In this document: positions 1 through 59,962 of the stretch, piece after piece
How the letters are laid out: every line of letters starts with the position of its first letter
Numbering within the stretch: the stretch's first letter is position 1
Source: Elusimicrobia bacterium GWB2_63_16
Lineage (GTDB): Bacteria > Elusimicrobiota > Elusimicrobia > Elusimicrobiales > UBA9959
Assembly: GCA_001799715.1 (NCBI GenBank)
Contig: MGTZ01000007.1
Location: forward strand, 1 to 59,962
Reading direction: 5' to 3'
DNA: 59,962 bases
The notes under the pieces: generated by a model
The model's input: the letters and a program-made list of their open reading frames with translations, nothing else
The model's database searches: none
Told to the model about the DNA's origin: nothing
Program-made: the position numbers and the translations under genes

Positions 1-644
1 CCTTCGAGGAGCGCGAGAAGATCAACATGGAGATCGTCAACGCCGTCGACAAGGCCTCCATCCCGTGGGGCCTCAAGGTGACCCGCCACGAGATCAAGAA
101 CATCACCCCCCCCGACAGCATCAAGGGCGCCATGGAAAAGCAGATGCGCGCCGAGCGCGAGAAGCGCGCCATCATCGCCGAGTCCGAAGGCGACAAGCAG
201 GCCAAGATCAACCGCGCCGAGGGCGACAAGCAGCAGAACATCGCGCTCTCCGAGGGTGAAAAGATGAAGCGCATCAACGAGGCCGAAGGCCGCGGCCAGG
301 AGATCGAGCGCATAGCCATGGCTACCGCCAAGGGTATACGCGAGATCGCCACCGCCATCAACGAGAAGGGCGGCTCCGACGCCGTCAACCTGCGCATCGC
401 CGAGCAGTACCTCGGGGAGTTCGGCAAGCTGGCCAAGACCAACAACACACTGATCATCCCCGCCGACCTCGGCGATACCGCCGGCATGGTGGCCGCGGTG
501 AGCAAGGTGTTCACCGCCACCAGGCAGCGCGCCGCCGACATCGAGGCCGGGGCTGCCCCCGCCGCCGCGCCGCTGCCGGGGGTCAAGCCCGCCGGCCAGC
601 ATTACCCCCCGCTCCAGCAGCGCCCTTCCCAGGGCGGCCAGTAA
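1..644 (+). CDS. SPFH/band-7 paraslipin-like protein (QmcA/YbbK type), 5' truncated
   Basis: The reading frame is open from the left edge, so the start and N-terminal membrane anchor lie outside the window. What remains is the end of the SPFH domain (WGLKVTRHEIKNITPP) and the charged helical region typical of paraslipins, with repeated E-G-x-K-Q/K units (AESEGDKQ, RAEGDKQ, LSEGEKMK), followed by an Ala/Pro-rich tail. Family members are membrane-anchored oligomeric scaffolds of lipid microdomains, often encoded beside an NfeD protein; that neighbour, if present, would be upstream. The family call is firm from these repeats. The cellular role is known only by family. Confidence 0.9.
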   Translation, partial: FEEREKINMEIVNAVDKASIPWGLKVTRHEIKNITPPDSIKGAMEKQMRAEREKRAIIAESEGDKQAKINRAEGDKQQNIALSEGEKMKRINEAEGRGQEIERIAMATAKGIREIATAINEKGGSDAVNLRIAEQYLGEFGKLAKTNNTLIIPADLGDTAGMVAAVSKVFTATRQRAADIEAGAAPAAAPLPGVKPAGQHYPPLQQRPSQGGQ

Positions 645-656
645 GCCCTCGAGCGC

Positions 657-695
657 AAAGAAAGAACCGGGAGAAGTCTCCCGGTTCTTTCTTTT
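657..695. terminator. Bidirectional intrinsic terminator
   Basis: An 18-bp perfect inverted repeat (657-674 with 677-694) has an A-rich left foot and a T-rich right foot, so it can end transcription from both strands. It lies between the convergent SPFH gene and the RND pump gene. Confidence 0.9.
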
Positions 696-734
696 ATCTG
701 GTTGGATGCGGATCGATGCCGGCAGGACCAGCGG

Positions 735-3700
735 TTACTTTCCGTCGGCGGTCTCGCCCAGTTCTTTTAGGGCCGTCTTAAGGGCTTCCTCGTGGCGGCG
801 GCTTTCCAGCGGGGCCATCAGGCTGTAGGCGCAGGGCACCACCAGCAGCGTCAGCAGCGTCGACAGCAGCACGCCGCCGATGACCACCAGGGCCATGGGG
901 ACGCGCGTCTCGGCGCCGGGCCCGTAGCCGAGCGCCGGCGGAATGGCCGCGGCGATGGTGGCGAAGGAGGTCATCAGGATGGGCCGCAGCCGTATCGGGC
1001 AGGCCTCCAGCAGCGCCTCATTCACGCCCAGGCCGCCCTCGCGGCGCCGGTTGTTGGTAAAATCCACCAGCAGGATGGAATTCTTCTTCACGATGCCCAT
1101 CAGCAGGATCAGGCCTATCATGCTGTAGATGGACAGCGAGTGCCCGCCCAGCTTGAGGGCGATGAAGGCGCCGGTCAGGCTGAACGGCAGCGCCAGCAGC
1201 ACCGTAAACGGGTGCAGGAAACTGTTGAACTGCGAAGCCAGGATCATGTAGGCCACGAAGACGCCGAGGACCAGCGCGAAGGTGAGGCTGGAGAAGGACT
1301 CCTGGAAGGTCTTGGAGGTGCCGGAGAAGACTACCCTGTAGCCGTCGGGCAGTATCTTTTTAGCCAGGCGCTCCACTTCTTTTATGGCCTGCTCCTGCGA
1401 GGCGCCCTGCGCCACGTTGGCGAACACGCCGATGGCGCGCTCGCGGTTCTTGCGCGAAATGGTGAGCAGCGTTGTCTTCTGCTCCACCTTAACCACCTCG
1501 GAAAGCCTGATAACTTCCCCCCGGTTGTTGCGCACCCAGATCTTGTTGATATCCCCGGGGTCCCTGCGGTCCTTGCCCAGCAGCTGCACGCGGATGTCGT
1601 AACGCTTGCCGCCGCGGGTGAATTTGCCGGCGCGTACGCCGCCGATCATCGAATTCACGGCGTCGCCGATGGAGGCCACGCTGACGCCGCGGGCCGCGGC
1701 CTTCTCGCGGTCCGGCACCACCTGCACCTCGGGCATGCCCTCCTGATAATCGGTGTCCACGTCCGCCATCTTGCCGGAAGCGGTCATCCCCTCCATCAGC
1801 CGGCCGCTGTATTCCCCCAGTTTATCCCAGTTGGGCCCACGCACGCTGAACTCCACCGGGAAGCCGCGCTGGGCCGTGAAGCCGCCCAGGGACGGGTCCT
1901 GTATGGCCACGCGGCGCACGCCGGGAATGGCGTTGAGCGGCTTGCGGGCGTAGCGCATGAACTCCTGCTGCGTGGGCGGACGTTTCTGGCCGGGCAGCGG
2001 CACGCGTTCGGCCGGGGGCTTCATGGCTATCATCAGCATACCCTGGTTCACCTGGCCGCCGCCGAAGCCGCCGCTGTTGGCCATGAAAGTCCTGATATTA
2101 GGCTGCGCCATAGCCCATTTCTCCGCCTCTTCCATGGCCTTGGCGGTCACGTCCAGAGGCGTGCCCACCGGCATCTGCACGCGCGCCAGGAAACGGCTCT
2201 GGTCCTGCGCCGGCGAGAACTCCTTGGGGATGGAAGGGATGAGCGCCATCGAGACCGCGAAGACGGCCAGCGACGCCAGGATCACGGCCCAGCGGTGATC
2301 GAGCAGGCGGCCGAGCAGGCCGGCGTAGGAACGGCGCGCCCGTTCCATCAGGCCGTCCATGGCCCGGCCTATCCACAGCGAGCGCTCGGCGTCCACGAAC
2401 TGCGAGCAGCGCATAGGCGTCAGCGTGAGCGCCTCCAGCAGCGACAGCATGACCGCGGCCGTCATGGTGACGCCGAACTGGAAGAAGAACTTGCCGATGA
2501 TCCCCTGCATGAACACCACGGGCAGGAAGATGGCCAGAATGGCCACGGAGGCGGCCATGGCCGGGAAGGTCATTTCGCGGGCGCCCAGGATGGCGGCGCG
2601 CACGCGCCCCTCGCCCTTCTCGTTATGGCGCACGATGTTCTCGAGCATCATGATCGCGTCGTCGACGACGATGCCGATGGCCAGCGTCAGCCCCAGCAGC
2701 GTGAACGTGTTGAGCGTGAAGCCCATGAAATACAGGATCAGGAAAGACCCCACTATGGACGTGGGAATGGCCAGCAGCACATTGAAGGTGGAGGACCACG
2801 AGCCGAGGAACAGCCAGCAGACCATCGACGTCAGGATGACGGACAGCACCAGCGTGAAATTGAGCTCGCGCGTGGACTCCTCGATAAAGCGGGTGGCGTC
2901 GTTGACGATCTCCAAATGCATCCCCTCGGGCAGCGTCTTTTTTATCTGCTCCAGCCGCGCCTTGACGCGTTTGGCGGTAGCAACGGCGTTGGAGCCGCGC
3001 TGCTTGTTGATGCCCAGGCCCACCGCGCGCCGGCCCCAGTTGCGGGTGATGCGCCGCACGTCGGCCAGGCCGTCCTCGACCCTGGCCACGTCGCCGATAT
3101 GGTAGGTGCGCCAGATGGCCGAGCCGCCGCGCCCGGAGATGACGATGCGGGAGAATGCTTCCGGGGTGGGCGCCTCGCCGAGCACCCGGACGTTCAGTTC
3201 TTTCTTGCCGGTATCGATGTAGCCCGCCGGCTGCTCGGCGTGCTGGGCCGAAATGGCGCCCAGCACGTCGGTGACCGTAAGCTGAAGCGCGTCCATCTTG
3301 TCTGAGTCCAGCCAGACGCGCAGCGCCGGGTCCACGTAGCCGCCCATGCTGACCTCGCCCACGCCCTCGATGATGCTGAGCTGGTCGCGCAGCACGTCGT
3401 TGGTGTAGTTCATCAGGTCGGCCACGGGACGGTCGCCGGAAAGGGCTATCCAGATGATCGGCTGGTCCTCCGGGTTGGTCTTGGTGACCACCGGCGGGTC
3501 TATCTCTTTGGGCAGGTTGCGGGCCGCCTGCGAGACCTTGGCCTGCACCTCCTGCATGGCGTCGTCGATGTCGTGCTCCAGCTCGAATTCCAGCGTGATG
3601 CGGGCGGAGCCGCGGCGCGAAGAGGAAGAAATGTCCTTGATGCCGGCTATGGTCATCACCGCGCTCTCCAGCACGTCGGTGACCTGCGTCTCCATCACCT

Positions 3701-3869
3701 CGGGGGCCGCTCCCTCCAGCGCCACGCTGATGTTCACCACCGGGTAGTCCACGTCGGGCAGCTGACTGATGCCCATGCGGCCGAAACCGATGGCGCCGAA
3801 GACGATCAGCCCCAGCATCAGCATCCAGGCGAAGACGGGGCGCTTTATGGAGAGGTCGGAAAGGGTCAT
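735..3869 (-). CDS. RND-family efflux permease (AcrB/MdtB-C-like)
   Basis: At 1044 residues it has the usual length of an RND inner-membrane pump. It starts with the typical amphipathic entry (SIKRPVFAWML) and TM1, then a porter domain with G-x-S-Q-L-P-D-V-D-Y-P, and the TM4 proton-relay pair in IVVDDAIMMLEN near residue 400. A second TM block near residue 870 and a short cytosolic tail follow. Such proteins form trimers that export drugs, lipids or dyes by proton antiport. The MdtB/C-like sequence suggests HAE1-type export of organic substrates rather than metals. The start codon overlaps the end of the upstream channel gene by 4 nt. The usual periplasmic adaptor gene is missing on both sides. 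Confidence 0.93.
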   Translation of the reverse strand: MTLSDLSIKRPVFAWMLMLGLIVFGAIGFGRMGISQLPDVDYPVVNISVALEGAAPEVMETQVTDVLESAVMTIAGIKDISSSSRRGSARITLEFELEHDIDDAMQEVQAKVSQAARNLPKEIDPPVVTKTNPEDQPIIWIALSGDRPVADLMNYTNDVLRDQLSIIEGVGEVSMGGYVDPALRVWLDSDKMDALQLTVTDVLGAISAQHAEQPAGYIDTGKKELNVRVLGEAPTPEAFSRIVISGRGGSAIWRTYHIGDVARVEDGLADVRRITRNWGRRAVGLGINKQRGSNAVATAKRVKARLEQIKKTLPEGMHLEIVNDATRFIEESTRELNFTLVLSVILTSMVCWLFLGSWSSTFNVLLAIPTSIVGSFLILYFMGFTLNTFTLLGLTLAIGIVVDDAIMMLENIVRHNEKGEGRVRAAILGAREMTFPAMAASVAILAIFLPVVFMQGIIGKFFFQFGVTMTAAVMLSLLEALTLTPMRCSQFVDAERSLWIGRAMDGLMERARRSYAGLLGRLLDHRWAVILASLAVFAVSMALIPSIPKEFSPAQDQSRFLARVQMPVGTPLDVTAKAMEEAEKWAMAQPNIRTFMANSGGFGGGQVNQGMLMIAMKPPAERVPLPGQKRPPTQQEFMRYARKPLNAIPGVRRVAIQDPSLGGFTAQRGFPVEFSVRGPNWDKLGEYSGRLMEGMTASGKMADVDTDYQEGMPEVQVVPDREKAAARGVSVASIGDAVNSMIGGVRAGKFTRGGKRYDIRVQLLGKDRRDPGDINKIWVRNNRGEVIRLSEVVKVEQKTTLLTISRKNRERAIGVFANVAQGASQEQAIKEVERLAKKILPDGYRVVFSGTSKTFQESFSSLTFALVLGVFVAYMILASQFNSFLHPFTVLLALPFSLTGAFIALKLGGHSLSIYSMIGLILLMGIVKKNSILLVDFTNNRRREGGLGVNEALLEACPIRLRPILMTSFATIAAAIPPALGYGPGAETRVPMALVVIGGVLLSTLLTLLVVPCAYSLMAPLESRRHEEALKTALKELGETADGK

Positions 3870-5101
3870 TTAAGTTCGGCTCCCGCGGCGGTTTCCAGTT
3901 TTATCAGGGCCAGGCGCGCGCGGGCCTGCGCCTGCGACAGGGCCAGGCGGGTCTGCTGCGCGGTGGTCAGCGCCGCGAGCACGTCGAGATTGTTGACCAG
4001 GCCCAGCTTATAATCCTCGGCCTGGTAGCGGGCGTTCTCCTCGGCCAGGACCAGGGCTTCCGCCAGCGTCCGCTCCTGCAGCAGCGAATAGTTCAGCTCG
4101 TCGTAGGCGGAGAGCACTTCGGAGAGGGCCTGCCGCAGCGCCAGGTCCAGCGCCAGCCCTGCGGCGCGCCGGGCCGCGTAGGCGGCGTCGCGGCCGGCCT
4201 TAAGGGCGCCGCCGGTATAAAGAGGGACCTTCAGGAAAGCCCCGGCGTCCCAGCGGCTCTCGGGGGCGGGCATAGGGTCGCGGAGCACGAAATAATTGGC
4301 GGCCAGGTCCAGCGTGGGCAGCGAGCCGCGCTCCTGGATCTCGGCCAGGTAGCCGTAGGACCGCGCCGCGAGGCGCCTGGCCTCCACGTCGGGCCGGGAG
4401 CGGGCCAGTTCCAGATAACCGGCCAGCGGGGCCCCGCCGCGCGGTTCCACCTCGGCGGGCGCCAGGTCTTCCTGGAGGCCGGTCATGAACCGGAGCGCCT
4501 GCTGGGCCAGCCGCTCGTCGGAGAGCGCGGCCAGGTAGCCGGCCTTGTCCTGGGCCAGCTGCGAGCGGGCCGAGACTACCTCGCTGCGGCGCGAACGCCC
4601 TATGGCCGCCCGGGATTCCAGTTCGCTTATGCGCCGCGCGGTAACCTCCAGCTGGCCGGCGCGGATGGCCGCCTCGCGCTGGGCGGCGAGCAGGTTGAGA
4701 TAGGCCTGCGCCGCGGAGAGGTAGAGCCGCTGGCGGGCCCGCTCCAGGTCCAGCCGGGCCGCGCCCGAGCGGGACGAGGCCGCCTTTACGGCGACATAGT
4801 CGCGCATGCCGGAATAGAGGTTATAGGCCGCGGAGAAATAGCCGCGCGACGCCGCGTCGGAGTTCTGCTGCTTGCTCAGGGAGGCGTTGAAATCGAAAGA
4901 GGGGCGGAAACCCGAGGCCAGCTGCCGCTCGGCCGCGTCCAGTTGGGCCACTCCCTCGGCGGCCGCGGCAAGGTCCTCGCTGCGCCCGAGGGCCAGGGAG
5001 CGCGTTTCCGCCACGGTTATGGAGCGCATGGAGGAGGTAGAGAAATCCTGAGCCGCCAGTTGGGCGGCGGGCAGCAACAGGCAGGCGAGGAGTAATTTCA
5101 T
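3866..5101 (-). CDS. TolC-family outer-membrane efflux protein
   Basis: This 411-residue protein has a short signal peptide (MKLLLACLLLPAAQLAAQ) and two long alpha-helical, Ala/Leu/Arg-rich repeats characteristic of the outer membrane efflux (OEP) fold. It would form a trimeric channel docking to the RND pump encoded immediately downstream, with a 4-nt ATGA-type overlap. Upstream there is only a TAAAAT box ending 7 nt before the ATG, with a poor Shine-Dalgarno (GCGGAA). The family is clear from helical periodicity and operon context; the substrate is not predictable. Confidence 0.88.
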   Translation of the reverse strand: MKLLLACLLLPAAQLAAQDFSTSSMRSITVAETRSLALGRSEDLAAAAEGVAQLDAAERQLASGFRPSFDFNASLSKQQNSDAASRGYFSAAYNLYSGMRDYVAVKAASSRSGAARLDLERARQRLYLSAAQAYLNLLAAQREAAIRAGQLEVTARRISELESRAAIGRSRRSEVVSARSQLAQDKAGYLAALSDERLAQQALRFMTGLQEDLAPAEVEPRGGAPLAGYLELARSRPDVEARRLAARSYGYLAEIQERGSLPTLDLAANYFVLRDPMPAPESRWDAGAFLKVPLYTGGALKAGRDAAYAARRAAGLALDLALRQALSEVLSAYDELNYSLLQERTLAEALVLAEENARYQAEDYKLGLVNNLDVLAALTTAQQTRLALSQAQARARLALIKLETAAGAELK

Positions 5102-5108
5102 TTCCGCT

Positions 5109-5114
5109 ATTTTA
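5109..5114 (-). promoter_or_regulatory. Possible -10 element with very short leader (RND operon)
   Basis: TAAAAT on the minus strand ends 7 nt before the ATG of the channel gene. If it is used, the transcript would start at or next to the start codon. No convincing -35 was seen. Confidence 0.35.
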
Positions 5115-5140
5115 CTAAATACCGGAGAAAGGAAAGGCGC

Positions 5141-6232
5141 TTACTTCTTGATCAGCTGCCAGGCGATGTCGGCGGTTTTCGAGAGGTGGTCCAGCAGCAG
5201 GTATTCGCCGTTGGACTGCGGGTTCTTCACCCCCGTGCCCACGCTCACCGCGGCGACGCCCCGGGCGTTGAGGGCGTTAGCCTCGCTGCCGTAAGGCGCC
5301 GGGACCGGGGCGGGCGCCAGGCCCGCGCCCAGCATGGCCTCGTCGGCCGTCAGACGGACCGCCGCGCCGGCTGGATGCGAGTACGGCGCGAATTCCCAGG
5401 ACCACTTGAAGGCGGCCGCGCCGCCGGCGGCGGCGGCCGCCGCTTCGAACTCGGCCTTGATCCTGTCGAGTACCGGCCCGGCGCTCTCCGCCACGGAGGC
5501 GCGCACCTGCCCTCTGACCATGGCGGCCAGCGGCACGGTGCCGGGCCCGGAACCGCCGGCTATGGTGCCGATATTGGAGGTGGTTTCGGCGTCATGCCGG
5601 CCGAACTTGAGGGCCGCCAGCGCGCGGGCGGCGATGCTGACGGCGCAGACGCCCTTCTCGGGCTCGACGGCTGCGTCGGCCGCGCGGCCCAGCACGTCGG
5701 CCGAGAACTGGGCCACGCCGTGGGAGGAAACGGTATAGGCGCCGGGATCGAGCGGCGCGTCGAAGACGAAGCCGCAGCGCACCGTATCGGGCAGGACCAG
5801 GTGCTTCGCGCCGGCCATGTTGTGGCGCCCCTTGGTGGTAAAGGCCAGCGTGAACGGCTTCAGGGGCAGGTTGGTGTGGACCGCGCGTTCCAGCGAGTAG
5901 AGGATAGCCGCCATGCCGGCGCGGGCGTCGGCCCCGAGCGGGTTCCTGCCGTCGGCCGAGACGCGGTCGGCGGTCACCGCGGGGACGGTAGAGGAAGTAT
6001 AGCGCTGCGTGTCCATGTGGGCCAGCAGGAGGAGCTCCCCCCCGCCGCCCACGCGGCAGACCACGTTGCTGGTGCTGGAGAGGGCGGCGGCGGCCGCGCC
6101 GTCCATCTGCGCGGGCAGGCCCAATGAGCTCAGGAAGGCGAAGACGCGCTTGGCCACCGCGTCCTCCTTGCCGGGCAGGCCGTCTATGCGGGCCAGCTCC
6201 AGGAACAGGTCTAACAGCCGCCGGCTTACCAT
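5141..6232 (-). CDS. M20-family peptidase homologue lacking catalytic residues
   Basis: The 363-residue protein has the M20/PepT-like architecture. Some metal-site residues are kept: HMDT at 72-75, D102 in LGADARAG and D158 in VFDAP. The position of the catalytic glutamate pair (normally T-P-D-E-E-x-G, as in the neighbouring gene) reads FTTKGRHNMA at 131-140, with no Glu. The C-terminal metal-binding His region reads NPQSNGEY instead of an H-containing motif. By family knowledge, loss of the general base and of a zinc ligand should abolish peptidase activity, so a binding or regulatory role, or a drifted enzyme, is likely. It ends 4 nt after the peptidase T stop in the same direction, so the two may be co-transcribed. 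Confidence 0.8.
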   Translation of the reverse strand: MVSRRLLDLFLELARIDGLPGKEDAVAKRVFAFLSSLGLPAQMDGAAAAALSSTSNVVCRVGGGGELLLLAHMDTQRYTSSTVPAVTADRVSADGRNPLGADARAGMAAILYSLERAVHTNLPLKPFTLAFTTKGRHNMAGAKHLVLPDTVRCGFVFDAPLDPGAYTVSSHGVAQFSADVLGRAADAAVEPEKGVCAVSIAARALAALKFGRHDAETTSNIGTIAGGSGPGTVPLAAMVRGQVRASVAESAGPVLDRIKAEFEAAAAAAGGAAAFKWSWEFAPYSHPAGAAVRLTADEAMLGAGLAPAPVPAPYGSEANALNARGVAAVSVGTGVKNPQSNGEYLLLDHLSKTADIAWQLIKK

Positions 6233-6236
6233 CGCC

Positions 6237-7469
6237 CTATTTCGCCCACTCGCGGGCCAGGTTAACCAGCACCTCGGCGGACTTGTTCATGCCGTCGAGC
6301 GAGACCCACTCGTAGCGGCCGTGGTAATTGTAGCCGCCGGTGAAGACATTGGGCGCCGGCAGGCCCATGAAGGAGAGCCGGGCGCCGTCGGTGCCGCCGC
6401 GCACCGGCTTGATGTGCGGCACCAGCCCGGCCTGCCGCACCGCGGCCAGCAGGTTGCCCATAACCTTCGGATGCTTTACGATCACTTCCTTCATATTGCG
6501 GTACTGCTCCTTGAAGGAAAGCTCTATCTTCGCCAGCGGGTATTTCAGACGCATGGCGGCCACCAGAGCCTCCAGCTGCCGTTCCATGTCCTTCAGCTTC
6601 TTAAGGTCGTGCTCGCGCGCTATACCGGACACCTCGGCCTTCTCTGTCTCGGCGGCGATGTCCGAGAACATGATGAACCCCTCGCGCCCGGCCGTGGTCT
6701 CGGGCAGCAGGTTCTCGGGCCAGGCGGTCACGATATCGGCGGCGATGCGCGCGGCGTTGGCCAGCGCGTTCTTGGCGGTGCCGGGATGCACGCTCTTGCC
6801 GGTGATGACGATCTTCACCCCGTCGGCGTTGAAATTCTCCTCCTCCACGGCGCCGGCCACGTCCCCGTCGAAGGTGTAAGCGCACTCGGCGCCGAAGGCC
6901 TTAACGTTGAAATATTTAACGCCCTGGCCCACTTCCTCGTCCGGGGTGAAACCTATCTTCAGAGCGCCGTGCGGGATCTCCGGGTGGCGGAGCAGGTGCT
7001 GCGCCGCCGCCATGATAATGGCGATGCCGGCCTTGTCGTCGGCGCCCAGCAGGGTGTCTCCGGAGGCGGTGACGATGTCCTCGCCCTTGCAGCCGGCCAG
7101 TTCGGGGCAGTTCTTTTCGTTGAGGATCACTCCCAGTTTGCGGCTGATGACGATGTCGCCGCCCTTCCAGGCCTTGTGCAGCTGCGGCTTCACGCCGGCG
7201 CCGGAGGCTGCCGGCGAAGTATCCATGTGCGCCAGCAGGCCGATGACGGGCTTCTTCCCCTTCACGGTGGCCGGGATCTCGGCGGTGACGTAGCCGTACT
7301 TGTCGAGTTTGACCTTTTTGGCGCCGATGGCCTTCAGCTCGGCGGCCAGCAGGCGGGCCAGCGCGAATTGCTTTTTAGTGGAGGGGAAGGTCTGCGACTT
7401 CTCGTCGCTGGCGGTGTCTATCCGGACGTACCGGGCAAAGCGTTCGTAGATCTCTTTCTTCAGGTCCAT
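6237..7469 (-). CDS. pepT: Peptidase T (tripeptide aminopeptidase)
   Basis: This zinc-dependent M20B aminopeptidase releases the N-terminal residue of tripeptides in the cytoplasm. The metal and catalytic motifs are intact: AHMDTSPA near residue 80, LLGADDKAG near 140, FTPDEEVGQG near 173, FDGD near 196 and YNYHGRYE near the C-terminus. The start at 7469 (MDLKKEIYERF) is preferred because GGAGG lies 6 nt upstream and the resulting 410 residues match the family length. The frame stays open for 20 more codons to 7529, but that stretch has no ribosome binding site. It is divergent from the DUF47/phosphate transporter operon. Confidence 0.95.
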   Translation of the reverse strand: MDLKKEIYERFARYVRIDTASDEKSQTFPSTKKQFALARLLAAELKAIGAKKVKLDKYGYVTAEIPATVKGKKPVIGLLAHMDTSPAASGAGVKPQLHKAWKGGDIVISRKLGVILNEKNCPELAGCKGEDIVTASGDTLLGADDKAGIAIIMAAAQHLLRHPEIPHGALKIGFTPDEEVGQGVKYFNVKAFGAECAYTFDGDVAGAVEEENFNADGVKIVITGKSVHPGTAKNALANAARIAADIVTAWPENLLPETTAGREGFIMFSDIAAETEKAEVSGIAREHDLKKLKDMERQLEALVAAMRLKYPLAKIELSFKEQYRNMKEVIVKHPKVMGNLLAAVRQAGLVPHIKPVRGGTDGARLSFMGLPAPNVFTGGYNYHGRYEWVSLDGMNKSAEVLVNLAREWAK

Positions 7470-7483
7470 GCAGCCTCCAGCAC

Positions 7484-7513
7484 TTAACGTTCCCAACGGA
7501 AAAAGGATATAAT
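7484..7513 (+). promoter_or_regulatory. Sigma-70-type promoter for DUF47-PiT operon
   Basis: TTAACG (7484-7489) and a perfect TATAAT (7508-7513) are separated by 18 nt. An AAGGAG ribosome binding site (7532-7537) follows, before the ATG at 7545. Confidence 0.7.
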
Positions 7514-7544
7514 TAAAGCATCCAGTCATTCAAGGAGCCCGCAA

Positions 7545-8171
7545 ATGGCCATCAGCTTCATGCCCAAAGAAGTAAAATTCTTCGACTTCCTTAACCTGCA
7601 GACCGAGAACATCGTCAAGGCCGCCGACTGCTTCAAGCACGCCGTCAAGGCTGGCCGCTTCGACGAAGAGACCGTAAAGAAGATAAAGAATTTCGAGCAC
7701 GAGGGCGACACGCTCTCCCACGAGATCGTGGACATGCTCAACCGCACCTTCATCACTCCCATAGACCGCGAGGACATCTACGCGCTGGCCAACACCCTCG
7801 ACGACATCCTCGACATGATCAACTCGATGGCCAACCGCATAAAACTCTACAAGCTCGACACCAACGACGAGCATATGAACCTCTTCGCCGAGACCATAGA
7901 CCAGTCCACGCAGGCGCTGGCCAACGCGGTCAAGCACATGCACGACACCAAGCGCGCCCGCCGCGTGCTGGATTACTGCATAGAGGTCAACCGCCTCGAG
8001 AACGTGGGCGACCAGATCCGCGAAAAGGCCATCAGCCGCCTCTTCGACACCGAGAAGGACCCGATCATGGTCATCAAGTGGAAGGAGATCTACGAAGTGG
8101 CCGAGGGCACGCTGGACACCTGCGAGCACGTGGCGAAGGTCATAGAAGCCATCCTCGTAAAACATGGATAG
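7545..8171 (+). CDS. DUF47/PhoU-like phosphate transport accessory protein
   Basis: The 208-residue all-helical protein matches the DUF47 (Pit accessory, YkaA-like) family. It begins with the typical FMPKEVKFFDFL and contains two conserved E/D-rich helical motifs: FEHEGDTLSHEIVDMLNRTFITPIDREDI and the NRLENVGDQI region, which bind metal clusters in PhoU-like folds. Such proteins are encoded with PiT permeases and are thought to regulate phosphate uptake. It overlaps the permease gene by 8 nt, giving translational coupling, and has a good promoter and ribosome binding site. Confidence 0.93.
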   Translation: MAISFMPKEVKFFDFLNLQTENIVKAADCFKHAVKAGRFDEETVKKIKNFEHEGDTLSHEIVDMLNRTFITPIDREDIYALANTLDDILDMINSMANRIKLYKLDTNDEHMNLFAETIDQSTQALANAVKHMHDTKRARRVLDYCIEVNRLENVGDQIREKAISRLFDTEKDPIMVIKWKEIYEVAEGTLDTCEHVAKVIEAILVKHG

Positions 8172-9186
8172 CGCGCTGCTCGTGGTCATAGGGCTCATAG
8201 CCCTGGCGCTGGTCTTCGACTTCCTCAACGGCTTCCACGACGCCGCCAACTCCATCGCCACCATAGTCTCCACCCGCGTGCTGACGCCTCGCCAGGCGGT
8301 GATCTGGGCCGCGTTCTTCAACGTGGTGGCCTTCTTCATCTTCGACCACTCGGTGGCCAAGACGATGGGCAAAGGCATCGTGGACATCGCCGTGATAGAC
8401 AGCCACGTCGTCTTCGGCACGCTGGTGGGCGCCTGCGCCTGGAACATCCTCACCTGGTATTTCGGCCTGCCGTCGAGCTCCTCCCACGCGCTAATAGGCG
8501 CGCTGGCCGGCGCCGCCGTGGTGAAGGCCGGCTCCACCGAGGTGCTGGTGATGAGCGGCATCTACAAGGTGGTGGCGTTCATCGTCATCTCCCCCCTGCT
8601 CGGCATGCTGCTGGGCCTGGTCTTCGGGGTGGTGGTCTACCGCCTCTTCGCCAAGGCCATCCCGAGCAAGGTCGACCATCTCTTCCGCAAGGGACAGCTG
8701 CTGTCGGCCGCCGCCTACAGCCTGGGCCACGGCGGCAACGACGCGCAGAAGACGATGGGCATCATCGCCGGCCTGCTGGTCAGCGCGGGCTACCTCAACG
8801 CCGGGCCCACCGGCACCGAGTTCGACATCCCGAAATGGGTGGCCGTGCTCTGCTACACCGCGATGGGCCTCGGCACGATGTTCGGCGGCTGGCGCATAGT
8901 AAAGACGCTGGGCCACAAGATCTCCAAGCTCAAGCCGGTGGACGGCTTCTGCGCCGAATCCGGCGCCGCGGCCACCCTGTACCTGGCCAGCGGCATGGGC
9001 GTCCCCGTCAGCACCACGCATACCATCACCGGCGCCATCATGGGCGTGGGCACGATGAAGCGCTTCAGCGCTGTACGCTGGGGCGTGGCGGGCCAGATCA
9101 TCTGGGCCTGGATCCTCACCATCCCCGGCGCGGCCCTCATCTCCGCCTTGGTCTACCTGCTCTCGAGCGGGCTGTTCAGCAGTTAA
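8164..9186 (+). CDS. pit: Low-affinity inorganic phosphate transporter, PiT family
   Basis: The 340-residue polytopic membrane protein has the two PiT signature repeats: DFLNGFHDAANSIATIVSTRVL near residue 20 and the GGNDAQKTMG region near 195, with GVPVSTTHTITGAIMGVG near the C-terminus. Family members import phosphate (or metal phosphate) by H+ or Na+ symport. It is co-transcribed with the DUF47 partner, and a strong terminator follows the stop codon. Confidence 0.96.
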   Translation: MDSALLVVIGLIALALVFDFLNGFHDAANSIATIVSTRVLTPRQAVIWAAFFNVVAFFIFDHSVAKTMGKGIVDIAVIDSHVVFGTLVGACAWNILTWYFGLPSSSSHALIGALAGAAVVKAGSTEVLVMSGIYKVVAFIVISPLLGMLLGLVFGVVVYRLFAKAIPSKVDHLFRKGQLLSAAAYSLGHGGNDAQKTMGIIAGLLVSAGYLNAGPTGTEFDIPKWVAVLCYTAMGLGTMFGGWRIVKTLGHKISKLKPVDGFCAESGAAATLYLASGMGVPVSTTHTITGAIMGVGTMKRFSAVRWGVAGQIIWAWILTIPGAALISALVYLLSSGLFSS

Positions 9187-9202
9187 GCCGCCGCTGAAAA
9201 AG

Positions 9203-9233
9203 AAAAGGGCCGCGCTGAGCGCGGCCCTTTTTT
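9203..9233. terminator. Bidirectional intrinsic terminator
   Basis: A 9-bp GC stem (9207-9215 with 9219-9227) is flanked by AAAA on the left and TTTTTT on the right. It serves the convergent phosphate transporter and flavoprotein genes. Confidence 0.92.
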
Positions 9234-9248
9234 ATTGGCGCGGCCGGG

Positions 9249-10508
9249 TTACTTTGCCGCCGCGGCGCGGCCGGCCAGCATGCCGGAGGTCCAGGCCAGG
9301 TGCAGGTTATAACCGCCCGAGTCGCCATCGAGGTCCAGCAGCTCCCCCGCCACGTAGAGGCCGGGGACCAGCCTGGAGGCGAAAGTGGCCGGGTCTATTT
9401 CCGCGAGCGCGCAGCCGCCCGCCGTCACCATGGCGTCCTCGAACCCCAGTGAGCCTTTAATGGACACCGGGAAAGACTTGAGCATGGCGGCGAGGCCGTC
9501 CAGGCCCGGCCCTGCCGGTGCGTCCCAGGCGAGGCCGCAGCGGGCGGCGGCGGCCTTTATCAGTTTCTCGTTGAGCAGGCCGCAGGCGAAGTGCCGCAGC
9601 GGCCGGCCCGCGAACAAGGCGGCGCGTTTCTCCAGCAGCGCGGCGAGTTTCTTCTCCGTCAGTTCCGGGAAGAAATCGGCTTCCAGGTAAACCTTGTAAT
9701 CTTTCATGGCCGTGACCGCGGCGCGGCTGAGGTCCAGCACGGCCGGGCCGGAAACCCCGTAAGCGGTGAACAGCAGTTCCCCAGAGCTTTCGGCCACCGG
9801 CTCGCCGTCGAGCATCAGCCGCAGCGCCACGGGCGCCCGGACCCCGTCCAGTTCCTTCAAAAACGTTTCGTTGGACCGCAGCGGGGCTATGACCGGGACC
9901 AGCGGGGAGACCTCATGCCCGAGCGCCCGCAGCAGCGCCGCGCCGGAGGCCGACCCGCCTATCTGGGGGTAGCACGGGCCGCCGGCGGCCAGTATCACGC
10001 GCCGCGCGCCCAGCAGGAACTTTTCGCCGCGCTCCGCCTTCTTCTCCCACTGCGGCGCCACCTTGCAGGCCTCCACCGAGAAGCCCCCGCCGCCGGGAGC
10101 CAGCGCGGTCACTTCCGTCAGCGTCTGTATGCGGCCGCCGCGGAAAGCCAGCTCGTTGGAGAGGGCGCCAACCACGTCCTGCGCGCGCATGGAGCGCGGG
10201 AAAAGGCGCCCGTCGGCTTCCGTGACCCAGAGCAGGCCCAGCCCCTCGAAAAAGGCCGTCACTCCGGCGGGCGGCAGCGCGGCGAAGGTCTTCTTCAGGA
10301 AGGCGGCGGCCGGCGGATGGTAGCGCGCCGGCGTCACCGAGGCGTTGGAGAAATTGCATTTGCCGGCGCCGGTGGACAGGATCTTCCTGCCGGGCACGTG
10401 GTTCTTCTCCAGCACCAGGACCGAAGCCCCGGCGCGGGCCGCCTCCACGGCGGCGGCCAGGCCGGCCGCGCCGGCCCCGGTGACTAACACGTCATACGTC
10501 TTTTCCAT
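9249..10508 (-). CDS. BaiN/RdsA-type (HI0933/YhiN) FAD-dependent oxidoreductase
   Basis: The 419-residue flavoprotein has an N-terminal dinucleotide-binding motif, VTGAGAAGLAAAVEAARAG, at residues 9-27. It carries the family-specific PGRKILSTGAGKCNFSN and a C-terminal FAD-contact region (GLYVAGELLDLDGDSGGYNL). The family reduces flavin-dependent substrates whose physiological identity is mostly unknown. It lies downstream of the aldolase gene on the same strand, separated by palindromic element A, whose left arm begins 15 nt before the ATG; no Shine-Dalgarno was seen. Confidence 0.9.
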   Translation of the reverse strand: MEKTYDVLVTGAGAAGLAAAVEAARAGASVLVLEKNHVPGRKILSTGAGKCNFSNASVTPARYHPPAAAFLKKTFAALPPAGVTAFFEGLGLLWVTEADGRLFPRSMRAQDVVGALSNELAFRGGRIQTLTEVTALAPGGGGFSVEACKVAPQWEKKAERGEKFLLGARRVILAAGGPCYPQIGGSASGAALLRALGHEVSPLVPVIAPLRSNETFLKELDGVRAPVALRLMLDGEPVAESSGELLFTAYGVSGPAVLDLSRAAVTAMKDYKVYLEADFFPELTEKKLAALLEKRAALFAGRPLRHFACGLLNEKLIKAAAARCGLAWDAPAGPGLDGLAAMLKSFPVSIKGSLGFEDAMVTAGGCALAEIDPATFASRLVPGLYVAGELLDLDGDSGGYNLHLAWTSGMLAGRAAAAK

Positions 10509-10522
10509 AAATATTCACGCAA

Positions 10523-10647
10523 CGACAAGGGGACAGGGTTAGCAAAAGCCCCTCGGAGGCCGAGGCTTGCGTAAGCGCCGAGGCCGAGAGCGGCAGGCGC
10601 GGCCACGGTGTGGCCGACGCCGTTTTTGCGTTCCTGTCCCCTTGTCG
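10523..10647 (+). repeat. Palindromic intergenic element A
   Basis: This 125-bp element lies between the aldolase and flavoprotein genes. Its outer arms are a 15-bp perfect inverted repeat (10523-10537 with 10633-10647). Inside are the sub-terminal motifs GGTTAGCAAAAGCC and CGTTTTTGCGTTCCTG, then GAGGCTTGCGTA (10562-10573) and a GGCCACGGTGTGGCC hairpin (10601-10615). The termini from CAGG inward match element B. The sequence outside CAGG differs from B but is perfectly self-complementary: CGACAAGGGGA against TCCCCTTGTCG, which would join as a 22-bp palindrome. No coding potential was seen. Confidence 0.8.
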
Positions 10648-10651
10648 ACGC

Positions 10652-11629
10652 CTACACCCTGCCGGCGCTGCCGAGCACGGTGGCGTTCTTGTCCATGTAC
10701 ATCTTTATCAGCTCTTCGCGGGCCGGGCCCAGGTACTTGCGCGGGTCGAACTCGGTGGGCTTCTCGGCGAAGACCTTGCGGATCACCGCGGTCATCACCA
10801 GGCGGCCGTCGGAATCGATATTGATCTTGCAGACGGCGCTCTTGGCGGCGCGGCGCAGCTGCTCGGCGGAGACGCCTACGGCGTTCTCCATCTTGCCGCC
10901 GTACTTGTTAATCATGTCTATATATTCGTTGAGCACCGAAGAGGCGCCGTGCAGCACGATCGGGAAGCCGGGGATGCGCTTCTCGCATTCCTCGAGGATG
11001 TCGAAGCGCAGGGGCGGGGCGCTCTCTCCGGGCTTCACCTTGAACTTGAAGGCGCCGTGGCTGGTGCCGATGGAGATGGCCAGCGAGTCCACGCCGGTCT
11101 TCTTGACGAAATCCTCGACCTGCGCGGGGTCGGTGTAGTTGGAATGCTCGTGGGAGACCTCGTCCTCGATGCCGGCCAGCACGCCCAGTTCGCCCTCGAC
11201 GGTGACGTCGTATTTGTGCGCGTATTCCACGACCTCTTTAGTGATCTCCACGTTCTTCTCGTAGGGGTGGTGGGAGGCGTCTATCATGACGGAGGAGAAG
11301 CCGTTGTCGATGCAGCTCTTGCACAACTCCACGGTGTCGCCGTGGTCGAGGTGCAGGGCCACCGGCACGGGGCCTTCCTTGAACTCCTTGATCATCTCCA
11401 TCGCGCCGCGGCCCATCCAGCGCAGCAGCGTGGCGTTGGCGTAATCGCGCGCGCCCTTCGAGAGCTGCAGGATCACCGGCGAGCGGCTGCGGCAGCAGGC
11501 GGTCAGGATGGCCTGCAACTGCTCCATGTTGTTGAAATTGTAGGCGGGAACGGCGTAGCCGTCCTTCATGGCGTTCTTGAACATCTCGCGGGTATTTACG
11601 AAACCGAGCTCTTTGTATGATACGGGCAT
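10652..11629 (-). CDS. fba: Class II fructose-bisphosphate aldolase
   Basis: The 325-residue zinc-dependent aldolase cleaves fructose 1,6-bisphosphate to DHAP and glyceraldehyde 3-phosphate in glycolysis and gluconeogenesis. Family motifs visible are VPAYNFNN near residue 27, the metal-site VALHLDHGDT near 90, the YEKNVEIT and VEGELGVLAG motifs, ISIGTSHGAFK, and VLHGASSV near 225. A GGAGG ribosome binding site precedes the ATG, and a strong promoter lies 34-61 nt further upstream. A slightly divergent class II subgroup is possible, but the enzymatic assignment is solid. Confidence 0.94.
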   Translation of the reverse strand: MPVSYKELGFVNTREMFKNAMKDGYAVPAYNFNNMEQLQAILTACCRSRSPVILQLSKGARDYANATLLRWMGRGAMEMIKEFKEGPVPVALHLDHGDTVELCKSCIDNGFSSVMIDASHHPYEKNVEITKEVVEYAHKYDVTVEGELGVLAGIEDEVSHEHSNYTDPAQVEDFVKKTGVDSLAISIGTSHGAFKFKVKPGESAPPLRFDILEECEKRIPGFPIVLHGASSVLNEYIDMINKYGGKMENAVGVSAEQLRRAAKSAVCKINIDSDGRLVMTAVIRKVFAEKPTEFDPRKYLGPAREELIKMYMDKNATVLGSAGRV

Positions 11630-11662
11630 ATTGTCCTCCGGCTGAAATTGCGCTGCAAAACC

Positions 11663-11690
11663 ATTATATGAATTAAAACGGCGCCGTCAA
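11663..11690 (-). promoter_or_regulatory. Sigma-70-type promoter for fba
   Basis: On the minus strand TTGACG (11685-11690) and TATAAT (11663-11668) are spaced by 16 nt, upstream of the aldolase start at 11629. Confidence 0.75.
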
Positions 11691-11801
11691 AACTTACTTC
11701 CCCCCAATGAAATTTGCTAAAATACATTATTCCGCCTTTCCTGCACAATGCGATGCGCGGGGTCAGGGGGTCGGGGAACTAACGGGGACAACGGAGGGAA
11801 A

Positions 11802-12251
11802 ATGCAGCAACAGGAAAAACCGTATCTTACTGGCAGGGCCTTCTTATTCAGCATACATAAGGGCGAGGACCTGCTGCAGGCGATCCAATATTTCTGCCAC
11901 CACCACCAGGTCCGCTGCGGCCTGATAAACGCCATCGGCGCCGTGGAGAAGGCGGTATTCAGCGTCTACGACCAGAAGGCCAAGAAGTACAACAAGCTGA
12001 CGATAGAGAAGGAACTCGAGATCCTGTCCCTCTCCGGCAACATCAGCCTGTTCGACGACAAGCCCATGGTGCACGCGCACGCTATGTTCTCCGACAACGA
12101 GGGCAAGGCCTTCGGCGGCCACCTCGTGGCCGGCTCGCGCGTTTTCAGCGCCGAGGTCTTCATACAGGAACTCACCGGCGACATCAAGGTGCGCAAACTG
12201 GAGAAAGCCACGCAGCTGCCGCTGTGGGCCAACCCGGTCTGCCTTAAATGA
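11802..12251 (+). CDS. PPC (DUF296)-domain protein
   Basis: The 149-residue protein matches the stand-alone bacterial and archaeal PPC/DUF296 fold. It has an early KGEDLLQAIQYFC helix, the GLINAIGAVEKAVFSVYD strand region, and the MVHAHAMFSD...GGHLVAGSRVFSAEVFI core with clustered histidines. In plants the domain accompanies AT-hooks; bacterial stand-alone members form trimers of unknown function. The start at 11802 is chosen because GGAGG sits just upstream; the frame stays open to 11748 but that part is low-complexity. Its stop overlaps the era start by 4 nt, so it heads the era operon. Confidence 0.85.
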   Translation: MQQQEKPYLTGRAFLFSIHKGEDLLQAIQYFCHHHQVRCGLINAIGAVEKAVFSVYDQKAKKYNKLTIEKELEILSLSGNISLFDDKPMVHAHAMFSDNEGKAFGGHLVAGSRVFSAEVFIQELTGDIKVRKLEKATQLPLWANPVCLK

Positions 12252-13198
12252 CGGACGGCGGACCTGAACCCACGGATGGAGGCGGCCTGATACCGCCTCC
12301 ATCTTCATTCCGGGCCGGCTTCGTGCCCATCACCGGCCTGCCCAACGCCGGCAAGTCGACGCTGATGAACGCGCTGTGCGGCACGCGTCTCTCCATCATC
12401 TCGGAAAAACCGCAGACCACCCGCAACAATATCCTGGGCATCCTCAACGGCAAGGATTACCAGGCCGTTTTCGTGGACACCCCCGGCTTCCTGCGCGCGC
12501 GCAACATGTTCGAGCGCAGCATGGAAGGCGCCATCAAGCGCGCCGCCGCCGAGGAAGGGGACCTCTGTATCCTCATCGTCGAGCCGGGCCTCCCCCCGGA
12601 GGACAAGATCCCGCTGTTCGACCCGCTCAAGCAGGTGCGCTGCCCGCTTTACCTGGTCATCAACAAGCTGGACAAGGAAAAGACCGGCGACCGCGCCAAG
12701 GCCGCGGAAGACTTCTATTCCCGGCTGCTCACCATAGACAAGGTTTTTCACGTTTCCGCGCTCACCGGCGGCGGCCTGAAGGAACTGCGCGCCGGCCTCA
12801 AGGCCGCGCTGCCGGAACATCCCCCCTACTACCCCGTGGACCAGGTCACCGACCGCTGGGAGAAGTTCTACGCCGCGGAGATAATCCGGGAACAGATCTT
12901 CAAGATGTACACCCAGGAGATCCCCTACTCCTGCGCGGTGGAGATAGAGGTTTTCAGGGAAGCGCCCGGCGAGGACGACCAGATCCTGGCCGCGGTGCAC
13001 GTGGCGCGCGCCGGGCAGAAACCCATCATCATCGGCAAAGGCGGCGCCGCCATCGCCCGGCTGCGCGAGGCTTCGGCCAAGGCCATCGGTTCTTTCCTCC
13101 ACCGCCCGGTGGAGCTGCACCTCACGGTCAAGGTGACCCCCGGCTGGCAGGATAACCCCGTTTTCCTGAAAGAAATCGGTTTCTATGACAAGAAGTAG
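12248..13198 (+). CDS. era: GTPase Era (30S ribosome assembly)
   Basis: The 316-residue Era binds 16S rRNA near its 3' end and acts in 30S subunit maturation. It shows G1 GLPNAGKST at about residues 29-37, G3 DTPGF, G4 NKLD and G5 SALTGGG. A C-terminal KH domain follows with GQKPIIIGKGGAAI near residue 255. A proline-rich leader of about 20 residues (PEPTDGGGLIPPPSS) before the G domain is longer than in typical Era, and the true start could lie slightly downstream. It overlaps the PPC gene by 4 nt and the following membrane protein gene by 14 nt. Confidence 0.95.
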   Translation: MTDGGPEPTDGGGLIPPPSSFRAGFVPITGLPNAGKSTLMNALCGTRLSIISEKPQTTRNNILGILNGKDYQAVFVDTPGFLRARNMFERSMEGAIKRAAAEEGDLCILIVEPGLPPEDKIPLFDPLKQVRCPLYLVINKLDKEKTGDRAKAAEDFYSRLLTIDKVFHVSALTGGGLKELRAGLKAALPEHPPYYPVDQVTDRWEKFYAAEIIREQIFKMYTQEIPYSCAVEIEVFREAPGEDDQILAAVHVARAGQKPIIIGKGGAAIARLREASAKAIGSFLHRPVELHLTVKVTPGWQDNPVFLKEIGFYDKK

Positions 13199-13658
13199 CG
13201 GAGAGGAGCGGGTGGTCTACGCGCTGGCGGCATACCTCGGCGCCTCGCTGCTGGCCACCGTACTGCTGCTGCTGCTCTCGCTGGCGTCGATGAAACTGTT
13301 CTTCGCCGCCGCGCGCTACGCGCTGGGGCCGGAGGCGGTATACTGGCTCAAGCCCGCGCTTTACGACTCGGCGGGTTTCGCCCTCGCCTCTGCCGGCACC
13401 GCGCTGGCCCAGTACTTCCTGGTCAGCCTGCTGCGGCGCGCAGCCGACGAGAAAATGTTCCTCGCCGTCATCTGCGGCTTCACCGCGCTGTTCTGCGGCC
13501 TGCTCTTCTGGCGGACCGCGCTGTTCTCCAGCCTGGGCGCCTACGGCCTCTCCGGCCTGACCGTCACGCTGGCCGCACTCCTGGGCGGCCTGGAAGCGGT
13601 TTACCAGGCCGACACGGAGAATCCGTGGCCGCCTTCGGTCTCCTCTCTGTTCCGTTAA
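13185..13658 (+). CDS. Small polytopic membrane protein, unknown
   Basis: The 157-residue protein has about four predicted transmembrane segments (around residues 12-35, 60-80, 90-110 and 115-135). A short charged N-terminus precedes them and there is no recognisable domain. The start overlaps the last 14 nt of era, so it is translated from the same transcript. It ends 2 nt before the convergent radical SAM gene with no terminator between them. I do not recognise the family. Confidence 0.7.
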   Translation: MTRSSGEERVVYALAAYLGASLLATVLLLLLSLASMKLFFAAARYALGPEAVYWLKPALYDSAGFALASAGTALAQYFLVSLLRRAADEKMFLAVICGFTALFCGLLFWRTALFSSLGAYGLSGLTVTLAALLGGLEAVYQADTENPWPPSVSSLFR

Positions 13659-13659
13659 T

Positions 13660-14691
13660 TTATTCCCAGACGCCGGGGATCTTCTGTCCGCAGGGGCAGG
13701 CGCCCCCGGGGCCGAGCAGGTTCGCCTTTACGGCGAACCCCTCGCGCTCTATCACCCGCCTTCCGCAGGCCGGGCAGGCGGTGTGCTGCCCCTGCGCGCC
13801 CCGCACGTTGCCGCAGTAGACGTAGCGCAGGCCGGCGGCAAGACCGAGGGCCCGGCCGCGGGCGAGCGTCTCCGGCGGGGTGGGCCGGGCGCCGGCCATC
13901 TTGTAGTCCGGGTGAAAAGCCGTAAGGTGCCAGGGGATATCCGGCGACAGCCCGGCGAGGAAGCCGGCCATTTCCCCTATCTCGCCGTCGGAATCGTTGA
14001 AGCCGGGGATCAGGAGCGTCACGACCTCCAGCCAGAAGCCGGCCTCCCGGATGGCGCGTATGCCGTCGAGGACCCTGTCCAGCCTGGCCCCGCAGACCTT
14101 GGAGTAATTTTCGGCGCTGAAGCATTTTAAGTCCACTTTCCAGAGGTCCATCACCGGCCGCAGCAGCGCGACGGCCTCCGGCGTGGCGTAGCCGTTGGAG
14201 ACGAAAGCCGAGCGCAGGCCCAGCTTTTTCCCCTCGGTGAAGACGGCGGCGGCCCATTCCGCGGTTATCAGGGGCTCGTTATAGGTGGAGACCAGCAAAC
14301 GCGCCCCGGCCTCCTCTGCGGCCGCGGCCAGCGACGAGGCGGAGACCTCCTCCGGCTCGGCGCCGGCGCCGGAGGCGGAGGCCAGGTCGGAGATCTGCCA
14401 GTTCTGGCAGAAGCCGCAGCGGAAGTTGCAGCCGTACATGCCGAAGGAAAGCGTGCGCGCTCCGGGCAGAGCGTGGAAGAAGGGCTTCTTCTCTATCGGG
14501 TCGGGAGCGGCGCCGGAAACGTAGCCCCACGGGGCCCGCAGCGCGCCGCCCCGGACAAAGCGCACGCCGCAGATGCCGGCGCCCCCCTCGGGGACCGCGC
14601 AGCGGTGCGCGCAGGCCAGGCAGCGTACCCGGCCGCCGGCAAGTTTTTCGGAGAGGGCGGCCTCGCGCGATAATTGAGGATGAAAAAGCAT
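13660..14691 (-). CDS. AmrS-like radical SAM protein (AmmeMemoRadiSam type, PflA-related)
   Basis: The 343-residue protein has an N-terminal cysteine-rich segment (VRCLACAHRCAVPEGGAGICGVR) and the radical SAM cluster motif C-N-F-R-C-G-F-C (CX3CX2C). STYNEPLITAEW and GFNDSDGEI motifs and a second zinc-like Cys cluster near the end (CPACGRR, ACPCG) follow. This matches the AmmeMemoRadiSam system radical SAM protein. The start at 14691 overlaps the kinase stop by 1 nt (TGATG) with a GGGGAG site upstream; the frame stays open to 14805 but inside the upstream gene. The AMMECR1 and Memo partners are not in this window. Confidence 0.88.
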   Translation of the reverse strand: MLFHPQLSREAALSEKLAGGRVRCLACAHRCAVPEGGAGICGVRFVRGGALRAPWGYVSGAAPDPIEKKPFFHALPGARTLSFGMYGCNFRCGFCQNWQISDLASASGAGAEPEEVSASSLAAAAEEAGARLLVSTYNEPLITAEWAAAVFTEGKKLGLRSAFVSNGYATPEAVALLRPVMDLWKVDLKCFSAENYSKVCGARLDRVLDGIRAIREAGFWLEVVTLLIPGFNDSDGEIGEMAGFLAGLSPDIPWHLTAFHPDYKMAGARPTPPETLARGRALGLAAGLRYVYCGNVRGAQGQHTACPACGRRVIEREGFAVKANLLGPGGACPCGQKIPGVWE

Positions 14692-15587
14692 CAGCTCCCC
14701 TGCAGGCTGGGCTTGGGGGCTATGACTTTGAGGGCGGAGGGCAGCACCGTGAAGCGGATGCGTCCGTCGTGGGAGTAGAAATCCTCGCCGTCGAGGTGGT
14801 ACCACGCGCCCCCGCCGCAGTTGAACTCAATAACGCGGCCCTTGTAAGCGGAATAGATACCGGGGTGCCGGTCCAGCGTGCCGCGGAACAGGGCCGGCAC
14901 GGCGGCCAGCAGCCTGTACAACGGGGCTTTTTTCACGGAAACGAGGTCTAGCAGGCCGTCGTCGATGTAGGCGCCGGGGGCCATGCGCGCCCCGCCGCCG
15001 TACTGCACGCCGTTGAGCACCGCGTTGACCATGGCCAGCAGTTCCAGGCGGCGGCCGTCGAGGTTGACGGTAACCGGGGCAGGCTTATAGGAGATCAGGC
15101 GCCTGGCGGCGTGCCACACATAGGGCAGGATGCCGCGCCGTGAGCCGAGCGAATTAAAATCGTGCGCCACCTCGGCGTCCAGCCCCACGCCCCCGGAAAC
15201 CAGGAACGGGCGCCCGTTGGCCAGGCCAGCGTCCACCGGCCGGGGTTCCCACTTGAGCAGTCCCGCCAGAGCGGCGTCGAAGTCCAGCGGGATATACAGG
15301 TTGCGGGCCAGACCGTTGCCGGAGCCGCAGGGGAGAATACCCAGCGCGGCGCCCTTGCCGATGAGCGGGATGGCGGCCTCGCGGATGGTGCCGTCGCCGC
15401 CCGCCGCCACGACTCGGGAGAAGCCCGCCAGCACGGCGCGCGAAGAAAGTTCGGAGGCGTGGTCGCGGGCCTCTGTAAAAGCTATCTCGCAGCGCAGTTT
15501 GCGGCCGGAGAAAAAGCGTTCTATGCGCTCGCGTACGGAGCCGTGACGCAGGCCGGCCTTGGGATTGATGATAAAAAAATAGGACAT
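14691..15587 (-). CDS. Diacylglycerol kinase-family lipid kinase (DagK/YegS-like)
   Basis: The 298-residue protein has the DAGK catalytic domain. INPKAG lies at residues 6-11, the nucleotide-binding AAGGDGTIREAA near residue 61, and LGILPCGSGNGLARNL near 85, with a C-terminal beta-sandwich containing IDDGLLDLVSV. Such enzymes phosphorylate diacylglycerol, undecaprenol or related lipids with ATP at the membrane. It follows the upstream unknown gene with no gap and overlaps the radical SAM gene by 1 nt, so the three form one translationally coupled minus-strand operon. Confidence 0.92.
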   Translation of the reverse strand: MSYFFIINPKAGLRHGSVRERIERFFSGRKLRCEIAFTEARDHASELSSRAVLAGFSRVVAAGGDGTIREAAIPLIGKGAALGILPCGSGNGLARNLYIPLDFDAALAGLLKWEPRPVDAGLANGRPFLVSGGVGLDAEVAHDFNSLGSRRGILPYVWHAARRLISYKPAPVTVNLDGRRLELLAMVNAVLNGVQYGGGARMAPGAYIDDGLLDLVSVKKAPLYRLLAAVPALFRGTLDRHPGIYSAYKGRVIEFNCGGGAWYHLDGEDFYSHDGRIRFTVLPSALKVIAPKPSLQGS

Positions 15588-16241
15588 CTACTCTGTGGCG
15601 CTGAGGCCCGTGGCCCAGTCCGCCTTGCCGCCGGTGGGCTCTATGGCCAGCAGCGTATTGCCGGCCGCCGACGAGCCCTTGCCGCAGCGGAAGCGCACTT
15701 TATACACATAGCCGATGCGCAGGTCCGGCTTCGGCCCGAGCACGCCGGAGTCTTCCACGTAAAGGTAGTCGATCTCCTTAGCCCGGCCCGAATAGACCAA
15801 ATTGAGCCGCCAGCCGGCTGGCACGCGCTTGGCGGTTATCATCTGCAGCTGCATCTCCAGGTCGCGGCCCTCGTAGCGTTCGGGGCGGGCGAAGAAGTCG
15901 TCCTCTTCCCCCCGCAGCGCGCGCTGCGCGGGCTGGGGAGCCTCTTCCATGACGATCTCCGCGGGGCGGGGCGCCGCGGGGGCTATGACGGGAGCCGGCG
16001 CGGGCGGCGCCGGTTCTTCCTCCTCCGGCTCCAGGTCAGGCGGCGCCTCGGGCTCCTCGGACCCCGCCCCCTCCTCGCCCTCGGCCCGCGCCGAAGGTTG
16101 CGGGGAGTAGGGGGTCTGGAAAGAGGCCGGGTGGGCCGGGGGCTTGGAGGGATAGAACTTGTCCTTAAGTATGAAGCCCAGGATGATGCCTATGAAGAAA
16201 AGGAGGAAAGTGTTCAGCGCCCTGAGGCGGAAGAAATTCAT
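15588..16241 (-). CDS. Single-pass membrane protein with Pro/Glu-rich linker, unknown
   Basis: The 217-residue protein has one N-terminal transmembrane segment (LNTFLLFFIGIILGFIL). A strongly acidic, proline-rich linker spans about residues 35-105, and a C-terminal globular part of about 110 residues (YVYKVRFRCGKG, LLAIEPTGG) follows. The layout suggests a periplasmic domain held away from the inner membrane. No family recognised. Its stop abuts the lipid kinase ATG. It is divergent from the FecR-type gene. Confidence 0.75.
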   Translation of the reverse strand: MNFFRLRALNTFLLFFIGIILGFILKDKFYPSKPPAHPASFQTPYSPQPSARAEGEEGAGSEEPEAPPDLEPEEEEPAPPAPAPVIAPAAPRPAEIVMEEAPQPAQRALRGEEDDFFARPERYEGRDLEMQLQMITAKRVPAGWRLNLVYSGRAKEIDYLYVEDSGVLGPKPDLRIGYVYKVRFRCGKGSSAAGNTLLAIEPTGGKADWATGLSATE

Positions 16242-16298
16242 GTCTTGATTTTATAATATTTGCGGTATATTGTATATTTGAGGGATACGGAGGATTTT

Positions 16299-17033
16299 AT
16301 GAAAAAAATATTATTGGCCGCGGCCCTGTTCCTTCCCGCGCTACCGCTGTTCGCCGCGCCTTCAGGCTGCCTCTATGACCTGTCCGGCCCGGTGGAAATA
16401 TTCAAGGCCGGCGCGCCCGGCTGGGCCCCCGCGCGCAAGGGCGACGCCCTGGACCAGGGTGACCGGGTGCGCACCGGCGAGAAGGCCTGGTGCGAGCTCC
16501 TGCTGCGCGACGGCAGCTACATTAAACTGGACGCCGGCTCCGAGACCGCCGCCGACGAGCTGAAGACCGCGGCCGGAGAGCGCGCTTTCTCCTTCTCCTT
16601 TCTCAAGGGGAAGGCCCTGTGGATGGCGTCCCGGCTAAAGGCCAAGACCCTCTCCAAGTTCTCGGTCCGGACGCCATCGGCGGTCTGCGCGGTGCGCGGC
16701 ACCGATTTCTCCATAGCCGTCTCCACGGCCGGCGAAACCACGGTGGGCCTGTTCGAAGGGGCGGTAGCCGTGACCGGCGCCTCGCAGGAGACCGAGATCG
16801 TCGCCGGCCAGGAGGCCTACGCGGGGCCGGGCGGGCTGACGGTGGAGGGCAGGCTCTCGAAGTTCATGCGGGCCGAGGAACGCCGCTGCGCCAAAGTCCG
16901 CGGCAGGGTAGCGGGGCTGCGCAAGCGCCTGGCCGAGCGTGAAACCTTCCTCGACGAGTATATGGATAAGCAGGCCAAAAAACTGGCCGATTTCGACGCG
17001 CGCCGCGAGGAAAGGCTCAAGGGCCGCAAATAA
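16299..17033 (+). CDS. Secreted FecR-domain protein with C-terminal coiled coil
   Basis: The 244-residue protein has a signal peptide (MKKILLAAALFLPALPLFAA) and a FecR domain: LDQGDRVRTGEKAWCELLLRDGSYIKLD, then SVRTPSAVCAVRGTDFSI and FEGAVAV. A charged helical C-terminus of about 60 residues rich in Arg/Lys/Glu follows. Unlike iron-signalling FecR there is no cytoplasmic anti-sigma part or membrane anchor and no sigma gene nearby, so a structural or sensory periplasmic role is more likely. The start at 16299 has GGAGG upstream; the longer frame from 16260 lacks one. Confidence 0.85.
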   Translation: MKKILLAAALFLPALPLFAAPSGCLYDLSGPVEIFKAGAPGWAPARKGDALDQGDRVRTGEKAWCELLLRDGSYIKLDAGSETAADELKTAAGERAFSFSFLKGKALWMASRLKAKTLSKFSVRTPSAVCAVRGTDFSIAVSTAGETTVGLFEGAVAVTGASQETEIVAGQEAYAGPGGLTVEGRLSKFMRAEERRCAKVRGRVAGLRKRLAERETFLDEYMDKQAKKLADFDARREERLKGRK

Positions 17034-17050
17034 CCCGCCAGCCAAAAGAA

Positions 17051-17077
17051 AAAGGCCGGGACAGCCCGGCCTTTCTT
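17051..17077. terminator. Bidirectional intrinsic terminator
   Basis: A 10-bp stem (17051-17060 with 17065-17074) with an ACAG loop is followed by a T-rich tract on both strands, and is strongest on the minus strand. It separates the convergent FecR and lipoprotein genes. Confidence 0.9.
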
Positions 17078-17092
17078 CATTTCCGCGGAATC

Positions 17093-18151
17093 TTACTGCA
17101 GTTCGGCGTCCAGGTCGTAAGAGGAAGTGCGGTTGACCTTGACCGGGCGCTTGGCGTTCTTGATGAGCAGCTGCGACAGGTCGGCCGCGCCGCCCCTATG
17201 CATGGCCACGTCCAGCACCGCGACGCCGCCGCTGAAAGAGCGCACCCAGGAGGCGCGCACCGCGGGGATATTGCGCAGCAGCTTGGTGAACTCGCTGAGG
17301 TCGTTCATGGTGGCCACGTTGGCCAGGTTCAGGCGCACAATGGATTTTTCCCTGAGGGCCTTGAGCACGCTGTCCTTGAGCGGGTCGGAGGCCTTCTTGG
17401 CCGCGTTGATGATGGAGGCCCGGGCGGCGGCCTGGTCGTTGAGGTCTATGCCGCCGGCGGATTCCTGCACCGAGGTCAGCGTCTCCAGCGAGCCCTGCTT
17501 GACGGCCGCCAGAGAGATGCCGGCCCGGTAGGACACGAAGCCGCCGAGGCCTTCCCTGGTGTTGAAGGAGGTGCGGACATCGCCCTTGATGACGATGTCG
17601 GCCTTGTCCTTCTCTCCGGTGATGAAACCGGCCTCGATGAGGCGGTTCTTCAGTTCCAGAGCGGCATAATCGGTCTGCAGCGGCTGTCCGTCCGCCGACT
17701 CGGCGATGTCGAAGCCGATGACCGGGTTGCCCAGCTTCTGCGGCTCAGTCTCCAGCGTCCGGAGCTTGGCTGAAAGATCTTCCTTGCGCACGTGGGCGCG
17801 GATGCGGGTCTTGTAGAACTCGCCGTCGCGCCACTCCTTGAGCGTCTCGTATTTCTCTATGTAGCCCTCGCTGCGGGAGGTGATGCTGTCGTCTATCAGG
17901 ATGGCCTTGGAGACCATGGCGTCCTGCGAGACGTACACGCCGACCACCAGGCCGAGGGCGTTCTTCATGGCCTCGGCGAGGGCGGTCTTGCGGGCGCCTT
18001 CGGTGTCCCCCCCTACCAGCGGGGCCATGCCTTCGGCTTCCACCACCTCGGTTTCGTAAGCGGGATTAAGGGCGCTCTTGCGGGCGCCCCCGCAGCCGGC
18101 GGCGGCCAGGAAGACCGCCGCGAGCAGCGCGCGGGAAAGGCGGGACGTCAT
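17093..18151 (-). CDS. Lipoprotein with FlgT-N-like domain
   Basis: The 352-residue protein has a lipobox (LAAAGC at about residues 15-20). The region around residues 38-130 (VEAEGMAPLVGGDTEGARKTALAEAMKNAL...GYIEKYETL...YKTRIRAHV) resembles the flagellar assembly T N-terminal/LPP20-like fold that occurs in envelope proteins. A second half has helical and beta segments without a clear match. It lies 9 nt downstream of a second small lipoprotein gene in the same orientation. No flagellar genes are present, so the flagellar name should not be read as function. An outer-membrane-associated role is inferred. Confidence 0.7.
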   Translation of the reverse strand: MTSRLSRALLAAVFLAAAGCGGARKSALNPAYETEVVEAEGMAPLVGGDTEGARKTALAEAMKNALGLVVGVYVSQDAMVSKAILIDDSITSRSEGYIEKYETLKEWRDGEFYKTRIRAHVRKEDLSAKLRTLETEPQKLGNPVIGFDIAESADGQPLQTDYAALELKNRLIEAGFITGEKDKADIVIKGDVRTSFNTREGLGGFVSYRAGISLAAVKQGSLETLTSVQESAGGIDLNDQAAARASIINAAKKASDPLKDSVLKALREKSIVRLNLANVATMNDLSEFTKLLRNIPAVRASWVRSFSGGVAVLDVAMHRGGAADLSQLLIKNAKRPVKVNRTSSYDLDAELQ

Positions 18152-18160
18152 CGGGCGGCC

Positions 18161-18610
18161 TTACTCGGCCAGCTTGATGCCGGCTTCCTTGAGCGCCTTC
18201 TTGGGCAGGCGCAGCACGACGATGCAGCCGTCGTCGGAGGTCCATTCTGTGCGGACCACCTGCGCGCCTTTGATCACGGCGTCGATCTTGGTGGCGAGCA
18301 CGGAATCGGTCTCTATGGCTTTCTCTACGGTAATGCCGCCTTCCAGCTGCACGCCCTTGATGAAGGAGAGCATGTTGTACTGGCCGTTGACGATGGAGGC
18401 GTTGCGCGAGGTGGCCATGCGCTGGGTCTTGTTCTCCAGCGTCTGGTCGGCGGCGCCTATGCCGCGGGCGAAGATGTAATTCTTGGTGATGCCTTCCTCG
18501 ACCCACTCCCTCTCTATTTCGCCGGTCTTGCCGACCGAGCCCTTATCCGGGGAAGACGAACAGCCGGCTACCAGCAGAGCGGCCATGGCGGTAAAAAGTA
18601 ATCTTTTCAT
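18161..18610 (-). CDS. LPP20-family lipoprotein
   Basis: The 149-residue protein has a lipobox (LLVAGC at about residues 12-17) and an LPP20-like domain: NYIFARGIGAADQTLENKTQRMATSRNASIV, then VVRTEWTSDDGCIVVLRLPK. The alternation of an Ala/Arg-rich helix with a strand carrying W-x-x-D-D-G is typical of the family, whose role is unknown beyond envelope localisation. It heads a two-gene lipoprotein operon ending at the terminator near 17060. Confidence 0.8.
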   Translation of the reverse strand: MKRLLFTAMAALLVAGCSSSPDKGSVGKTGEIEREWVEEGITKNYIFARGIGAADQTLENKTQRMATSRNASIVNGQYNMLSFIKGVQLEGGITVEKAIETDSVLATKIDAVIKGAQVVRTEWTSDDGCIVVLRLPKKALKEAGIKLAE

Positions 18611-18690
18611 TTATAAACCCTCCTTAACTTTCATAAGTAATTCTATAAACAAAACTCCATGGTGTCAATTTGACTTAGGATACGTGCATA

Positions 18691-18720
18691 GGCCCGACAA
18701 GGGTACGCCTTCTCCGGGCC
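18691..18720. repeat. Small palindrome carrying GGGTACGCCTTCT
   Basis: A 30-bp imperfect palindrome (GGCCCG...CGGGCC with AAGG/CCTT inside) shares GGGTACGCCTTCT with the left arm of element E (around 55408-55421). It resembles the short palindrome at 30371-30392. It lacks a T tract on either strand, so it is a poor terminator. It may be a remnant of, or an arm source for, the palindromic family. Confidence 0.5.
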
Positions 18721-18736
18721 TGGCGTTCCCCGTTGG

Positions 18737-19903
18737 TTAGTAGATCCAGAAGAAGTCGGAGTCCTTCTTCTTTTCGGGGGCCGGGGCGGTCTTGGCCCTG
18801 GGCTTGACGGGAGCCGCCTTGGCCGGGGCCTGGCGATCCGGGCGCGGCGCCTTATAGGAGGTCTTTTTCTTGTACTCGTTGATTGTTATGCTGCTGAACT
18901 TATAGGAGAAGGCTATCAGCGAAGAATTGTAGACCTCGTTGCCCATGCCGGTGGAGAAATCCAGGGCCATGTCGCCGTAATGCAGGCCGAAGCCCAGCGT
19001 CATGCCTTTATTGTCCTCAGCCGCCTTGTACCCCAGGCGCAGGTTGAAGATGCGCTGGAAATGGTACTCGAGACCGAAGCGCAGGCTCTTGATGGACTCG
19101 TTCATGTAGAAGTCGGACTCCGCGGCGAGCAGCACCGACTGGTCCATCACCGTGGGCCGCTCCCAGGCCGCGCCCAGGCGCAGGATGGACGGCAGCGGCG
19201 TGGTCTCCGTGCCGTACTTCAACCCGCCGCCGTAGTTGGAGATGGAGGCGCCCAGCGACAGGCCCAGGTTGCGCTCCGTAAGCAGCCAGCCCGCGTCGAA
19301 AGCGAGCGCGGAGGGAGGAGAGTCGTCCTCCAGCATGGTGGAGCGGACATACTTCACGTTGAGGCCGAGGTACTGGTCTATCGCGGCCTTAAAGCCCTCG
19401 AGGTTGACCTCGTCGGAGTAGACGCGCTCGCCGTAGCCAGCCGTGAGGACCAGGTCCTTCTGGGCGTCGAAATTCCTGGAGACGACGGAGCCGTCGTTGG
19501 CGATAAGGTTGTACTGAAAGGAGCCGGCGTCCGCCATCATCAGGGAAAAGGCCGCGCCCGGTTTGGAGAGGCCCGCGAACCCGATCAGGGGCAGCGGCGT
19601 GGCGCCGGCCAGGTAGTTGAGGGAGGAATCGTCGAAACCGGAATGGTACATGGCCGAAGCTTCGGGGACGTAGAGCCGTCCGAGGCCGGCGGGATTGTAG
19701 GCGATAGAGTAGACGTCGTCGACAACGGCGACGAAAGCCCCCCCCATGCCGGCGGCGCGGGGGCTCATCTCGGTCTTGAGCACCTGCATCGCGGCGGAGC
19801 CGGGGCCGCCGGCGGCGGCGGGCAGGGCGTGGGCCAGGAAAGCGGCGGCGCAAAGCAGTGCCGCGGCCGTCTTTCCCGATATAATTTTAGTCCTGGTGTT
19901 CAT
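18737..19903 (-). CDS. PorV/PorQ-family outer-membrane beta-barrel protein
   Basis: The 388-residue protein has a signal peptide. The PorV/PorQ (UPF0164) signature near residues 50-80 reads SPRAAGMGGAFVAVVDDVYSIAYNPAGLG. Alternating aromatic beta strands follow, and a Lys/Pro/Ala-rich tail with KAAPVKPRAK ends in an aromatic FFWIY. PorV homologues act as shuttle or attachment proteins for C-terminally tagged cargo in type IX secretion. The next gene upstream encodes a secreted peptidase with a C-terminal sorting-like domain, which supports that reading. It begins 21 nt after the peptidase stop on the same strand. Confidence 0.85.
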   Translation of the reverse strand: MNTRTKIISGKTAAALLCAAAFLAHALPAAAGGPGSAAMQVLKTEMSPRAAGMGGAFVAVVDDVYSIAYNPAGLGRLYVPEASAMYHSGFDDSSLNYLAGATPLPLIGFAGLSKPGAAFSLMMADAGSFQYNLIANDGSVVSRNFDAQKDLVLTAGYGERVYSDEVNLEGFKAAIDQYLGLNVKYVRSTMLEDDSPPSALAFDAGWLLTERNLGLSLGASISNYGGGLKYGTETTPLPSILRLGAAWERPTVMDQSVLLAAESDFYMNESIKSLRFGLEYHFQRIFNLRLGYKAAEDNKGMTLGFGLHYGDMALDFSTGMGNEVYNSSLIAFSYKFSSITINEYKKKTSYKAPRPDRQAPAKAAPVKPRAKTAPAPEKKKDSDFFWIY

Positions 19904-19924
19904 AAGAGCCGCCGTAGCGCAGAC

Positions 19925-22900
19925 CTACCGGATCACCGCTATTTTCACGATCTTGTCCAGGCCGGGCCCCTTCGTCTTCACGAAGTAGATGCCGCTGGCC
20001 GCCTTGCCGCCGGAGGAATTCCGGCCGTCCCAGTCCACCGTGCCCTTGCCGGCCGGGACCGGCCCGTCGTAGACCGTCTTTACCAGCGAGCCCGACTGGG
20101 TATAGACCTTCACCGAGAGGCTGCCCGGGGACTGCACCTCGTACTTGATGATGGAGGCGGAATCGCCGGTGATGATATTGTTATAGGCCGTGGCCGCCGA
20201 GCGGTTGGCCGTCAGGTTCAGCGCGTTGGAAACGCCCAGCGAGAGCACGTGGCCCAGGTGGTTGCGGCCGAATACCTCGAGGTACACCGTGCCTACCCCG
20301 GGGTAGCGGGCGGCGAAGCCGGGCTGCAGGCGCACCCGGCCCGACATCAGGCGGCGGCCCAGGGAATCGGTATTACCCGGGGTGGCCAGCACGGCCTGGG
20401 AGACGACCATGTAGGAGCCGGGGGCGTTCGTTTTGGTGAGCGCGATCGGCTCGTAGTTGTGGTCGCGCAGCTGGGCGTACTCGAACACCAGCTCGGCCCC
20501 GGTAAGGGTGGAGGAGGTGGGCGCCACCGTGGCCGAAAAGTAGGGGTAGGGCGCGTCGAAGGCGATATCGTCGTTGTCGTAGAGGGCGGAGTAGACGCGC
20601 GCGGACGCGGTGCCCTGGGTCTTGCGGGAGAGGGTCAGCGTGTAAGGCGTGGTGGAATTGTCCTCGGAGTTGCCGTAATATATGTTGGGCGCGGCCGAGA
20701 CCACGAGGTAATACCGCCCTCCGCCGTAGGGCACGGGATAGCTGAGGGTTACGGAAGGGCTCAGCGTGGAGCAGGCCCCGCTGATGGGGCAGGCGTTGGA
20801 ACCGGTGCCGTAGATGGCCGGGATCGCCTCCGTGACATATTCGCGGTCGGCGTCGAAGAGGAACATGGAGTAAGCGTGGTAGATACCCTCGCTGGCGGTA
20901 GCCGGCAGGTCCAGCCTGGCCGTGAACTCCCCCTCGGCCAGCGGCAGGGAATAATAGTCCACGTCGCCCAGCGGGTAGACCGTGGCGGACAGGGAAGAGA
21001 GGCTGCTGACGTCGGCGGCGCACTCGGGGCCGTTGTTGGTGTCGCACAGGCCGCTGGCCCCGCTGAGTTCGTAGGCGTCGCCGCCCGGAGCCGAACCTAT
21101 GCCGTGGTCGGCGAAGGCCAGGTTGATCTTGGTGCGCATCGCGGCCGTGCAGCCGTCTCCGGAGAGTTCCAGCTGCGAGCAGGCGTCCAGCATGGCCTCG
21201 CGGAAGTTATAGAAGTTGTCGGGAAAATAGAACAGCGCCGCGAAAGCCAGCACGTCGGCGGCGTTGCGGCCGGCAAAATCCCCGGTCAGGTTGCCCAGGT
21301 AGCGGGTCCCGTTGGGATTGCCCAGTTTGTAGAGAGCCTGCGAGAGTATCATGCCGTCCTCGTGCACCTCGCCCCACCAGTCTCCGGGCATCACGCGGAT
21401 GCCGGTAGGCTGATTGGAACCGGAGATGTCGCGGGCGGAGCCCTCGCCGGCGCCTATGAAATTACCCAGCACGTTCTGGTTGGTGTAAGGTGAGCCGTCG
21501 TAGCCCTCGCTCCAGAACGAGGCCAGCGCTAAATAATCGGCCAAGGCCTCGCTGATGGCGCCGAACTCGCCGAAATTGATGATAGGGTAGATGCGGTCTA
21601 TCACGAGGTGGATGTACTCGTGGCGCACTATGGTCCCGTCCAGGGCGAAGGAGCGGAACTTCTTGTTCCAGTCGCGCGGACCGTCGCCCATGATGATATG
21701 GCCGTGTTCCAGGTCGTAATAGGCGTTCATCATGCCGTGGCAGGCCTCGCAGCCGGTGAGGCTGTCGGGCAGGCCGTTGGCATGCACCATCACCGGCACC
21801 TGGCCGTCCAGGTTGGCCGCGGCGCTGCCGTCCTGCTGCTTGTTGATAGGGTCGAAATAGCGGCGTATGGCGTTGAGGTGGTAGAAGGCGTTGACCTCGG
21901 AAAGCGCGTTGGCCTCGCCGAGGCTGGCGTCGAGGTTGAGCCCCGCGGTGGTGGTGGACCACACGACCGAGCCTGTTGGGTTGCTGCGCTCCCAGGGGGC
22001 ATTGGTCAGCACCAGGAACTTGGAATGGTCCACGGTGAAGCCGGTGGACACGCCGGAAGCGTCGGTCTCCATCGTGACCTGAAAAGAAGGATTTTCCACC
22101 GCGGCGCCGTAGAAGGCCACGGTGCGCGAGCCTATATAGGCGCCCAGCACGGCGCTGCCGTTCTGCACCTTTACTATATCCTCGTCGAGCACGGAGCCGT
22201 AGGTATCCAGCACGCCGGCGCTGAAAGCCGAGAAGCGGGGCATCACCTTGGCGAAAGTAGCATCGGGGTACTGGTCCGTCCAGTCGCCGCTGTTTATGGT
22301 GACGCTATTGGAGTAACTGGCGTTGTTGGCGTAGGGGTTGGGCGCGGCGAACGGGGTGTTCTTGGTCAGCCAGACGCCGCCGCCGTTGTCAAAGTGGGCG
22401 CTCTCGCCGCGGAAATTGGTCACCGCGAAGAAAGGTCCCTTCAGCGAGGAGAACACCTTGCCGTTCTGCTGCATGCAGTAGTCGCCGTACTGGGTGGTCG
22501 CCGTCATGCTGGAGTAGTCGTTGGCCCAGAAATACTGGTCGCGCAGGGACCTGCGCACGGGCTGCGTCCAGAAATCCTCGGCGATATTGAGCGAATCCGC
22601 TTCGTAGCCGGGCAGCGGGGAGACGGCGTAGACCGTGCCCGAGGAGGTGCCGTTGGTCAGGAAAAAGCCGTCGCTGCCGTTGCAGATATAGCGCAGGTCG
22701 TCGTAGCGGTAGAGCACGGAGCCGTCGGCCGCGTCGACGTAGTAAACCCACAGACCGCCCGCGCGGCCGCGTATCTTCCAGGCCAGCTTCAATTCCCCGG
22801 CGGCCTCGTCGGGGTAGATCACCAGCTCCGTCCGCTTGATCTTAAGCTGCGCGCCCAGGTGCATCACGGCGGCGGTGACGGCGGCCTGCTCGGTGACGGC

Positions 22901-23410
22901 CGGAACGGTATTGATCTGCAGGTCCGGCTCGAATTTGCCCTGGTAGCCGCGCACCTCTCCGGAGGCGGTTACGTGCACCCTGGCGTAGGAGAATTCCACG
23001 GGTACGCCGTCCTTGTACTGCTGGTACTGCAGGTGGGTGACGCCGCGGAATTCTTTTTTGAGCGTCAGGCGCAGCGCGGAGGGCTCCACTTTGAGCAGGT
23101 CTTTGTTCTCCGCGAAGAAAGTCATGGCGGCCTGCTCGGGCGAGCCGGCGTAGCGGGCGGTGCGGCCGCCGGTGATGGATTCGGGCAGGGCGGTGCGCGG
23201 GTTATAGCGGACTTTCCAGCCGCCGCCGTGCCTGGCGGAGAATTTGCGGAACGCTTCGCGCGCGGCCGGCGCCGGGGCCTTGCGCACCTGCCGCAGGGAA
23301 TCGGCCAGCGGGGAATGGCGCCGCTCGCGCGCCTTCTGGGCGGCGCAGAGTTCTCCCGCCCCCGTGAGGAGGAGCAGGAGGAAAGCGGGCAGGAGCAGGC
23401 GGTTTGACAT
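19925..23410 (-). CDS. Large secreted zinc metallopeptidase (thermolysin/fungalysin-like, FTP propeptide) with C-terminal sorting domain
   Basis: The 1161-residue protein has a signal peptide (MSNRLLLPAFLLLLLTGAG) and an FTP/PepSY-like propeptide (about 60-250). The catalytic domain has HEYIH (HEXXH) in TIVRHEYIHLV, the third ligand in GAISEALADYLAL, and GEVHEDGMILSQALY, which is closer to M36 fungalysin than to M4. A pre-peptidase C-terminal-type beta domain (DVDYYSLPLAEGEF) and an Ig-like part follow. The end is FlgD-like (WDGRNSSGGKAASGIYFVKT...KIVKIAVIR), as in type-A sorting domains. It lies between the HEAT-repeat and PorV-like genes in one operon, with gaps of 4 and 21 nt. Confidence 0.9.
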   Translation of the reverse strand: MSNRLLLPAFLLLLLTGAGELCAAQKARERRHSPLADSLRQVRKAPAPAAREAFRKFSARHGGGWKVRYNPRTALPESITGGRTARYAGSPEQAAMTFFAENKDLLKVEPSALRLTLKKEFRGVTHLQYQQYKDGVPVEFSYARVHVTASGEVRGYQGKFEPDLQINTVPAVTEQAAVTAAVMHLGAQLKIKRTELVIYPDEAAGELKLAWKIRGRAGGLWVYYVDAADGSVLYRYDDLRYICNGSDGFFLTNGTSSGTVYAVSPLPGYEADSLNIAEDFWTQPVRRSLRDQYFWANDYSSMTATTQYGDYCMQQNGKVFSSLKGPFFAVTNFRGESAHFDNGGGVWLTKNTPFAAPNPYANNASYSNSVTINSGDWTDQYPDATFAKVMPRFSAFSAGVLDTYGSVLDEDIVKVQNGSAVLGAYIGSRTVAFYGAAVENPSFQVTMETDASGVSTGFTVDHSKFLVLTNAPWERSNPTGSVVWSTTTAGLNLDASLGEANALSEVNAFYHLNAIRRYFDPINKQQDGSAAANLDGQVPVMVHANGLPDSLTGCEACHGMMNAYYDLEHGHIIMGDGPRDWNKKFRSFALDGTIVRHEYIHLVIDRIYPIINFGEFGAISEALADYLALASFWSEGYDGSPYTNQNVLGNFIGAGEGSARDISGSNQPTGIRVMPGDWWGEVHEDGMILSQALYKLGNPNGTRYLGNLTGDFAGRNAADVLAFAALFYFPDNFYNFREAMLDACSQLELSGDGCTAAMRTKINLAFADHGIGSAPGGDAYELSGASGLCDTNNGPECAADVSSLSSLSATVYPLGDVDYYSLPLAEGEFTARLDLPATASEGIYHAYSMFLFDADREYVTEAIPAIYGTGSNACPISGACSTLSPSVTLSYPVPYGGGRYYLVVSAAPNIYYGNSEDNSTTPYTLTLSRKTQGTASARVYSALYDNDDIAFDAPYPYFSATVAPTSSTLTGAELVFEYAQLRDHNYEPIALTKTNAPGSYMVVSQAVLATPGNTDSLGRRLMSGRVRLQPGFAARYPGVGTVYLEVFGRNHLGHVLSLGVSNALNLTANRSAATAYNNIITGDSASIIKYEVQSPGSLSVKVYTQSGSLVKTVYDGPVPAGKGTVDWDGRNSSGGKAASGIYFVKTKGPGLDKIVKIAVIR

Positions 23411-23414
23411 AAAA

Positions 23415-24506
23415 TTACTTCCGTGCGGCGCGCCGGAGGATCTTCAGCGCCCCCGAGAGTTTCACCTTGGTATCCGGGTCGTCGAGGGTCAGGGCCAGCA
23501 GCGGCAGCGCCTCGTCGTCTATAAGAGAATCGGCCACTTCGATGGCTTCCAGCCTGATGTCGGCGCTGGCGGCGGTCATGGCGTCCCTGGCGGTCTGCGC
23601 GTCTGCCGGCGAGCCGGCCTGCACGAGGCCTTTCTGTACGGCTATCTTAACGCGTATATCCTTGCTTTCGGCCGCCGCCGCGGTGAGCTTGCTCTTTACT
23701 TTTATATCCTTTATGCCGCCCAGGGCGGCTATGGCCTTCAATTTTATCGTAGGGTTCTCATCATCGGCCAGCTTGAGCAGCGCTTCCGCGGCGTCTTTGC
23801 GGGCCGGGTTGCAGCGCAGCGCGTCGAGCGCCGCCATCCGAACCCTGACCGAGGTCTCGCCGGCGAGCAGTTTGGCCAGCGGCGCGGCGGCGGAAGGGTG
23901 GCAGACCTTGGCGAGCAGCGTGGCCCCCTCGTAGCGCATAGCCTCGTCCTCGTCGGCCAGCGCGCCGGTGATCTGGGCCAGTTCTTCGGCGCGGCCAAGG
24001 CGGGCCAGCTCGCGGGCGGCGGCGTCGCGCACGGGGCCGTAATTGTCGTTCTTAAGTTTATAGAGCAGGTCGGCCGCCCGCTCGCCCTTCATCCAGGTGT
24101 AGGCCTCTATCGCCTTCTCCCGGATCTTGTTCTGAGAAATGATCTTCAGCTCTACGAGAGGATTATTGGTGACCGGGATGGGACCCTGGGCGGGGACGTC
24201 GTTGACTATGGCCAGGATGGTCTTCATCCCGGCGGGGCTGCCCAGCTCCCAGAGCGCGCGGGCCGAGGCGATGCGCACGTACTTGTCGCGGTCTTCGAGC
24301 AGGCCGCGCAGCATGCCGGCCGCGGCCTTGTTGCCGGTCTCGCCCAGGATCTCCGCGGCCAGGGCGCGCACGTCGGAGTCGTCGCTCTTGAGGTGGTCCA
24401 CCACGGTCTTCAGCGCCTTCGGCCCAAGTTCTTTCATGGCAAAAGCCTGGGCCTGCGCCGGTTGCACGGGCAGGGCCAGAAAGACTGAGAGCAGTAAGGC
24501 GGCCAT
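23415..24506 (-). CDS. Secreted HEAT-repeat protein
   Basis: The 363-residue protein has a cleavable signal peptide (MAALLLSVFLALPVQPAQAQA) followed by about ten HEAT/PBS-type helical repeats. Recurrent D-x-x-V-R-x-x-A-A-x-x-L patterns are seen, for example DSDVRALAAEILGETG, DKYVRIASARALWELG, YGPVRDAAARELARLG and DTKVKLSGALKILR. Such solenoids are protein-binding scaffolds; with the signal peptide it should act in the periplasm. It is the first gene of the operon with the metallopeptidase and the PorV-like barrel. Its ATG lies 6 nt after a TAGAAT box. Confidence 0.87.
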   Translation of the reverse strand: MAALLLSVFLALPVQPAQAQAFAMKELGPKALKTVVDHLKSDDSDVRALAAEILGETGNKAAAGMLRGLLEDRDKYVRIASARALWELGSPAGMKTILAIVNDVPAQGPIPVTNNPLVELKIISQNKIREKAIEAYTWMKGERAADLLYKLKNDNYGPVRDAAARELARLGRAEELAQITGALADEDEAMRYEGATLLAKVCHPSAAAPLAKLLAGETSVRVRMAALDALRCNPARKDAAEALLKLADDENPTIKLKAIAALGGIKDIKVKSKLTAAAAESKDIRVKIAVQKGLVQAGSPADAQTARDAMTAASADIRLEAIEVADSLIDDEALPLLALTLDDPDTKVKLSGALKILRRAARK

Positions 24507-24512
24507 ATATAA

Positions 24513-24518
24513 ATTCTA
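24513..24518 (-). promoter_or_regulatory. Possible -10 with leaderless start (HEAT-peptidase-PorV operon)
   Basis: TAGAAT on the minus strand ends 6 nt before the ATG at 24506, so transcription would begin at about the start codon. No clear -35 at 17 nt was found. Confidence 0.4.
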
Positions 24519-24584
24519 GTTTTTCCTGTTTACGGTATGGTTAACTTTTGATTACAAATAAGTTACGGAACGCGCACGATAAAT

Positions 24585-24762
24585 CGTGCCCTCTAGAGGA
24601 TTCGGCCACAACTCTCGGGCTCACCGTCGTTCGCCCTCGGTCGCGGCCCCGGCTCCCAGCTGCGGCCTGCTGGCCTCGCTGGTCCGCCTTTCGAATCCTC
24701 ACGCGCGGCATAATTATGCCGCGCTTAGCGTGCACGCGAAAGCGTGCCCTCTAGAGGATTCG
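24585..24762. repeat. Palindromic element C abutting tRNA-Arg, bounded by 20-nt tRNA-derived direct repeat
   Basis: The 20-nt sequence at 24585-24604 is repeated exactly at 24743-24762, where it covers the last 18 nt of the tRNA gene plus 2 nt. Each copy is preceded by a small hairpin (GCACGAT/ATCGTGC at 24574-24589; GCACGC/GCGTGC at 24732-24747). Between them GAGGATTCG (24596-24604) and its inverse CGAATCCTC (24692-24700) bracket about 87 bp of GC-rich sequence. That interior includes, on the minus strand, ACGGTGAGCCCGAG, resembling the ACGGTGTGGCCGAG core of the other elements. A perfect 22-bp palindrome (24703-24724) follows. The rest of the 24507-24992 gap holds a promoter and two short hairpins (24825-24841, 24843-24867). 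Confidence 0.7.
24703..24724. repeat. Perfect 22-bp palindrome
   Basis: GCGCGGCATAA followed by its exact inverse is centred on AATT. Its size matches the 20-22 bp palindromes that would form if elements A and B were excised, so it could be an unoccupied site or the terminator hairpin of the tRNA. There is no T tract. Confidence 0.6.
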
Positions 24763-24818
24763 AACCTCTAACCTACTGCTTCGAAGGCAGTTGCTCTATC
24801 CAGTTGAGCTAAGAGGGC
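24745..24818 (-). tRNA. tRNA-Arg (anticodon TCG)
   Basis: The minus strand gives a complete cloverleaf: acceptor GCCCTCT/AGAGGGC, D stem GCTC/GAGC, anticodon stem ACTGC/GCAGT with loop CTTCGAA (anticodon TCG), and T stem AGAGG/CCTCT with TTCGAAT loop. The discriminator is A and CCA is not encoded. It reads CGN arginine codons. Its 3' end is the site of the direct repeat of element C. Confidence 0.95.
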
Positions 24819-24892
24819 GCTTGTCCCGCCACCAAAGCGGGCGGCCGGACTCCGCCCCGCTCCGGCCTGGCAAGGTAATCCTGCCCGGGCGG

Positions 24893-24921
24893 TTGAGAAA
24901 CTATTCATATTATTATAGAAT
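24893..24921 (+). promoter_or_regulatory. Sigma-70-type promoter for yebC-ruvCAB operon
   Basis: TTGAGA (24893-24898) and TAGAAT (24916-24921) with 17-nt spacing, each 5/6 to consensus. An AAGGAG site follows shortly before the ATG at 24993. Confidence 0.8.
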
Positions 24922-24992
24922 TTATTTGCCGCAAGCGTAAAAAGCGGCGAATTTTCTGCGGAAACGCACTCACAAGCATCAAGGAGCTTACC

Positions 24993-25748
24993 ATGGGCGG
25001 ACATTCTCACTGGGCCGGTATAAAGCACAAGAAAGCCATCACGGACGCCAAAAGAGGCAAGGTCTGGACCAAGATCATCAAGGAGATCGCCATCGCGGCC
25101 AAGGCCGGCGGCGGCAACCCCGACGACAACCCCCGCCTGCGCTCCGCTATCGCGGACGCGAAAGCCAGCAACATGCCGCTCGACAACGTCAAGCGCGCCA
25201 TCCGCCGCGGCACCGGCCAGGAACCCGGCGTCACCTACGAAGAAATAATTTACGAGGGCTACGGACCCGGCGGCATAGCCATCATCATCAACGTCACCAC
25301 CGACAGCAAGAACCGCGCCGCCAGCGAGATCCGCAAGATCCTCGACCAGCACGGCGGCAACATGGGCTCCACCGGCAGCGTGGGCTGGATGTTCGAACAG
25401 AAAGGCTATATCTCCGTGAAGAAAGAGGACGCCAAGGAAGACGAGCTGATGAACCTCGCGCTGGAGATCGGCGCAGAGGACTTCCGCTCCCCCGAAGGGT
25501 CCGAAGAGTACGAGATCATCACCGCGCCGGCCGATTTCGAAGCGGTCAAGGCGAAACTTACCGAGAAAAAGATCCCCCTCTCCTCCTCCGAGATCACGAT
25601 GCTCCCCAAGAACGAAGTGAACGTCGGAGAGGACAAAGCCGAACAGGTGGTCAAGCTGATGGACTCGCTGGAAGACCACGACGACGTACAGCAGGTCTAT
25701 TCCAACTTCAACATCCCCGACGCCATCCTCGCGAAGCTGGAGAAATAA
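24993..25748 (+). CDS. yebC: YebC/PmpR-family (TACO1-like) protein
   Basis: The 251-residue protein has the classic N-terminus GHSHWAGIKHKKAITDAKRGKVW, the NPRLRSAIADAKASNMPLDNVKRAI region, and the EEIIYEGYGPGGIAIIINVTTDSKNR motif. YebC proteins act as DNA-binding regulators in some species, and more recent work links them to translation of proline stretches. It sits directly upstream of ruvC (8-nt gap), the common yebC-ruvC-ruvA-ruvB arrangement, behind a good promoter and ribosome binding site. Confidence 0.97.
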   Translation: MGGHSHWAGIKHKKAITDAKRGKVWTKIIKEIAIAAKAGGGNPDDNPRLRSAIADAKASNMPLDNVKRAIRRGTGQEPGVTYEEIIYEGYGPGGIAIIINVTTDSKNRAASEIRKILDQHGGNMGSTGSVGWMFEQKGYISVKKEDAKEDELMNLALEIGAEDFRSPEGSEEYEIITAPADFEAVKAKLTEKKIPLSSSEITMLPKNEVNVGEDKAEQVVKLMDSLEDHDDVQQVYSNFNIPDAILAKLEK

Positions 25749-25756
25749 GCCTCCTG

Positions 25757-26272
25757 ATGAGGATCTTAGGCATAGACCCGGGTCTGGACAGGACCGGCTG
25801 GGCCGTCCTTCAAAAAGACGGCCCGGCCGCTCCCGCTCTGGCGGCGGCCGGGCTGATACATACGCCTAAGAACACCCCGCTGGAGAAGCGCCTGGCGGCC
25901 ATCTACTCCGAGCTCAGCGCCCTGATAAAAGCCCACACGCCCGCCGAGGCCGCGATAGAGGAAGTGTTCTTCTCCAAGCGCGCCGACACCCAGGCCAATA
26001 CCACCCACGCGCGCGGCGTGATACTGCTGGCCTGCGAGCACGGCGGGCTCCCGATCAGCGCCTACAATCCCAAGACCATCAAGAAGACCATCTCCGGCAA
26101 CGGCGCCGCCGAAAAGAAGCAGATGCAGCGCGTGGTGCAGATCACGCTGAACCTGGCCGCCATCCCCGAGCCCGACGACGTGGCCGACGCCATGGCCGCC
26201 GGCCTCTGCCACCTGCGCCTGGCCCCCTTCGCCCGCGCGCTGGCCGCCGCCCGGGGGCCCCGCAAATGCTAG
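25757..26272 (+). CDS. ruvC: Holliday junction resolvase RuvC
   Basis: The 171-residue RuvC endonuclease cuts Holliday junctions symmetrically at the end of recombinational repair. The acidic catalytic residues appear in ILGIDPG (D7), AIEEVFF (Glu near 67) and PDDVADAMAAGLCH (Asp pair near 138-142), and the NTTHARGVILLA segment is typical. It overlaps ruvA by 7 nt, so the RuvABC machinery is made from one transcript. Confidence 0.96.
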   Translation: MRILGIDPGLDRTGWAVLQKDGPAAPALAAAGLIHTPKNTPLEKRLAAIYSELSALIKAHTPAEAAIEEVFFSKRADTQANTTHARGVILLACEHGGLPISAYNPKTIKKTISGNGAAEKKQMQRVVQITLNLAAIPEPDDVADAMAAGLCHLRLAPFARALAAARGPRKC

Positions 26273-26874
26273 CCTACCTGCGCGGCCGCGTGGTCGCCAA
26301 GAGCGACGAGAGCGCCGTCATCGAGGTAAACGGCCTCGGCTATGAAGTTTTCCTCTGCTCCCCTTCGCTGGAGGCCCTCGGGCCCGAAGGCTCCCCGGCC
26401 GAACTTTTCCTGGCCGAATCCATCAGCATGTACGGCGGCACGGCCCTCTACGGCTTCCGCTCGAAGGAAGAGCAGCAGCTCTTCGACCTGCTGCGCGACG
26501 CGGTGCCCAACACCGGCGCCAAGAAAGCCCTGGACTACCTGGGCAAGGCCGTCAGGTCCATGCCCGATTTCTCCTCCGCCGTGGCCGCCAAGGACGCCAA
26601 GCGCCTTACCGCCATTTTCGGCTTCACCGCCAAGACCGCCGACAAGCTCATCCAGGCCCTCAAAGACAAAACGCTGCCCGGCGCCGGCGGCGCTTCCAGC
26701 GTGGCGGGCATTCCCTCGGGCGCCTACACGCAGGCGCTGGCCGCCCTGATAGGACTGGGCTTCAGGGCCGGCGAGGCCCGGGCCGCCCTCGAGGACGCCG
26801 CGGCCGAGGCCGGCGCAGGCGCCTCCACCGAAGCGGTCATACGCCTGGCGCTCAAGCGGCTCTCCCCCAAATAA
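26266..26874 (+). CDS. ruvA: Holliday junction branch migration protein RuvA
   Basis: The 202-residue protein has an N-terminal OB domain (MLAYLRGRVVAKSDESAVIEVNGLGYEVF), HhH motifs in the middle (LLRDAVPNTGAKKALDYL; LTAIFGFTAKTADKLI), and a C-terminal three-helix domain that binds RuvB. RuvA tetramers hold the four-way junction while RuvB drives branch migration. It overlaps ruvC and is followed 1 nt later by ruvB. The first HhH departs from the usual GVGPK form (VPNTGAKKAL). Confidence 0.93.
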   Translation: MLAYLRGRVVAKSDESAVIEVNGLGYEVFLCSPSLEALGPEGSPAELFLAESISMYGGTALYGFRSKEEQQLFDLLRDAVPNTGAKKALDYLGKAVRSMPDFSSAVAAKDAKRLTAIFGFTAKTADKLIQALKDKTLPGAGGASSVAGIPSGAYTQALAALIGLGFRAGEARAALEDAAAEAGAGASTEAVIRLALKRLSPK

Positions 26875-26875
26875 C

Positions 26876-27901
<1,026 letters not shown>

Positions 27902-27914
27902 TCTTCTACCGTTA

Positions 27915-29045
27915 ATGAAAAGACTCGCCGCCCTCCTGCTAGTATGCGCCTTTACGGCCCCGCCCCCCGCGGCCGCCGGCGCGGCGTCGCCCCGCATCCG
28001 CGTGGCCATCGCCCGCAACTCCCCCTCGCTCAAGCTCAAGACCGCCTCGCAGATCTACGTGCAGGAAATGCGTACCGGCCAGAAATTCATGCTGGTGCAG
28101 AACGCCAATTACGAAGTGCGCCCCCGCTCCGGCGGCATAGCCGTGGCGGGGCAGGAGCTCTCTTCCCCGGTGAAGCTGCTCGCCGCCGCGGGCCCTGAGC
28201 GAATACGCCTGGGCAAGCACCTCTACAAGGGCGACATCATCCTGCACGCCAACCAGGACGGCCGGCTGGACATCATAGAGGACCTCTCGCTGGAGGACTA
28301 CCTGTACGGCGTGCTCCCGGCCGAAATGAGCCCCGACTGGCCGCTGGAGGCGCTCAAGGCGCAGGCCGTGGCGTCGCGCACCTACGCGATGCGCTATATC
28401 AATCCCGCCAAACCCTACGACGTTACCAACGGAGTGGAAACGCAGGTCTATAACGGCACCTCAAGGATCAACCCGCGCATCATAGAAGCGGTGGACTCGA
28501 CTCGCGGCGAGGTGCTGAAATACAAGGGTTCGCTGGTCCGGGCCTATTTTCACGCGGCCTGCGGCGGCCATACGGCCAGCGCCAAGGCCGCCTGGGGCGA
28601 GACTGTTACGAAGCCGCTGTACGGCGTGGCCGACCCTTTCTGCAAACCCTCGCGGCATTCGCGCTGGGAATATTTCCTTTCCGCCAAGGAACTCCTCAAG
28701 TTCATACAGGCCCAGAGTTCCACGGCCCTGAAGGTGGCCGGCCTGAAGATACACCAGAAGGACCGCTCGGGCAGGGCGCTATCGCTGCGGGTCGCTACGG
28801 ACCAGGGCTACAAGACAGTGCAGGCCTCGGAGATGCGCAAGCGCTTCGGCACTTTCGAATTCCGCAGCACCTTCCTCACCTCCATCAGGGCGGTCAGCGG
28901 CGGCTACGAGATCTCGGGGCGCGGCTGGGGGCACGGCGTAGGCATGTGCCAGGAAGGCGCCAAGTACATGGCCTACAAAGGCCGCGGCTACACCCGGATA
29001 CTGCGCCACTATTACCCCGGCGCCTCGATAACACAACATGACTGA
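27915..29045 (+). CDS. SpoIID/LytB-domain protein (peptidoglycan-acting)
   Basis: The 376-residue protein has a signal peptide (MKRLAALLLVCAFTAPPPAAAG) and a full SpoIID domain: LEDYLYGVLPAEMSPDWPLEALKAQAVASRTYA near residues 127-158, with the Glu of PAEM as the likely catalytic residue. FHAACGGHTASA follows, and the C-terminal GRGWGHGVGMCQEGAKYMA. SpoIID is a lytic transglycosylase that cleaves denuded glycan strands; outside spore formers such proteins act in wall remodelling. It lies between ruvB (13-nt gap) and queA (8-nt overlap). Confidence 0.93.
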   Translation: MKRLAALLLVCAFTAPPPAAAGAASPRIRVAIARNSPSLKLKTASQIYVQEMRTGQKFMLVQNANYEVRPRSGGIAVAGQELSSPVKLLAAAGPERIRLGKHLYKGDIILHANQDGRLDIIEDLSLEDYLYGVLPAEMSPDWPLEALKAQAVASRTYAMRYINPAKPYDVTNGVETQVYNGTSRINPRIIEAVDSTRGEVLKYKGSLVRAYFHAACGGHTASAKAAWGETVTKPLYGVADPFCKPSRHSRWEYFLSAKELLKFIQAQSSTALKVAGLKIHQKDRSGRALSLRVATDQGYKTVQASEMRKRFGTFEFRSTFLTSIRAVSGGYEISGRGWGHGVGMCQEGAKYMAYKGRGYTRILRHYYPGASITQHD

Positions 29046-30084
29046 ACAGGCCCTTAAAGAATTCTCCTCGCTCGACATCGACCCGCTCATCGCCGACCGG
29101 CCCGCCGAGCCGCGCGACTCGTCGAGGCTGCTGGTAGTGGACAAAGCCGCCGGCGCGCTCGCCCACCGCCGCTTCCGCGACCTGGCGGACCTGCTGGGCC
29201 CGCGCGACCTGCTGGTGCTCAACCGCAGCAAGGTCTGGAAGGCCCGCCTGGCCGCCCACAAAGCTACCGGCGGCAGGTCGGAGATACTGCTGATGGCCCC
29301 CGCCGCGCCCGGCGGCCTGGTCTGGACCGGCCTCTGCCGCAAGATACAGCCCGGCCAGACGCTCGACTGCGCCGGCGGGGCCAGGGCCGAATGCCTGGCG
29401 CGCAACGCCGACGGCGGCTACACTTTCCGCTTCTCCGTGCCGGTGGACGAGGCGTACCTCGACGCCAACGGCGCGGTGCCGCTGCCGCAGTATATCCTCA
29501 ACGCCCGCAAGCGCCTCGGGGCCGAGGCTCCGGCCGACGAGGAGAAGTACCAGACGGTCTACGCGGCCGAGGCCGGCTCCATCGCCGCCCACACGGCCGG
29601 CTTCCATTTCACGCCGGAGCTGTTCGAGCGCCTGGAGGCGGCCGGCGTCAAAAAGACTTTCGTCACGCTGCACATAGGCTGGGGCACCTTCAAGATGGTG
29701 CGCGACGACGACCCCGCCTCGCACGTGATGCTGGAAGAGGCCTGCGAGGTTTCCGCGGATACCGCGGCGCTCATCAACGCCCACCGCGCCGCCGGCGGCC
29801 GCGTGATAGCGGTAGGCACCTCCTCCATGCGCACGCTGGAGACTTTTTCGGACGAGGCCGGCGAGGTGAAGGCGGGCAGCGGCAAGGCCGGCCTGTTCAT
29901 CATGCCGGGGCACAAGTTCAAGGTGGCGGGCGCCTTTATCACCAACCTGCACGTGCCCGACTCCGCCCCCCTCTACATGACCGCCGCCTTCGCCGGCCGC
30001 GACCTCCTCTTTAAAGCCTACTCCGAAGCCGTTAAGGAAAAATACCGCTTCTACTCCTACGGCGACTCGATGCTGATATGTTAA
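29038..30084 (+). CDS. queA: S-adenosylmethionine:tRNA ribosyltransferase-isomerase QueA
   Basis: The 348-residue enzyme transfers and isomerises the ribosyl part of SAM onto preQ1 at position 34 of tRNA, giving epoxyqueuosine. Motifs seen are IADRPAEPRDSSRLLVVD, DLLVLNRSKVWKARL, VPLPQYI, QTVYAAEAGSIAAHTAGFHF, and THVGWGTFK-like LHIGWGTFKMVR. It pairs with tgt 368 nt downstream; the gap holds palindromic element B. Confidence 0.96.
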   Translation: MTEQALKEFSSLDIDPLIADRPAEPRDSSRLLVVDKAAGALAHRRFRDLADLLGPRDLLVLNRSKVWKARLAAHKATGGRSEILLMAPAAPGGLVWTGLCRKIQPGQTLDCAGGARAECLARNADGGYTFRFSVPVDEAYLDANGAVPLPQYILNARKRLGAEAPADEEKYQTVYAAEAGSIAAHTAGFHFTPELFERLEAAGVKKTFVTLHIGWGTFKMVRDDDPASHVMLEEACEVSADTAALINAHRAAGGRVIAVGTSSMRTLETFSDEAGEVKAGSGKAGLFIMPGHKFKVAGAFITNLHVPDSAPLYMTAAFAGRDLLFKAYSEAVKEKYRFYSYGDSMLIC

Positions 30085-30149
30085 TAGATCAACTCGAGCC
30101 GCGAGATGCCGAGTCGTGGGCTTGGCTGCTGGATGATGTTCGGTGGTTT

Positions 30150-30318
30150 ACCATATGGGCAGGAACGCAAAACCGCCGTCACTGCGGTGTCGCTGCGCTC
30201 CACCCGCACACCGTGCTCGCGGCTGCCCGTCTCGGCCCTCGCGCTATGCAAGCTCGGGACGCAGAAAGTGTCGCTTCGCTCCACCCCGACAGGCTTTTGC
30301 TAACCCTGCCCATATGGT
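30150..30318 (-). repeat. Palindromic intergenic element B (queA-tgt gap)
   Basis: This 169-bp element carries perfect 14-bp terminal inverted repeats (30150-30163 and 30305-30318). Ninety nucleotides (30169-30258) are identical, in reverse complement, to 55655-55744 of element D. Read on the minus strand, its ends CAGGGTTAGCAAAAGCC and GGTTTTGCGTTCCTG match element A, whereas the flanks outside CAGG (ACCATATGGG/CCCATATGGT) are unrelated to A. A GGTGGAGCG-AGCGACAC motif occurs twice inside. A third copy of the arm (CTGCCCATATGGT) lies at 30399-30411, after a small palindrome at 30371-30392. No gene was seen in 30085-30452. Confidence 0.85.
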
Positions 30319-30370
30319 TCCCGCCAGTTTCTCACATGTTACATCCTGTTGCGGGAGAACGGCAGGCTGA

Positions 30371-30411
30371 CGAGGGTATGCCCTCGCCGGCCTAATGACT
30401 GCCCATATGGT
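30371..30411. repeat. Short palindrome plus third copy of element B arm
   Basis: CGAGGGTATGCCCTCG is followed by GCCGGCC (30371-30392), resembling the palindrome at 18691-18720. The arm motif CTGCCCATATGGT is repeated at 30399-30411 and followed by AGGCCGC, which also follows the right arm of element D. Confidence 0.55.
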
Positions 30412-30449
30412 AGGCCGCCAAGATTTTTAGCGCAGAAATTAAGGATTAA

Positions 30450-31592
<1,143 letters not shown>

Positions 31593-31623
31593 GGGCTTAT
31601 TATTAATATAAATAGAAATTTGT

Positions 31624-31629
31624 TAGAAT
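31624..31629 (+). promoter_or_regulatory. Likely -10 element of yajC-secDF operon
   Basis: TAGAAT follows an AT-rich stretch about 30 nt before the yajC ATG (31661), which has a GGAGGA ribosome binding site. The -35 is weak. Confidence 0.45.
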
Positions 31630-31660
31630 AGTACGCGTACAAGAAACCGACGGAGGAACA

Positions 31661-31936
31661 ATGAACCAGAACCCCGCACTCATGCAGCTCATCCCCTTTA
31701 TAGCGGTAGCCGTTATATTTTATTTCCTGCTTATCCGCCCCCAGCAGAAGCAGATGAAAGAGACCAAACTGATGCTCGACGCCCTGAAAGCCGGCGATAA
31801 GGTGATCACCCGCGGCGGCCTGATCGGGACCATTTCCTCCGTCAAAGAGGACGAAGTCGAGATAGAGATCTCCAAGGGCGTGAAGTCCTTTTTCACCCGC
31901 AGCGCCGTGGCCGCCATCATGGGCCAGGGCAAGTAA
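31661..31936 (+). CDS. yajC: Preprotein translocase accessory subunit YajC
   Basis: The 91-residue protein has one transmembrane helix (LIPFIAVAVIFYFLLIRPQQKQMKE) and a small cytosolic domain with LKAGDKVITRGGLIGTISSVKEDEVEIEI. YajC associates with SecD and SecF, encoded directly downstream, to assist Sec-dependent export. Length and motif are typical. Confidence 0.96.
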   Translation: MNQNPALMQLIPFIAVAVIFYFLLIRPQQKQMKETKLMLDALKAGDKVITRGGLIGTISSVKEDEVEIEISKGVKSFFTRSAVAAIMGQGK

Positions 31937-31954
31937 AGCAAAGGAGCATTGGAA

Positions 31955-33388
31955 ATGAACAAATTACACTGGAAAATAGGCACCGTTCTGGGCCTGCTTA
32001 TCCTTTCATTCTGGCTGCTGTACCCCAGCGTGGAATGGTATACCAAGACCAACGACGATCGCGCCAAGACCGAGGCGATGCGCATGCGCCCCAAGCGCAT
32101 CCTCAACCTGGGCCTGGACCTGCGCGGCGGCACCCACCTGCTGCTCGAGCTGGACGTGGAAAAGCTCGACAAGAAAGAGAAGCTTAACGACGCCATGGCC
32201 CGCGCCATAGAGATCATCCGCAACCGCGTCGACCAGTACGGCGTAGGCGAAACCCCGATCTCCCGCCAGGGCGAACGCTGGATCTCCGTGGACCTGCCCG
32301 GCATTTCCAATACCGAGGAGGCCGAGAACCTCATCGGCAAGACCGCGCTGCTCGAGTTCCGCCTGGTCAACACTTCCGACGCGGCGCAGGCCGTGCTCAA
32401 CAAGGTGGATGCCATGAGCGAGCCCCCCTTCGACAAGAAGGGCGTGCTGCTCCCCGAGATCGCCAAGCTGATGCCCAAGGGCGCCATCCTGCGCAAGGCC
32501 GCCCCCGGCCCCGAAGGCGAGCGCGCCCGCTTCTACGTGCTCGAGGGCGAAGTGCCGGTGACCGGCGCCTACCTTGAGAACGCCCGCATCGAGACCGACC
32601 AGCAGTTCGGCACCCCCTCCATCGGCTTCACCTTCAACAAGGAAGGCGGCCGGCTGTTCGAGAACTTCACCGGTGCCAACGTCAATAAGTACCTGGCCAT
32701 CGTGCTCGACGATGTCGTACACTCGGCCCCGGTCATCAAGAGCCGCATCGGCGGCGGCAGCGGCGTCATAGAGGGCTCCTTCACCATCGAAGAGGCCCGC
32801 AACCTGGCCATCATCCTGCGCGCCGGCGCCCTGCCCGCCCCGGTCAACATCATCGAGAAGCGCGTGGTCGGCCCCGGCCTGGGCGAGGACTCCATCAAGA
32901 AGGGCCTCACGGCCGCCGGCATCGGCTTCATCTTCGTCATCGCCTTCATGCTGGTCTACTACCGCGCGGGCGGCTTCGTAGCCGACATAGCGCTGGCCCT
33001 GAACTTCGTGTTCCTGGCCGCCGCGATGGCCTACTTCGGCGCCACGCTGACGCTGCCCGGCATCGCCGGCATCATCCTGTCGCTGGCGATGGCCATCGAC
33101 GCCAACGTACTCATCCTCGAGCGCATGCGCGAGGAACTGGCGCTGAGCAAGCCGGTGGCGATGATCATCCCGGTCTCGTTCGACAAGGCCTGGAGCGCCA
33201 TCCTGGACTCCAACGTGACCACCTGGATAGCGGCCATCTTCCTGTTCCAGTTCGGCTCCGGCCCGGTCAAGGGCTTCGCCGTCACGCTGACCATCGGTCT
33301 GCTCGTCGGTATGTTCACCTCGGTTTTCGTGACCAGGGTCGTATACGAATTCTGGCTCACTTCCAACCCCAAGGAGCTCAGCATATGA
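31955..33388 (+). CDS. secD: Protein translocase subunit SecD
   Basis: The 477-residue membrane protein has TM1 near residues 8-27, then the signature LNLGLDLRGGTHLLLELD. A periplasmic P1 region carries RVDQYGVGETPISRQGERWISVDLPGI, and there are five more transmembrane segments with AGIILSLAMAIDANVLILERMREEL near residue 375. With SecF it uses the proton gradient to complete pre-protein export. The ATG at 31955 is preferred over an in-frame TTG at 31949 because AAGGAG at 31941-31946 is properly spaced only for the ATG. It overlaps secF by 4 nt. Confidence 0.96.
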   Translation: MNKLHWKIGTVLGLLILSFWLLYPSVEWYTKTNDDRAKTEAMRMRPKRILNLGLDLRGGTHLLLELDVEKLDKKEKLNDAMARAIEIIRNRVDQYGVGETPISRQGERWISVDLPGISNTEEAENLIGKTALLEFRLVNTSDAAQAVLNKVDAMSEPPFDKKGVLLPEIAKLMPKGAILRKAAPGPEGERARFYVLEGEVPVTGAYLENARIETDQQFGTPSIGFTFNKEGGRLFENFTGANVNKYLAIVLDDVVHSAPVIKSRIGGGSGVIEGSFTIEEARNLAIILRAGALPAPVNIIEKRVVGPGLGEDSIKKGLTAAGIGFIFVIAFMLVYYRAGGFVADIALALNFVFLAAAMAYFGATLTLPGIAGIILSLAMAIDANVLILERMREELALSKPVAMIIPVSFDKAWSAILDSNVTTWIAAIFLFQFGSGPVKGFAVTLTIGLLVGMFTSVFVTRVVYEFWLTSNPKELSI

Positions 33389-34275
33389 TGGTACTCATCA
33401 AGAAGACCAATATTAACTTCATCAGCAAGCGCTTCATCTTCTTCGGCTTTTCGGCCCTGCTGATAGCCGTAAGCGCCGCGTCGATGGCCGTAAAAGGTCT
33501 GAACCTCGGGCTGGACTTCACCGGCGGCACGCTGCTGCAGGTAAAGTTCGAGCAGCCTGTCACCACCGCCCAGGTGCGCGAGGCCATGGCCAAAGCCGGC
33601 CTTGAGACCTCGATACAGAGCTTCACCGGGCGCAATGCCTACCAGATCAAGGTGAAGGGCACCCAGGAGAAGGTCAACGAGATCGCCGACAAGATGCTCG
33701 CCGGCTTTACCGCCTCCTTCCCCGGCAACACCTACACCGAGGAGAAGCGCGACTACGTGGGCCCCGTGGTGGGCCGCGACCTGGCCAAGAAGGCCCTGTT
33801 CGCCTTCGTGCTCTCGCTGTTCGGCATCATCGTCTACGTGGCGTTCCGCTTCTCCAACCCGGTCTGGGGCGCGGCCGGCGTGATAGCGCTGCTGCACGAC
33901 GTGTTCATAGCGGCCGGCGCCATGTCGGTGACCAACCGCGAGATCGACCTGGTGATAGTGGCCGCCCTGCTGACCATAGCCGGCTACTCCATCAACGACA
34001 CCATCGTCATCTTCGACCGCATGCGCGAGAACATCCGCATGTTCCCCAAGATGGCGCTCTCCCAGCTGGTCAACACCAGCATCAACGAGACGCTCAGCCG
34101 CACGCTGCTCACCAACCTCACCGTGCTGACCGTGGTGGCCGTGCTGTTCTTCGCCGGCGGCGAGGTCATCAACAACTTCGCCTTCTGCATGCTGGTGGGC
34201 TCCATCTTCGGCACCTACTCGACGATAGCTATCGCCACCCCGCTGGTCTACCAGTGGGAAGGCAAAGGCAAATAA
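33385..34275 (+). CDS. secF: Protein translocase subunit SecF
   Basis: The 296-residue protein has the SecF signature LGLDFTGGTLLQVKF near residue 48, a small periplasmic domain, and six transmembrane segments with TIAGYSINDTIVIFDRMRENIR and a NETLSRTLLTNLT motif. It starts inside the secD stop (ATGATG) and forms the SecDF complex. Confidence 0.96.
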   Translation: MMVLIKKTNINFISKRFIFFGFSALLIAVSAASMAVKGLNLGLDFTGGTLLQVKFEQPVTTAQVREAMAKAGLETSIQSFTGRNAYQIKVKGTQEKVNEIADKMLAGFTASFPGNTYTEEKRDYVGPVVGRDLAKKALFAFVLSLFGIIVYVAFRFSNPVWGAAGVIALLHDVFIAAGAMSVTNREIDLVIVAALLTIAGYSINDTIVIFDRMRENIRMFPKMALSQLVNTSINETLSRTLLTNLTVLTVVAVLFFAGGEVINNFAFCMLVGSIFGTYSTIAIATPLVYQWEGKGK

Positions 34276-34294
34276 AGCTGACGGCGGCAAGGTC

Positions 34295-34921
34295 ATGAGG
34301 AAGATAAAGAAGTTCAAGATCCCGGTCTACTCCTACGAGGTGCTGCGCAAGGCGCGCAAGCACCGCCTCGACCTTGCCTCCATAGGCCTGGCGGACGAAC
34401 AGGCCGTGCGCGAGCACGCCGCGGGCCTGGCGGCCGCGCTGGAACCCGCGGTGGTCTTCGAGTACCTCCCCCCGGAGGACGAGACCGCCGGGCGCATAGC
34501 CGGCGAGACCCGCCTGCCCATGACGGCCGGCATCCTGACGCTGGGCAGGAGCTTCGAGGAAAAGCTGGCCAACCCGCCCGACGAGACGCACAAGCGCCTG
34601 GCGCGCATAGCCGCGCAGGTCTTCATGCAGACCGCCGTCAGCGTGACGGCGGACCTCGCGGTGCGCGAGGCCGAGCCCGAAGGCTTCGAGCTCGGCCCCG
34701 CCATCTACATCGCCTCCTGCCCGGAGCCGGAACTGCCCCCGCAGGAAGCTACCGCCGTGCCGCTGTTCGAGAACGAACTGATCAAAGGCCTCTGCGAGCG
34801 CCTCGAGTCGGTCAAGATCGGCGTCTCTTTCGACACCGGCGCCTTCACCCCCAAATATTCCGCGGTCTTCGCCCTTCCCTGGCTCTCCAAGAAGAAGAAA
34901 AAAGCCGCGGCCAAAAAGTAG
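34295..34921 (+). CDS. Conserved-looking protein between secF and waaA, unknown
   Basis: The 208-residue predicted soluble protein has a basic N-terminus (MRKIKKFKIPVYSYEVLRKARKH) and a central region with AGILTLGRSFEEKLANPP then a helical LARIAAQVFMQTAVSVTADLAV. A C-terminal part contains FDTGAFTPKYSAVFALPW, and it ends in a lysine tail. The VYSYEVLRK start followed by a G-I-L-T-L-G strand is faintly reminiscent of vitamin B12-dependent methionine synthase activation-like proteins, but I cannot support that call. It lies in the same transcript as secDF and 7 nt ahead of the Kdo transferase gene. Confidence 0.65.
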   Translation: MRKIKKFKIPVYSYEVLRKARKHRLDLASIGLADEQAVREHAAGLAAALEPAVVFEYLPPEDETAGRIAGETRLPMTAGILTLGRSFEEKLANPPDETHKRLARIAAQVFMQTAVSVTADLAVREAEPEGFELGPAIYIASCPEPELPPQEATAVPLFENELIKGLCERLESVKIGVSFDTGAFTPKYSAVFALPWLSKKKKKAAAKK

Positions 34922-34928
34922 ACGCCCG

Positions 34929-36200
34929 ATGGGCTACCTGCTACTCCTGATATACAGCCTGCTGGCGCCGGTCATAGCCGCGCTCTACGCGGTCTTTTTC
35001 CTGCTCTCCCCCCGCCGGGGCCTTATGAAAGCGCTCGGCGGCGAGCTCGGAGAGCGGCTGGGCTTCGGGGCGCCCTCCTTCGGTTCCGCTCCGGTCTGGA
35101 TACACGCGGCCTCCATGGGCGAAGTAAAAGCCGCCGCCAGGCTGGCCCCCGAACTGGCCGCCCTGTATAAAGCTCCGCTGCTGTTCACCTCTTCCACCGC
35201 CGCCGGCCGCGCCGAAGCCGCCCGCTTGGGCGCCGAGGCCAGGCTGGCCCCCCTGGATTTCTACCCCTGCGCCGCCGCTTTCATCGCGGCCGTGAAGCCC
35301 CGCCTGCTGCTGCTGGTAGAGACCGAGATCTGGCCGGCCACGCTGTACGCCGCGGCCAGGGCCGGCGTGCCGGTCTTCATCGTCAACGCCCGGCTGTCCC
35401 CCAGCACCGCCGGGCTCTACCGCGCTCTGGCGCCGCTGGCCAGGCTGGCCTTCTCGGGTATCAGGCGGGTGCTCGCCCAGACGCAGGCCGACGCGGCGCG
35501 CTACGAGGCGCTGGCGGGGCTGGCCGGCAAAGTCAGCGTCACCGGCAACCTCAAGCACGATATGCTGGGTATTTCCGCCGCGGGGCAGGCCAAGGTGAAA
35601 GATTTTCTTGCGGCCAGCGCCTGGGGAGACGCTCCCGTCTTCACCGCCGGCAGCACCCATCCGCCGGAGGAACCGGTAATAATAGACGCCTGGCTGGAAG
35701 CCAGGAAAGCTGTGCCCGGCCTGAAATTGGCCATTGTGCCCCGCCACCCCGAGCGGTTGGCGGAGACCGAGGCCCTGCTCAAAGGGCGCGGCGCGGCCTA
35801 TACCCGCTGGACGCAGGCCGCCGGCCCCGCCGCGGACTGCCTGCTGGTGGACGCCATGGGCCTGCTGCAGGCCTTGTACGCCGTTTCAGCCGTCTGCTTC
35901 GTGGGCGGCACGCTGGACGACACCGGCGGCCACAACCTGCTGGAGCCCGCGCTGTTCGGCAAGCCGGCGCTGTTCGGCCCCAACTACCGCAACGCCCGCC
36001 ACGCCGGCGACGTCCTTATAAAAGAAAAGGGCGGCTTCCTCGCGGAAACCGCCCCTGCGCTGGCTAAAACACTTACCCTGCTCTTAACCGATCCTTCGGA
36101 AATGCTGGCGGCCCAGAACCGCGCCGCCAGCGCCCTCGCCACCCTCCGGGGCGCCACCTCCCGGACTATAGAGTCAATACTCCACGTATCCGCCCCTTAA
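34929..36200 (+). CDS. waaA: 3-deoxy-D-manno-octulosonic acid (Kdo) transferase
   Basis: The 423-residue GT30 enzyme adds Kdo from CMP-Kdo to lipid IVA at the inner membrane. An N-terminal membrane anchor (residues 3-25) precedes VWIHAASMGEVKAA, with the catalytic Glu of the family. LFTSSTAAGR, LLVETEIWPATL, VTGNLKHD and the C-terminal FVGGTLDDTGGHNLLEPALFGKP follow. The CMP-Kdo supply genes (kdsB, kdsA, kdsD-type) are 13-17 kb downstream. Its stop codon shares TTAA with the convergent surface-protein gene. Confidence 0.95.
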   Translation: MGYLLLLIYSLLAPVIAALYAVFFLLSPRRGLMKALGGELGERLGFGAPSFGSAPVWIHAASMGEVKAAARLAPELAALYKAPLLFTSSTAAGRAEAARLGAEARLAPLDFYPCAAAFIAAVKPRLLLLVETEIWPATLYAAARAGVPVFIVNARLSPSTAGLYRALAPLARLAFSGIRRVLAQTQADAARYEALAGLAGKVSVTGNLKHDMLGISAAGQAKVKDFLAASAWGDAPVFTAGSTHPPEEPVIIDAWLEARKAVPGLKLAIVPRHPERLAETEALLKGRGAAYTRWTQAAGPAADCLLVDAMGLLQALYAVSAVCFVGGTLDDTGGHNLLEPALFGKPALFGPNYRNARHAGDVLIKEKGGFLAETAPALAKTLTLLLTDPSEMLAAQNRAASALATLRGATSRTIESILHVSAP

Positions 36201-39200
36201 GGGCATGTCGTTGCGGTAATAAGGCCTTTCGTAATAGTTATTGTACAGGTATCGGTCACAGTCGGCCCCTTCACCACCGTTATCGTCTGACTGGCGATAC
36301 CGCCGCCGAGTTCCAAAGCCGTACGCGCGCCTGCCGCATCCGTAGCGCCGGTGCCGCCGTTCCCCAACGCCACGGTGCCCGTAACGTTTGCGGCCGTACC
36401 GGTAACGTTGGACGGCTGACCGCACTCAGCAATCCCGGAAGCGCTAACGCCCAAAGCCACGTTAGGCAGGGTGCAGTTGCCGCCGTTAGCGGCCAGGGCG
36501 GTAGCTGTTCCGGCATTGCCGCTAATGTCGCCTGAGATGGTGCTGGTAAAGGTCTTTATGCCACCTATACTCTGGTCGCCGGTAATATAAACCCCGTTCG
36601 TCACCGTGGAGGCATTGCCGGTAGTATTGCCGGTGCCGCCGTTGGCCACCGGCAGGATGCCGGTAACCTCCGAGCCGGCGGCGCCGAGGGTGATAGAACC
36701 GTTGTCGGCTATCGTGTCCGCGGTGCTGTCATAGGTGCCGAGAGTATCCGTGCCAAGCGTGATGGTATTACCTCCGGAGAGATTGCCCGAGCCGTCGCTC
36801 CTTACGAAGCCGGCGCCGAAGCCGTTCATCCTTATGGTACCGCCGGCAGTTATGCGCATACGCTCCACAGGCAGCGCAATGTCGGTAGTTTTAAATATCA
36901 GATCATCTCCGACCCCGGTAGTCCCCAGGAAATCCGTCACGCTATTAACATCATTCCCGCGCAAACCCCAGGCGCCATAGCCGCCGCCGCTGGCATTGTC
37001 CACGTAGGCGCGGGTAGCCGCGTCGCTGGAAAGCAGCGGGCTGCCCAGGTTGATTATCCGGCCTGTGGTCATGTCTATCACGCCGTTGTTGACTAAAATG
37101 CCGGAAGCCGTCTCGACGCTATATTGCGTCGCCCCGACGGCTTTGAACGTGCCGCTGGAGGAGGTGGTGATGGCGCTGAAGGTGGGGTTGCCGCCGGTAT
37201 GTATGCTCTGCGGCAGCGACAGCGTGATGCTGCCCGCCCCGTTGGTTACTATCACCTGGTTAACGGTGCCGCTGAGTGACGCTACGGAAGGCGCGTTTCC
37301 GGTATTTCCTATAATCAACTGGCCATTGCTCATGGCTGGCAAAGAAGCGATGTCCCCAGCGTCGGCCCCGTAGAGCACGCGGTTGGCGGGCATCGTGTTA
37401 ACGCCGGTGCCGCCGCTGCCAACGGGGAGCGGGGTAGTAAGTGTAAGCAGGTCGAAGGTGGGATCGGCCGCCGTGTGTATGTCCTGCGGCAGCGAGAGGG
37501 TTATCGTTCCCGGACCGTTGGTTACGGTCACACGGTTGGCAGTGCCGGTCAGCGTGCCGGTGGAGGGCTCTCCACCGCCGTCGCCGATGAATAGACCGCC
37601 GCTGCCGAGCAGCGGCAGGGCACCGACGTCAGACGTGCCGTTGCCGTAGAGCACGGCGCCAGCGGACAGCGTGTTAAGGCCTGTACCGCCGCTGGCCACT
37701 TCCATCGGCACCCGCAAATGCAACTCGCCGGTAGCCGTAAAAGTGGATTTATTAGTCCCGGAGCCGAACTGGGCGTCGCCGTTGACCTCCAGCTTGGTCT
37801 GCGGCGTTATCGTACCTACGCCGGTACGCGCCGAGGCGGTAGTGGAGAGATAAACGTCGGAAGCCACCATCAGGCCGGAGAGGCGCACCTGCGAATTGGA
37901 GCGCTGCAGCAGTTCGCCGTCGAAAGCGATATTGCCGGCCACCACGAGGTCCTCCACGGAGTCGGCGCTATAGGGGTTGAGCGGGGTGCCCAGCACCAGG
38001 TCGCCGCCGCGCACGTTGAGCCGCGAGACCGGGTTAAGGGTGCCTATGCCCACGTTGCCGCCGGTATTGAGCACCAGGCCGTCGAGCGAGCCGGCGCGCA
38101 GCACCACATTGCCGCCGCCGATAAGGTCGGCGTTGGACTGCACCACAGCGTCGGCGTTGGCCGAGATGGAGTTGGCCGAGCCGATGGCCTCGGCGCTGAC
38201 GATGCTGGTGCCGTCGGGAAAGATGATGCCGTTGCCCGTGCCGTCTATGCGCAGGTTGCCGGCCACGGTCAGGCGCCAGTTGGGGTCCATGACCGAGGTA
38301 CCCATGCCCACGTTGCCAATGGTAGAGCTGACGAAGATGGACGGAGTAGTATTATAGCCCGTGGAGATCCAGACCACGCTGTTCTGTATGCGGTGGTAAA
38401 CGGAATCAGTGACGGTTTTGGCCTGGCCGTTCACCACCAGGGCGAGGTTGGGCAGGTAGTTGCCGCTGAGCGTCTCCAGGCTGGCGGCCTTAACGGGGCC
38501 GCGGTAGAAGGCCACCCTGGCTTCGCCGGTGGAGCCGGCCACCAGGTACGCAACGGCGTTATGGGCGAATTCGGAGGTATTGCCCCCCACCTGCAGGTAA
38601 TCGTCGCCGGGGAAATCGAAGCCGATGGCCCCCACGCCGAGCCGGGAGTTGACGATAATGTCGCTGGAAACGGCCACCTGGTTGATAAAGGTATTCTGGC
38701 CGGTAAAAGTATTGGATGAGGCGATGTAGGCCGGGATGCCGGCCATCGACCCGATGCCGCCGGTGACCTGCAGGGAGCCGTAGATCACGGTGGAGGACAG
38801 GTAGACCATGTTGCCGTTGGAGGAATTGGCGTCCAGGTCCCCGTCCACGCGCACATTGCCGGAGAAGGCCGCGGTGGCCGCGATCACGCCATAGTCCGAC
38901 AGGACGCTGCCCCGCACGTGCAGCTTCTCGCGCGGTGTGTCGGTGCCTACTCCCACGTTAAAAGAGTTAGTCTGTTGCAGCAGCAGGTTGGTGGCGTCGG
39001 CGGCGCGCACTTCGTTGGCCAGGCCGGTCCAGGCGTTGTTGTAGGCGCCTATGGAAACGTTGGAGCCGCGCACGCCCGAAGCCGCCCGGACATTGCCCGA
39101 GGAATAGATGCGTTCGGAGGCCGGGGCCGTGCCGCCGACTCCGAGGTTGCCGGACGAGTCTATGCGCAGCCGCTCGACGTTGTTGGTGGCCGCTATAATG

Positions 39201-40135
39201 GTGTTAGCCGTCTCGCCCAGCGAGATATAGTTATTACCCATGCCGCGCACCCGCCCGCCGTCGACCACCAGGTCCTCTGTAATGTTCACCTCGGTATCGA
39301 TCCTGTCGGAGATGCCTTCGTTGCCTACGAAAAGGCTGCCGTCCACGTCCAGCTTTCCAAAGGGCGTAGGGGTCCCGATGCCTACGTTACCTGCATTGGT
39401 AAACCTTACGGCCTCCCGCGCCGGGTTGTTAAAAATCACGTCGCCTGTACCGGTATTCAGCAAATCCGAACGGATGACTATGTGGTCGTCAGATGTTACG
39501 CCGCCTACGGCAGAACCCACGCCGGCAGACACCATGAATGTACCGTTGGGAAAGGTTATCCCGTTGCCAAGTGTGACAAGATTTATGCTGCCGTCCACAG
39601 TCAGGCGCGCCGAGGCGTCTTGCTGCTGAGTGCCGATAGTCACAAAAGCGTCGGTCGCGGTGGCGAGCATAACGTTGTAAGTGGCGGACAGCGTAGAGAA
39701 CCGCACGCTGGCACCGTCCTGCAGGTGCTTGGCCACTACCGCGTAGGCCACGCTGTTAAGCGGCTCGCGGGGGCTCAGCGTGTCGCTCTCTACCTGCACT
39801 TCCAGGTACAGCCGCTCCCCTCCCGAGAGTACGGAAGCGGGCGGGGTGAGGTCGGCGCTGAAAATACCCTGGGTGGCCTGGGCCGTGATCTCGGGGCTCT
39901 CCCAGAGGCAGGGCTGGGTGACGCCGCCGCAGGCGCCGCCGTTGGTGTTATTGGCGGTGGGCGAGTTGTAGACGCGGAAAAAAAGATGGACGGGGCCGGT
40001 GATGGGGGCGTTGTCGCGCTCCAGGCGGCCCTGGTAGTTCAGCGTGCCTGGCACGCTGCCGGGGGACACTTCGCCGGCGCGGGCCGGCAGCGGCAGCAGC
40101 AGGGCCGCGCACAGGGAAAGAATTAATTTTTTCAT
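36197..40135 (-). CDS. Large secreted repetitive surface protein (tail-fibre/adhesin-like)
   Basis: The 1312-residue protein has a signal peptide (MKKLILSLCAALLLPLPARAG). A beta-sandwich-like N-terminal domain includes LNYQGRLERDNAPITGPVHLFFRVYN and a CGG...PCLW cysteine pair. Then come at least six V-G-[IMV]-G-T-x-x-P...L-x-V-x-G repeats (for example NVGIGTPTPFGKLDVDGS and NVGIGTLNPVSRLNVRGG). Two tandem units of about 85 residues contain GGTG-N-T, VTNG-G-I-TLSLPQ-IHT and PTF. Such repeats occur in phage tail-fibre-like and bacterial surface fibres. Local codon use looks less GC-rich than the neighbours. It follows a small sorting-domain protein gene by 9 nt on the same strand. Adhesion or surface display is inferred. 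Confidence 0.82.
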   Translation of the reverse strand: MKKLILSLCAALLLPLPARAGEVSPGSVPGTLNYQGRLERDNAPITGPVHLFFRVYNSPTANNTNGGACGGVTQPCLWESPEITAQATQGIFSADLTPPASVLSGGERLYLEVQVESDTLSPREPLNSVAYAVVAKHLQDGASVRFSTLSATYNVMLATATDAFVTIGTQQQDASARLTVDGSINLVTLGNGITFPNGTFMVSAGVGSAVGGVTSDDHIVIRSDLLNTGTGDVIFNNPAREAVRFTNAGNVGIGTPTPFGKLDVDGSLFVGNEGISDRIDTEVNITEDLVVDGGRVRGMGNNYISLGETANTIIAATNNVERLRIDSSGNLGVGGTAPASERIYSSGNVRAASGVRGSNVSIGAYNNAWTGLANEVRAADATNLLLQQTNSFNVGVGTDTPREKLHVRGSVLSDYGVIAATAAFSGNVRVDGDLDANSSNGNMVYLSSTVIYGSLQVTGGIGSMAGIPAYIASSNTFTGQNTFINQVAVSSDIIVNSRLGVGAIGFDFPGDDYLQVGGNTSEFAHNAVAYLVAGSTGEARVAFYRGPVKAASLETLSGNYLPNLALVVNGQAKTVTDSVYHRIQNSVVWISTGYNTTPSIFVSSTIGNVGMGTSVMDPNWRLTVAGNLRIDGTGNGIIFPDGTSIVSAEAIGSANSISANADAVVQSNADLIGGGNVVLRAGSLDGLVLNTGGNVGIGTLNPVSRLNVRGGDLVLGTPLNPYSADSVEDLVVAGNIAFDGELLQRSNSQVRLSGLMVASDVYLSTTASARTGVGTITPQTKLEVNGDAQFGSGTNKSTFTATGELHLRVPMEVASGGTGLNTLSAGAVLYGNGTSDVGALPLLGSGGLFIGDGGGEPSTGTLTGTANRVTVTNGPGTITLSLPQDIHTAADPTFDLLTLTTPLPVGSGGTGVNTMPANRVLYGADAGDIASLPAMSNGQLIIGNTGNAPSVASLSGTVNQVIVTNGAGSITLSLPQSIHTGGNPTFSAITTSSSGTFKAVGATQYSVETASGILVNNGVIDMTTGRIINLGSPLLSSDAATRAYVDNASGGGYGAWGLRGNDVNSVTDFLGTTGVGDDLIFKTTDIALPVERMRITAGGTIRMNGFGAGFVRSDGSGNLSGGNTITLGTDTLGTYDSTADTIADNGSITLGAAGSEVTGILPVANGGTGNTTGNASTVTNGVYITGDQSIGGIKTFTSTISGDISGNAGTATALAANGGNCTLPNVALGVSASGIAECGQPSNVTGTAANVTGTVALGNGGTGATDAAGARTALELGGGIASQTITVVKGPTVTDTCTITITKGLITATTCP

Positions 40136-40144
40136 AGGAGCACC

Positions 40145-40678
40145 TTACCTGACTATGACGATCTTGCCTTTCTTGACCGAGCCCTCGCCCTTGACCACGA
40201 AGAAATAGAGACCGCTGGCCACCTTGGCGCCGGCGGAGTTGCGCAGGTCCCAGCCGGCGCTGTCGATATTATTGCTCTTCTCCACCGTCACGACTTTTTC
40301 GCCGGAAAGAGTGAAGATGTTTATCGTGGCGCGCAGCGTCAGCCGGGTGAAGGTGACGCCGGTGCAGCCCCGCGAGGACATGCAGGGGTTGGGATAGACG
40401 TGCGCGGCGTTCAGGTCGGCCTGCGGCGGGCGCCAGGAATTCACCACGCCGCTGGTCACCGTATAGCGGCCGCCGGCCAGCGCGCCGTAGCCGAGCTGGG
40501 TGGTGCTGCCCAGCAGCGAATAGGCGCCGCCGGTCTTGGGCATGCTGTTGCCCACCGTGGTCTGCTCGCTGATAAAAAGGCGGTGGGCGCCGCCGGCCAT
40601 CAGGGCCGAGGTGTAATTATAGAGTCCCCCCGCGGCCAGCGCGGCGAACAGTAATGGGAGCACAGTCTTTAACCGCAT
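40145..40678 (-). CDS. Small secreted protein with type-A-like C-terminal sorting domain
   Basis: The 177-residue protein has an N-terminal signal or anchor segment (LPLLFAALAAGGLYNYTSALMAGG). Its C-terminal half is the recognisable sorting/FlgD-like module: VYPNPC, then INIFTLSGEKVVTVE, GWDLRNSAGAKVASGLYFFVVKGEGSVKKGKIVIVR. The same C-terminal pattern ends the metallopeptidase at 19925-23410, so both are likely cargo of one export or anchoring system. It is the first gene of an operon with the 1312-residue surface protein. The segment between signal and tail is short, suggesting an accessory or anchor protein. Confidence 0.8.
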   Translation of the reverse strand: MRLKTVLPLLFAALAAGGLYNYTSALMAGGAHRLFISEQTTVGNSMPKTGGAYSLLGSTTQLGYGALAGGRYTVTSGVVNSWRPPQADLNAAHVYPNPCMSSRGCTGVTFTRLTLRATINIFTLSGEKVVTVEKSNNIDSAGWDLRNSAGAKVASGLYFFVVKGEGSVKKGKIVIVR

Positions 40679-40779
40679 ACTATATAGATATATGATAACC
40701 CGCGCTAAGTCAATGTCAAATAAGTTAAATATTTGTTACACGGGCGCTTTCGCCGGCGGCGCCCGGGAAGCATAAATGA

Positions 40780-40785
40780 TATAAT
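40780..40785 (+). promoter_or_regulatory. -10 element with very short leader (GT9 gene)
   Basis: A perfect TATAAT ends 12 nt before the ATG at 40798, and no Shine-Dalgarno is present in between. This is compatible with a leaderless or near-leaderless transcript. Confidence 0.5.
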
Positions 40786-40797
40786 TTTTAGCAATTC

Positions 40798-42327
40798 ATG
40801 GGAATAAACAGGCCCGACCCCCGCATACTGGTTATCAGGATGTCCTCCCTCGGGGACATCATCCTGACCGCCCCGGTTTTCCGCAACCTCAAGGCCAAGT
40901 GGCCGGGCGCGCGGCTGGACATACTGGTCAAGCCGCAGTTCCTGGGCGCGGTCTCCAAGAGCGCTTTCATCGACCGGGCCATCCCCTTCTCCGGCCTGTT
41001 CTCGGCCGTGGCCGCCGCCAACGCCGCCGACTACGACGCCATCATCGATCTGCACGACACCCCCCGCAGCCGCCTGATCTCCCTGCTGGCGCGCGCCCCG
41101 GTAAAACTGCGCTACCGCAAAGCCTCGCTGGCCCGGCGCCTCTTCGTCGGCCTGCGCATTCCCAGCCCCACGCTGGAGAAGCACACGCTGGAGCGCTACC
41201 TGGAGCCGCTGGCCGCCCTGGGCGTGCCGGTGGTACATTCAGGCCCGGAGCTGGGCGACTGGAATCCCGCCGGCGACAGGCCCGAACTCAGGAAAGGCCC
41301 TCTGCGCATCTGCGTGCTGCAGACCGCCTTCCTCGGCGACTGCGTGCTGACCCTGCCGCTGCTCAAGAAACTACGGGAGATCATGCCCCGCGCGGCGGTC
41401 ACGGTGGTCACCCGCCCCGAGACCGCCGGGATTTTCAAAGCTTCCGGCCAGGTCAAAACCATCATCGAGGACAGGAAGAAGACCGCGAAGTCGCGCCTCG
41501 GCGAATTCAGCCGCCTGGCCGCCGAGCTGCGCGCCGGGAATTTCGACGCGGCCATCATCCCCCACCGCTCGCTGCGCAGCGCGCTGCTGGCCTGGCGCGC
41601 CGGCATCCCGGTGCGGGTAGGTTTCTCCTCCAGCGCCGGCAGTTTCCTGATGACCCACAAGGTCCCTTTCTCCTGGCTGCTGCACGACGTGGAGCGCAAC
41701 CTCTCCCTGCTTTCCCCCCTGGCCGAGAACCTGACCGCCGCCTTCCCCGGCCTCAAGCGCGACGCCGGTGCCCCCTACGGCAAAGAGGACCGGGTAATAG
41801 CCGGCATCAATGCCGGCTCCGCCTGGCCCACCAAGCGCTGGCCGGCCGAAAAATGGGCGCGCCTGATAAAGCTGATGGCCGCCGCGCACGGCGGGAAAGT
41901 GCTGATGGTGGGCGGCCCCGGAGAGAAAGACTGGAACGGCGAGATAGAGCGCCTGGCCGGCGCCGACAACTGCCTCAACCTCACCGGCCGCACCACTATG
42001 CCGGAGCTGATGGAGGCCATCCGCCCGCTTAAAGTTTTCATCTCCAACGACTCGGGGCCCATGCACATAGCGGCGGCGCTGGGTGTGCCGGCCGTCGGCA
42101 TCTTCGGCCCCACCACGCGCGAGCTGGGCTTTTTTCCCTACGGCCCGGGCAACCGGGTGGTGGAGACGCCGCTGGCCTGCCGGCCCTGCGCGCTGCACGG
42201 CTCGAAGAGCTGCCCCCGGGGGCACTTCCTCTGTATGCGCCTGCTGACGGTGGACGAGGTTTTCCGCGCGGCGCAGGACTGCAGGAAGTCCCGCGCCGCC
42301 CATATCACGGAGGCTGCTAAACTATGA
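40798..42327 (+). CDS. Heptosyltransferase-like GT9 protein with duplicated N-terminal domain
   Basis: This 509-residue protein is longer than the usual 330-360 for ADP-heptose:LPS heptosyltransferases. Residues 9-150 form one GT9 N-terminal Rossmann domain (RILVIRMSSLGDIILTAPV, then YDAIIDLHD). Residues 169-509 form a second, complete GT9 enzyme starting with RICVLQTAFLGDCVLTLPLL and containing the nucleotide-sugar site FISNDSGPMHIAAALGVPAVGIFGPT near 415-440. A cysteine-rich end (CRPCALHGSKSCPRGHFLCM) is also seen in WaaF-type proteins. It overlaps the deacetylase gene by 4 nt. The extra domain could be a fusion with a truncated second transferase. Confidence 0.88.
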   Translation: MGINRPDPRILVIRMSSLGDIILTAPVFRNLKAKWPGARLDILVKPQFLGAVSKSAFIDRAIPFSGLFSAVAAANAADYDAIIDLHDTPRSRLISLLARAPVKLRYRKASLARRLFVGLRIPSPTLEKHTLERYLEPLAALGVPVVHSGPELGDWNPAGDRPELRKGPLRICVLQTAFLGDCVLTLPLLKKLREIMPRAAVTVVTRPETAGIFKASGQVKTIIEDRKKTAKSRLGEFSRLAAELRAGNFDAAIIPHRSLRSALLAWRAGIPVRVGFSSSAGSFLMTHKVPFSWLLHDVERNLSLLSPLAENLTAAFPGLKRDAGAPYGKEDRVIAGINAGSAWPTKRWPAEKWARLIKLMAAAHGGKVLMVGGPGEKDWNGEIERLAGADNCLNLTGRTTMPELMEAIRPLKVFISNDSGPMHIAAALGVPAVGIFGPTTRELGFFPYGPGNRVVETPLACRPCALHGSKSCPRGHFLCMRLLTVDEVFRAAQDCRKSRAAHITEAAKL

Positions 42328-43133
42328 CGATAGCCGCTATTGTTTTAGGACTGATCGCGCTCGGGGCGAGCGCCCGCTGGACCTGGTGGCGCAGCGCCGC
42401 GCCCGGCATGAAGGTGCTCTGCTACCACAAAGTAGGCACGCCCCCTCCGGGCTCGAAGCTGAAGGACCTGTGGGTAAGTCCGAAGAAGTTCCGCTCGCAG
42501 GTCAAGTACCTGCTCGACCAGGGCTATACCACCCTGTTCTTCTCCGACCTGAAGGCGCTGCGCGACGCCGGCCAGCCGCTGCCTGAGAAGTCCGTGCTGA
42601 TCACCTTCGACGACGGCTACGAGAACAATTACACCGAGGCTTGGCCCATTCTCAGGGAACTGGGCGCCAAGGGGAATATCTTCGTCGTCTATAATACCAT
42701 CGGCAAGACCAACCTCTGGCATAACCCCGCCTCCGAGCCGTGGGTCAACATGGCCACGCTGGAGCAGCTTAAAGAGATGCAGGCCAGCGGCGTCATAGAG
42801 TACGGCTCGCACACGATGAACCACCCCCATCTCTCCGCGCTCAAGCTCGAGGACGCGGCCTGGGAGATGGCGGAATCCAAGCGCCAGCTCGAGGCCGCCT
42901 TCGGCCGGGAGATGTGCGCTTTCGCCTACCCCTACGGCGACGGCGCCTACGCCCCCGCCATCAGGGCCAAGGCCCTGGAGGCCGGCTACACCTTCGACTT
43001 CAGCTTCAGGCAGGGCAAGACGCCCTGGCCCTGGGACCGTGAGGCCATGACCATAGACCGCCTGTTCATACGCGGCCGCGACAACAACTGGGACCTGGCG
43101 CTGCAGCTGTCCCGCGGCGCCTCGAGGCTCTAA
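42324..43133 (+). CDS. Polysaccharide deacetylase (NodB domain)
   Basis: The 269-residue protein has an N-terminal membrane anchor (about 3-20) and a carbohydrate esterase 4 domain. The metal/catalytic motif LITFDDGYENNY lies near residue 92, YGSHTMNHPHLS near 155, and FAYPYGDGAY near 198. CE4 enzymes remove acetyl groups from N-acetylated glycans. Being co-transcribed with a GT9 transferase suggests action on an envelope polysaccharide or LPS sugar, though peptidoglycan cannot be excluded. Confidence 0.9.
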   Translation: MTIAAIVLGLIALGASARWTWWRSAAPGMKVLCYHKVGTPPPGSKLKDLWVSPKKFRSQVKYLLDQGYTTLFFSDLKALRDAGQPLPEKSVLITFDDGYENNYTEAWPILRELGAKGNIFVVYNTIGKTNLWHNPASEPWVNMATLEQLKEMQASGVIEYGSHTMNHPHLSALKLEDAAWEMAESKRQLEAAFGREMCAFAYPYGDGAYAPAIRAKALEAGYTFDFSFRQGKTPWPWDREAMTIDRLFIRGRDNNWDLALQLSRGASRL

Positions 43134-43143
43134 GGTCTTTTTG

Positions 43144-43149
43144 TATAAT
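43144..43149 (+). promoter_or_regulatory. Likely -10 element for split DUF4254 genes
   Basis: TATAAT lies 21 nt before the ATG at 43171, with a GAGGT-type ribosome binding site between. No clear -35. Confidence 0.45.
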
Positions 43150-43170
43150 AACAACGCGAGGTAAACATAA

Positions 43171-43371
43171 ATGAAAGATTTAGGCATAGGCAAACTGGTA
43201 AGCGAGCTGGCCCGGACCAACACCGAGCTCTGGCACGAGGAAGACAAGGCCCGCGTGGGCGACGTGCCGGCCATAGCCGCCGCCAAGAAGAACATAGACA
43301 AGCTCAACCAGCAGCGCAACGACCTGATAGAGCGCATCGACGAGCGCGTGCTGGAGGCCATCAATGGCTGA
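43171..43371 (+). CDS. DUF4254 N-terminal half (split protein)
   Basis: The 66-residue ORF matches the N-terminal half of DUF4254 proteins: [24 protein letters not shown] followed by [25 protein letters not shown]4254 proteins (usually near 200 residues in one chain) occur in LPS or polysaccharide clusters next to GT9 transferases; their function is unknown. The stop codon lies exactly at the boundary between the two conserved halves, and the second half starts 8 nt earlier in another frame. It may be a stable two-gene version or a frameshift. Confidence 0.75.
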
Positions 43372-43639
43372 GACCATTGGCAGCCTGGCCGACAAGATCA
43401 GCATCATCCAGCTTAAGATCTTCCACATGCGCGAGCAGCTGGAGCGCGCCGACGCCACGCAGGAGCACAAGGCCGCCTGCGCGGGCAAGCTGGAAGTGAT
43501 GGGCGTGCAGGTGCGCGACCTGGAGGACGAGCTGACGCAGCTGGTCTCCGACGTGGCCTCCGGCAAGGTCAAGCTCAAGATCTACCGCCAGTTCAAGATG
43601 TACAACGACCCCCGCTACCGCGCCGCCGCGGCGAAGTAG
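43364..43639 (+). CDS. DUF4254 C-terminal half (split protein)
   Basis: The 91-residue ORF overlaps the preceding one by 8 nt in a different frame. It begins [29 protein letters not shown], corresponding to the conserved ETPGSLIDRLSILxLKIYHM part of DUF4254, then a helical stretch ending [12 protein letters not shown]. Both halves keep conserved residues, which argues against recent decay. Palindromic element G follows 16 nt after the stop. Confidence 0.75.
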
Positions 43640-43655
43640 ACGGGATTGACCAGAC

Positions 43656-43851
43656 CGGCAGCGCCGTGAGTGCTGCGAGCGATTTTAGTGCGCAGGGCCA
43701 AGGGCCGCAGCGGACGGCCTATCATTAAGGCCGCGGCGAAGAATGTCTGAGCGAGGCACTGTGTGCCGAGCGAGTTCTTCGCCGGCGTAGGCCCGCCGGC
43801 CCTCTTCCGCCGCGCACGCTCTATGAGCGAGTAGCGCTCACGGCGCTGCCG
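43656..43851. repeat. Palindromic intergenic element G
   Basis: This 196-bp element has a perfect 15-bp outer inverted repeat (43656-43670 with 43837-43851) continuing imperfectly inward. An inner stem pairs GGCGAAGAA (43735-43743) with TTCTTCGCC (43775-43783), and the core reads GCGAGGCACTGTGTGCCGAGCG (43751-43772). That core matches the GCGAGGCCACGGTGTGGCCGAGCG centre of element E. The right arm ends 14 nt before the next ATG, which has no Shine-Dalgarno. Confidence 0.7.
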
Positions 43852-43865
43852 AAGCCACCGCAACT

Positions 43866-44813
43866 ATGGGACCTGGAATACTCATTATCGTTTACAAGGG
43901 GATCGGCGACGTGCTGCTTACCACGCCGCTGCTGCGCGCGCTCAAGAAAGGCCTGCCGGACTCGCGCCTCTACTTCCTCACGCGCCGCCCCTCGCGGCGC
44001 ATACTCGAGAACAACCCCCGCCTGGCCGGCGTGTTCTACCGCGAGGACAAGCCGCTCGCGGCCATACGCGCCGCCGGCATAGACATCTCTATGGATTTCA
44101 TGAGGTCCGCTTCCTCCGGCCTCTACGCCCTGTTCTCCGGCGCTAAAAAGCGGCTGGCTTTCGAGGCGCCCGGCGCCTGGCTCTTCCACAACACGCGCCC
44201 CGTAAAGCGTCAGGACAACGCCTACACCGTCTTCGACCGGCTGCAGCTGCTCGAGCCGCTGGGCATACCCCACGACGGACCGCAGATGGAACTGGACTTC
44301 AAGCCGGAGAACGCGGCCAAGGCGGACGCTTTCCTGGCCGGCGCCGGGGTGAAACCCGAAGACTTTCTGATAACGTTCGACATCACCAGCCCGCGCGAAC
44401 ACCGCCGCTGGGCTCCCGAAAATTTCGCCGGCCTGGCCGACGCCGCCGCCGAGCGCCATGGCGCGCGCGTGGTGTTCCTGTGGGGCCCCGGAGAACTGGA
44501 CTACGTCAAGGCGGCCATGTCCGCCGCCAAGCGGCCGCACCTGCTCTGCCCCGATTTCGACCTGTTGGACCTCGCGGCCCTGCTCAGGCGAGCCTCGCTG
44601 CACGCCGGCACCAGTTCCGCCCCCATGCACCTGGCCGTCAGCCAGGGGGCGCCCACCTTCACGGTCTACGCCCCGCAGAATTCCCCGGCCAGCTGGACTC
44701 CCCCCGGCCCTCGCCACGCGTGGTCGCAGGGCGAGCTCTCCACGCTGCCCTTCGATACGGTCCGGGACAGCTTCCTGACCCACATAAAGAAACTCAAGGA
44801 GGCCGCCAGATGA
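43866..44813 (+). CDS. GT9-family glycosyltransferase (heptosyltransferase-like)
   Basis: The 315-residue protein has the GT9 N-terminal motif IVYKGIGDVLLTTPLLRAL, a middle ITFDITSPREHRRWAPENFAGLAD (donor-site region), and the C-terminal LHAGTSSAPMHLAVSQGAPTFTVYAP corresponding to the GT9 D-S-G-P-M-H-I-A motif. It should transfer heptose or a related sugar to the LPS core at the cytosolic face. Its ATG sits just beyond element G without a ribosome binding site. Its end overlaps lpxK by 4 nt. Confidence 0.88.
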   Translation: MGPGILIIVYKGIGDVLLTTPLLRALKKGLPDSRLYFLTRRPSRRILENNPRLAGVFYREDKPLAAIRAAGIDISMDFMRSASSGLYALFSGAKKRLAFEAPGAWLFHNTRPVKRQDNAYTVFDRLQLLEPLGIPHDGPQMELDFKPENAAKADAFLAGAGVKPEDFLITFDITSPREHRRWAPENFAGLADAAAERHGARVVFLWGPGELDYVKAAMSAAKRPHLLCPDFDLLDLAALLRRASLHAGTSSAPMHLAVSQGAPTFTVYAPQNSPASWTPPGPRHAWSQGELSTLPFDTVRDSFLTHIKKLKEAAR

Positions 44814-45907
44814 GCTTCTCCGCCGAAAAGACCCGCGATTCGTTGCGGCAGGGCGCGGCCGGCCGCCTGCTGCTGAGCCTGCTGTCCCACACCTATTCCG
44901 GCGTGATCCGCGCGCGCAAAGCCCTATACGCCCGGCGCGTACTCAAGAGCCGCAGGCTGCCGGTGCCGGTGGTCTGCTTCGGCAACATCTCCTCCGGCGG
45001 CACCGGCAAGACCTCCACCGTGGTCACCGTGGCGCTGGAACTGGCGCGCTCCGGCCGCAAGCCGGCCGTGCTGCTGCGCGGCTACCGCCGCAAGGCCCCG
45101 CCCGACAGCGTCACCGTCCTGACCAAGGGCCGCCCGCTGGTGCTCGACGAGGCCGGCGACGAGGCGCTGATGCTCTACCGCATGCTGGAGCCCGCCGGCG
45201 TGCCGGTGATAGTCTCCGCCGACCGCTATGCCTCCGGCACCGCCGCCGTGGAGCTGGGCGCCGACCTGATCCTCATGGACGACGGCTTCCAGCATTTCGC
45301 GCTGGAGCGCGACGCAGACATCGTGCTGGTAAACGCCACCGCCCCCTTCTACCGCGACCGGGTGCTGCCCGCCGGGGACCTGCGCGAGGCGCCCGCCGGC
45401 CTGGAGCGCGCCGCGGCCGTGGTCATCACGCATTGCGAACAGGTGACGCAGGACGCCGTGGACGAGCTGCGCGCCGAGATAGCGCGCCTGGCGCCAGGCG
45501 CCGAGATCGTGGAGAGCATGCACGCCCCGGAGACTTTCATAGACCCCGCCACCGCGGTGAACGTGGACCTCAACGCCCTGCGCGGCCGGCCCGCCGTGGC
45601 GCTATCGGGCATAGGCGACCCGGCCTCGTTCGAGAACGTGCTCAAGAAAATGCAGCTCGACCTTAAGCAGATCTGGCGCTACCCCGACCATCACGCCTTC
45701 ACGGAGGAGGAACTGGCCGCGGCCGAGCGCGCCCGCGACGGCCTGCCGCTGATCACCACCTACAAGGATTTTTCGCGCTTCCCCCCCGGCTGGCAGGGCC
45801 TGCTGGGCGGCGGCGTGCTGATACTCTCGGTCAAGATAGTCTTCCTGCTCGACGGCTGGAAGCGCCTCATGCGCGTAGTGGACAACGCCGGAAAGGACCG
45901 CGACTGA
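44810..45907 (+). CDS. lpxK: Tetraacyldisaccharide 4'-kinase LpxK
   Basis: The 365-residue inner-membrane enzyme phosphorylates the lipid A disaccharide at position 4'. An N-terminal amphipathic segment precedes the P-loop VCFGNISSGGTGKTSTVVTVA. LLRGYRRKA, VIVSADRYASGTAAVELGADLILMDDGFQHFALERD (catalytic D-D-G-F-Q-H) and YPDHHAFTEEEL follow. The start at 44810 is supported by AAGGAGG at 44796-44802 and the ATGA overlap with the upstream stop; the frame is open much further upstream inside the GT9 gene. Confidence 0.96.
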   Translation: MSFSAEKTRDSLRQGAAGRLLLSLLSHTYSGVIRARKALYARRVLKSRRLPVPVVCFGNISSGGTGKTSTVVTVALELARSGRKPAVLLRGYRRKAPPDSVTVLTKGRPLVLDEAGDEALMLYRMLEPAGVPVIVSADRYASGTAAVELGADLILMDDGFQHFALERDADIVLVNATAPFYRDRVLPAGDLREAPAGLERAAAVVITHCEQVTQDAVDELRAEIARLAPGAEIVESMHAPETFIDPATAVNVDLNALRGRPAVALSGIGDPASFENVLKKMQLDLKQIWRYPDHHAFTEEELAAAERARDGLPLITTYKDFSRFPPGWQGLLGGGVLILSVKIVFLLDGWKRLMRVVDNAGKDRD

Positions 45908-46485
45908 TGCGCGCCTGGCCCCGCACCCTCAGGAAAGCACCAGCCGCGCCCACGGCCTTCCTGGACCGCGACGGCACGATCAACCGGGACCGGGCCGGGG
46001 TCTACATCACGTCGCCGGACCAGTTGAAGCTCTACGCGTCGGCGGCCAGGGCCGTAAAACTTCTTGCGGAGAAAGGCTACCGGATAGTGGTGCTGACCAA
46101 CCAGTCCGGGGTGGGCCGCGGCTACATGACCCTGGCCGCAGCAAAAGCCATCAATCTAAAACTGGTGCGCGACCTGCGCGCCGCCGGCGCGCCCGTGGCC
46201 GCCGTCTATTTCTGCCCGCACGCCCCGGACGCGGCTTGCGCCTGCCGCAAACCCCGCCCCGGCCTGCTGCGCGAGGCCCGCAAGGACACCCCGGCCGACA
46301 TGAAGCGCTCTTTCGTGGCCGGCGACAAGCCTTCCGACCTGGCCCTGGCCAGGAACGCCGGTCTGAAAGGCTACCTGGTGCTGACCGGGCAGGGCCGCGC
46401 CGCCGCGGCCGCGGGCTATAAGGACCTGCTGGCGCTCGCCAGGGCCGTACCCGATCTCGGTAAAAATCACAAAGGCAAAGACTAA
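45907..46485 (+). CDS. gmhB: D-glycero-D-manno-heptose 1,7-bisphosphate 7-phosphatase (GmhB type)
   Basis: The 192-residue HAD phosphatase has the nucleophile motif FLDRDGTINRDR near residue 18, VVLTNQSGVGRGYMT near 57 and the zinc loop C-P-H-A-P-D-A-A-C-A-C near 100. The KPRPGLL and VAGDKPSDLALARNAG metal-binding motifs follow. It removes the 7-phosphate in ADP-heptose synthesis, between the kinase HldA (encoded 1.4 kb downstream) and the adenylyltransferase step, which is not in this window. Its start overlaps the lpxK stop by 1 nt. Confidence 0.93.
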   Translation: MRAWPRTLRKAPAAPTAFLDRDGTINRDRAGVYITSPDQLKLYASAARAVKLLAEKGYRIVVLTNQSGVGRGYMTLAAAKAINLKLVRDLRAAGAPVAAVYFCPHAPDAACACRKPRPGLLREARKDTPADMKRSFVAGDKPSDLALARNAGLKGYLVLTGQGRAAAAAGYKDLLALARAVPDLGKNHKGKD

Positions 46486-46486
46486 C

Positions 46487-47038
46487 ATGAAAAAACGCAT
46501 ACTCGTCTCCCAGATCGTCACGCTGCTGCTCCTGCTCGCCGCCCGTCCCGAAAGCTGGCTCCTTTTCTGGGCCGGCCTCGCCGTGATGCTGCTCGGGCAG
46601 CTGGTGCGCCTGGCGGCCAGCGCCGCCATAGTTAAATCCAAGACGCTGACGGTCACCGGCCCCTACGCCGCCGTGCGCAACCCCCTCTACCTCGGCACCA
46701 TGGTCATGACCGCCGGACTGATGATCATGCTCTCCTCCCCCTCCCGCCCGGCGCTGACCGCCGCCCTCTGGGCCGCCGCCGCCGCGGCTTTCGGCTGGAT
46801 CTATTACGTCACGATCAAGGCCGAGGAGCAGTACCTGCAGTCGGTCTACGGCGAGGACTTCGTCAAGTACAAGGCGGCCGCCCCCGCCATCCTGCCCACC
46901 CCCTCCGGCCTGGCCGGCTTCTTCGACTTTTCGGCTTATTCCGCCGAGGTCTTTCGCAAGAACAAGGAATGGCGGGGCATGACGGCCGCCGCCCTGCTGG
47001 CCGTACTGGTGGCCGCCCGCATTCACTATGGTTTTTAA
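46487..47038 (+). CDS. Isoprenylcysteine carboxyl methyltransferase-like membrane protein
   Basis: The 183-residue polytopic protein has the ICMT/PEMT-type SAM-binding signature TGPYAAVRNPLYLGTMVMTAG near residue 57 and EEQYLQSVYGEDFVKYK near 110. Bacterial members methylate membrane lipids or unknown small molecules; the substrate cannot be predicted. It begins 1 nt after gmhB and overlaps the next gene by 11 nt, so it belongs to the LPS operon. Confidence 0.85.
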   Translation: MKKRILVSQIVTLLLLLAARPESWLLFWAGLAVMLLGQLVRLAASAAIVKSKTLTVTGPYAAVRNPLYLGTMVMTAGLMIMLSSPSRPALTAALWAAAAAAFGWIYYVTIKAEEQYLQSVYGEDFVKYKAAAPAILPTPSGLAGFFDFSAYSAEVFRKNKEWRGMTAAALLAVLVAARIHYGF

Positions 47039-47855
47039 ACTCCTGCTGCTGCTCGGGCTGGCCTCGCCGGCCGCGGCGGCGGAGAACCTGCTGGAACATC
47101 CCTACTGGAACCTGCCGGCCTCCACCGCCGCCGTCACCCCGGCGTCGGCGGGCCTGGTGAACGGCGAGACGCTGGAGTACGACATCTACTGGGGGCTGGT
47201 CTACGTCGGGCGGGCCTACCTCAAGATAGAGCAGACCGTGGACATCTCCTCCCGCCCGGCCCTGCATATAGTTTCCGAGGCCAGGTCCGGCTCTTTCATA
47301 AATAATTTCTATAAAGTGGCGGACCGCAACGACTCCTGGATGGACGCCGCCACGCTGCAGTCCTACGGTTACTACAAGAAGGTCTCAGAGGGCAAGTTCT
47401 TCTTCAACGAGTGGCTGGTTTTCGACGCCGCGGCAAAGCGCTATTACGGCCGCAAGATGAACAAGAAGCGCCAGGTCACCGAGGTGGAAGGTCCGCTGGA
47501 GGGCGCTGTAAACGACGTGCTCTCCGGGCTCTACCGCCTGCGGGCCATGCAGATCCCCCAGGGTTCACGCGTGGAGCTGGACGTCAACACCAAGCGCAAC
47601 TGGCGCCTGACCATCAAGTCCGGCAAGAGCGAGAAGATCTCCACCCCTTACGGCAAGAAGAAGTGCATGCTGTTCGAGCCGATGGCCGGCGAAGAGGGCA
47701 TCTTCGTGGCCAAGGCCGGCAAGCGCATGCTGGTCTGGATCACCGAGGACGAGCTGAAAGTGCCGATGATGCTGAAGGCCGAGATCTTCATCGGCTCCGT
47801 AACCGCCAAGCTGGTGCGCCGCACCATCTCCCCCGGCCCCTACAAATTCCGCTAA
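47028..47855 (+). CDS. DUF3108-domain periplasmic protein
   Basis: The 275-residue protein has a signal peptide (MVFKLLLLLGLASPAAAA) and a DUF3108 domain: LVNGETLEYDIYWGLVYVGRAYLKIEQ near residues 43-70, DRNDSWMDAATLQSYGYYKKVSEGKF, AVNDVLSGLYRLR, and a C-terminal WITEDELKVPMMLKAEIFIGSVTAKL. The predicted fold is an all-beta lipid-binding-like sheet; function is unknown. Location in an LPS operon suggests an envelope role. Confidence 0.87.
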   Translation: MVFKLLLLLGLASPAAAAENLLEHPYWNLPASTAAVTPASAGLVNGETLEYDIYWGLVYVGRAYLKIEQTVDISSRPALHIVSEARSGSFINNFYKVADRNDSWMDAATLQSYGYYKKVSEGKFFFNEWLVFDAAAKRYYGRKMNKKRQVTEVEGPLEGAVNDVLSGLYRLRAMQIPQGSRVELDVNTKRNWRLTIKSGKSEKISTPYGKKKCMLFEPMAGEEGIFVAKAGKRMLVWITEDELKVPMMLKAEIFIGSVTAKLVRRTISPGPYKFR

Positions 47856-47883
47856 CCCCCGCTAACCCGGCGGGCCCATTTGT

Positions 47884-47889
47884 TATAAT
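47884..47889 (+). promoter_or_regulatory. -10 element with very short leader (hldA operon)
   Basis: TATAAT ends 9 nt before the hldA ATG at 47899, in an AT-rich island within GC-rich DNA. No Shine-Dalgarno lies between, so a near-leaderless transcript is possible. Confidence 0.5.
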
Positions 47890-47898
47890 ATTTATATT

Positions 47899-48915
47899 AT
47901 GACAAAGGCTGCTTACAAGCGTCTTTCCGCCATCGTAGCCGGCTTCCGCGGCCGCAAGATAGCCGTTTTCGGCGACCTGATGCTGGACCGCTACATAAAA
48001 GGTTCCGTAAAGCGGATCTCCCCCGAAGCCCCGGTGCCCGTAGTGCGGGTCACCTCCGAATCCTCCGTCTGCGGCGGCGCCGCCAACGTGGCCGTCAACC
48101 TGGCCGCCTTCGGCGCCTCCCCCTCGCTGGTCTCCGTCACCGGGCGCGACGCCCCCGCCGAAGAACTGACCTCCCTGCTGGCCGCCGCAGGCGTCAGCGC
48201 CGCCTCCCTGGTGCGCGACGGCGCTTTCCGCACCATAGAGAAGACCCGCGTAATAGCCGAGCATCAACAGGTCGTGCGCTTCGACCACGAGTACCCCGCC
48301 CTGCTGGGCCAGCCCGCCCGCCGGGCCGCCCTCTCCTCGCTGGAAGCCGCGCTCGCGGACGGCTGCCAGGCGCTGATCCTTTCCGACTACGGCAAAGGCC
48401 TGCTGGAACCCTCCACGATAAAGGCCGCCATCGGCCTGGCCGCCCGCCGCGGCGTGCCGGTCTTCGTGGACCCCAAGGTGGAGCATTTCCAGCTCTACCG
48501 CGGCGTGGCCTGCATCACCCCCAACACTTCCGAAGCCTACGGCGGCATGCGCCAGACGCAGAAGGACGGGCAGGAGCACGCCGAGAAGCTCGGCCGCGAC
48601 ATCATGCGCCGCCTGGGCCTGCGCTCGCTGCTGATAACCCAGGGCGAACACGGCATGACGCTGTTCACCCGCAAGGCCTCCGCGCTGGCCTCTACCCATA
48701 TCCCCACCCGCGCCAGGGAGGTCTTCGACGTGACCGGCGCGGGCGACACGGTCATCTCCACCCTGGCCCTCACCTGGGCCGCCGGGGCCGCCCCCGAGGA
48801 AGCGGCCACCGCCGCCAATTTCGCCGCCGGCATCGTGGTAGCCAAGCTGGGCACCGCCTCGGCCAGCGTGGAAGAGCTGCTGGAAAGCGCTAAATCATGG
48901 ATAAAGACTGCCTGA
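47899..48915 (+). CDS. hldA: D-glycero-beta-D-manno-heptose-7-phosphate kinase (HldA; RfaE kinase domain)
   Basis: The 338-residue ribokinase/PfkB-fold kinase corresponds only to the N-terminal half of bifunctional HldE. Motifs are VFGDLMLDRYIKGSVKRISPEAPVPVV, CGGAANVAVNLAAFGA, VRFDHE, LILSDYGKGLL, FVDPK and the C-terminal DVTGAGDTVIST with the catalytic Asp. It phosphorylates heptose 7-phosphate at C1. GmhB is encoded upstream; the matching adenylyltransferase (HldC) is not in this window. It overlaps kdsB by 19 nt. Confidence 0.94.
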   Translation: MTKAAYKRLSAIVAGFRGRKIAVFGDLMLDRYIKGSVKRISPEAPVPVVRVTSESSVCGGAANVAVNLAAFGASPSLVSVTGRDAPAEELTSLLAAAGVSAASLVRDGAFRTIEKTRVIAEHQQVVRFDHEYPALLGQPARRAALSSLEAALADGCQALILSDYGKGLLEPSTIKAAIGLAARRGVPVFVDPKVEHFQLYRGVACITPNTSEAYGGMRQTQKDGQEHAEKLGRDIMRRLGLRSLLITQGEHGMTLFTRKASALASTHIPTRAREVFDVTGAGDTVISTLALTWAAGAAPEEAATAANFAAGIVVAKLGTASASVEELLESAKSWIKTA

Positions 48916-49640
48916 TCGTCATACCCGCCCGCTACGGCTCGCAGCGCTACCCCGGCAAGGTGCTGGCGCGCCTGGGCGGCAAGCCCGTCATACAGTGGTG
49001 CTGGGAAGCCGCCGTCAAGGCCGGCCTCGGCGAGGTGACGGTAGCCACCGAACACGCGGCCGTTCTGAGCGCAGTGCGCGCCTTCGGGGCCCGCGCCGTG
49101 CTGACCAGCCCGCGCTGCCAGTCCGGCACCGACCGCGTCTACGAAGCGGCCCGCGGCACCAGAGCGGCCTACGTCATAAATATACAGGGCGACGAGCCGT
49201 TCATGACGGCCGCCACGCTGAAGAAAGCTTTCAGGAAACTGAAGTCTTCCCCAGACTGCCAGATCGGCACGGCCTGCGTGCGAATAGAGGACCGTGCGGA
49301 CATCGAGAACCCCAACTGCGTGAAGGTAGCGATGAACAAGGCCGGGCGGGCCCTCTATTTCTCCCGCTGCCCCATCCCCTTCCACCACGCACTTTCAGAC
49401 CTCAGGGACCTGCCCTACTACAAGCACTGCGGCTTCTACATCTACCGCCGCAGCGCCCTGGAACGATTCGTAAAATTGAAGCCCAGCCCCCTCGAGCGGC
49501 TGGAGCGGCTGGAACAGCTGCGTGCGCTCGAGAACGGCATGGGCATAGCCGTGGCCCAAGTGCCGGCGCTCGGGCCGGCCATAGACGTGCCGGCGGACCT
49601 GCGGGCCGCCGAAAGATTTCTTAAACGCGCCGGGCGCTAG
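48897..49640 (+). CDS. kdsB: 3-deoxy-manno-octulosonate cytidylyltransferase
   Basis: The 247-residue nucleotidyltransferase activates Kdo with CTP to CMP-Kdo. It shows [27 protein letters not shown] near the start, VATEHAAV, the [11 protein letters not shown] motif, [10 protein letters not shown] with the metal-binding Asp near residue 99, and [11 protein letters not shown] synthase is encoded 74 nt downstream. It overlaps hldA by 19 nt. Confidence 0.96.
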
Positions 49641-49714
49641 GAGGACGCCGGGCCGGGCCGCCCCCTCGGGAGCGGCTCTCTCAAACTGCTTTTGCGCGCA
49701 AGCGCGGGGATAAA

Positions 49715-51310
49715 ATGACCAGATATATATTCGTGACCGGCGGCGTAGTCAGCTCTCTCGGCAAAGGCATCACCGCGGCCTCCATCGGCCGCCTGCTCAA
49801 GTCCCACGGGCTTTCCGTCACCATCATGAAATGCGACCCGTACATCAACGTGGACGCCGGCACCATGGCGCCGTTCCAGCACGGCGAGGTCTTCGTCACC
49901 GACGACGGCGCCGAGACCGACCTGGACCTGGGCTACTACGAGCGCTTCCTGGGCATAGACACCGGCCGCGTCAATATCATGACCGCGGGGCAGATCTACC
50001 AGACCGTCATCGCCAAGGAGCGCGAGGGCGGCTACCTGGGCCAGACCGTGCAGGTCATCCCGCATATCACCGACGAGATCAAGCGCCGCTTCGTCAAGGC
50101 CGGCGAGGGCTTCGACATCGCCATCATCGAGATCGGCGGCACCGTGGGCGACATCGAGAGCCTCCCCTTCCTCGAGGCCGCCCGCCAGATGCGCCCCGAC
50201 CGCATGCGCAACGACGTGCTGTACCTGCACGTCACGCTGGTCCCCTACCTGACCGCCTCCGACGAGCTCAAGACCAAGCCCACGCAGCACTCCGTCAACA
50301 AGCTGCGCGAGATCGGCATCGACCCGGACATCATCGTCTGCCGCGCCGAGAAGCCGCTGGCGCGCGACATCAAGAACAAGATCGCCCTGTTCACCAGCGT
50401 CCCCAAGGAAGCCGTGATAGACGCGCCCGACGCGCCTTCCATCTACGACGTGCCGCTGGTGCTCAAGAAGCAGGGCCTCGACGAGCAGATCATGATGCTG
50501 CTGCGGCTGCGCAGCGGCAAGTGGGACTTCGACGAGTGGACCGAGTTCACGGCGCGCCTGAAGGCCGCGGCCGGCGCCGCCCCGGTGCGCATAGCCATAG
50601 CCGGCAAGTACACCAAGCTCAAGGACTCCTATAAATCCCTGACCGAGGCCGTGCTGCACGGCGCTATCGCCAACGGCGTGAAGGCCGAGTTCGACTACGT
50701 GGACGTGGAAGCCGAGGATTTCGGGGCGCGCCTGGCCAAGGCCGACGGCCTGATAGTGCCCGGCGGCTTCGGCGACCGCGGCATAGAGGGCAAGATCTCC
50801 GCCGTGCGATACGCCCGCGAGAACAAACTGCCGTTCCTGGGTATCTGCCTAGGCATGCAGTGCGCCACCATCGAGTTCGCGCGCAACGCCATCGGCCTCA
50901 AGCGCGCGCATTCCACGGAGTTCGACCCCAAGACCCCCCACCCGGTGGTGGACCTGATGGCCGAGCAGAAAGGCGTGAAGGACAAGGGCGGCACGATGCG
51001 CCTCGGCGCGTGGCCCTGCGACATCAGGAAGGGCTCGCTGGCCGCCAAGATCTACGGCGCCGCCGCCATCTCCGAGCGGCACCGCCACCGCTACGAGTTC
51101 AACAACAAGTACGCGGCGCAGTACGCCAAGGCCGGCATGACGGTCAGCGGCGTCAACAAAAAGGTGAATCTGCCAGAGATCGTGGAGATCAAGGACCACC
51201 CCTGGTTCGTTGGCGTGCAGTTCCACCCGGAGTTCAAGTCCCGGCCGCTGATGCCGCACCCGCTGTTCTTCAGCTTCGTCGCGGCGGCGGTAAAGAACCG
51301 GAAAAAGTAA
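49715..51310 (+). CDS. pyrG: CTP synthase
   Basis: The 531-residue enzyme aminates UTP to CTP with glutamine. The N-terminal amidoligase begins [28 protein letters not shown] with ATP-site residues and the [14 protein letters not shown] motif. The C-terminal class I glutaminase has the Cys nucleophile in [17 protein letters not shown] near residue 383 and His-Glu in FHPEFKSRP near residue 510. Its placement between kdsB and kdsA supplies CTP for CMP-Kdo formation in the same transcript. Confidence 0.98.
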
Positions 51311-51320
51311 GGAGACGCGC

Positions 51321-52169
51321 GTGGCTAAACAGAAACAGGTTAAAGTCGGCAAAGTGACCTTCTCCAACGACGGGCCGCTGGCCTATATCGTGGGACCGTG
51401 CGTCATAGAAACGGCGCGGTCCTACGAGGCCGAGGCCGTGAAGCTCAAAGCGGTCTTCTCGGTCCTCAAGACGCCGTTCGTACTAAAGGCCTCTTTCGAC
51501 AAGGCCAACCGCACCTCGCACAGCGCCTTCCGCGGGATAGGCATGCAGGCGGCCCTGGACTTCCTCAAAGAACTGAAGAACCGCCTGGGGCTGCCGCTGC
51601 TGGTGGACGTGCACGAGCCGTCGCAGGCGGCCGCGGTCGCCGCCGCGGCCGACATACTGCAGGTGCCGGCCTTCCTGTGCCGGCAGACCGACCTGCTCTA
51701 CGCCTGCGCCGACACCGGCCGGGCCGTCAACGTCAAGAAAGGCCAGTTCCTCTCCCCGTGGGAAGCCGAGAACATAGTCAAGAAGCTCGAGAACCGCGGC
51801 GCGGCGGGCATCATGCTCACCGAGCGCGGCTCCTCCTTCGGCTACGGCAATCTGGTGGTGGACATGCGCTCGCTGGAGATCATGAAGGACTTCGGCTACC
51901 CGGTGATCTTCGACTGCACGCACTCGGTGCAGCGCCCCGGCGGCCTCGGCAACGCCACCGGCGGGGACCGCCGCTTCATCCTGCCGCTGGCCAAGGCCGC
52001 GGCCTCGCAGCGCATAGCGGGCCTGTTCTTCGAGGCCCACCCGAACCCCTCAAAGGCGCTCTCCGACGGGCCGAATTCGCTGCGGCTCGCCGCCGTGAAG
52101 CCCGCGGTGGCGGCGCTCAACCGCGTGGACAGGCTGGCCACCGAGATCGCCGGAGTAGGATCCAACTAA
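51321..52169 (+). CDS. kdsA: 3-deoxy-8-phosphooctulonate synthase
   Basis: The 282-residue class I DAHP/Kdo8P synthase condenses PEP with arabinose 5-phosphate. Signatures are YIVGPCVIETARSYEAEAV, FVLKASFDKANRTS, DVHEPSQAAAVAAAADILQVPAFLCRQTDLL, KKGQFLSPWEAENI and VIFDCTHSVQRPGG. The start is GTG at 51321, with AAGGAG 7 nt upstream. The ASFDKANR motif and no obvious metal-site Cys leave metal dependence open. Confidence 0.96.
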   Translation: MAKQKQVKVGKVTFSNDGPLAYIVGPCVIETARSYEAEAVKLKAVFSVLKTPFVLKASFDKANRTSHSAFRGIGMQAALDFLKELKNRLGLPLLVDVHEPSQAAAVAAAADILQVPAFLCRQTDLLYACADTGRAVNVKKGQFLSPWEAENIVKKLENRGAAGIMLTERGSSFGYGNLVVDMRSLEIMKDFGYPVIFDCTHSVQRPGGLGNATGGDRRFILPLAKAAASQRIAGLFFEAHPNPSKALSDGPNSLRLAAVKPAVAALNRVDRLATEIAGVGSN

Positions 52170-52178
52170 GGAAAGATT

Positions 52179-52442
52179 ATGAAATGCACCAACTGCGGGC
52201 AGGAAAACCGCCCTACGATCAAATTCTGCAGAAAATGCAACACGGACCTGACGCTGCCGCCGGCCTGGTTCCCCAACTGGCGCTGGCATCTCAAGACGCT
52301 GGCCTGGATCTACCTGACGCTCGTCGTCGGGTTCTTCGCCGTCAGCTACCTGCTGCGCCGGCTGCCGCCCCCCTACGACCAGCGCCAGATACCGCCGGAG
52401 ATGACGCCGTGGCTGAACCCGAAGAAAGCCCCGGCCAAATAG
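52179..52442 (+). CDS. Zinc-ribbon protein with one transmembrane helix
   Basis: The 87-residue protein has a C-x2-C...C-x2-C zinc ribbon (CTNCGQENRPTIKFCRKC) followed by one transmembrane segment (LAWIYLTLVVGFFAVSYLL) and a short Pro-rich tail. It sits between kdsA and the arabinose-5-phosphate isomerase gene, with gaps of 9 and 1 nt. Function is unknown; the spacing shows it is part of the operon. Confidence 0.8.
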   Translation: MKCTNCGQENRPTIKFCRKCNTDLTLPPAWFPNWRWHLKTLAWIYLTLVVGFFAVSYLLRRLPPPYDQRQIPPEMTPWLNPKKAPAK

Positions 52443-52443
52443 C

Positions 52444-53424
52444 ATGAATCCCAAAGACTCGCTGATCCTCAAGACCGCCCGCGGCGTGATCAAGTCCGAA
52501 AGCGCCGCCGTCTCCGGCCTGTCGGCCGCGCTGGACGCGTCCTTCGTGCGGGCCGTACGCCTGCTAGAGCGCTGCCAGGGCAAGGCCGTGCTGCTGGGCG
52601 TGGGCAAGTCCGGCCTGATAGCCCGCAAGATAGCCGCCACGCTGGCCTCCACCGGCACGCGCAGCGTCTACCTGCACCCCGTGGAGTCCCTGCACGGCGA
52701 TCTGGGCATGATAGCCGCCGACGACGTGGCCGTGGCGCTGTCCTATTCGGGCGAGACCGAGGAGACGGCCAAACTGCTGCCCATACTAAAGAAGCAGGGC
52801 CTGCCCGTCATCTCCATCACCAACAACGCCGGCTCGCGCATGGCCCGCCATTCCGACGTGGTGCTGCGCCTGCGGGTGAAGTCCGAGGCCTGCCCGATGG
52901 ACATAGTCCCCACCTCCTCCACCACCGCTATGCTGGCCCTCGGCGACGCGCTGGCCGTGACGCTGATGACTCTCAAAGGCTTCGGCCGCAACCATTTCGC
53001 CCGCCTGCACCCCGGCGGCAATCTGGGCAAGCTGCTGAACCTCAAGGTCGGGGACCTGATGCACAAGGGCCGCGAGAACCCCGTGGTAAAAGAAGGCGCC
53101 GCCGTAGCCGACGCGCTGCGCGTGATGACCGCCACCCGGGCCGGCGCCGTTTCCGTAACCGGCAGGGACGGCCGGTTGACCGGCTATTTCACCGACGGGG
53201 ACCTGCGCCGCCGGCTGCAGGACGGCAGCCTGGACCTGGCCGCCCCGGTCAAAGGCGTGATGACGCGCTCGCCGCTGACCGTACACCCCGAGACGCCGGC
53301 CATGGAGGCGGCGCGGTTGATCAGCGAGCGCCGCATAGACAATCTGCCGGTAACGGATTCGAAGTCCGGCCGCCCCGTGGGCATCATAGACGAGCGAGAC
53401 CTGCTCAAAGAAGGCCTGGGTTGA
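52444..53424 (+). CDS. kdsD: D-arabinose-5-phosphate isomerase (KdsD/KpsF/GutQ family)
   Basis: The 326-residue protein has an SIS sugar-isomerase domain (VLLGVGKSGLIARKIAATLASTGT, LSYSGETEETAKLLP, NHFARLHPGGNLGKLL) and two CBS domains in the last 120 residues (HKGRENPVVKEGA..., VMTRSPLTVHPETPAMEAARL). It converts ribulose 5-phosphate to arabinose 5-phosphate, the KdsA substrate. It overlaps lptC by 4 nt. Confidence 0.95.
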   Translation: MNPKDSLILKTARGVIKSESAAVSGLSAALDASFVRAVRLLERCQGKAVLLGVGKSGLIARKIAATLASTGTRSVYLHPVESLHGDLGMIAADDVAVALSYSGETEETAKLLPILKKQGLPVISITNNAGSRMARHSDVVLRLRVKSEACPMDIVPTSSTTAMLALGDALAVTLMTLKGFGRNHFARLHPGGNLGKLLNLKVGDLMHKGRENPVVKEGAAVADALRVMTATRAGAVSVTGRDGRLTGYFTDGDLRRRLQDGSLDLAAPVKGVMTRSPLTVHPETPAMEAARLISERRIDNLPVTDSKSGRPVGIIDERDLLKEGLG

Positions 53425-53921
53425 GAAAACTGCCGCTCCTGCTGCTGCTCGCCCTCGCGGCCTGCGACTCCGCCGGCCGCGGCGAAGCCGCGCCCGGAGT
53501 CAGCCTGCTGGAGAACTTCCGCATGGCGGAGAGCGGCGCCGGCGCCGCCCGCTGGCGCCTGGAGGCCGACAAGGGCCGCATGGACGAGAAGAACGGCCTG
53601 ATCGCTTTCACCTCCCCCCGCATCCGCTTTTACGAAGCCGGCAAGCCCACCTCGGAGATCTCCTCCAGGGCCGGTTCGCTGAAGATGCACGACAAGTCGG
53701 CCGTGCTTACCGACGAGGTGGTGGTAAATTCGCTGAAGGACGGCATGCGGCTGGTCACCACCCGGCTTTTCTACAGCGCCGCCCGCGGCAAGATCTGGAC
53801 CGACGAGCCGCTGACCATCTACAAGGGCCGCACGGTAATAAAGGGCCGCGGCTTTACCGCCAACCCCGACCTCTCCGCCATAGAGATACAACGCCAGGAG
53901 ACGAGGATGTCCGGACAATGA
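53421..53921 (+). CDS. lptC: LPS export protein LptC (lipoprotein form)
   Basis: The 166-residue protein starts with TTG (TTGA overlap with the kdsD stop) and has a lipobox-like LALAAC near residue 14. LptC/OstA-type strands follow: RWRLEADKGRMDEKNGLIAFTSPRIRFYEAG, then AVLTDEVVVNSLKDGMRLVTTRLFY and TIYKGRTVIKGRGFTANPDLS. LptC links the LptBFG transporter to LptA. E. coli LptC has a transmembrane anchor instead of a lipid anchor, so this is a variant. Position before lptA-lptB confirms the call. Confidence 0.9.
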   Translation: MRKLPLLLLLALAACDSAGRGEAAPGVSLLENFRMAESGAGAARWRLEADKGRMDEKNGLIAFTSPRIRFYEAGKPTSEISSRAGSLKMHDKSAVLTDEVVVNSLKDGMRLVTTRLFYSAARGKIWTDEPLTIYKGRTVIKGRGFTANPDLSAIEIQRQETRMSGQ

Positions 53922-54622
53922 GTTCTTTACGCCTGATCCTTCTGCTGGCGCTGGCCGCCGGACCGGCCGCGGCCGCCGAGGATTTCCTGCGCGGCTCGGT
54001 GGTCAAGAGCGACAAGTGGACCATGGACCGCGCCAACGAGCGGGAGATCTTCGACGGCAACGTTTCCTTCCGCAATCCGCGCTACACGCTGAAGGCCGAC
54101 CGCGCCCTCTACGCGAGGCCGGGCCAGGCCTGGACGATGAACGGTTCGGTCTACATGCTGCGCACCTTCGACGACAAGTCCCGCGTGGAAGTGAATTGCG
54201 ACAACGCCTATTACCTCGAGACCCTGGAGGAGGCCACGCTGGGCCGCGGGGCGCTGCCGGTGAGGATGAAATATACCGGCCCCGACGGCAGGGTGCTCAA
54301 CGGCAGGGCCGACCGGACGCTGGCCGAGAACCAGAAGGGCCTGATGACCTTCGACGGCGCCTTCCTGCTTTCCACGGAGAACCTGGACATGTACGCGCAG
54401 CGGGGCCTCTACGACAACGCCGAGGGCACCTTCACCATGCTGGATTCCACCCCGGTGGCCGTAGGCACCCGCCAGCCGTACGATTTCGCGATAGCCGCCG
54501 AGCGAATAAAGTTCTTCAAGGATAGCCGCGATATAAAGTTCTATAATAGGGTTTCCGGCTGGGTCAAAGACGCGGAGCAGATCCCAGGCCAGCCGGAAGC
54601 CGCAGAGGCCGCCCGCCCATGA
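53918..54622 (+). CDS. lptA: LPS transport periplasmic protein LptA (OstA-like)
   Basis: The 234-residue protein has a signal peptide (MSSLRLILLLALAAGPAAAA) and repeated OstA-type beta-jellyroll strands: DGNVSFRNPRYTLKADRALYA, MNGSVYMLRTFDDKSRVEVNCDNAYYL, VLNGRADRTLAENQKGLMTFDGAFL. It bridges LPS across the periplasm between LptC and LptD. It overlaps both lptC and lptB by 4 nt. Confidence 0.9.
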   Translation: MSSLRLILLLALAAGPAAAAEDFLRGSVVKSDKWTMDRANEREIFDGNVSFRNPRYTLKADRALYARPGQAWTMNGSVYMLRTFDDKSRVEVNCDNAYYLETLEEATLGRGALPVRMKYTGPDGRVLNGRADRTLAENQKGLMTFDGAFLLSTENLDMYAQRGLYDNAEGTFTMLDSTPVAVGTRQPYDFAIAAERIKFFKDSRDIKFYNRVSGWVKDAEQIPGQPEAAEAARP

Positions 54623-55338
54623 AACTCGAATGCACCCTGCTTGAAAAGTCCTTCAGCCGCCGCAAGGTGGTCAACGGCATCTCGCTGCACATCAACTCCG
54701 GCGAGGTCTGCGGCCTGCTGGGCCCCAACGGCGCCGGCAAGACCACCACCTTCCACATGCTCGTGGGCTTCCTGGAGCCCGACGGCGGCCAGGTGTTCAT
54801 GGACGGCCGCGACGCCACGAAGGAGCCGATGTTCCAGCGCGCCCGCGGCGGCATAGGCTACCTGGCGCAGGAGCCCACCGTTTTTCGCGGCCTGACCGTG
54901 GAGCAGAACCTGGAGGCCATCCTGGAGCGCACCACCCCCGACCGCGCGGCCATGAAGGCCCGCGTGGAATCCCTGCTGGGCGAATTCGGCCTGCTGCGGC
55001 TCAAGGACCAGAAAGCCTGGACCCTCTCCGGCGGCGAGAAGCGCCGGCTCGAGGTTGCCCGCGTGATGATCAACGACCCCAAGATCATCCTGCTCGACGA
55101 GCCTTTCGTCGGCATAGACCCCATCACCGTCAGCGACCTCAAGAAGATCATCCTGCACCTCAAGGACAAGGGCATCGGCGTGCTCATCACCGACCACAAC
55201 GTGCGCGAGACCCTCTCCATCACCGACCGCTCCTACCTCATCTACAACGGCCAGATCCTCATAGACGGCGACGCCAACACGCTCCTCAACGACCCCAAAG
55301 CCCGCGAGTTCTACCTCGGCTGGGACTTCAAACTGTAA
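54619..55338 (+). CDS. lptB: LPS export ABC transporter ATPase LptB
   Basis: The 239-residue ABC ATPase has Walker A GPNGAGKTTTFHML near residue 35, Q-loop YLAQEPTVFRGLTVEQNL, the LptB-type signature LSGGEKRRLEVARVMINDP near 137, Walker B IILLDEPFVGIDPITV near 155, and ITDHNVRETLSITDR. It powers LPS extraction through LptFG, whose genes are not in this window. It is the last gene of the 47.9-55.3 kb operon. Confidence 0.97.
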   Translation: MKLECTLLEKSFSRRKVVNGISLHINSGEVCGLLGPNGAGKTTTFHMLVGFLEPDGGQVFMDGRDATKEPMFQRARGGIGYLAQEPTVFRGLTVEQNLEAILERTTPDRAAMKARVESLLGEFGLLRLKDQKAWTLSGGEKRRLEVARVMINDPKIILLDEPFVGIDPITVSDLKKIILHLKDKGIGVLITDHNVRETLSITDRSYLIYNGQILIDGDANTLLNDPKAREFYLGWDFKL

Positions 55339-55344
55339 TCCATA

Positions 55345-55384
55345 AATAAAAGACCCCGACGCGCCGCAAAAAGCGGAGTCGGGG
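55345..55384 (-). terminator. Probable terminator for minus-strand transcription
   Basis: A stem CCCCGAC (55354-55360)/GTCGGGG (55378-55384) with a partly paired interior is followed on the minus strand by TCTTTTATTTATG. It has no T tract on the plus strand, so it fits transcripts coming from the TPR gene side rather than lptB. Confidence 0.6.
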
Positions 55385-55398
55385 AAGCATAAAACCCG

Positions 55399-55528
55399 CG
55401 TGCGCCGGGGGTACGCCTTCTACGGGTACGCTCGGCCACACCGTGGCCTCGCTCTTTCGCTACGGCTCGGCGCTACGCAAGCCTCGCCTACGCGAGGCCC
55501 CTCCGAAGGCATACCCCCGGCACACACG
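55399..55528 (-). repeat. Palindromic intergenic element E
   Basis: This 130-bp element has near-perfect arms (55399-55420 with 55505-55528; one G-T type difference and a 2-nt bulge). Its interior contains GGCCACACCGTGGCC (55434-55448) and a 20-nt stretch at 55466-55485 that matches 10562-10583 of element A in reverse complement except for one extra base in A. Its arms carry GGGTACGCCTTC, also found in the small palindrome at 18691-18720. It lies in the 463-bp gap between convergent lptB and TPR genes. Confidence 0.8.
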
Positions 55529-55618
55529 AGGCGAGTTTTACACGAACCAAAATATGCCCGTGCCATCCCTCCGTTTTCTTTCATGGGATTGGCTGTTTCC
55601 GTAATGTAACTAGCGGAG

Positions 55619-55764
55619 ACCGCAGGGATGGGGGCTGAAAAAGCCTGTAGGAGGCCCGAGCTTGCATAGCGCGAGGGCCGAGACGGGCAGCCGCGAGCAC
55701 GGTGTGCGGGTGGAGCGCAGCGACACCGCAGTGACGGCGGTTTTTCGGACCCCGTCCCTGCGGT
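55619..55764 (+). repeat. Palindromic intergenic element D
   Basis: This 146-bp element has outer arms ACCGCAGGGA (55619-55628) and TCCCTGCGGT (55755-55764), with GGGG/CCCC and AAAAA/TTTTT just inside. Its 90-nt core (55655-55744) is identical in reverse complement to 30169-30258 of element B. It is followed by AGGCCGC and a GGCCGCTC/GAGCGGCC hairpin (55767-55788) close to the stop of the TPR gene. No gene is seen in 55339-55801. Confidence 0.85.
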
Positions 55765-55801
55765 AGGCCGCTCGAAGTTGAGCGGCCATACGCAGTCAGC
55801 T

Positions 55802-56851
55802 TTAGGTGAAGGTTTCCAGGTGGGTGTGGAGGTGGTGGCGGCGGATGTGCTTCATGGCCGCGGCGTGCTGGGCCTCGGCCCTGGCGGTCTGGCCGGTGAG
55901 GTAGTAGAGGTTCGCGAGCGAGAGGAGCGTCAGGGCTTCGCCGCGCGGCTCGGAACGGCCTTTGAACAGGCCGGCGGCCTTGCGGTAATGCTCGAGCGCC
56001 GTGCCGAAGTCGCCGTTGCGCTTCTTGATCTCGCCCATGCCCCATTCGACGAAGCCCAGGTCGGCCCAGTCGGAGAGGCCGGAGTAGAGCTTATGCGCGC
56101 GCTCGTAACCGGCATAAGCCTCTTCGAGCCTGCCCATCTGCCGCAGCACATTGGAAGTGCCGCATTCGGCGTAGGCCTTGGCGAAAGTGTCGTCGGTCCC
56201 GGAGAAAAGCCGGCGGGCCCGCACGTAGCAGTCGAGCGCTCGGCCCATGAAGCCGGCCACCCGCAGTATGCCGCCCAGGCCGAACAGGGCATAGCCGGCT
56301 GCGGCCTCGTCCTTGTCTTTATTGGCCGAGGAGAGCGACTCCTCGAAAGCGTTGATTCCTTCTCCGTAACGCCCCTGCAAACGGTACAGCCCGCCCAGGG
56401 CCCACAGCGCGAAAGCCGCGCCGGCCAGGTCGCCGGCCTTCTTATACGCCTTATGCTGGCGCTCCAGCAGGGCGGCCGCTTCGGCCAACCGGCCCACCAG
56501 CCGCAGGGCCAGCGCCCATTCCAGCTCGGCGTCGGGGCGGCACATATCCAGCCGCTTGGCCAGCGCCAGCGCGCCCTTGGCGGCCGCCAGGGCCTCGCCC
56601 TCCCTGCCCAGCGCCCGGGCGCAGCGCGCCTCGCCCAGCAGGGTTTCCAGCAGAAGTTCCTCGTCGCTCCTGGCCGCCTTGCGGGTCAGGGCGTATTGTT
56701 CCAGCGCACGGCCGAACAGGCCGAGACCGCGCAGGGCCTCGCCCTTAAGGAACAGCCAGCGCCCTTTTCCGGCGCCCGGCTTGATCTTGTTCAGCGCGGC
56801 CAAAGCTTTGGCGAATTCACCGTCATCGAGCAATTTTTCTATTTTTTCCAT
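55802..56851 (-). CDS. Tetratricopeptide-repeat protein
   Basis: The 349-residue cytosolic protein has about eight TPR units, with canonical W/L-G-Y-A-F-A-P spacing, for example KAGDLAGAAFALWALGGLYRLQGRYGEGINAFEESL and DLGFVEWGMGEIKKRNGDFGTALEHYRKA. TPRs mediate protein binding; no partner or enzymatic domain is visible. The ATG at 56851 (MEKIEKLLDDGEF) is preferred because the TPR region starts there, overlapping the glycosylase stop by 13 nt. It is the last gene of a five-gene minus-strand operon. Confidence 0.85.
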   Translation of the reverse strand: MEKIEKLLDDGEFAKALAALNKIKPGAGKGRWLFLKGEALRGLGLFGRALEQYALTRKAARSDEELLLETLLGEARCARALGREGEALAAAKGALALAKRLDMCRPDAELEWALALRLVGRLAEAAALLERQHKAYKKAGDLAGAAFALWALGGLYRLQGRYGEGINAFEESLSSANKDKDEAAAGYALFGLGGILRVAGFMGRALDCYVRARRLFSGTDDTFAKAYAECGTSNVLRQMGRLEEAYAGYERAHKLYSGLSDWADLGFVEWGMGEIKKRNGDFGTALEHYRKAAGLFKGRSEPRGEALTLLSLANLYYLTGQTARAEAQHAAAMKHIRRHHLHTHLETFT

Positions 56852-57633
56852 ATGATCTTCTTTTCGCAGCCCCGCCCCAGGGGGCAGGGACCGCAGAGAG
56901 GTTTTGACTTCCGGCAGAAATCCTTGCACAGCTTCACCAGAAGAGCGTGATACTCATTATACACTTTCTCGTCGGGCTTCAGAGCGCGCCCGAACAGCGC
57001 CTGCCAGCCGCCGTACGATAAACCTCGCCCCAGCCCGTATCTTTCCCCCACCCGCCGCGTATAGGCGTCTATCACGAAAGAAGCCTTGCCCGCCGCGTAC
57101 AGGACCATCGAATCCGCCGTCTCCGGTCCCACGCCGTCGTACGACAGGAGCTCGGCGCGCAGGGCGGCGGCGGGCGCGGCGGCGAACCAGGCCGGCAGGC
57201 CCTCAGGGTGCTCGGCCAGGACGCGCCGGCAGAATCCGCGCAGCCGCCCGGCCTTCTGGTTATAGTAACCGCTGCTCCGTACTGCCCGCCTCAGCACAGG
57301 CAACGGGCAGGCGGCCATCGACTCCGCGGTCAGCAGCCCGGCGGCGCGCAGCGCCAGCAGGGCCTTTTCGACGTTGGTCCAGGCCGTATTCTGGGTGAGT
57401 ATGGCCCCGACGCAGATCTCGAAAGCTCCGGCCGGCCCGCGGGGGCCATAGGAGCCGGGAGCGTAAACGGGCGCGGCCCCGCCCGGAGGCGTGACCGGCC
57501 ACCAGCCCTGCCGGCCGAAAGCCTTGTACAGCCGGGAATAGATCCCCCTTATTCTTTGGGAAGCAGCCGCTTTATCTCGAGGAGCAGGTCCTCGAGATTG
57601 TAGGGCTTTTTCATGAAGTTGCGCGCGCCGCAT
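56839..57633 (-). CDS. Endonuclease III-superfamily DNA glycosylase (MagIII-like, HhH-GPD)
   Basis: The protein shows the HhH-GPD fold: AILTQNTAWTNVEKAL near residue 78, and the hairpin LLSYDGVGPETADSMVLYA at 163-180. The catalytic Asp follows in FVIDAYTRRV (D189), and a C-x6-C-x2-C-x5-C iron-sulfur motif ends the protein (CRKSKPLCGPCPLGRGC). The lyase lysine of EndoIII (GxGxKTA) is Glu here, as in alkylbase glycosylases of the MagIII type, so a monofunctional base excision role is likely. The start is uncertain: the ATG at 57633 lies 85 nt inside the response regulator gene, and similarity begins near residue 28. Confidence 0.82.
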   Translation of the reverse strand: MRRAQLHEKALQSRGPAPRDKAAASQRIRGIYSRLYKAFGRQGWWPVTPPGGAAPVYAPGSYGPRGPAGAFEICVGAILTQNTAWTNVEKALLALRAAGLLTAESMAACPLPVLRRAVRSSGYYNQKAGRLRGFCRRVLAEHPEGLPAWFAAAPAAALRAELLSYDGVGPETADSMVLYAAGKASFVIDAYTRRVGERYGLGRGLSYGGWQALFGRALKPDEKVYNEYHALLVKLCKDFCRKSKPLCGPCPLGRGCEKKIIWKK

Positions 57634-57923
57634 TGTTTAGCCTTCTCTATGCTCTCGGAGGTGTCGAGCGTGGAAATGATCAGCACCGGCGTGTGGCGGG
57701 TCAGGCTGTCGCGCATGAGCGCGTTGCAGACCTCGTAGCCGTTGAGCTTGGGCAGCAGCAGGTCCAGCAGGATCAGGTCCGGCTTCTCCCGGCGCGCGAG
57801 CGCCAGGCCGGAGACCCCGTCGCCGGCGTGCAGCACGGTGTAGCCCTCCGAGGCCAGCACTTCCTTGAGCACGGTAGAGGCGGCCTTGCTGTCCTCTATC
57901 ATCACTATTTTGCGGGACGTCAT
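57549..57923 (-). CDS. Stand-alone response regulator receiver domain (CheY-like)
   Basis: The 124-residue receiver domain has an acidic pair in IVMIEDSKAAS, the phospho-acceptor Asp in LILLDLLLPKLNGYEV, Thr/Ser in LIISTLDT and the conserved Lys in FMKKPY. There is no output domain, so it signals by protein contact. The start at 57923 overlaps the carbonic anhydrase stop (ATGA) and has a GGGGG site; the frame is open further upstream without support. No histidine kinase is nearby. Confidence 0.93.
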   Translation of the reverse strand: MTSRKIVMIEDSKAASTVLKEVLASEGYTVLHAGDGVSGLALARREKPDLILLDLLLPKLNGYEVCNALMRDSLTRHTPVLIISTLDTSESIEKAKQCGARNFMKKPYNLEDLLLEIKRLLPKE

Positions 57924-58426
57924 TTCGCCCCCTTGTAATGGCCGGCCAGTTCTATATAGTCCTGCTCGGACCGCTCCAGGCCGCGGCATTCCTCGTCGGT
58001 AAGCTGCCGCTTCACCTTGCCGGGCGCGCCCATCACCATGCTGCGCGGCGGTATCTTGGAGCCGGGCGTCACCACGGCGCCGGCGGCCACCAGGGAATAT
58101 TCCCCGATCTCGCAGTCCATCACCACCGCGCCCATACCTATCAGGCAGCGCTGGCCCACTACCGAGCCGTGTATGATGGCCGAATGGCCCACCGTCACGC
58201 CCTCGCCGACCAGCACCGGCTTGTCGCGGTTCGGGTGCAGCACGGCCAGGTCCTGTATATTGGAGCCTTTTCCAATCTCTATCCTGTCCACGTCGCCGCG
58301 GATGACGGCGCCGGGCCAGACGGAGACGCCGTCGGCGATCTTCACCCGGCCAATTACGGCGGCCGAAGGGTGCACCCAGGCCCCGCCGGAGATCTCGGGA
58401 ACGCTGTGCATGAATTTCTCTGTCAT
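57920..58426 (-). CDS. Gamma-carbonic anhydrase-family protein
   Basis: The 168-residue left-handed beta-helix protein has hexapeptide repeats (VIGRVKIADGVSVWPGAVIRGDVDRIEIG...). The zinc-ligand histidines of the family are in AVLHPNRD and VGHSAIIHGSVVG, followed by GMGAVVMD and a C-terminal MVMGAPGKVKRQLTDEE. Members hydrate CO2 or bind it without clear activity. Its start overlaps the UPF0104 gene by 4 nt. Confidence 0.93.
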   Translation of the reverse strand: MTEKFMHSVPEISGGAWVHPSAAVIGRVKIADGVSVWPGAVIRGDVDRIEIGKGSNIQDLAVLHPNRDKPVLVGEGVTVGHSAIIHGSVVGQRCLIGMGAVVMDCEIGEYSLVAAGAVVTPGSKIPPRSMVMGAPGKVKRQLTDEECRGLERSEQDYIELAGHYKGAK

Positions 58427-59481
58427 TTATGCCCCTTCCCGTGGCGGGAATGCTCGCCGGTATGCGGCGGTTCGGAGGCGTGCAGCCCCCAGTAGATGAA
58501 GACGCTGGCGAAAGCCGGCAGCAGGTAATAGAAGAGGCGGAACAGCAGGCTCGCCGTCAGCGCCTGCGCCACCGGCACGCCCATGCCGGAGAAGGCCGCC
58601 GTCATGGCCGCTTCCATGGCGCCCAGGCCGCCCGGCAGGATCGGGATTATCGTCATCAGCATGCCGAAAGCGAAGCCGGCTATCAGCGTGGTGGCGCCCA
58701 GCGACACGCCCACGGCCTTGAAGGCGAAATACAGGATCAGGATATTGCTGACCCAGTCGCAGAAGACGTAGGCCACCACCTTGGGCAGCTCGAACTTGCG
58801 GCCGTGTATGGTGCGGATGCCCTCGTCCAGCTGGCCTTCGAACTTCACGAAATTCTCGTGCGGGATCTCCTTCTTCGAGAAGAAGTAGATCACGTGGTTG
58901 ACCGCCACGAACATCCGGCGGGCCCAGGCGGCGCGCAGCTCGTGGTGGAAGAACAGCAGCGTCAGGCCGAAAGCGAAGCCCAGCACGGCCGCGACGCCGA
59001 TAAGCGCCTCCACCATGCTCTTGTTGAAATCCGGGGTGTTCAGGAACTGCAGCAGCGCGCCTTCCACCACGATCAGCGCCAGCGCCAGGTAGATCAGCAC
59101 GGTGATGACCACGGAGGAGGTGACGCTGGCCCCGTAAGGCACGCGGCGCTTACCCAACAGGTGGGCGCGCGTGGCGAAGCCGCTGATGCCGCCCGAGGAG
59201 ACGAAATAGTTGACGGTCGTGGACACGAAGGCTATGCCCGCCACCTCCAGGAAGGGCAGTCGGATGCCGAGTATCCGCAGCACCTCCCACAGAGTGAGGC
59301 CCATGAAGGTGTAACTGGAAACCGCGAACAGGAAGGACAGCGTCAGCCAGAGCGGGCTGGCATTGCGTATGGTTTCCGCCATAGCCCCCAGGTTGGGATA
59401 GATCAGCCAGGTCAGGATGCCCAAAGACAGCGCTACCGGAGCGTAGACGACCAGTTTTTTGCGGAAGGAGGCTTGCTTCAT
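58423..59481 (-). CDS. UPF0104/lysylphosphatidylglycerol synthase-like membrane protein
   Basis: The 352-residue polytopic protein has about eight transmembrane helices. Family signatures are VSSGGISGFATRAHLLGKRRVPYGAS near residue 93 and the IIPILPGGLGAMEAAMTAAF motif near 285, with LLFRLFYYLLP near the C-terminus and a His-rich tail (HTGEHSRHGKGHK). The family includes the flippase part of MprF and AglD-like proteins, so lipid or glycolipid translocation is plausible but unproven. It is the first gene of the minus-strand operon, divergent from nadB. Confidence 0.87.
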   Translation of the reverse strand: MKQASFRKKLVVYAPVALSLGILTWLIYPNLGAMAETIRNASPLWLTLSFLFAVSSYTFMGLTLWEVLRILGIRLPFLEVAGIAFVSTTVNYFVSSGGISGFATRAHLLGKRRVPYGASVTSSVVITVLIYLALALIVVEGALLQFLNTPDFNKSMVEALIGVAAVLGFAFGLTLLFFHHELRAAWARRMFVAVNHVIYFFSKKEIPHENFVKFEGQLDEGIRTIHGRKFELPKVVAYVFCDWVSNILILYFAFKAVGVSLGATTLIAGFAFGMLMTIIPILPGGLGAMEAAMTAAFSGMGVPVAQALTASLLFRLFYYLLPAFASVFIYWGLHASEPPHTGEHSRHGKGHK

Positions 59482-59501
59482 AATGTGATAAAATTAGTCT
59501 A

Positions 59502-59507
59502 TATAAT
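59502..59507 (+). promoter_or_regulatory. Likely -10 element for nadB
   Basis: TATAAT lies 39 nt before the nadB ATG in the divergent gap. The -35 is not clear. Confidence 0.4.
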
Positions 59508-59546
59508 TATGGCGGTCAGGAAAAGACTTTCCCCCCGCCCCGACCT

Positions 59547-59962
59547 ATGGCAGCACTCAAATTCGATTTCATCGTAGTCGGCAGCGGCGCCGCCGGCCTG
59601 CTGGCCGCCCATAAGCTGGCCGCGGCCGGCCGCGTGGCCGTGCTGACCAAGCGCACCCCCGAGGTCTCCAACAGCGACCTGGCGCAGGGCGGCATAGCCG
59701 CCGTAACCGGCCCGGACGACGATTTTCCCCTGCACATAAAGGACACGCTGCGCACCGGCGCCGGCCTTTCGGACCCGCGGGTGGTGGACCTGACCATAAG
59801 AGAAGCCCCGGAGCGCATCAGGGAACTGGTCGCGCTGGGCACGCGCTTCTCGGAGAAACGAGGCGTCTTCGAACTGGGCCTGGAAGGCGGCCACAGCCGC
59901 CGCCGCGTGCTGCACGCCGCAGATTCCACCGGCCACGAGATGGAGCGCGCGCTCCTGCAGGC
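59547..59962 (+). CDS. nadB: L-aspartate oxidase NadB, 3' truncated
   Basis: The frame runs off the right edge; about 138 codons are visible. They begin FDFIVVGSGAAGLLAAHKLA (FAD-binding GxGxxG) and continue VAVLTKRTPEVSNSDLAQGGIAAV, HIKDTLRTGAGLSDPRVV and GGHSRRRVLHAADSTGHEM, all typical of NadB. The enzyme oxidises aspartate to iminoaspartate in de novo NAD synthesis. There is no Shine-Dalgarno before the ATG at 59547; an ATG at 59509 is in another frame and leads to a short ORF. Confidence 0.93.
   Translation, partial: MAALKFDFIVVGSGAAGLLAAHKLAAAGRVAVLTKRTPEVSNSDLAQGGIAAVTGPDDDFPLHIKDTLRTGAGLSDPRVVDLTIREAPERIRELVALGTRFSEKRGVFELGLEGGHSRRRVLHAADSTGHEMERALLQ

What the first reader, a model, noticed from the sequence alone, without database searches (positions are those of the whole stretch)
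10523..55764. A dispersed family of long palindromic intergenic elements with conserved core but copy-specific, self-complementary arms
Five clear members (10523-10647, 30150-30318, 43656-43851, 55399-55528, 55619-55764) and a probable sixth at the tRNA gene (24585-24762) share a hairpin core of the form G(G)CCACGGTGTGGCC, plus flanking motifs such as GAGGCTTGCGTA-GCGCCGAG. Two copies share 90 identical nt. The outermost 10-24 bp of each copy are different in sequence but complementary within the copy. A simple transposon conserves its ends and shows direct target repeats. Here the family conserves the inside and varies the ends while keeping them paired. This could reflect insertion at the centre of palindromic sites, inverted copying of the target by template switching, or selection for a long RNA hairpin. 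I know of no described family with exactly this organisation.
Basis: partly seen in the sequence, partly recalled or inferred. Interest (0 to 1): 0.85.

Follow-up and report, generated by a model that had tools for sequence, protein, structure and literature searches.

The report
Hairpin elements with swapped tips
These bacteria carry dozens of DNA hairpins between their genes whose tips appear to be copied from one hairpin to another while the base of each hairpin often stays with its site, an uncommon way for repeated DNA to spread that deserves a direct test.

Summary
The window (an Elusimicrobia MAG) holds four copies of one Y-shaped palindromic family: 10523-10647, 30150-30318, 55399-55528 and 55619-55764. 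The element at 43656-43851 belongs to another family (G) with the same plan; the tRNA site is not a member. A covariance model finds 50 copies in this genome, 9 to 78 in each of 24 congeners (two at the scoring cap) and none in 16 genomes of a sister family. Arms are copy-specific and pair better within a copy than when swapped.

Key result for A-type elements: arms belong to the site, cores do not. At nine orthologous sites in the closest relative, arm identity is 0.75 against 0.52 for other pairs (0 of 5000 resamplings reach it); core identity is 0.892 against 0.890 (P=0.46). Four sites keep nearly identical arms; in three of them the core is of another kind, in two of these inverted. B cores do keep some site memory (P=0.014).

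Best reading: tips are copied between resident hairpins, probably by template switching or ectopic gene conversion. Insertion into pre-existing palindromes and RNA-level selection alone are less likely. Mechanism is inferred.

The parts
10523..10647 (+). Copy 1, A type, complete; between an aldolase-like gene (10652-11629, -; name recalled, not searched) and an oxidoreductase-like gene (9249-10508, -; likewise)
   Evidence: Covariance model 153 bits; arms 15 bp perfect; G005 has no such element in the same gap
10523..10537 (+). Left arm of copy 1, pairs with 10633-10647
   Evidence: Read directly; AAGGGGACAGG occurs in this genome only in these two arms
10633..10647 (+). Right arm of copy 1
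   Evidence: Read directly
10537..10634 (+). Core (hairpin tip) of copy 1: three-way junction with two inner hairpins; its first and last bases pair as part of the arm stem
   Evidence: Profile match 10538-10634; fold
30150..30318 (-). Copy 2, A type with two short D modules inside; arms 30150-30163 and 30305-30318
   Evidence: Covariance model 78 bits; core identical to L020 over aligned positions, arms 39%
30361..30420 (+). Remnant of a B element whose tip looks deleted between CCCTCGC repeats, followed by an orphan copy of the arm TGCCCATATGGTAGGCCGCC
   Evidence: Read directly; compare the complete B in L100
55399..55528 (-). Copy 3 of the family, B type
   Evidence: Covariance model 46.5 bits; B profile match 55409-55516
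55619..55764 (+). Copy 4 of the family, A type variant (GGGGGCTGAAAAAGCC end) with a D module; arms 55620-55634 and 55750-55763
   Evidence: Covariance model 81 bits
43656..43851 (+). Family G element: another family with the same plan (conserved inside 43677-43831, copy-specific paired arms)
   Evidence: Three further copies at 91-97% over the inside only; other arms in L214 and in L180 of G005

Best explanation
These are intergenic palindromic elements (about 140 bp, Y-shaped when folded), found in all 25 genomes of one genus that I searched, which occupy long-lived slots between genes. The base of each hairpin (the arms) is largely a resident of its site and diverges there. The tip (the core, mostly 93 to 121 bp) of A-type copies is overwritten again and again by tips of other copies in the same genome, in either orientation. 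I infer that this happens by ectopic copying: a strand at one hairpin switches template to the homologous tip of another copy (gene conversion or template switching), and the tract ends where homology ends, at the arm/core border. The near-palindromic tip ends (GGTTAGCAAAA against GGAACGCAAAA) would allow both orientations. Shown: conserved slots, arm retention with core replacement, core inversion, core variants shared between sites of one genome. Inferred: the copying mechanism, its enzymes, and how the arms first arose.
For: Arms track the site, cores do not: nine orthologous A sites, arm 0.750 against 0.524 (0 of 5000 resamplings reach it), core 0.892 against 0.890 (P=0.46; 423 non-orthologous pairs; core identity ignores gaps). 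Four of the nine keep arms of 0.86 to 1.00 identity (L015/L202, L018/L207, L020/L171, L025/L209); the core is visibly of another kind in the first three and inverted in L018 and L020. In all nine the best core match lies at another site of the own genome, 0.90 to 1.00, against 0.85 to 0.94 for the ortholog. Within the own genome arm and core identity are uncorrelated (r=0.08 in 253 A pairs, 0.09 in 136 B pairs): L005/L006 share 100% of the core and 33% of the arms; L013/L021 share 100% of the arms and 87% of the core. The bases GAGCGGGTGGCAAGGGGG lie before an A core in L025 and a B core in L031. Core variants are shared between sites with different arms: one core in own L019, L020 and L021; a short core in four G005 sites and one own site. 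By my reading of the alignments, 26 of 27 own slots compared with G005 hold some palindromic element there too, often another one. At the site of copy 1, G017 has an A-like element with a related left arm (12 of 15) and a different core. In the inner stems of A, changes are two-sided in 105 cells and one-sided in none of 1035, 18 broken, as expected if stems are copied or corrected as DNA. Template switching is reported to homogenise inverted-repeat arms and invert the spacer (PMC8604942, abstract and introduction read) and to create and maintain stems (PMC8794818, abstract and the opening of the text read).
Against: B cores do keep memory of the site (0.952 against 0.913, P=0.014; six of seven pairs measured), so exchange is not universal. 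In three of the nine A sites the arms differ as much as in unrelated copies (L016, L023, L006) and two are intermediate (L014, L022), so arms or whole elements are replaced too. No donor and recipient were caught within one species; the ortholog test rests on one relative. Arm changes between orthologs are mostly single, not paired (27 single, 10 double, 145 unchanged, 18 gapped; 12 of 13 site pairs), so arm homogenisation is not evident except in L031/L164. In B some one-sided changes occur, for instance G.U in 5 of 37 at one inner pair and 9 of 37 at one arm pair. Assembled public genomes of uncultured bacteria: errors at repeats are possible, though cores of different kinds diverge about 12 bases inside the arm border, which assembly k-mers should separate (inference).
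Confidence: 0.62

Rival explanations
1. The core is a small mobile unit in its own right (MITE-like, ends GGTTAGCAAAA/GGAACGCAAAA) that a transposase or recombinase inserts into, removes from or flips inside the tips of hairpins; arms are landing pads.
For: Rather constant core borders and terminal inverted similarity; same core in unrelated arms and different cores in the same arms; inversion in place.
Against: No empty arm hairpin found (68 out-of-pattern arm matches in 213 loci, none folding back), but only fetched loci were scanned; no direct repeats clearly above the swapped control at the stem base (A 3.19 against 2.98 +- 0.16; B 2.83 against 2.81 +- 0.23; the core border was not tested); no partner enzyme known (only the Y1 transposase family was searched).
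Confidence: 0.2
2. Ordinary vertical copies with a functional, sequence-constrained core and arms under selection for pairing only (RNA or DNA structure); core similarity says nothing about time.
For: 26 of 42 pairs have two-sided changes in A, 19 of 42 in B; A cores are about equally alike within and between two species (0.894, 0.901 and 0.890).
Against: Identical or nearly identical arms with cores that differ by 13-15% (L013/L021, L015/L202); cores inverted in place; almost no G.T pairs in the inner stems of A (1 of 1035 cells).
Confidence: 0.12
3. Insertion of whole elements into pre-existing palindromes, so that arms are target sequence.
For: G015 and G018 have a GGGGACAGG hairpin at the site where copy 1 has AAGGGGACAGG arms.
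Against: None of 29 relatives has the full arm there; arms carry recurring family features and travel with copies (four own copies share ACCATATGGG arms); no empty arm hairpin in the fetched loci.
Confidence: 0.04
4. Assembly or binning artefact of short-read metagenomes that shuffles repeat cores.
For: Named relatives are MAGs; copies are near-identical repeats.
Against: Cores of different kinds diverge within about 12 bases of the border; the family is found in 25 of 25 genomes of the genus searched. Reads were not examined.
Confidence: 0.02

Closest known systems
REP / REPIN elements of RAYT transposases
   Same: Dispersed intergenic palindromes, doublets, hairpins, many copies per genome.
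   Different: In REPINs the ends are conserved and the spacer is less so, with common compensatory changes (PMC3116915, passages read); here the inside is conserved and the ends vary. No enrichment of the GTAG or CGTC tags (PMC3733652, abstract read).
Yeast mitochondrial GC clusters
   Same: GC-rich mobile palindromes said to undergo merger and shuffling (PMC4478555, abstract and opening read).
   Different: Organelle; the one named is 42 nt; site-retained arms with exchanged cores are not described in the part I read.
Small dispersed repeats of Nostoc (Elhai et al. 2008, recalled, not read)
   Same: Very small structured repeats nested in each other, with compensatory changes; compare the 25-27 base D module here.
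   Different: 21-27 nt, no arm/core split recalled.
Quasi-palindrome template switching
   Same: Arm homogenisation and spacer inversion (PMC8604942), stem maintenance (PMC8794818).
   Different: Described within an inverted repeat in the parts I read; here tips also appear to move between dispersed repeats.
MITEs
   Same: Short, non-coding, inverted ends around the core.
   Different: No target duplication seen at the stem base; arms outside the ends are themselves paired and copy-specific.

Membership tests
REP/REPIN (GTAG or CGTC tagged) | GTAG or CGTC tag beside the hairpin | tested here: not met
   5' flank: A GTAG 8 of 75 (shuffled 5.8), CGTC 0 of 75 (4.4); B 2 of 40 (3.1) and 1 of 40 (1.9). 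3' flank: A 8 of 75 (5.1) and 4 of 75 (5.0); B 4 of 40 (3.6) and 0 of 40 (1.4)
REP/REPIN (GTAG or CGTC tagged) | Conserved terminal repeats | tested here: not met
   Arm identity among own copies averages 0.45 (A) and 0.58 (B), core 0.89 and 0.92
REP/REPIN (GTAG or CGTC tagged) | Cognate RAYT flanked by the same repeats | tested here: not met
   Four Y1_Tnp genes in this genome, each with palindromic flanks unlike A or B, GGGGACG type in three and AGGGACAGCGCCC in one (read)
MITE | Terminal inverted repeats | tested here: inconclusive
   Core ends GGTTAGCAAAA and GGAACGCAAAA match at 8 of 11 positions
MITE | Target site duplication | tested here: inconclusive
   Direct repeats at an approximate stem base not clearly above swapped flanks (A 3.19 against 2.98 +- 0.16; B 2.83 against 2.81 +- 0.23); core border not tested
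MITE | Autonomous partner with the same ends | not tested
   No search for an ORF between A ends was made
Structured RNA family (Rfam) | Match to a known family | tested here: not met
   Only tRNA reaches a gathering score in the window
Structured RNA family (Rfam) | Covariation with G.U intermediates | tested here: inconclusive
   Two-sided changes at 26 of 42 A pairs; G.T 1 of 1035 cells in A inner stems and 19 of 540 in the arms, leaving out column pair 24-120, which is G.U in 37 of 45; B has more G.U
Integron attC site | Cassette array and integrase | not tested
   Considered only for the variable-stem resemblance (recalled)

The most novel reading that the evidence does not exclude
Hairpin tips are a class of mobile DNA that moves from tip to tip: a core with inverted ends is placed, replaced and flipped inside the apex of resident palindromes by an unknown single-strand or hairpin-recognising activity, and several families in one genus (A/B/C, G, F2) use the same route.
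Probability: 0.2. Interest if true: 0.85.

Novelty: new variant of a known kind. Interest (0 to 1): 0.64.

Why it matters
If tips are exchanged while bases stay, then conserved core sequence, arm covariation and copy number cannot be read simply as transposition plus selection. The system would make template switching or conversion between distant hairpins measurable from genome pairs, and it warns that two-sided covariation may arise at the DNA level without an RNA function.

Tried and rejected
Empty-site test inside the window: the short hairpin at 30361-30393 looked like an empty B site, but is better explained as a deletion between CCCTCGC repeats. Rapid compensatory drift as the source of arm diversity: not supported between orthologs (27 single against 10 double changes). 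Copy 1 as a new insertion of this lineage: not secure, since G017 has an A-like element with a related arm at the site and G013 the right end of one. RAYT link: the four Y1 transposases sit in other palindromes. AAGGGGACAGG as a dispersed repeat in this genome: found only in copy 1. tRNA-site member: rejected. Papers: the searches listed no paper that I recognised as describing this family or site-retained arms with exchanged cores; I saw the listings, and parts of five papers (PMC8604942 abstract and introduction; PMC8794818 abstract and opening; PMC3116915 passages; PMC3733652 abstract; PMC4478555 abstract and opening). Elhai et al. 2008 is recalled, not read.

Limits. The 115 full copies (40 own, 75 others) come from 16 of the 25 genomes of the genus, own and G005 best covered; of 298 profile rows, 154 partial or edge rows were dropped and the remaining 144 hold repeats of the same copies. 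Ortholog statistics rest on one relative (G005). Of 21 own sites whose flanks were sent, 16 were resolved on both sides; 11 more come; the count of 26 in 27 is my reading of these alignments. The model counts used stricter filters that lose weak matches.
Full report
WHAT IS THERE. The window lies on contig C7 of a genome of 2.87 Mb whose relatives are Elusimicrobia MAGs. Four copies of one family lie in it: 10523-10647 (+), 30150-30318 (-), 55399-55528 (-) and 55619-55764 (+). They fall into subfamily A (core starting GGTTAGCAAAA and ending TTTTGCGTTCC) and subfamily B (starting GGGTATGCCTTC, ending GAAGGCGTACCC), which share an inner region with GAGGCTTGCGTA..GCGCCGAG and CACGGTGTG. The fold is a long stem closed by a junction with two inner hairpins. 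The exact 13-mer GCCACGGTGTGGC occurs 24 times in the genome and its reversed control never. A covariance model of 45 A copies gives 50 matches in the genome at E <= 1e-4, 9 to 78 in each of the other 24 genomes of the genus (G008 and G018 reach the 78 candidates that are scored, so theirs are lower bounds), 1,107 in all (sum checked), and none in 16 genomes of another family of the same order.

THE ARMS. In 115 complete copies (75 A, 40 B) the two arms of a copy pair better than arms swapped between copies. Arms are not arbitrary: position by position, B arms pair in 68 to 97% of copies for ten bases outside the core and at or near the control level beyond; many arms show G-runs next to the core and a GAC/GGC mismatch (read, not counted). 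Some arms recur: ACCATATGGGCAG around four own copies; GAGCGGGTGGCAAGGGGG before an A core in L025 and before a B core in L031.

ARMS AND CORES HAVE DIFFERENT HISTORIES. Within the genome, arm identity and core identity are uncorrelated (r = 0.08 for 253 A pairs, 0.09 for 136 B pairs). Copies with identical cores have unrelated arms (L005/L006, core 1.00, arms 0.33; average over all A pairs 0.45) and copies with identical arms have different cores (L013/L021, arms 1.00, core 0.87).

ORTHOLOGOUS SITES. The closest relative found, G005 (its gap at copy 1 equals that of HGW-Elusimicrobia-3, L069), has flanks mostly 85 to 97% identical. I compared 27 own slots: 16 of 21 sent as joined flanks and resolved on both sides, four in L113, six in L115 and L117 and copy 1. 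By my reading, in 26 of the 27 G005 also holds a palindromic element, though often a different one (A for B, family F2, another orientation, a rearranged inside between B-like ends at C36:100843); at copy 1 it has just a short terminator-like hairpin. So the slots are stable and the contents are not. In the other relatives read at copy 1 (29 in all, G005 included), G017 has an A-like element with a related left arm and another core, and G013 the right end of an A element after another module; the rest have other sequences, mostly short hairpins.

For the nine sites with complete A elements in both genomes, arms are 0.750 identical against 0.524 for 423 non-orthologous pairs (0 of 5000 resamplings), whereas cores are 0.892 against 0.890 (P = 0.46) (gaps ignored in cores). 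L015/L202 keeps the flanks and arms with one change but has another kind of core (0.85); L018/L207 and L020/L171 keep the arms (1.00 and 0.86) around another kind of core in the opposite orientation; L025/L209 keeps arms and kind of core with a changed D module. L014 and L022 are intermediate, and L016, L023 and L006 have arms no more alike than unrelated copies. The core is inverted in four of the nine (L018, L020, L022, L006). In all nine the best core match is elsewhere in the own genome (0.90 to 1.00 against 0.85 to 0.94). One core sits in own L019, L020 and L021 with three different arms, and a short core in four G005 sites and one own site with different arms; another cluster mixes three own and three G005 sites. 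At one more site own and G024 have similar arms with the core inverted.

Results that go the other way. For B, six of seven pairs could be measured and there cores do track the site (0.952 against 0.913, P = 0.014), as arms do (0.783 against 0.578). In L007/L162 and L097/L166 a whole B with its arms appears to have landed in an older inverted B, so complete elements move too. Arm changes between orthologs are mostly single (27 single, 10 double, 145 same, 18 gapped; 12 of 13 pairs, one anchor not found); only L031/L164 shows four paired changes in one arm.

DNA RATHER THAN RNA. 26 of 42 A pairs have two-sided changes. In the inner stems P2 and P3 of A, two-sided changes fill 105 cells and one-sided changes none; 18 of 1035 cells are broken and one is G.T. 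The arm stem has 19 G.T cells of 540, leaving out the first pair of the stem, which is G.U in 37 of 45. B has more one-sided changes. Cells are not independent events. With the inversions this speaks for copying or correction at the DNA level rather than for a transcribed structure alone, but does not exclude a further role, for instance in transcription termination.

MECHANISM. Best reading: tips are copied between resident hairpins, with arm/core borders set by where homology ends. Template switching within inverted repeats is reported to homogenise arms and invert spacers (PMC8604942, abstract and introduction read) and to create and maintain stems (PMC8794818, abstract and opening read). 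Extending it to exchange between dispersed copies is my inference. The main rival is a tip-inserting mobile core. Against it stand the lack of empty arm hairpins in the fetched loci and of clear direct repeats at the stem base; no partner enzyme was sought beyond the Y1 transposases.

Genome-wide count: many copies, so not refuted. Presence/absence: copy 1 is absent from G005 and from most relatives read. Arm palindrome at empty sites: not found at copy 1, apart from a similar GGGGACAGG hairpin in G015 and G018 at the same site. Chance self-complementarity: excluded by the swap control.

OTHER FAMILIES WITH THE SAME PLAN. Family G (window 43656-43851) and, from two copies only, family F2 (L203, L204) also have a conserved inside with copy-specific paired arms, so the process may be general in this genus.

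One search corrected the number of source genomes (16, not 17) and brought out the related arm of G017 at copy 1; the target-duplication row was lowered to inconclusive.

Noticed in passing
window 24585-24762: Twenty bases of the 3' end of tRNA-Arg (CGTGCCCTCTAGAGGATTCG) are repeated directly 158 bases away, with other hairpins between: it looks like a remnant of an element integrated at the tRNA.
   Followed up: partly
L109-L112 (G000 C20, C19, C60, C52): Four Y1 (RAYT-like) transposase genes each sit between palindromic flanks; in three these begin GGGGACG and then differ between copies, again paired but copy-specific.
   Followed up: partly
L115 6864-7749 against L180: The same intergenic slot holds a Y1 transposase palindrome in this genome and a family G element in G005.
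   Followed up: no
L203 and L204 (G005): Family F2: another hairpin with a similar inside and copy-specific arms (about 20 bp in L204) at slots that hold A elements in this genome.
   Followed up: no
window 30150-30318 and 55619-55764; L023, L025, L102: A 25-27 base module D (GGTGGAGCG.AGCGACAC..GCAGTG) lies inside A and B cores at several positions, replacing a few bases, like a still smaller nested repeat.
   Followed up: partly
L101, L094 (C20:24255), L181 (G005): A third core type C (GGGTTCGGAAGG .. CCCCGTGCCTGACGGGC) with the same centre.
   Followed up: no
L179 (G005 C84:15300-15700): A multi-hairpin insertion of about 134 bases after a stop codon, absent from this genome at that place.
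   Followed up: no
window 55399-55764; L094, L100, L108, L131: B and A (or C) elements often stand in pairs of opposite orientation, with a shared spacer (CAGCCTGCCGTT..) in several copies, which suggests a composite unit that also spreads.
   Followed up: no
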